From an uncultured Lachnospiraceae bacterium (GTDB lineage: Bacteria > Bacillota > Clostridia > Lachnospirales > Lachnospiraceae): 15,389 bases of DNA. Below the pieces are notes generated by a model. The model was not told where the DNA came from. It saw nothing but the letters and a program-made list of their open reading frames with translations, and made no database searches. Position 1 is the first letter of the stretch, and every line of letters begins with the position of its first letter. Positions 1 through 15,389 of this stretch are shown here, piece by piece. The stretch spans positions 1 to 15,389 of the forward strand of contig CADCQU010000329.1 of assembly GCA_902803635.1 (NCBI GenBank). The letters are read 5' to 3'. Position numbers and translations under genes: made by a program.

Positions 1-1430
1 GCATCGGCCACTTGCCCATCCCCGGAAAGGCCATGGAGTCTCTCATACTCCCTGGCGGCGGACGTCTCGGAGCCGCCCTTGCCGACGGTGTAGATGCGGA
101 TCATCGTGCGGAGGAAATAGAGGGCGTTAAGAACCGAGCTAAGCGCGAGGGCCAGCATGGTCAGGATAATCTTGACAAAGCTCTCGGCGCTCACCGCCGC
201 GAGCGCGAAGAGGAGCTTCGACGAGAAGCCCGCGAAAATCGGGATGCCGACCATCGAGAACGAGCCGACGAGGAAGAATAACCCCGCCGTACGGGCACGG
301 TGCGCACTCCCCTGCAGGTCACGGAACCGAAGGCTCCCGCCCGAGACCTCCGCAAGGTAGGGCGTCGTCAGGAAGAGCAGGGCCTTTGTCACGCAGTGCG
401 TCAGGATGTGGAAAATGGCCGCCGTGTAGCCGGCCAGCCCGCCGATCCCGATGCCCATGAAAATGTAGCCGATCTGCGCGGCCGAGGAGAAAGCCACCAT
501 GTGGTTCACATTTTTCGCCCGGAGGGCCGAGACCGAGCCGAAGACCATCCCCAGAATGCCGAGAACGAAAAGGATCCGGCTGATCTGCATTTTCGCAAGC
601 ACCTCGGTACCGATGACGCGGAGGTAGATTTTAATAAGAAGAATCAGGTACCCCTTCGACACAAGGCCCGCCAGGAGCGCAGCCGAGGTGGGCGTCGCCC
701 AGCCGTAGGTGTCCGGCATCCAGAAATGGAAGGGGAAAAGCCCGATCTTGATGCAAAGTCCGATGGTCAGAATCCCCGTCGAGAGGGCCAGCGTCATCAG
801 CTCGTTGGGATTTGACGAGAGCTCCACAATCACCTCGTGCATCGGCACCATCAGCAAATGCCCCGTGATCGCGTAGAGAAGCACGAGGCCTAAGAGAAAG
901 AGACCCGAGCCGAGGAGGTTTAAGACCATGTAGCGGACCGCCGCCAGCGTCGTGCGTCCGATCTGGCGGATAATGAGAATGCCGCAGGAAGTCAGAGTCG
1001 ATATCTCAAGAAATACGTATCCCGTGAAAATGTCATTTGTGAAGACCAGCGCAAGGAGCGCGGCCCGAAGAAGATGGACGAGGGCATTGTACAAATGCAG
1101 CTTGCTCTCATCGACGTCGATTTTCAGGAATTTCCCACCCATCTGCACTGCGCAAAATTCGACGGTGAGGAAGGTGAGCACGAGGATGGCCTCCAAAATG
1201 CCCGCGCGGAGCTCGTTCCCCCAGGGCGCGGGAAATTCGCCGAGGACGAAGGTGAACGCCTTGCCGCTGCGGATGCAGAAGACAAGCAGGATCGCCGCCA
1301 GGGCGATGGCGACCAGCTCCAGCACCACCAGATAAATTTTCGCTGCCCTCCGCCCCAAAGCAAGGCTAAGAGCCCCCGAAAAGAGGCTCATGAGGATAAG
1401 TAGGAGGGGTATGTTCCGCGCTAATTCCAA
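1..1430 (-). CDS. mrpD: Mrp-type Na+/H+ antiporter subunit D (MrpD/MnhD/MbhH family), 3' end cut by the window
   Basis: Proton-translocating membrane subunit homologous to NuoM/NuoN of complex I. About 476 residues are visible; the family is usually close to 490-500, so only a short C-terminal piece is missing. The protein is a run of hydrophobic helices. Recognisable family residues are E142 (FLEIS), K228 in the IKIGLFPFHFWMPD stretch, K259 (LVSKGY), the HMVAFSSAAQIGY segment and the HILTHCVTKALLF segment. Together these form the charged channel chain of this family. I chose the TTG at 1430 because AAAGGAA lies 10 nt upstream (1441-1447) and it gives the usual short hydrophobic N-terminus; the next in-frame ATG (1391) has no Shine-Dalgarno. 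It is the last visible gene of the Mrp operon, 94 bp after mrpC, and that gap holds a palindromic repeat. Coupled ion (Na+ or K+) is not readable from sequence. Confidence 0.93.
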   Translation of the reverse strand, partial: MELARNIPLLLILMSLFSGALSLALGRRAAKIYLVVLELVAIALAAILLVFCIRSGKAFTFVLGEFPAPWGNELRAGILEAILVLTFLTVEFCAVQMGGKFLKIDVDESKLHLYNALVHLLRAALLALVFTNDIFTGYVFLEISTLTSCGILIIRQIGRTTLAAVRYMVLNLLGSGLFLLGLVLLYAITGHLLMVPMHEVIVELSSNPNELMTLALSTGILTIGLCIKIGLFPFHFWMPDTYGWATPTSAALLAGLVSKGYLILLIKIYLRVIGTEVLAKMQISRILFVLGILGMVFGSVSALRAKNVNHMVAFSSAAQIGYIFMGIGIGGLAGYTAAIFHILTHCVTKALLFLTTPYLAEVSGGSLRFRDLQGSAHRARTAGLFFLVGSFSMVGIPIFAGFSSKLLFALAAVSAESFVKIILTMLALALSSVLNALYFLRTMIRIYTVGKGGSETSAAREYERLHGLSGDGQVAD

Positions 1431-1440
1431 GGTGGTTGGT

Positions 1441-1447
1441 TTCCTTT
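1441..1447 (-). promoter_or_regulatory. Ribosome binding site deciding the TTG start of mrpD
   Basis: The minus strand reads AAAGGAA, 10 nt before TTG at 1430. The downstream in-frame ATG at 1391 is preceded by pyrimidine-rich sequence with no purine-rich site, so translation most likely starts at TTG. Confidence 0.6.
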
Positions 1448-1483
1448 CCGATAAATTTGTCAGCTTCCATAAGGAAAGCTCCT

Positions 1484-1508
1484 GTCATCCTGAGCGAAGC
1501 GAAGGATC
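1484..1508. repeat. Short palindromic intergenic repeat, copy 1 (core GAGCGAAGCGA)
   Basis: The plus strand reads GTCATCCT, then GAGCGAAGCGA, then AGGATC. The arms ATCCT and AGGAT are perfect inverted repeats around the core. A second copy lies at 15344-15374 with arms ATTCT/AGAAT, so the arm changes are compensatory. This copy sits in the 94-bp gap between mrpC and mrpD, inside the Mrp operon, where other operon gaps are mostly 13-35 bp or overlaps. It resembles short hairpin repeats (GTCATYCTGAGCGAAGCGAAGRATC type) scattered through many bacterial genomes. Confidence 0.7.
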
Positions 1509-1524
1509 TTTTCTGGCGATTCCT

Positions 1525-1902
1525 TTACCTATCCTCCGTCTCATGCTTCGACAGAAGGTAGATCTGATCTAAATCGAGGGTGTGGTAGCGGCGGTAGAGC
1601 CGCACCGTCAAAGCAAGCATCACCGCGGTCACGGAGACCGAGACCACGATGCCCGTCAGGACCAGCCCGGCGGGGACTGGGTTAATGTAGGCATCCGGGT
1701 CGGTCACGCCATTTGTAATAATCGGCGCGGAACGGCCCCGAATATAGCCCAGAGACGCCAGAAACAGAAACACTCCGGTATCCATGATATTCATGCCAAT
1801 GAGCTTCTTGATGAGGTTCCGGTGAAAAAGGAGCATCGTGAGGCCGATTCCGAAAAGAACGATGGCCACCGCCTCCTCATAATTATTGAGTAATACTTCC
1901 AT
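1525..1902 (-). CDS. mrpC: Mrp antiporter subunit C (MrpC/MnhC, NuoK-like)
   Basis: A 125-residue membrane protein of three predicted helices, homologous to NuoK of complex I. Family features visible are the N-terminal helix, the RNLIKKLIGMNIMDTGV segment in helix 2, and the PVPAGLVLTGIVVS segment that opens helix 3 (usually dPlPqALvLTaIVI). The start is ATG at 1902 because AGGAGGG lies just upstream, beginning 13 bp after the stop of the previous gene; the extension to 1932 would overlap that gene and has no ribosome binding site. In the complex it packs beside MrpD and carries the lateral proton path. The neighbouring genes make the assignment secure. Confidence 0.92.
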   Translation of the reverse strand: MEVLLNNYEEAVAIVLFGIGLTMLLFHRNLIKKLIGMNIMDTGVFLFLASLGYIRGRSAPIITNGVTDPDAYINPVPAGLVLTGIVVSVSVTAVMLALTVRLYRRYHTLDLDQIYLLSKHETEDR

Positions 1903-1915
1903 TGGACCGTCCCTC

Positions 1916-2863
1916 CTACGCATTACCGCCAATTCTTCCCCGCCGAAACAGGCTGAAGAAGCCGAACATCGTGAAGGCGACCACGAGCCCGACGGCGATA
2001 TCGAGCGGAAGGATCAGCCCGCCCGAGAGAATCGCGCCCGGCGTTCCCTTGGGAATGCCGTTTTCGATGCCGTTTCCGCCGGTAAAGAAGACGTAGCCCT
2101 TCGCGAAGCTGTAAAAACCGAGCGCGGCCACGCTCCCAAAAAGGAAAAGCTTCCTTGTAAAGAAGCGGTCCACATGGTCAAAGCCGAAGGCCGCCGTGAA
2201 AATCACCATCCCCGCGCCGAGGACCGCCCCGCCGGAAAAACCGCCGCCGGGACCGTTCTGCCCATTGAGGAGAATGTAAAAGCCGAAGAGGAAAATGCAG
2301 GGCACGAGGAAAAGCCCGATTCCCCGCAAAATGACGTCCTTCGAGGTGTCAAAATAGCTGTCCTTCGAGATGCGGTAATAGTCCTCCAGCCCCTTGCGCG
2401 TATTTTTCTTGTCAAGGCTAAGGAGAATCATCACGACCACCAGGGCCGTGAACAGCACGTGCGACTCCCCGAGCGTGTCAAAGGCACGGTAGTCGAGAAT
2501 CATCCCGGCGACCACGTTGATTGCGCCGGTCTCCTCAACGCCTTCTGCCACATAGCGGTCCGAAACCACCGAGGCGCGGGCATTTTCCTCGCCGTAAAGT
2601 GGCAAATGCGCGACCAGAAAGAGGAGGACGCCGATAATGAGGATGCACGAGGCGACCGCGACCACGCGGTAGAAAATCTGGAACGTTTTCCGCTCAAGGG
2701 CGACGGCCGTGGTCGTGCCGGGACTTTGGTCGATCAAAGCCCGCGTCCGCTTCTCCCGCGCCTTTATCTCCTCGCGGGAGGCATCATACGCCTCCACCGC
2801 AAGGTCCGCATTTTCCAGTGGGTCCGTCTCCCCCGCCAGCCATTTTCGAAATTTTTCCTTCAT
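1916..2863 (-). CDS. MbhE-MrpB fusion, membrane subunit of an MBH-type Mrp complex
   Basis: 315 residues in three parts. Residues 1-60 are a charged cytoplasmic segment. Residues about 62-150 carry two helices and the TGAINVVAGMILDYRAFDTLGE region typical of MbhE, the C-terminal piece of classical MrpA. From about residue 175 to the end is an MrpB/MnhB domain, with the NGQNGPGGGFSGG signature after its first helix and three more helices. Fusion of these two subunits is known in clostridial operons annotated as membrane-bound-hydrogenase subunit E. The ATG overlaps the stop of the upstream gene as ATGA (2860-2863), indicating coupled translation. The TAG stop is followed after 13 bp by mrpC. 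Confidence 0.87.
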   Translation of the reverse strand: MKEKFRKWLAGETDPLENADLAVEAYDASREEIKAREKRTRALIDQSPGTTTAVALERKTFQIFYRVVAVASCILIIGVLLFLVAHLPLYGEENARASVVSDRYVAEGVEETGAINVVAGMILDYRAFDTLGESHVLFTALVVVMILLSLDKKNTRKGLEDYYRISKDSYFDTSKDVILRGIGLFLVPCIFLFGFYILLNGQNGPGGGFSGGAVLGAGMVIFTAAFGFDHVDRFFTRKLFLFGSVAALGFYSFAKGYVFFTGGNGIENGIPKGTPGAILSGGLILPLDIAVGLVVAFTMFGFFSLFRRGRIGGNA

Positions 2864-3147
2864 GGCGACTCCTCCTCTTCCTCCTCCTCCCCAATAAGCC
2901 CCTCGTCCACCTTCCGGAGCTTCCGGAGCGTCAGGAGAAAGAGGATCGTCGAGAGGCCCGCGCCGACCGCCGCCTCCGTGATGGCAAGGTCCGGCGATTC
3001 CATCAGCATCCAGACAAGGCTCATCACCGAGCTGTAGGCCATGAAAATGACCACCGACTGCAGAAGGCCGCGCGTGACATTGACGGCAATCGCGCAGACG
3101 ATGAGGGCCACCAGCAAAATCACTTTAAAAATCTCCGTCATTTGCAT
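2860..3147 (-). CDS. MbhD-like DUF4040 membrane protein (C-terminal MrpA module as a separate gene)
   Basis: 95 residues, three predicted helices, ending in a run of glutamates (residues about 87-93). The segment LLQSVVIFMAYSSVMSLVWML followed by SPDLAITEAAVGAGLST is the DUF4040 signature found near the C-terminus of MrpA and in MbhD of membrane-bound hydrogenase. Here it stands alone, as in MBH/MBX/MBS operons. The start is ATG at 3147 with GGCGGTGAG upstream, 4 bp after the MrpG stop; its own stop overlaps the next start. No NuoL-like N-terminal MrpA domain is fused to it, and none is encoded upstream in this window. Confidence 0.88.
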   Translation of the reverse strand: MQMTEIFKVILLVALIVCAIAVNVTRGLLQSVVIFMAYSSVMSLVWMLMESPDLAITEAAVGAGLSTILFLLTLRKLRKVDEGLIGEEEEEEESP

Positions 3148-3151
3148 CTTC

Positions 3152-3616
3152 TCACCGCCTTTTGCCCTTCTTCCTCGCTTGTTTCCCCTTGCCGGAATGA
3201 TTTTTCGGCAAATGTCCCGTACCCGTTTCCTTTGCGTTTTCTTTCTTTACGTCGTCTCCATCCTTCGTCTCAGCCGGGAGCTCTGTACTCTTTTCACCAC
3301 AAATCCTACGTATATGTTTCAGATATTCCGTGTCGCCCTCCATCTCGATCCTCGCCAGAAAATGCGAGTTCACCGGGGACGTGCACCAGAGGAAGACGAT
3401 GAGGGCTGCGAGCTTGAGCAAATCCATCCCACCACTTACGCTGATCATTAAGCTCAAAATGACCAGAAGCATGCCCAGGGAATCCCCGATTCCGGCCGCG
3501 TGCATCCGGTTCAGCACGTAGCCGAAGCGATAGTTGCCCAGCATGGCCGCGGCAAAGGCAAGAATTCCGCCCAAAAGCAGCACGGCGGTCAGGCCAAAGC
3601 GAATCCACGCAATCAT
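3152..3616 (-). CDS. mrpG: Mrp antiporter subunit G (MrpG/MnhG) with a lysine-rich tail
   Basis: 154 residues from the ATG at 3616, which has GGGAGGGAG a few bases upstream; the longer reading from 3646 lacks such a site. Three predicted helices occupy roughly residues 3-90, with the family segment YRFGYVLNRMHAAGIGDSLG between helices 1 and 2 and the TSPVNSHFLAR motif after helix 3. Residues about 110-154 form a highly charged tail, rich in lysine (GKGKQARKKGKRR at the very end), absent from short family members of about 110-120 residues. The tail is probably cytoplasmic and disordered. MrpG is one of the small subunits needed for Mrp complex assembly. Confidence 0.9.
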   Translation of the reverse strand: MIAWIRFGLTAVLLLGGILAFAAAMLGNYRFGYVLNRMHAAGIGDSLGMLLVILSLMISVSGGMDLLKLAALIVFLWCTSPVNSHFLARIEMEGDTEYLKHIRRICGEKSTELPAETKDGDDVKKENAKETGTGHLPKNHSGKGKQARKKGKRR

Positions 3617-3682
3617 CTGCACTCCCTCCCAATCGTTGCAGAACAAACAAATTCTCCAAAAGGCGAAGTCCTTCCCTTTCGC

Positions 3683-3973
3683 TCAATCATCCTTCCGCCC
3701 CTTCCTCTTCCGAAGGTAAACGCTCGAAAGCACCAGCACCGTAACGAAGCTAATCATCGTGTAAATAAGCGCGACGTCCAGAAGGTAGCTCTCCCGAAGC
3801 ATCTGGGAGAGGATCGCGATCATCGCGATCACAAGGCTCCCCAGCATGTTCACGCCGAGGATGCGGTCCGTGACCCGCGGCCCAATAATCGTCCGCACGA
3901 GGGCCAGTGCCAGCAGACATCCCATGAAAACAAGGGCTATCGAATATAATGTATGGTAGGCCTCTGAAAGCAT
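3683..3973 (-). CDS. mrpF: Mrp antiporter subunit F (MrpF/MnhF)
   Basis: 96 residues, three predicted helices. The central RTIIGPRVTDRILGVNMLG segment is the conserved loop of MrpF (usually GPt..DRilA.n), and the end LRESYLLDVALIYTMISFVTVLV is the conserved third helix. The ATG at 3973 is preceded by AGGAGGG with a 4-nt spacer, 12 bp after the MrpE stop. It closes with a basic tail (RKRKGRKDD). A small structural subunit of the antiporter, expected in the membrane next to MrpG. Confidence 0.93.
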   Translation of the reverse strand: MLSEAYHTLYSIALVFMGCLLALALVRTIIGPRVTDRILGVNMLGSLVIAMIAILSQMLRESYLLDVALIYTMISFVTVLVLSSVYLRKRKGRKDD

Positions 3974-3985
3974 AGTTCCCTCCTG

Positions 3986-4477
3986 TCATTCCCACCGCAG
4001 CTTCTCTAAAATCTGCACAAAGCGACTTTCCGCGATTCCCTCTCCGTACTCCGGCCGCAGGCAGTGCACCACGAAATGCCCCGCCTCCATGGAAACCGTA
4101 ATCGTCCCCGGTGTCAAGGTGATGGCATTTGCCAGAAGAACGTTCTGAACGCTGCTTTTTAGCGTCGAGTCAAATTCCACCAGCACCGGGTCGGGCCGGC
4201 GTTTCGGCGAGATGGCGAGCCCCGCCACCGCCAGCGCGGCCTTGACAATCTCCCAGATAAGGCAAATGACGTAGGACAGGAACACCGGGACGTTCTGCCA
4301 AATGCACCTCTCGCGCCGGATCGTCCAGCCAAAGGTCCACCTTACAAACAAAAAAAGGAGCGCGGAAAGAAGGCAGCCGAAAAGAAGGATTTCGGCTGTC
4401 ACGCGCCCGTTAAAAATCACCCACAAAACGAAAAACAGGATAATCATCGCCATCTCCGTCCCATGCTTTTTCTGCAT
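3986..4477 (-). CDS. mrpE: Mrp antiporter subunit E (MrpE/MnhE)
   Basis: 163 residues. Two to three helices lie in the first 85 residues, followed by a soluble domain with the family signature SSVQNVLLANAITLTPGT and a VHCLRPEY segment; the length matches MrpE (about 160). The ATG at 4477 has AAGGAAGGG about 9 nt upstream. An internal ATG at residue 9 is possible, but the purine run before it is too close to act as a ribosome binding site. It is the first recognisable Mrp subunit in the operon, 78 bp after the small membrane protein gene at 4556-4780. Confidence 0.92.
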   Translation of the reverse strand: MQKKHGTEMAMIILFFVLWVIFNGRVTAEILLFGCLLSALLFLFVRWTFGWTIRRERCIWQNVPVFLSYVICLIWEIVKAALAVAGLAISPKRRPDPVLVEFDSTLKSSVQNVLLANAITLTPGTITVSMEAGHFVVHCLRPEYGEGIAESRFVQILEKLRWE

Positions 4478-4555
4478 TCCGGCAGCCCTTCCTTTTACAG
4501 GTGCCGGGCAATAAAATCGGCCTTGGGAGCTGTTTTAGACCTCTCACCGGTTTCC

Positions 4556-4780
4556 TTACACAGCCCCGTTAATCTGCGGCGCGAGTATAAGAAGTATGGT
4601 CGTTGCAACCATCGCGATGAACAGCCCGCCGAGGACCACGAAACTGCCGGTCCGCGTCCGCCCCCGGTCCGTGTCCTTCCGCCGGATCATCGTGACCAGG
4701 ATCATGGCCATGCCAATCACCACGGCAATCACGCCTGCCGCCAGAAGCCCGATCATAATGTTGTATACCATCTGAATCAT
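4556..4780 (-). CDS. Small two-helix membrane protein of unknown function at the head of the Mrp operon
   Basis: 74 residues with two hydrophobic helices at about 5-31 and 47-66, joined by a basic loop (RRKDTDRGRTRTG, positions 33-45), which by the positive-inside rule should be cytoplasmic. The ATG at 4780 has AAAGGGGAG upstream with good spacing. I do not recognise a family. Being first in the operon, co-directional and only 78 bp before mrpE, it is probably co-expressed with the antiporter and may be an accessory or assembly subunit. That is inference from position only. Confidence 0.75.
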   Translation of the reverse strand: MIQMVYNIMIGLLAAGVIAVVIGMAMILVTMIRRKDTDRGRTRTGSFVVLGGLFIAMVATTILLILAPQINGAV

Positions 4781-4800
4781 AATGCGTCTCCCCTTTAGAA

Positions 4801-4866
4801 AAGCATTTTCTGCGTCAGTGCTATCAATTTATATTCTATCTTCGTAACTATATATATATTTCAAAT
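4801..4866 (-). promoter_or_regulatory. AT-rich intergenic region, probable promoter region of the Mrp operon
   Basis: The 86-bp gap between the ATP-grasp stop and the small membrane protein gene is strikingly AT-rich around 4826-4866, with a (TA)n run at 4850-4859, in an otherwise GC-rich setting. A TTGAAA box (4859-4864) and TAGAAT box (4833-4838) are present, but their 20-bp spacing is too long for a confident sigma-70 call. No terminator hairpin is visible after the ATP-grasp gene. Confidence 0.3.
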
Positions 4867-6054
4867 TTACGCCTGCGAAATTTTTGCGCAATCCATGGCT
4901 TCCGCAAATATCCCCCGAAACTCCTCCGCGTCCGCGCAGGGCGCGATGACCTGCCCGATGCGGTCGGTCCCATCGTGCATCGCTGGAAGAGCATCCCCGG
5001 GGACATAGTCAAAGGAAACTTGAATACCTCTTTTTGCAAGTTCCTTTATTCTCTCTTCACGAATTGCCAGAAGCCGTCCTGGTTTTTCCAGATAGAGGAG
5101 GCTTGCCCGGCAGGGAGAGCTCCCTTGCAGCGTAAAATCCGCCGCCTCCCCCACCGATACGCGGAGCATTTGCCCGTAATAATCGATGCCGCCGTAGAGC
5201 GAGATGAGCTCCGGGATGCAGGTAGCCCCGCAGCGCCCGCCGGCCTCGATGACGTAAATCTCCTCGCCCACGATGAAGGCATCCATGTTCATCGCGCAGT
5301 TGTCCATGCCCGTCGCCTGCACGATCCGCCGCACCTGCTCAGCAAGGTCCCGCGTAAGGGCTTCCGTCATCGGACAGGGGAAAATATGCCCCACCGGCAT
5401 AGACGTCGCGCCGGCTCTATATACAAGCTTGTCATGCGGCAGGAGCAACACGATCTCCCCGTTCCGGATGAAGGCATCGACGCCGATCTCATGGCCCTCG
5501 ATGAACTTTTCCAAAACAAGGTAGGGCTTCGCGGTGACTGTTTTTGCCTTGGCAAATGCCTCCGCCACCTCTTCTTCGGTGTCCACGCGGATGATCCCCC
5601 GGCTCCCGGATTTGTCGGTCGCCTTCACGATGCAGGGTGCGCCAAATGTGGTAAAGGCTTCCAGTGCCTCGGCAAGGCTTGTCACCCTCCGAAAATCCGC
5701 CGTCCGGACATTTGCCGCAGCAAATGCCTCCTTCATGAGGGCCTTGTCCGTCAGGATTTCGGCCGCCCTCCCGGAAATGCCCGCAAGGCCGAGCTGATCG
5801 TTCACAAACCCGATTGAGCGCACCGCGACATCCGTCCCCGTCGTGCAAATGCCGGCAATCCCGTGTGCACGGGCGGCGGCGAGGATTCCCTCCGCGTCCG
5901 TGGTGTCGAGGTAGAGCACCTCGTCCGCCAGCGCAAAGCCCGGGTAATGCCCCTGGTAGCTTACGACAATCGTGTAAAAACCAAGCTCGCGGGCCTTTTG
6001 GATGAGCGGAACCTGGTAGATTCCCGCCCCTAAAATCATTATTTTTTGTTGCAT
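4867..6054 (-). CDS. ATP-grasp ligase (ATP-grasp_4, carbamoyl-phosphate-synthetase/L-amino-acid-ligase-like)
   Basis: 395 residues from ATG at 6054, with GGAGA 5 nt upstream and MQQKIMILGAG as a typical first beta strand; the reading from 6159 would run into the upstream gene. Residues 1-100 form the pre-ATP-grasp Rossmann-like domain. ATP-binding features follow: a glycine-rich loop in the KATDKSGSRGI segment, the EKFIEGHEIGVDAFI segment and, at E270-R274, EAGGR, where many ATP-grasp enzymes have ExNxR. An E-x-x-x-R form without the asparagine is seen in L-amino-acid ligases, and the following CGATCIPELI matches that group. Such enzymes join a carboxylate to an amine through an acyl phosphate; the substrate is unknown. 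It is the third gene of a tight operon after the PLP enzyme and glycosyltransferase, and starts 13 bp after the latter. Confidence 0.88.
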   Translation of the reverse strand: MQQKIMILGAGIYQVPLIQKARELGFYTIVVSYQGHYPGFALADEVLYLDTTDAEGILAAARAHGIAGICTTGTDVAVRSIGFVNDQLGLAGISGRAAEILTDKALMKEAFAAANVRTADFRRVTSLAEALEAFTTFGAPCIVKATDKSGSRGIIRVDTEEEVAEAFAKAKTVTAKPYLVLEKFIEGHEIGVDAFIRNGEIVLLLPHDKLVYRAGATSMPVGHIFPCPMTEALTRDLAEQVRRIVQATGMDNCAMNMDAFIVGEEIYVIEAGGRCGATCIPELISLYGGIDYYGQMLRVSVGEAADFTLQGSSPCRASLLYLEKPGRLLAIREERIKELAKRGIQVSFDYVPGDALPAMHDGTDRIGQVIAPCADAEEFRGIFAEAMDCAKISQA

Positions 6055-6067
6055 AGGAATCTCCAGA

Positions 6068-7090
6068 CTATATCTTTGTTTCCCTCTTCTCCACCGGAGC
6101 CACCGTCTTCTTTGTCTCGGGGGAGGTCCTCCGAATGCGTCTCCTCCGGGGCCACTCAATATTCACGGTCTCCCGGATGATATACTGCGGCGTATCGTTG
6201 ATGGAGAGAATCACCTTTCCGATATATTCGCCCATAACGCCCAGCATCAGCATGATGAGGCCGGAGAAAATGAGCAGGCAGCACATCGTGGAAGCCCAGC
6301 CGACGGTCATGTCCGGGCTTAAAAGCTTCCGTACAATGGTAATAATCGCCGTCACCAGCCCCGCGAAGGAAAACACAAGTCCAAAAATAAAGGAAATACG
6401 AAGCGGCAGTACCGTATAGTTAAAATACGAGACCCAGAGCCGCGCGAGCTTCGCGAGCGTATAATTTGAGGTTCCCACCTCGCGCTTGTGGTGCTCCACC
6501 ATGACGTTCGCGATATTTGTCGTCGTCCGATAGAAAAGCCCGTCCACGTACGGATTAAAGTTCTTGTAGCGGATCACCTCGTCGCGGACGGCCCGCGTGA
6601 TCACCCAGAAATTGCTCGACACAATGTCCTTCGGCCGCCCCAAAAGCACCCGCGAGGTAATCTCGTTAAACTTGCTCGTCAGATTTTTTACGAAGCCATT
6701 TTTCTTCGCCGCATACTGTCCATACACAAGGTCGTAGCCCTCGGAAATCTTGTCCAACAGCCGGAACACCTGCGAGGGGTGCGTCTGCATGTCGTCGTCC
6801 ATCCCCAGGATGAAATCCCCGTCAGCAAAATTCAGTCCGGCCATCAGCGCGTTGTGCTGACCGAAATTTCGCATGAGGTTGATGCCGTGCACCGTGGGGT
6901 ACTGCTCCGCCAGCCTCCGGATCGCGCCAAAGGTGTCGTCCTTCGAGTAATCGTTCACGAGAAAGAAATCGCATTCATAGCCCTCGTGCTTTTCAAATTC
7001 ATCCATCACCATCGTGACGACCTTCTCAATCGTCGCCTCGGAATTATAACAAGGGATGATCACAGATACCAGCGTCTTCTCCCCATCCAT
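6068..7090 (-). CDS. Family 2 polyprenyl-phosphate glycosyltransferase (GtrB/ArnC/DPM1-like)
   Basis: 340 residues. The N-terminal GT-A domain begins VSVIIPCYNSE (nucleotide-sugar binding start), with the metal-binding DDD at residues 98-100 in the GMDDDMQTHP motif. The FGQHNALMAGL segment is typical of dolichol/undecaprenyl-phosphate sugar transferases. Two helices follow at about 230-255 and 268-290, then a basic tail containing PRRRRIRR, presumably cytoplasmic. These enzymes move a sugar from a nucleotide donor to polyprenyl phosphate on the inner face of the membrane. The ATG at 7090 has GGAGGA overlapping the end of the upstream PLP gene, whose stop is only 3 bp away, so translation is probably coupled. 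Sugar donor not deducible. This gene has no GCAAATG word, unlike its two operon partners. Confidence 0.92.
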   Translation of the reverse strand: MDGEKTLVSVIIPCYNSEATIEKVVTMVMDEFEKHEGYECDFFLVNDYSKDDTFGAIRRLAEQYPTVHGINLMRNFGQHNALMAGLNFADGDFILGMDDDMQTHPSQVFRLLDKISEGYDLVYGQYAAKKNGFVKNLTSKFNEITSRVLLGRPKDIVSSNFWVITRAVRDEVIRYKNFNPYVDGLFYRTTTNIANVMVEHHKREVGTSNYTLAKLARLWVSYFNYTVLPLRISFIFGLVFSFAGLVTAIITIVRKLLSPDMTVGWASTMCCLLIFSGLIMLMLGVMGEYIGKVILSINDTPQYIIRETVNIEWPRRRRIRRTSPETKKTVAPVEKRETKI

Positions 7091-7093
7091 AAA

Positions 7094-8065
7094 CTAGATT
7101 CCTCCATTTGCCAGAAAATCATAAAACAGCGGCGTGCCCCCGGTATGCAGGAAAAGTATATTTTTTCCCTCGATTCCGTGTTCTTCAATATACGCACGCA
7201 TCCCCGCAAACGCCTTCCCGGTGTACGTGGGGTCGAGCGGAATGCCTTCCATGAGGAATGCCTCCCGGATGGTTTGGCAAATGCCCGCATCATACTGTCC
7301 GTAGCCACCGGCAAGATAGGCATCCTCCAGGCAGATTTCTCTCTCAAATCCCTCCGGAAGCGGCAAATGCGCATCCTGAAACCATGCCCGTACGCCGTCG
7401 GCAAGGATCCGGCTTCCCCTCTCCTTATCGCGGGAGACCGAGATGCCCACAATCTTCCGACCGTCGCCCGCCCGCAAATGCCCGGCGACAAGCCCGCTCT
7501 GGGTCGCGCCGGTGCCGGAGGCGTGGAAAATGTAGTCGAAAAAGACGCCCAGCTCCTCCTCCTGCCGGCAAATCTCGCTATACGCCTGTGCGTAGGCGCG
7601 GGCTGCGACGCCCTCGTTCCCCTCGCCGAGCCGGTTGCCGTAGATATAGTAGGGAACCAGCCCGCGGGACCTCGCCCGATGAAAAGCCTCGTCCACCGCC
7701 GGGGCAATCGCATTTTTCGCGCAATAGATAATCTCCGTGCCAAAAAGCCCCACGAGCCGGCTATTTGCCGTCTCCGCGTGCGTCCCGTCCGGGTCGTCCG
7801 AACAGACCATCATCGTCGGAACCCCCTCCCGGTAGCAGGCATTTGCCAGCACACGGCAAAGGTTCGAGCGGCTGTTGCCGTACATAATGAGGCAATTTGC
7901 CCCCTTCGCATTCATATCCGCAAGGAAGGCCGCCGCGATCCTCACCTTGTTCCCGCCCAGGGAAAACGGCAGAAGATCGTCCCGCTTCATATAATATTGA
8001 TTTCCCAGCAAATGCAGCGGCACGATGGGTGTCTTTGCAAATGCCCATTCCATAGCCTTGGCCAT
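7094..8065 (-). CDS. PLP-dependent enzyme of the D-cysteine desulfhydrase / ACC deaminase family
   Basis: 323 residues from ATG at 8065. Fold-type II PLP enzyme: the Schiff-base lysine is K40 in SLGGNKVR, preceded by KRDDLLPF; the GNSRSN motif follows; the phosphate-binding loop is ASGTGATQSGL; and the C-terminal HTGGTPLF is characteristic of the D-cysteine desulfhydrase/1-aminocyclopropane-1-carboxylate deaminase family. Members release ammonia or sulfide from small amino acids, but specificity varies, and operon context here (glycosyltransferase, ATP-grasp) argues against simple D-cysteine detoxification. The start is fixed by GGGAG six nt before ATG; that site lies within a terminator-like hairpin. 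A longer frame from a TTG at 8152 would run through the leader structure and is not supported. Confidence 0.88.
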   Translation of the reverse strand: MAKAMEWAFAKTPIVPLHLLGNQYYMKRDDLLPFSLGGNKVRIAAAFLADMNAKGANCLIMYGNSRSNLCRVLANACYREGVPTMMVCSDDPDGTHAETANSRLVGLFGTEIIYCAKNAIAPAVDEAFHRARSRGLVPYYIYGNRLGEGNEGVAARAYAQAYSEICRQEEELGVFFDYIFHASGTGATQSGLVAGHLRAGDGRKIVGISVSRDKERGSRILADGVRAWFQDAHLPLPEGFEREICLEDAYLAGGYGQYDAGICQTIREAFLMEGIPLDPTYTGKAFAGMRAYIEEHGIEGKNILFLHTGGTPLFYDFLANGGI

Positions 8066-8095
8066 AAAAAACTCCCGCACATCTCTGCGCGGGAG
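8066..8095 (-). terminator. Terminator-like hairpin that contains the ribosome binding site of the PLP-enzyme gene
   Basis: On the minus strand, CTCCCGCGCA pairs with TGTGCGGGAG over 10 bp (one G.U pair), closed by a GAGA (GNRA) loop, at 8072-8095. It is followed directly by six U (8066-8071) and then ATG. GGGAG in the 3' arm is also the only Shine-Dalgarno for the gene. The hairpin could stop transcription before the gene, or hide the ribosome binding site, or both. It lies 20 nt after a three-way-junction fold. Confidence 0.7.
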
Positions 8096-8115
8096 CAAAC
8101 ATGGGAAGAAGGAAT

Positions 8116-8173
8116 TTGGGGTAATGCTTATCTTGCGATAAGCCCTTCTCAAGAAAGGAGTTTACTACCCCAA
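8116..8173 (-). ncRNA. Candidate structured leader RNA (three-way junction), possible riboswitch aptamer of unknown class
   Basis: Read on the minus strand: P1 is TTGGGGTA pairing perfectly with TACCCCAA (8166-8173 with 8116-8123). P2 is CCTTTC-TTGA-GAAGG (8144-8158) with one bulged U. P3 is GCTTATC-GCAA-GATAAGC (8126-8143), 7 bp with a GNRA loop. The only unpaired junction residues are GTAAACT before P2 and AT after P3; P2 and P3 abut. GAGAAGG of P2 can alternatively pair with CCTTCTT just downstream (8107-8113), a possible switch. The element is within the leader of the PLP-enzyme operon, followed by a terminator hairpin at 8066-8095. It matches none of the riboswitch or ribozyme consensuses I know. 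Confidence 0.5.
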
Positions 8174-8180
8174 TAGCCAC

Positions 8181-8197
8181 AAAAAAGACACTTTTTT
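8181..8197. terminator. Possible weak terminator after the YARHG gene
   Basis: AAAAAAG and CTTTTTT form a 7-bp inverted repeat around a 3-nt loop, reading the same way on both strands, 38 bp after the YARHG stop. The stem is AT-rich, so termination efficiency is doubtful. I see no better terminator in the gap, and no convincing promoter either, so the next operon may depend on read-through. Confidence 0.28.
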
Positions 8198-8234
8198 CCC
8201 AATTATTTCAAACAACCGCGCAAAATATAAAAAT

Positions 8235-11200
8235 TTAGAAAATCTGATTCATCCCATGGGACTGTTCATAGGCCTGGATCATGTCCACGTTCGCCTTTGC
8301 GGTGGGCGAGAGCATGCTGTCGTCAAATTGCCCCGCCGGCACCGTGGGATGGTACCACGAGAACTGCGAGAAGTACTGGACATACTCCGGCTTGCTGAAC
8401 GTGTAACCCGCCCTCGCGTAGATTTCATTTGCAATCAGACGAATCTCCTGTGCGGACCGACCATCCAGTTCCGAAGGACTCATGAGGCGCGTGCTGCTAT
8501 CCGCAACCAGCTCGCCGCCATTTGCCTTCGCCTTGACGGCAACCTCGTTGATGGCCGCCTGCTTTTTGGCGGCTTCGGCCTCTGCGGCAGCCTTCCGGGC
8601 GGCTTCCTCCGCCGCTTTCCGGGCAGCCTCCTCCTCGGCGGCCTTCCGGGCGGCTTCCTCCGCCGCCTGACGAGCAGCTTCCTCCTCAGCGGCCTTCCGG
8701 GCGGCCTCCTCCTCGGCGGCTTTCCGAGCGGCTTCCTCCGCCGCCTGCCGAGCAGCTTCCTCCTCAGCGGCCTTCCGGGCAGCTTCCTCCTCGGCAGCCT
8801 TCCGGGCAGCTTCCTCCTCGGCGGCCTTCCGCGCAGCTTCCTCTTCCGCAGCCTTTCGGGCGGCCTCCTCCTCGGCGGCCTTCCGCGCAGCTTCCTCCTC
8901 CGGGGTCAGCGTGCTTCCAGCTGTACCCGTAGACGTATCCCCACTCGTTGTCTGTGAGACCGTGCTTTCATCACTTCCCGTGGACGTGCTCGTAGTAGTG
9001 CTCTCCGTCCCGGAAACCATGCTCGTATCACTGCTCGTCGTCCCAGAGGCCGTGCTTGTGTCAGTGCTTGTCGTCCCAGAGGCCGTACTTGTATCGGCGC
9101 TTGTCGTCCCCGAAACCGCGCTCGTATCGGTGCTTGTCGTCCCCGAAACCGCACTCGTATCGGTGTTGGAGGCCTCCGAAATCGACCGATCTATTTCCGA
9201 CGGTGTCGGTGTCAGGATGACATCCGACGAGACGGTGCTCTGCCCGCCGGAAAAGAGCTTTGTGAGCTGCCAGTTCCCGGCTGCGGGTGAGAGGAAGAAA
9301 GCCAGTGCACCGACCAAAACGCCTCCCACGATGCAGGGTGCCAGCCATTTGCGTTTCTTCTTCCCTTCCTCCTGCGGCGGTTCATCCTCGAAGAAACCCC
9401 GCATATCCTTATCCTTGTAATACGCCTCGTCCGAGTCCACGAGCCGGCCGCTCCCGTCCTCCGCAAAGTAACGGTAGCCGTCGTTCGGGGCCTTGGGCTC
9501 GTCCGTATCGGCCTCAGTAGCCTCAACCTCGGCCTGTGCCGCATCGGCCTCGAAAACTCCCGCTTCGGAAGTTCCTTCCTCAGAACCGTTTGCTTCGAGG
9601 GTTCGCTCTTCGGGTATCCCCTCTTCAGAGCTACCCGCTTCGTTCGTTCCTGCTTCGAAAGCTCCTTCTTCAAAGCTACCGGCTTCGTTCATTCCTGCTT
9701 CGGTAGTTCCTTCTTCAAAGCTACCGGCTTCGTTCGTTCCTGCTTCGGCAGCCCCTTCTTCAAAGCTACCAGCTTCGTTCGTTCCTGCTTCGGGAGTTCC
9801 TTCTTCAAAGCTACCGGCTTCGTTCGTTCCTGCTTCGGGAGTTCCTTCTTCGGTAGTTCCTTCTTCAAAGCTACCGGCTTCGTTCGTTCCTGCTTCGGAA
9901 GCTCCTTCTTCAAAGCTACCAGCTTCGTTCGTTCCTGCTTCTGGAGTTCCTTCTTCAGAGCTACCCGTTTCATTCGTTCCTGCTTCGGAAGCTCCTTCTT
10001 CAAAGCTACCGACTTCGTTCGTTCCTGCTTCGGGAGTTCCTGCTTCAAAAGCTCCGGCTTCGTAGGTTCCTTCTCCGTATGCTCCGGTTCCGGAGGTTCC
10101 TTCTCCCAAATCTTTCGCTTCGGAGGTTCCATCCTCGAAATTTCCCGCTTTGGACACTTCCGCTTCAGAAGCTCCTGCTTCATAAGTCTCTGTTTCGGTG
10201 GTTCCTGCTTCGGATGCTCCTGTCTCTAAAATCCCATCATCAGAAACTCCCGTCTCAAAAGCCCCCGCATCGGACGTTCCCGCATTGAAAGCACCTGTGT
10301 CAAAGGCCCCCGCTTCGGAAGCTGTATCCGCTGCCACCTTCGTTCCGGCCTGTGATGCAGCGAAGGCCTCGACCAACACGGCGCCTGCAGCAGCTCCTAA
10401 AATCCCCTTTTGTTCATTATCTGTATCTTTTATCTCTTCTGTATTATCTGGAGATACACTTCCGTCCGGCACATCCGCAGCCACGGCATCCGTCTGATCC
10501 GATAATCCACCCTCAGCAAGGCCTGCTCCACCGGCTGCGTCCACAATACCTTCAAGTGGCGGATTTGAACCATCCCCTGCCACCGAACCTGTTTCACCGG
10601 CTTCCTTCACGGCATTTCCATACACCGCCTCCGCATAAACGTTCTCGGCAAAGACTGCCCTACCGGCTTCATCCACAGAACCTTCAAATGGCGGATTCGA
10701 GGGATAGCCTTCCTCAGAACCCGTCTCGTCGTGCATATCTTCCGTTTTGATTCCTTCCGGCTTCGTGTAAGCAGTCTCGGCAGCATTTGCCCCGTCGGCT
10801 TCCTGCGCGGCACTCTCCGGCGTCGATTCCGCAGAATCACCTACACCAAAATCCGCCCCGACGGACACATTTGCCGTATCCGCCGCAGCGGCATTTGCCA
10901 GCAAACCGCCTCCGACAATCCCCGCCGAAATGGTGCCCGCCAGAAGCCCGCTTTGGACAATTCCTTCCTCCCCGGGTGCATCGACGATGGCTGCAATCTC
11001 CTCAGGCGAAAGACGGCCGTCAGAAGCCCCGGCAGGCGAAGCCGCATTTGCCGTCTCCTCATCCTCATAAAGCCCGCTCACGGAGTTCGTCCCACAGATT
11101 GAGCAGACAATCTCCCCTTCCGCCAGCTCACTCCCGCAAAAGACGCAGTATCTTTTATTCGGATCCTGCCGGAATGAACTTTTGTTCAACGCGCCGCAGT

Positions 11201-11270
11201 ACACGCAAAATTTCAGGTCCTCATCGATGAGGCGCCCGCAGCTCTTGCATTTCACACGCTTTCCGCTCAT
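8235..11270 (-). CDS. Large repeat-rich membrane protein: two N-terminal zinc ribbons, one membrane helix, C-terminal YARHG domain
   Basis: 1011 residues. Zinc ribbons: C8/C11/C22/C25 and C42/C45/C56/C59. Then an Ala/Gly/Glu-rich low-complexity stretch, with a partial internal duplication around residues 193 and 237 (SNPPFEG / SNPPLEG). Residues about 319-573 are acidic pentads of form xGxxE, including nine 15-residue copies at 414-553. A basic KKKRKW stretch precedes the single helix at about 643-662. After it come Thr/Ser-rich 11-residue repeats (703-757), twelve [13 protein letters not shown] repeats (791-895) and a YARHG domain (about 929-1011) containing [11 protein letters not shown] and a WYHP motif. 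The eponymous histidine is alanine here. Expected topology: ribbons and acidic repeats cytoplasmic, YARHG outside. Function unknown; zinc-ribbon/YARHG proteins are common in clostridia. ATG with AAAGGGGAA upstream, own promoter. Confidence 0.88.
8586..8900 (-). repeat. 24-27-bp tandem repeats encoding [13 protein letters not shown] units (12 copies)
   Basis: Twelve units of 8-9 residues ([26 protein letters not shown]) in a row. The pattern predicts a long charged, alanine-rich helix that would extend the YARHG domain away from the membrane. Unit length is always a multiple of 3 bp, so gain or loss of copies keeps the reading frame. Confidence 0.9.
9000..9164 (-). repeat. 33-bp tandem repeats encoding [15 protein letters not shown] units (5 copies)
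   Basis: Five 11-residue Ser/Thr-rich units (residues 703-757), continuing into degenerate copies down to about 8910. They lie just outside the membrane helix, and the composition resembles an extended cell-wall-spanning linker. Confidence 0.85.
9612..10031 (-). repeat. 45-bp tandem repeats encoding [19 protein letters not shown] units (9 copies), within a longer 15-bp periodicity
   Basis: Nine copies of a 15-residue unit (residues 414-553), interrupted by one extra pentad (EEGTP, 474-478). The unit is itself three pentads of form ExGxx, and degenerate pentads continue on both sides (about residues 319-573, DNA 9552-10316). Several copies are identical or nearly so at DNA level, which points to recent expansion by slippage or unequal recombination. 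Confidence 0.92.
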
Positions 11271-11377
11271 TCAAATTCCCCTTTTCTTTCCAAAACTCCC
11301 ACAATGCATAAACACACGGCTTGCCCTATCGTGCAAAAGTCGCTCCCCAGCTATTTGCAAATGGCAATACCTGTTCT

Positions 11378-11406
11378 ATTTTACCAGATATGTTCCGGTG
11401 CGTCAA
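11378..11406 (-). promoter_or_regulatory. Sigma-70/SigA-type promoter of the YARHG gene
   Basis: The minus strand has -35 TTGACG (11401-11406), a 17-bp spacer, and -10 TAAAAT (11378-11383) preceded by TGG, an extended -10. Transcription should start near 11371, leaving a leader of about 100 nt before the ATG at 11270. The -35 box begins only 20 bp after the stop of the restriction endonuclease gene. The leader contains the palindrome ATTTGCAAAT (11353-11362). Confidence 0.8.
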
Positions 11407-11426
11407 AATGTATTTTTCAAAAGCAA

Positions 11427-12347
11427 TTATCCTCTCGGTTCAAGAAACTTATCCCCATCCAAATGAATCATATGGTCCGGTGCCTCGGCAATCCAAACCT
11501 CAGTTTCCCACGCCAGAGATTCTGAAAATTTCTTGTATGTTCCAAAATCCGGGAATGCCGTCACAAAGATTTTTCCGGCCGTAACATTCTCTGTCATCTC
11601 CTTGATTTCAAGGAGTCGCTTCGGGTTCATTGGACCAACAGACGTAACGGCCTCAACGAAGTAAAGCCAGTTTTTGTCCACATTATAAAGAACAACATCC
11701 GGCATTTTATCGTGGAGCGTAATCGCAAAACCGATGGACTTCAACTTTTCAGCATTCTTCACCAGGTCCTTCTCAACCGTATCTCCCACATACAGGCACT
11801 CTGCATTTGGCGCAAACCGAGGAGCAAATTCCTCAAGAATAGCCTTTTGTAATTCGTTATGTTTTCCTGGCGAAAAAGCAAAATCCTGTTCATTAATCCG
11901 AACGGGCATCTTTGTCATGCGTTTTTTTGACGCATACATATCAATCAAACGGTCATGGTAGGCCAAAAAGCGTTGGAACATCGTATTTTGGTTCGTTTCG
12001 CCAACACTGCGTATAATTTCAAGCGTTTCCGCAGTCAACCTATATCGATAGTTCGGACTATTTGTCGCCTTCCCATTATCCTCGATCAAAGCCGCAGTTC
12101 GAAAAGGATGCATTGCCTGTTTGCGGAAGGTCTCGCGGCTATTTTCTGCATACGTCGTTCCATAATTTTCATTTACAAATGCAATAATATCATGAATTCG
12201 TATCCACGCATTTGTAGCATCCTGCCAAGACGTCTTCTCCGCAAGCCCTGCCATTGCCAGCAAAGACAAACAACATATATCTGCCAGCTGAGCCTTCGGC
12301 ATTCCAAGTTCCTGCAAAAGTGCCCGGACTTCCTCTACCTTACCCAT
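11427..12347 (-). CDS. Type II restriction endonuclease, BsuBI/PstI family
   Basis: 306 residues, close to BsuBI (316) and PstI (326). The N-terminal half (about 1-150) matches the helical, HTH-like domain of the family. The C-terminal catalytic half has YVGDTVEK, then MPDVVLYN with D217, KNWLYFVEAVTS with E232, TAFPDFGTY, and WETEVWIAEAPDHMIH, all close to the family consensus; D217 and E232 are the probable PD-(D/E)XK-type metal ligands. The family cuts CTGCAG; I infer that target by homology. The ATG lies inside the methyltransferase gene's last codons (8-bp overlap, ATGGGTAA), with GGAGGT 5 nt upstream, so translation is coupled. The region is AT-richer than its neighbours and carries few GCAAATG words, suggesting acquisition by transfer. 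Confidence 0.93.
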   Translation of the reverse strand: MGKVEEVRALLQELGMPKAQLADICCLSLLAMAGLAEKTSWQDATNAWIRIHDIIAFVNENYGTTYAENSRETFRKQAMHPFRTAALIEDNGKATNSPNYRYRLTAETLEIIRSVGETNQNTMFQRFLAYHDRLIDMYASKKRMTKMPVRINEQDFAFSPGKHNELQKAILEEFAPRFAPNAECLYVGDTVEKDLVKNAEKLKSIGFAITLHDKMPDVVLYNVDKNWLYFVEAVTSVGPMNPKRLLEIKEMTENVTAGKIFVTAFPDFGTYKKFSESLAWETEVWIAEAPDHMIHLDGDKFLEPRG

Positions 12348-13848
12348 AAGCTACCTCCATCACGATTTGATCGCAAGCAGGCGTAGTCAAATCTCCCGAA
12401 GCGAGCACCCGTTCGCCTATTTGTCGTATCTTTGCAAATGGCGGGACGGGAATGCTGTTAATTTCCGTGCTGTTAACCTGTGTACTTCCATTGAGAACAC
12501 GATAATACTGATCAAAAAGAGTGGAATTTAGAAGTGCATAGACCCCATATGCCGTCTGCGCGTCCATATACGAGCCATCCAAAAGATCAACATAGTTTAT
12601 CTTGTTCTGCGTTCCTATGGATGCATATTCAGGATAATCTTCTGACAAATATACCCCGCACTGGAGGCGGCGTCGCTCTTCCTTTGCTGTAAACCTCTTG
12701 CAGAAAACATAGTTTTTATTCTTCTGGATAAGTCCGGGCTTCGCATCAACAATCCAATCATATTCCTTCCCGGAAGAATGGTGATGCACCCGGCCATCCC
12801 GAATATGCTGACTGTAAAACAGAGGAACAATATGCTCCCCCGGCTCTTTACGAAGCTCATCCCACTGGCGGAAATCCACGACAATCCCAGTACGCATCCG
12901 TAAGCCCTCCTCTGGAAGGGTATGCGTATATCGATGTATTTTATGGATAACGTCCATCTCTTCCAGGCTTGTTGGCAGGAACACATATAAATCTTTTCCA
13001 GCCACAACAGACGAATAAGGGACGCAAAAGGACGTGGTCTCCTTGAAATCGTTGCTGCTTTGGCTGGAAGTCAGGTTGACAAATTCCGGCTCCTTCACCG
13101 TTTTCTTTACCTTTATAATCATGGTTTCCTGGAGTACTTCTTCTTCCTTAAAAACCTTATCCCTGCTAACGAACAAATGAATCTGCACAAGTTTTCCATT
13201 TGTCAGCAAATATTTGCGAAAATGGTGAAAATACAAACCGGAAGTCCAACTTCTCGGAATAATATACACCATTTCTGCATTATTTTTCAAATTGAACAGC
13301 GACATTGCGGCAAACAAAAAATACATGTTCGGAGCTCCATGCACGACCTCCGGCATCGCCGCAGCAGCGGCATCATTTCGCATAACACGTAAATATGGAG
13401 GATTCGCAATTATCAAATCATATTTCTTTTGCTTCTCCACCGCCAAAAAATCTTCCTTAAAATCATGCTGCTGCGAAAGAATATAATTCTCCTCCAATAG
13501 CTCATATTCCAAAGGGATTGTGGACATCTCCTGTATCCGCGCAAGGTTCTCCTGCAGAAGTGGCCGTATTTCCGTATCAATCTCATAACACGTCAAATGA
13601 ATCCGCTGAACGGAAGCCTCCAGGTTTAGCCGTTCAACCAGTGCCGCCGAAAGAATACCGCTGCCCGTCCCAGGATCCAGTATGTTGATTTCCTCCGGCA
13701 AGGAAGACAGATCAAACATTCCAGCCATGTATCGGGCTGTCTCCATAGAAGTGAAAAACTGGCCCTTTTTCTTTCGTATTGCCTTTGGCATTTCCTTCAG
13801 AAAATCTTTCGTACTCTCTATGATCCTGCAAAGAATCTCTCCAGCCAT
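12340..13848 (-). CDS. N6-adenine DNA methyltransferase of the BsuBI/PstI-type system
   Basis: 502 residues, matching M.BsuBI/M.PstI in size (about 500). Gamma-class order of motifs: motif X KKGQFFTS (about 27-34), motif I DPGTGSG (58-64) for S-adenosylmethionine binding, acidic YEID (88-91), and catalytic motif IV NPPY (149-152). The C-terminal half is the target-recognition region, with a PRSWTSG segment and a late PVPP motif. It would protect the host by methylating adenine in CTGCAG (by homology). The ATG at 13848 has AAGGAAGGG 4 nt upstream. It is the first gene of the restriction-modification pair and therefore expressed before the nuclease. No controller protein gene is visible. Confidence 0.93.
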   Translation of the reverse strand: MAGEILCRIIESTKDFLKEMPKAIRKKKGQFFTSMETARYMAGMFDLSSLPEEINILDPGTGSGILSAALVERLNLEASVQRIHLTCYEIDTEIRPLLQENLARIQEMSTIPLEYELLEENYILSQQHDFKEDFLAVEKQKKYDLIIANPPYLRVMRNDAAAAAMPEVVHGAPNMYFLFAAMSLFNLKNNAEMVYIIPRSWTSGLYFHHFRKYLLTNGKLVQIHLFVSRDKVFKEEEVLQETMIIKVKKTVKEPEFVNLTSSQSSNDFKETTSFCVPYSSVVAGKDLYVFLPTSLEEMDVIHKIHRYTHTLPEEGLRMRTGIVVDFRQWDELRKEPGEHIVPLFYSQHIRDGRVHHHSSGKEYDWIVDAKPGLIQKNKNYVFCKRFTAKEERRRLQCGVYLSEDYPEYASIGTQNKINYVDLLDGSYMDAQTAYGVYALLNSTLFDQYYRVLNGSTQVNSTEINSIPVPPFAKIRQIGERVLASGDLTTPACDQIVMEVAYG

Positions 13849-13897
13849 ATTTCCCTTCCTTTTTCTTACGGTTTCGACGTTCCACGAACATTCCCAC

Positions 13898-13954
13898 TTA
13901 CAGGTTTCTTCTGCCTTCCATGAATCTTGACGGTGCAGCTTCGTCCACCGCCAT
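13898..13954 (-). CDS. Possible 18-residue leader ORF upstream of the methyltransferase
   Basis: ATG at 13954, preceded by GAGGAA with a 7-nt spacer, opens an 18-codon frame (MAVDEAAPSRFMEGRRNL) ending in TAA at 13898, 49 bp before the methyltransferase start. The ribosome binding site is good and the position fits a leader or coupling peptide, but a frame this short can arise by chance, and I recognise no homologue. Confidence 0.22.
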   Translation of the reverse strand: MAVDEAAPSRFMEGRRNL

Positions 13955-14028
13955 CAGAAATTCCTCTATAATTTATCGGATTCAGGTGAAGCATCCCACG
14001 TTTTCCGCCGAAAATCAAGCATCAGAAC

Positions 14029-14052
14029 ACATTTTTTCGTTGGAAAAAATGT
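14029..14052. promoter_or_regulatory. Perfect 10-bp inverted repeat upstream of the restriction-modification genes
   Basis: ACATTTTTTC and GAAAAAATGT pair perfectly around the 4-nt loop GTTG. It lies in the 248-bp gap between the CobD-like gene and the methyltransferase, 1 bp from a second palindrome (14054-14068). It could be a bidirectional terminator or an operator; the A/T-rich stem with T runs on both strands fits either. Confidence 0.45.
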
Positions 14053-14053
14053 A

Positions 14054-14068
14054 AACCTAAATTAGGTT
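14054..14068. promoter_or_regulatory. 7-bp inverted repeat AACCTAA-A-TTAGGTT, possible operator
   Basis: AACCTAA and TTAGGTT are perfect inverted repeats around one base. It is 206 bp upstream of the methyltransferase ATG and about 29 bp after the CobD-like stop. Partial echoes (TTAACCTA at 14082-14089) are nearby. No regulator gene is visible in the window to bind it. Confidence 0.35.
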
Positions 14069-14096
14069 GGTAAATCCCCATTTAACCTATCCCCAA

Positions 14097-15266
14097 TCAG
14101 GGGTAAATTTCTGCGAGAAGCCTCTCATTCTCCTCCCGCGTGCGAACCGCGGTGCGGTACCAGGTGGCATCGAGCCCCCGGAAGTTTGCGCAGCTCCGGA
14201 GGAGGATGCCTCGCTCCTGAAGACGAGGGCCAAGTTCTTCATCCGCCTGAAAAAGCAGGAAATTCGCCTCGCCGGGAAGCACGTGAAAGCCAAGGTTGGA
14301 GAGTCTGGCCCTGAGGAACTCCCGTTCCGTCCGTACGAGTTCCGCAAGCCTCTCCTCGTATCTTTCATCGTTAAGGGCGGCCACCCCCGCCGCCTCGGCG
14401 ACCGAGGAGACACCCCACGGCGGCCCCGCGTTTTGCATTCTCATTAGAAGCTTCTCGTCATTCGATACTGCATATCCCAGCCGCAGCCCGGCCATGCCGT
14501 AGAACTTCGTAAATGCCCGAAGAAGGATCAGTGAACCTCCCGAACCCTCCGCACATGCGATGGCCATTAGCAGGCTATCTTGCCGCTCTCTTGCAACAAA
14601 AGGCAGAAAGCATTCGTCCACTAAGAGCACGGCTCCGACTTCCCGGCACCTTGCCCAGACCTTCCCCAGCAAATCCCGCGGCCAGAGCATGCCGGTCGGA
14701 TTGTTCGGGTTGCAAATGAAGACCAGCCCGACCTCCTCCGTAATTTCTGAAAGAAATGCCTCCGAAGGCAAAAAGTTCTCCTTCGCGTCCAACAGAAAGT
14801 GCCGTATCTCCGCACAGCCAGCCGCCGCAAGTGCCCTTTCATATTCGGCAAATGTCGGCTCCGCAAGGACTGCGGCCTTCGGCTGCACGGCAAATGCGAG
14901 CCGATAAATGAGATCCGCCGCTCCGTTTCCGCAAAGTATCTGCGAGGGAGAAATTCTTTTTTTTACATGCTTCTTCCGTGCGCCAGCTTTTTCCGCATGC
15001 TTCTCCGAAAGCCCGGCTGCGTGACTGGGGGAGACCGAAAATGTTGCTTCTTCCGTGAGCTTCTCCGCAAGCACCGCCCGCAGACGTCGGCATTCCGGGT
15101 CTGGGTAGAGATGCGCATTTGCAAGAGCCTCCCGAGCGGCAGCCCTTGCGGCAGGCGACAGACCTAACGGGGAGACATTTGCCGAAAAATCAAGCGGGGC
15201 CTCTCCTCGTTCCAAGTATGGATATATGTTTCCCCCATGCGCATATATTTTATCTCCCTTCTGCAA
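14097..15266 (-). CDS. cobD: CobD-like threonine-phosphate decarboxylase (class I/II PLP aminotransferase fold) with an internal insertion
   Basis: 389 residues from a TTG at 15266. The N-terminus HGGNIYPYL...LDFSANVSPLGL is the CobD hallmark. PLP-site features: GNGAADLIY (113-121), NPNNPTG (186-192), D217 in LLVDECF, Schiff-base K254 in AFTKFYGMAGLRLGY, and R262 in the same stretch. CobD makes (R)-1-amino-2-propanol phosphate for the cobalamin nucleotide loop; the nearest alternative is histidinol-phosphate aminotransferase. Residues about 71-104 are an extra hydrophilic segment (several H, K and R, including KKHVKKR) between the small-domain helix and the GNG strand; most relatives are about 360 residues without it. 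No other cobalamin gene is in the window, so the pathway cannot be confirmed here. Confidence 0.75.
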   Translation of the reverse strand: MQKGDKIYAHGGNIYPYLERGEAPLDFSANVSPLGLSPAARAAAREALANAHLYPDPECRRLRAVLAEKLTEEATFSVSPSHAAGLSEKHAEKAGARKKHVKKRISPSQILCGNGAADLIYRLAFAVQPKAAVLAEPTFAEYERALAAAGCAEIRHFLLDAKENFLPSEAFLSEITEEVGLVFICNPNNPTGMLWPRDLLGKVWARCREVGAVLLVDECFLPFVARERQDSLLMAIACAEGSGGSLILLRAFTKFYGMAGLRLGYAVSNDEKLLMRMQNAGPPWGVSSVAEAAGVAALNDERYEERLAELVRTEREFLRARLSNLGFHVLPGEANFLLFQADEELGPRLQERGILLRSCANFRGLDATWYRTAVRTREENERLLAEIYP

Positions 15267-15274
15267 AGCATGCT

Positions 15275-15281
15275 CCTCCTT
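15275..15281 (-). promoter_or_regulatory. Ribosome binding site deciding the TTG start of the CobD-like gene
   Basis: AAGGAGG, a full-consensus Shine-Dalgarno, lies 8 nt before TTG at 15266. The only ATG between them is out of frame. The longer frame from 15329 has no such site and adds residues that do not look like the family. Confidence 0.75.
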
Positions 15282-15306
15282 CGTCCTCCACCCACTCCAA
15301 CATTTT

Positions 15307-15322
15307 CTAACTGTACGGTTAG
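15307..15322. promoter_or_regulatory. 16-bp near-palindrome CTAACTGTACGGTTAG, possible operator of the CobD-like gene
   Basis: The arms CTAAC and GTTAG surround a GTAC centre, with one mismatched pair. It lies about 40 bp upstream of the TTG start. A weak promoter (TTGAGT, 18 bp, TTAGAA on the minus strand) would place it over the spacer and -10, a typical repressor position. Which regulator binds is unknown. Confidence 0.3.
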
Positions 15323-15343
15323 CCCACAACTCAACGTTTTTAT

Positions 15344-15374
15344 GTCATTCTGAGGAGCGAAGCGACGAAGAATC
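15344..15374. repeat. Short palindromic intergenic repeat, copy 2 (GAGGAGCGAAGCGA core)
   Basis: The plus strand reads GTCATTCT, then GAGGAGCGAAGCGACGA, then AGAATC. It is the same orientation as copy 1 at 1484-1508, with arms changed from ATCCT/AGGAT to ATTCT/AGAAT (a compensated base-pair swap) and a slightly longer loop. It lies upstream of the CobD-like gene, between genes. Confidence 0.7.
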
Positions 15375-15389
15375 CCGTTAACTTTGCGA

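What the first reader, a model, noticed from the sequence alone, without database searches (positions are those of the whole stretch)
854..15182. GCAAATG is strongly over-represented, on both strands and in different frames: an uptake-signal-like or other iterated DNA word
I count 32 copies of GCAAATG/CATTTGC in 15.4 kb (17 and 15 per orientation). With independent bases at about 56% GC, roughly 1.6 would be expected. All genes are on the minus strand, yet both orientations occur equally. In the PLP-enzyme gene alone the word is read as Ala-Asn (GCA AAT), Ala-Phe-Ala (GCA TTT GCA), His-Leu (CAT TTG) and Ile-Cys (ATT TGC), so it is not explained by one codon preference. One copy is in an untranslated leader. 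Extension to GGCAAATG in 19 copies suggests a longer consensus. This is how DNA uptake sequences or HIP1-like words behave. To my knowledge no such word is described for clostridial Firmicutes, so its function (uptake, recombination, nucleoid protein binding, methylation) is open.
Basis: partly seen in the sequence, partly recalled or inferred. Interest (0 to 1): 0.74.

Follow-up and report, generated by a model that had tools for sequence, protein, structure and literature searches.

The report
Lineage-specific DNA word in Lachnospiraceae
A short DNA word is scattered about once every 750 bases through the genome of a bacterium of the family Lachnospiraceae, and related species carry different versions of the same core, which looks like a tag for recognising and taking up DNA of one's own kind, though that function is not shown.

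Summary
GCAAATG occurs 32 times in the window (shuffles: mean 3.1, maximum 8) and 3156 times in the 2.42 Mb draft genome (1.3 per kb; reversed word 157). In 261 kb of sampled genes there are 393 copies against 57 after synonymous-codon shuffling, raised in all six frames; non-coding DNA is enriched too. Orientation is random. The consensus is Y-G-[G>A]-C-AAAT-G-C-C with a rigid AAAT and graded outer bases. New here: the genus has 'dialects'. Different species are enriched for GGCAAATG, GAAAATG or AAATGAA, all sharing AAATG, and the dialect follows a ComEC tree; 13 of 28 species show none by the rule used. Against a sister species (73% identical syntenic DNA) the words are mostly lineage-specific and arise by substitution. 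This parallels neisserial uptake-sequence dialects. The genome carries ComEA, ComEC and a type IV pilus. A DNA-uptake signal is most likely (about 0.5), but uptake is not shown, and type IV pilus genes do not track the word across the genus, so a HIP-like, methylation- or repair-linked word remains possible.

The parts
854..860 (+). GCAAATG copy (AGCAAATG), antisense in gene 3-1430
2602..2608 (+). GGCAAATG copy; same 7-base word in sister G298
3139..3145 (-). GCAAATG copy overlapping the start of gene 2860-3147
3208..3214 (+). GGCAAATG copy
4126..4132 (-). GGCAAATG copy; one mismatch in sister G298
4262..4268 (+). GGCAAATG copy
5167..5173 (-). GGCAAATG copy; one mismatch in sister G298
5552..5558 (+). 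GGCAAATG copy
5709..5715 (-). GGCAAATG copy, inverted pair with 5720-5726
5720..5726 (+). GCAAATG copy; one mismatch in sister G298
5845..5851 (+). GCAAATG copy; one mismatch in sister G298
7105..7111 (-). GGCAAATG copy
7277..7283 (+). GGCAAATG copy
7363..7369 (+). GGCAAATG copy
7474..7480 (+). GCAAATG copy
7840..7846 (-). GGCAAATG copy
8008..8014 (+). GCAAATG copy; same 7-base word in sister G298
8037..8043 (+). GCAAATG copy
8426..8432 (-). GCAAATG copy; one mismatch in sister G298
8519..8525 (-). GGCAAATG copy
9346..9352 (-). GCAAATG copy
10784..10790 (-). GGCAAATG copy
10868..10874 (-). GGCAAATG copy
10892..10898 (-). GGCAAATG copy
11045..11051 (-). GGCAAATG copy
11357..11363 (+). GCAAATG copy outside called genes, upstream of gene 8235-11270
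12434..12440 (+). GCAAATG copy, the only one in the restriction-modification genes 11427-13848
14712..14718 (+). GCAAATG copy
14848..14854 (+). GGCAAATG copy
14890..14896 (+). GGCAAATG copy
15116..15122 (-). GCAAATG copy
15176..15182 (-). GGCAAATG copy

Best explanation
The word is the genomic footprint of a DNA-uptake signal. A surface DNA receptor of this lineage prefers DNA carrying Y-G-[G/A]-C-AAAT-G. Fragments with the word are taken up and recombined more often, so point mutations that create the word spread through the chromosome, in any frame and on either strand, until it is present about once per 750 bases. In related species the receptor's preference has shifted while the AAATG core stayed, giving clade-specific dialects; other species have no detectable word. 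SHOWN: genome-wide, frame- and strand-independent enrichment, graded specificity around a rigid AAAT core, lineage-specific gain or loss by substitution, clade-structured dialects, presence of ComEA-, ComEC- and type IV pilus genes.
For: Density 1.3 per kb, 3156 copies, 1543:1613 by strand, the highest of the 295 genomes of the order examined (my arithmetic on rounded sizes). 393 in genes against 57.3 by synonymous shuffling (maximum 70 of 30 shuffles), all six frames raised; 42 in 39.2 kb non-coding DNA against 7.0 expected. Random orientation: contig polarity chi-square 41.3 on 39 df, neighbour pairs 50/49/48/47. One-mismatch words: outer positions of GGCAAATG are raised 2.6- to 18.6-fold over nine relatives, core mismatches mostly are not. 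Dialects: GGCAAATG in G000, G298, G295; GAAAATG in G309; AAATGAA in G305, G326, G331, G311, G303, G328, G330, tested in genes for G305 and G311. The label needs 8 changes on the ComEC tree against 12.9 shuffled, 1 of 1000 as low. Words are not inserted repeats: sister DNA aligns through them. ComEC in 37 of 41 genus genomes; HHH_3 matches in 38 of 41, with a ComEA-type protein on the own genome's ComEC contig. Own genome has PilB, PilT, PilC, prepilin peptidase, PilM and a pilin in one cluster. Neisserial dialects likewise share an invariant core (CTG) with variable neighbours (PMC3630211, passages).
Against: Type IV pilus genes do not track the word: 4 of 7 PilB-bearing and 11 of 21 PilB-lacking genomes have a dialect (PilB status read by me). 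G309, G311, G305 and G326 have strong words and no PilB- or PilT-like match over the cut-off, so an uptake model needs another pilus there. The own contigs with the pilus cluster and with comEC are word-poor (0.79 and 0.73 per kb against 1.39 for that sample). No receptor was identified. The word is not specially retained against the sister genome (2 of 16 identical against 20% of control 7-mers). Some dialect labels are weak: in sampled genes G320 has GCAAATG 14 against 6.9 and G314 has GAAAATG 17 against 9.1, although their whole-genome counts are high. Depletion in mobile DNA could not be tested. One search for Lachnospiraceae, type IV pili and natural competence together listed 2 papers, neither on such a system by title.
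Confidence: 0.5

Rival explanations
1. A HIP-like iterated word: enrichment is driven by a DNA methyltransferase or a repair/mutation process that favours the word, not by DNA uptake; dialects reflect exchange of the enzyme.
For: HIP words are also highly iterated, are replaced by other words in some lineages, and their one-base deviations lie mostly at the ends (PMC4390886, abstract and passages). Lineage-specific appearance by substitution and lack of a link to PilB fit as well.
Against: HIPs are palindromic and generally accompanied by matching methyltransferases (which also shows exceptions); GGCAAATG is not a palindrome. Only a mild net deficit of core one-mismatch words (98 seen against about 140 scaled from relatives; my sum over), not the strong precursor depletion I would expect of directed repair. 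Methyltransferase specificity was not tested.
Confidence: 0.22
2. Binding site of a nucleoid, segregation or recombination protein (architectural role).
For: Density and even spread over contigs (284 1-kb bins, mean 1.47, variance 1.62).
Against: Chi- or KOPS-like roles need strand polarity (recalled); none is found. Near-random spacing, little retention at aligned sites and several different words within one genus would be unusual for housekeeping sites.
Confidence: 0.13
3. By-product of codon usage, dipeptides, codon-pair or local mutational bias.
For: A weaker 2- to 3-fold excess of AAATG-containing words occurs in several genus members, with uneven frames.
Against: 6.9-fold (GCAAATG) and 11.5-fold (GGCAAATG) excess over synonymous shuffles with all six frames raised, and 6- and 13-fold in non-coding DNA; GGCAAATG 36-fold denser than in nine relatives.
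Confidence: 0.04
4. Dispersed mobile repeat (REP/MITE) carrying the word.
For: Other dispersed intergenic repeats exist in this genome group.
Against: Beyond about two bases on each side the 436 sites carry 0.07 bit or less per position; 31 of 32 window copies are inside genes, and sister DNA aligns without gaps through 16 of the 26 copies in the syntenic part.
Confidence: 0.01

Closest known systems
Neisserial DNA uptake sequence (DUS) and its dialects
   Same: Thousands of copies per genome, an invariant short core with variable neighbours, dialects consistent with phylogeny, some family members without an abundant word (PMC3630211, passages); about one copy per kb (PMC5397411, passage). Non-palindromic and inside genes on both strands (recalled).
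   Different: Different word (AAATG core, not CTG); a Lachnospiraceae lineage, not Neisseriaceae; uptake and receptor not shown; some species with a dialect lack PilB/PilT.
Pasteurellaceae uptake signal sequence (USS)
   Same: Genome-wide short word with related variants within a family (recalled; PMC1626085 seen only as a listing with the start of its abstract).
   Different: Different word; USS has flanking AT-rich segments (recalled), here almost no information beyond about 2 bases each side.
HIP1 and alternate HIPs of cyanobacteria
   Same: Highly iterated, lineage-variable, deviations mostly at the ends (PMC4390886, abstract and passages).
   Different: HIPs are palindromes generally with cognate methyltransferases; this word is not palindromic and no cognate enzyme was identified.

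Membership tests
DNA uptake sequence (as a kind) | Genome-wide over-representation near 1 per kb on both strands | tested here: met
   3156 copies in 2.416 Mb, 1543:1613, reversed word 157
DNA uptake sequence (as a kind) | Not explained by protein sequence or codon usage; present in all frames | tested here: met
   393 against 57.3, six frames raised
DNA uptake sequence (as a kind) | Rigid core with graded outer positions | tested here: met
   One-mismatch spectrum against 275 kb of nine relatives; 436-site profile
DNA uptake sequence (as a kind) | Dialects in related species sharing the core, following phylogeny | tested here: met
   and label test, 8 changes against 12.9; thresholds chosen by me, one label (G331) set by hand, labels of G314 and G320 weakly backed by sampled genes
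DNA uptake sequence (as a kind) | DNA-uptake machinery in the genome (ComEA, ComEC, pilus) | tested here: met
   presence of genes only
DNA uptake sequence (as a kind) | Word tracks the pilus that reads it (here tested for the type IV pilus only) | tested here: not met
   PilB presence and dialect unrelated: 4 of 7 against 11 of 21
DNA uptake sequence (as a kind) | Word-dependent DNA uptake and a specific receptor | not testable with these tools
   Needs a competent culture; the genus is known here only from genome records
DNA uptake sequence (as a kind) | Depleted in recently acquired mobile DNA | tested here: inconclusive
   One tyrosine recombinase and no relaxase matched in the draft; no trend with codon typicality
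Neisserial DUS | CTG core of the neisserial word | tested here: not met
   Consensus YG[G/A]CAAATGCC has no CTG core (core from PMC3630211)
HIP1-type words | Palindrome | tested here: not met
   GGCAAATG reads CATTTGCC on the other strand
HIP1-type words | Cognate methyltransferase | not tested
   Specificity of the genome's methyltransferases was not examined
Chi / KOPS | Strand polarity along the chromosome | tested here: not met
   Chi-square 41.3, 39 df, p 0.37 over 39 contigs
REP/MITE repeat | Conserved unit longer than the word | tested here: not met
   Flanks: 0.57 and 0.22 bit just before, 0.13 and 0.14 just after, 0.07 or less beyond

The most novel reading that the evidence does not exclude
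An independently evolved DNA-uptake-signal system in clostridial Firmicutes: a genus of Lachnospiraceae in which species mark their own DNA with dialects of an AAATG word, read by a surface receptor on a type IV or Tad-type pilus feeding ComEA/ComEC, so that gene exchange in a dense microbial community is channelled by sequence tags.
Probability: 0.45. Interest if true: 0.9.

Novelty: new variant of a known kind. Interest (0 to 1): 0.8.

Why it matters
One paper seen in passages calls transformation in Neisseria and the Pasteurellaceae unique in requiring short uptake sequences (PMC3630211), and a screen of two Veillonella parvula genomes found no repeated word of 10 bp or more that could serve as one (PMC5397411, passage). 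A genus-wide set of dialects in Lachnospiraceae would be a further, separate origin, would imply natural transformation in that family, and would give a handle for the genetics of its members (add the word to the DNA). If it is not uptake, a non-palindromic, HIP-like word is equally unexplained.

Tried and rejected
Codon usage, dipeptide and frame explanations: rejected for GCAAATG by synonymous shuffling and by non-coding DNA. Chi/KOPS-like polar word: rejected, no strand polarity. Longer mobile repeat: rejected by flanks and by sister alignment. Terminator or hairpin role: close inverted pairs exist, the window's pair at 5709-5726 lies inside a gene; not tested systematically. Foreign-gene depletion by codon typicality: no trend (Spearman -0.06, p 0.39); gene GC correlates weakly with density (Spearman 0.20, p 0.005). 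Mobile-element comparison: not possible. Type IV pilus as the determinant of the word across the genus: not supported. The first gene-calling script called almost no genes and was replaced; its numbers are not used. Five sampled pieces of the own genome proved to be all N and were dropped before the final counts; earlier calls (9 to 40) still held three or five of them, which adds bases but no words or genes. No positive control on a neisserial or Haemophilus genome was run.
Full report
OBSERVATION. GCAAATG/CATTTGC occurs 32 times in the window, 17 forward and 15 reverse; 200 dinucleotide-preserving shuffles give a mean of 3.08 and a maximum of 8. 19 copies are GGCAAATG. 31 copies are inside called genes, sense and antisense, in all codon offsets; one at 11357-11363 is outside called genes, upstream of the 8235-11270 gene.

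WHOLE GENOME. The window's draft genome (2,415,941 bases, 411 contigs, 88.65% complete) has 1543 + 1613 = 3156 copies, 1.31 per kb, against 157 of the word read backwards. GGCAAATG alone has 2177 copies against 49. Among the 295 genomes of the order examined (own included), the own genome is the densest; by my arithmetic on the printed table, whose sizes are rounded, the next is G057 with 800 in 1.6 Mb, 0.50 per kb. Of 36 other genomes of the genus, G295 follows with 2324 in 3.1 Mb, while G316 has 88 in 2.2 Mb. The reversed word is a rough control: it does not keep the dinucleotides.

NOT CODON USAGE. Five were entirely N and were dropped, leaving 39 pieces, 300,222 bases and 436 copies. Genes were called with my own script (recomputed). 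In 261 kb of genes there are 393 copies against a mean of 57.3 (maximum 70) in 30 synonymous-codon shuffles that keep each protein and its codon usage, but not codon-pair context. By frame, observed/expected: sense 163/16.7, 17/3.5, 48/9.8; antisense 30/2.2, 74/10.4, 61/14.6. GGCAAATG: 271 against 23.5. In 39.2 kb of non-coding DNA 42 copies against 7.0 expected from dinucleotides.

THE WORD. Around 436 sites the further preferences are G at -1 (68%), C or T at -2 (G avoided, 8%), C at +7 (47%) and C at +8 (47%); beyond that 0.07 bit or less per position. GACAAATG is a second form, 89 in genes against 8.6. Compared with 275 kb of nine genus relatives that I chose for lacking a strong GCAAATG-type word, GGCAAATG is 36 times denser. 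Its one-mismatch neighbours at the first, second and last positions are raised 2.6- to 18.6-fold; at the third position GGAAAATG is raised 2.5-fold; core (AAAT) mismatches are mostly at or below the relatives' level, 98 against about 140 in sum, with GGCACATG (10 against 3) and GGCGAATG (8 against 5) above it. There is no strand polarity over contigs (chi-square 41.3, 39 df, p 0.37); successive copies are ++ 50, +- 49, -+ 48, -- 47 (first 21 pieces). Counts per kb are near Poisson (284 bins, mean 1.47, variance 1.62).

HOW COPIES ARISE. Sister genome G298 has a syntenic contig (found, fetched). Over 10,077 aligned bases at 73% identity the own genome's region has 26 copies and that of G298 has 6. 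Of the 26, 16 fell in ungapped, well-aligned blocks (10 were left out): 2 are identical in G298, 5 differ by one base, 9 by two or more. Ordinary 7-mers in the same blocks are identical in 20% of cases (1464 of 7339), composition-matched ones in 35 of 297. The copies are therefore substitutions in homologous coding DNA, gained here or lost there, not insertions, and the existing ones are not specially retained.

DIALECTS. Word discovery by synonymous shuffling in stretches of 24 other genus genomes (stretches) put AAATG-containing words on top in several of them, but with different neighbours. By this test AAATG is the top 5-mer in G305, G309, G310, G311, G326 and L100 (which is G313), and second in G000. 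It is 0.85 in G322, 0.99 in G306 and 1.05 in G320, and lies between 0.78 and 1.73 in the named records outside the genus that were long enough to test. Frame-by-frame tests in genes: G309 GAAAATG 175 against 40.9; G305 AAATGAA 78 against 9.5; G311 AAATGAA 81 against 14.7; G295 GCAAATG 51 against 11.6; G310 GGAAATG 104 against 37.5; G320 GCAAATG only 14 against 6.9; none in G322 (GCAAATG 0 against 0.9, GAAAATG 7 against 6.1). Whole-genome counts over 41 genomes: GAAAATG, G309 3510 in 2.5 Mb and G314 3204 in 2.7 Mb, against G322 796 in 3.3 Mb (for G314 the 19-kb gene sample gives only 17 against 9.1). GGCAAATG: G000 2177, G295 871, G298 751, the other 38 at most 365. AAATGAA: G313 2703 (its reversed word is also high, 568), G305 2223, G331 1957, G321 1945, G311 1835, G326 1741, G330 1490, G328 1434, G303 1330, against G000 554 and G318 314. 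Some genomes are mixed (G311, G303 and G314 are raised for more than one word). On a ComEC tree of 30 genus genomes, 28 were labelled by a rule I chose (excess over the genus median of the word/reversed-word ratio; 2 had no GCAAATG count and were left out; G331 was set by hand for the same reason). The label changes 8 times against a mean of 12.9 in 1000 shuffles, 1 of which was as low (rule). 15 of 28 have a dialect and 13 none. Sister pairs G305/G326, G303/G311, G330/G328 and G320/G312 share their profile; G317/G315, near G295, fall under the threshold.

WHO IT IS. A scan of named genomes with the ComEC alignment returned 80 loci, the best of more. Matching contig lengths identify six genus members as Lachnospiraceae MAGs: RUG11216 (G306), RUG11217 (G301), UBA3689 (G307), RUI141 (G331), UBA1066 (G313) and RUG12917 (G332). 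That the RUG series comes from rumen is recalled. The own genome's name and habitat were not shown.

MACHINERY. ComEC matches in 37 of 41 genus genomes. The own one lies on C204, and the same contig encodes a SLBB plus helix-hairpin-helix protein of the ComEA type. HHH_3 matches occur in 38 of 41 genomes; the longer matching proteins of about 700 aa are probably Tex-like (recalled), the short ones ComEA-like. The own genome has a type IV pilus cluster on C50 (L187): PilB (T2SSE E 2e-129 with MshEN), a PilT-like ATPase, PilC (T2SSF), prepilin peptidase, PilM and a pilin with an N_methyl match. Four upstream open frames (2781-7675) have pilin-like N-terminal segments by my reading, but no pilin family match. 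Both contigs are word-poor (0.79 and 0.73 per kb). T2SSE matches over the cut-off occur in 38 of 41 genomes; many are 400-500 aa proteins that I read as Tad/CpaF type from the match range and, in G309, from neighbouring genes, not from a dedicated profile. PilB-bearing genomes are not enriched for a dialect: 4 of 7 against 11 of 21. This is the strongest result against a simple type IV pilus model. A review notes that DNA uptake in Micrococcus luteus is mediated by Tad-type (Tfpc) pili (PMC6916266, passages), so a Tad route is conceivable.

COMPARISON. In Neisseriaceae, DUS dialects share an invariant CTG core with variable neighbours, are consistent with the phylogeny, reach 3269 copies in Eikenella corrodens, and five genomes of the family have no abundant word (PMC3630211, passages). 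These traits are mirrored here with AAATG. HIP words of cyanobacteria are also iterated, also replaced in some lineages and also vary mostly at their ends, but they are palindromes generally tied to methyltransferases (PMC4390886, abstract and passages). A screen of two Veillonella parvula genomes found no sequence of 10 bp or more at 100 or more copies and left a shorter DUS open (PMC5397411, passage). Ten literature searches listed no title or abstract start reporting this word or an uptake word in Lachnospiraceae; some of the lists were capped, and subscription papers and preprints are not in the library.

VERDICT. An uptake signal is the best single explanation (0.5); a HIP-like or architectural word is not excluded.

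Noticed in passing
window 1475-1515 and 15343-15378: Two short intergenic sequences of the type GTCATYCTGAG...GAAGCGAAG-ATC have many near-identical hits elsewhere in genus genomes (dozens to about 1483-1512 in G295, several to 15343-15378 in G298). They look like dispersed intergenic repeats.
   Followed up: partly
window 11427-13848: A BsuBI/PstI-type restriction endonuclease next to an Eco57I-like N6 methylase. The endonuclease gene has GC 0.44 and no copy of the word; CTGCAG, the likely target (recalled), is under-represented in the sampled genome (99 against 152 expected).
   Followed up: partly
window 8235-11270: Large protein with N-terminal zinc ribbons, long [17 protein letters not shown] and EEAARKAAE repeats and a C-terminal YARHG domain.
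   Followed up: no
L187 5291-7675: About 795-residue protein with a pilin-like N-terminus (my reading) and a GLUG motif inside the type IV pilus cluster; possibly a giant tip pilin or adhesin.
   Followed up: no
L055, L075 (G307) and L068, L085 (G316): Other genus members have unrelated enriched words by synonymous shuffling, e.g. CAAAAG in G307 (53 against 12.1) and CTGTCA in G316 (50 against 17.9); possible further dialects without the AAATG core.
   Followed up: no
own genome G000: The draft has one tyrosine recombinase match and no relaxase match: few detectable mobile elements, or lost in assembly or binning.
   Followed up: no
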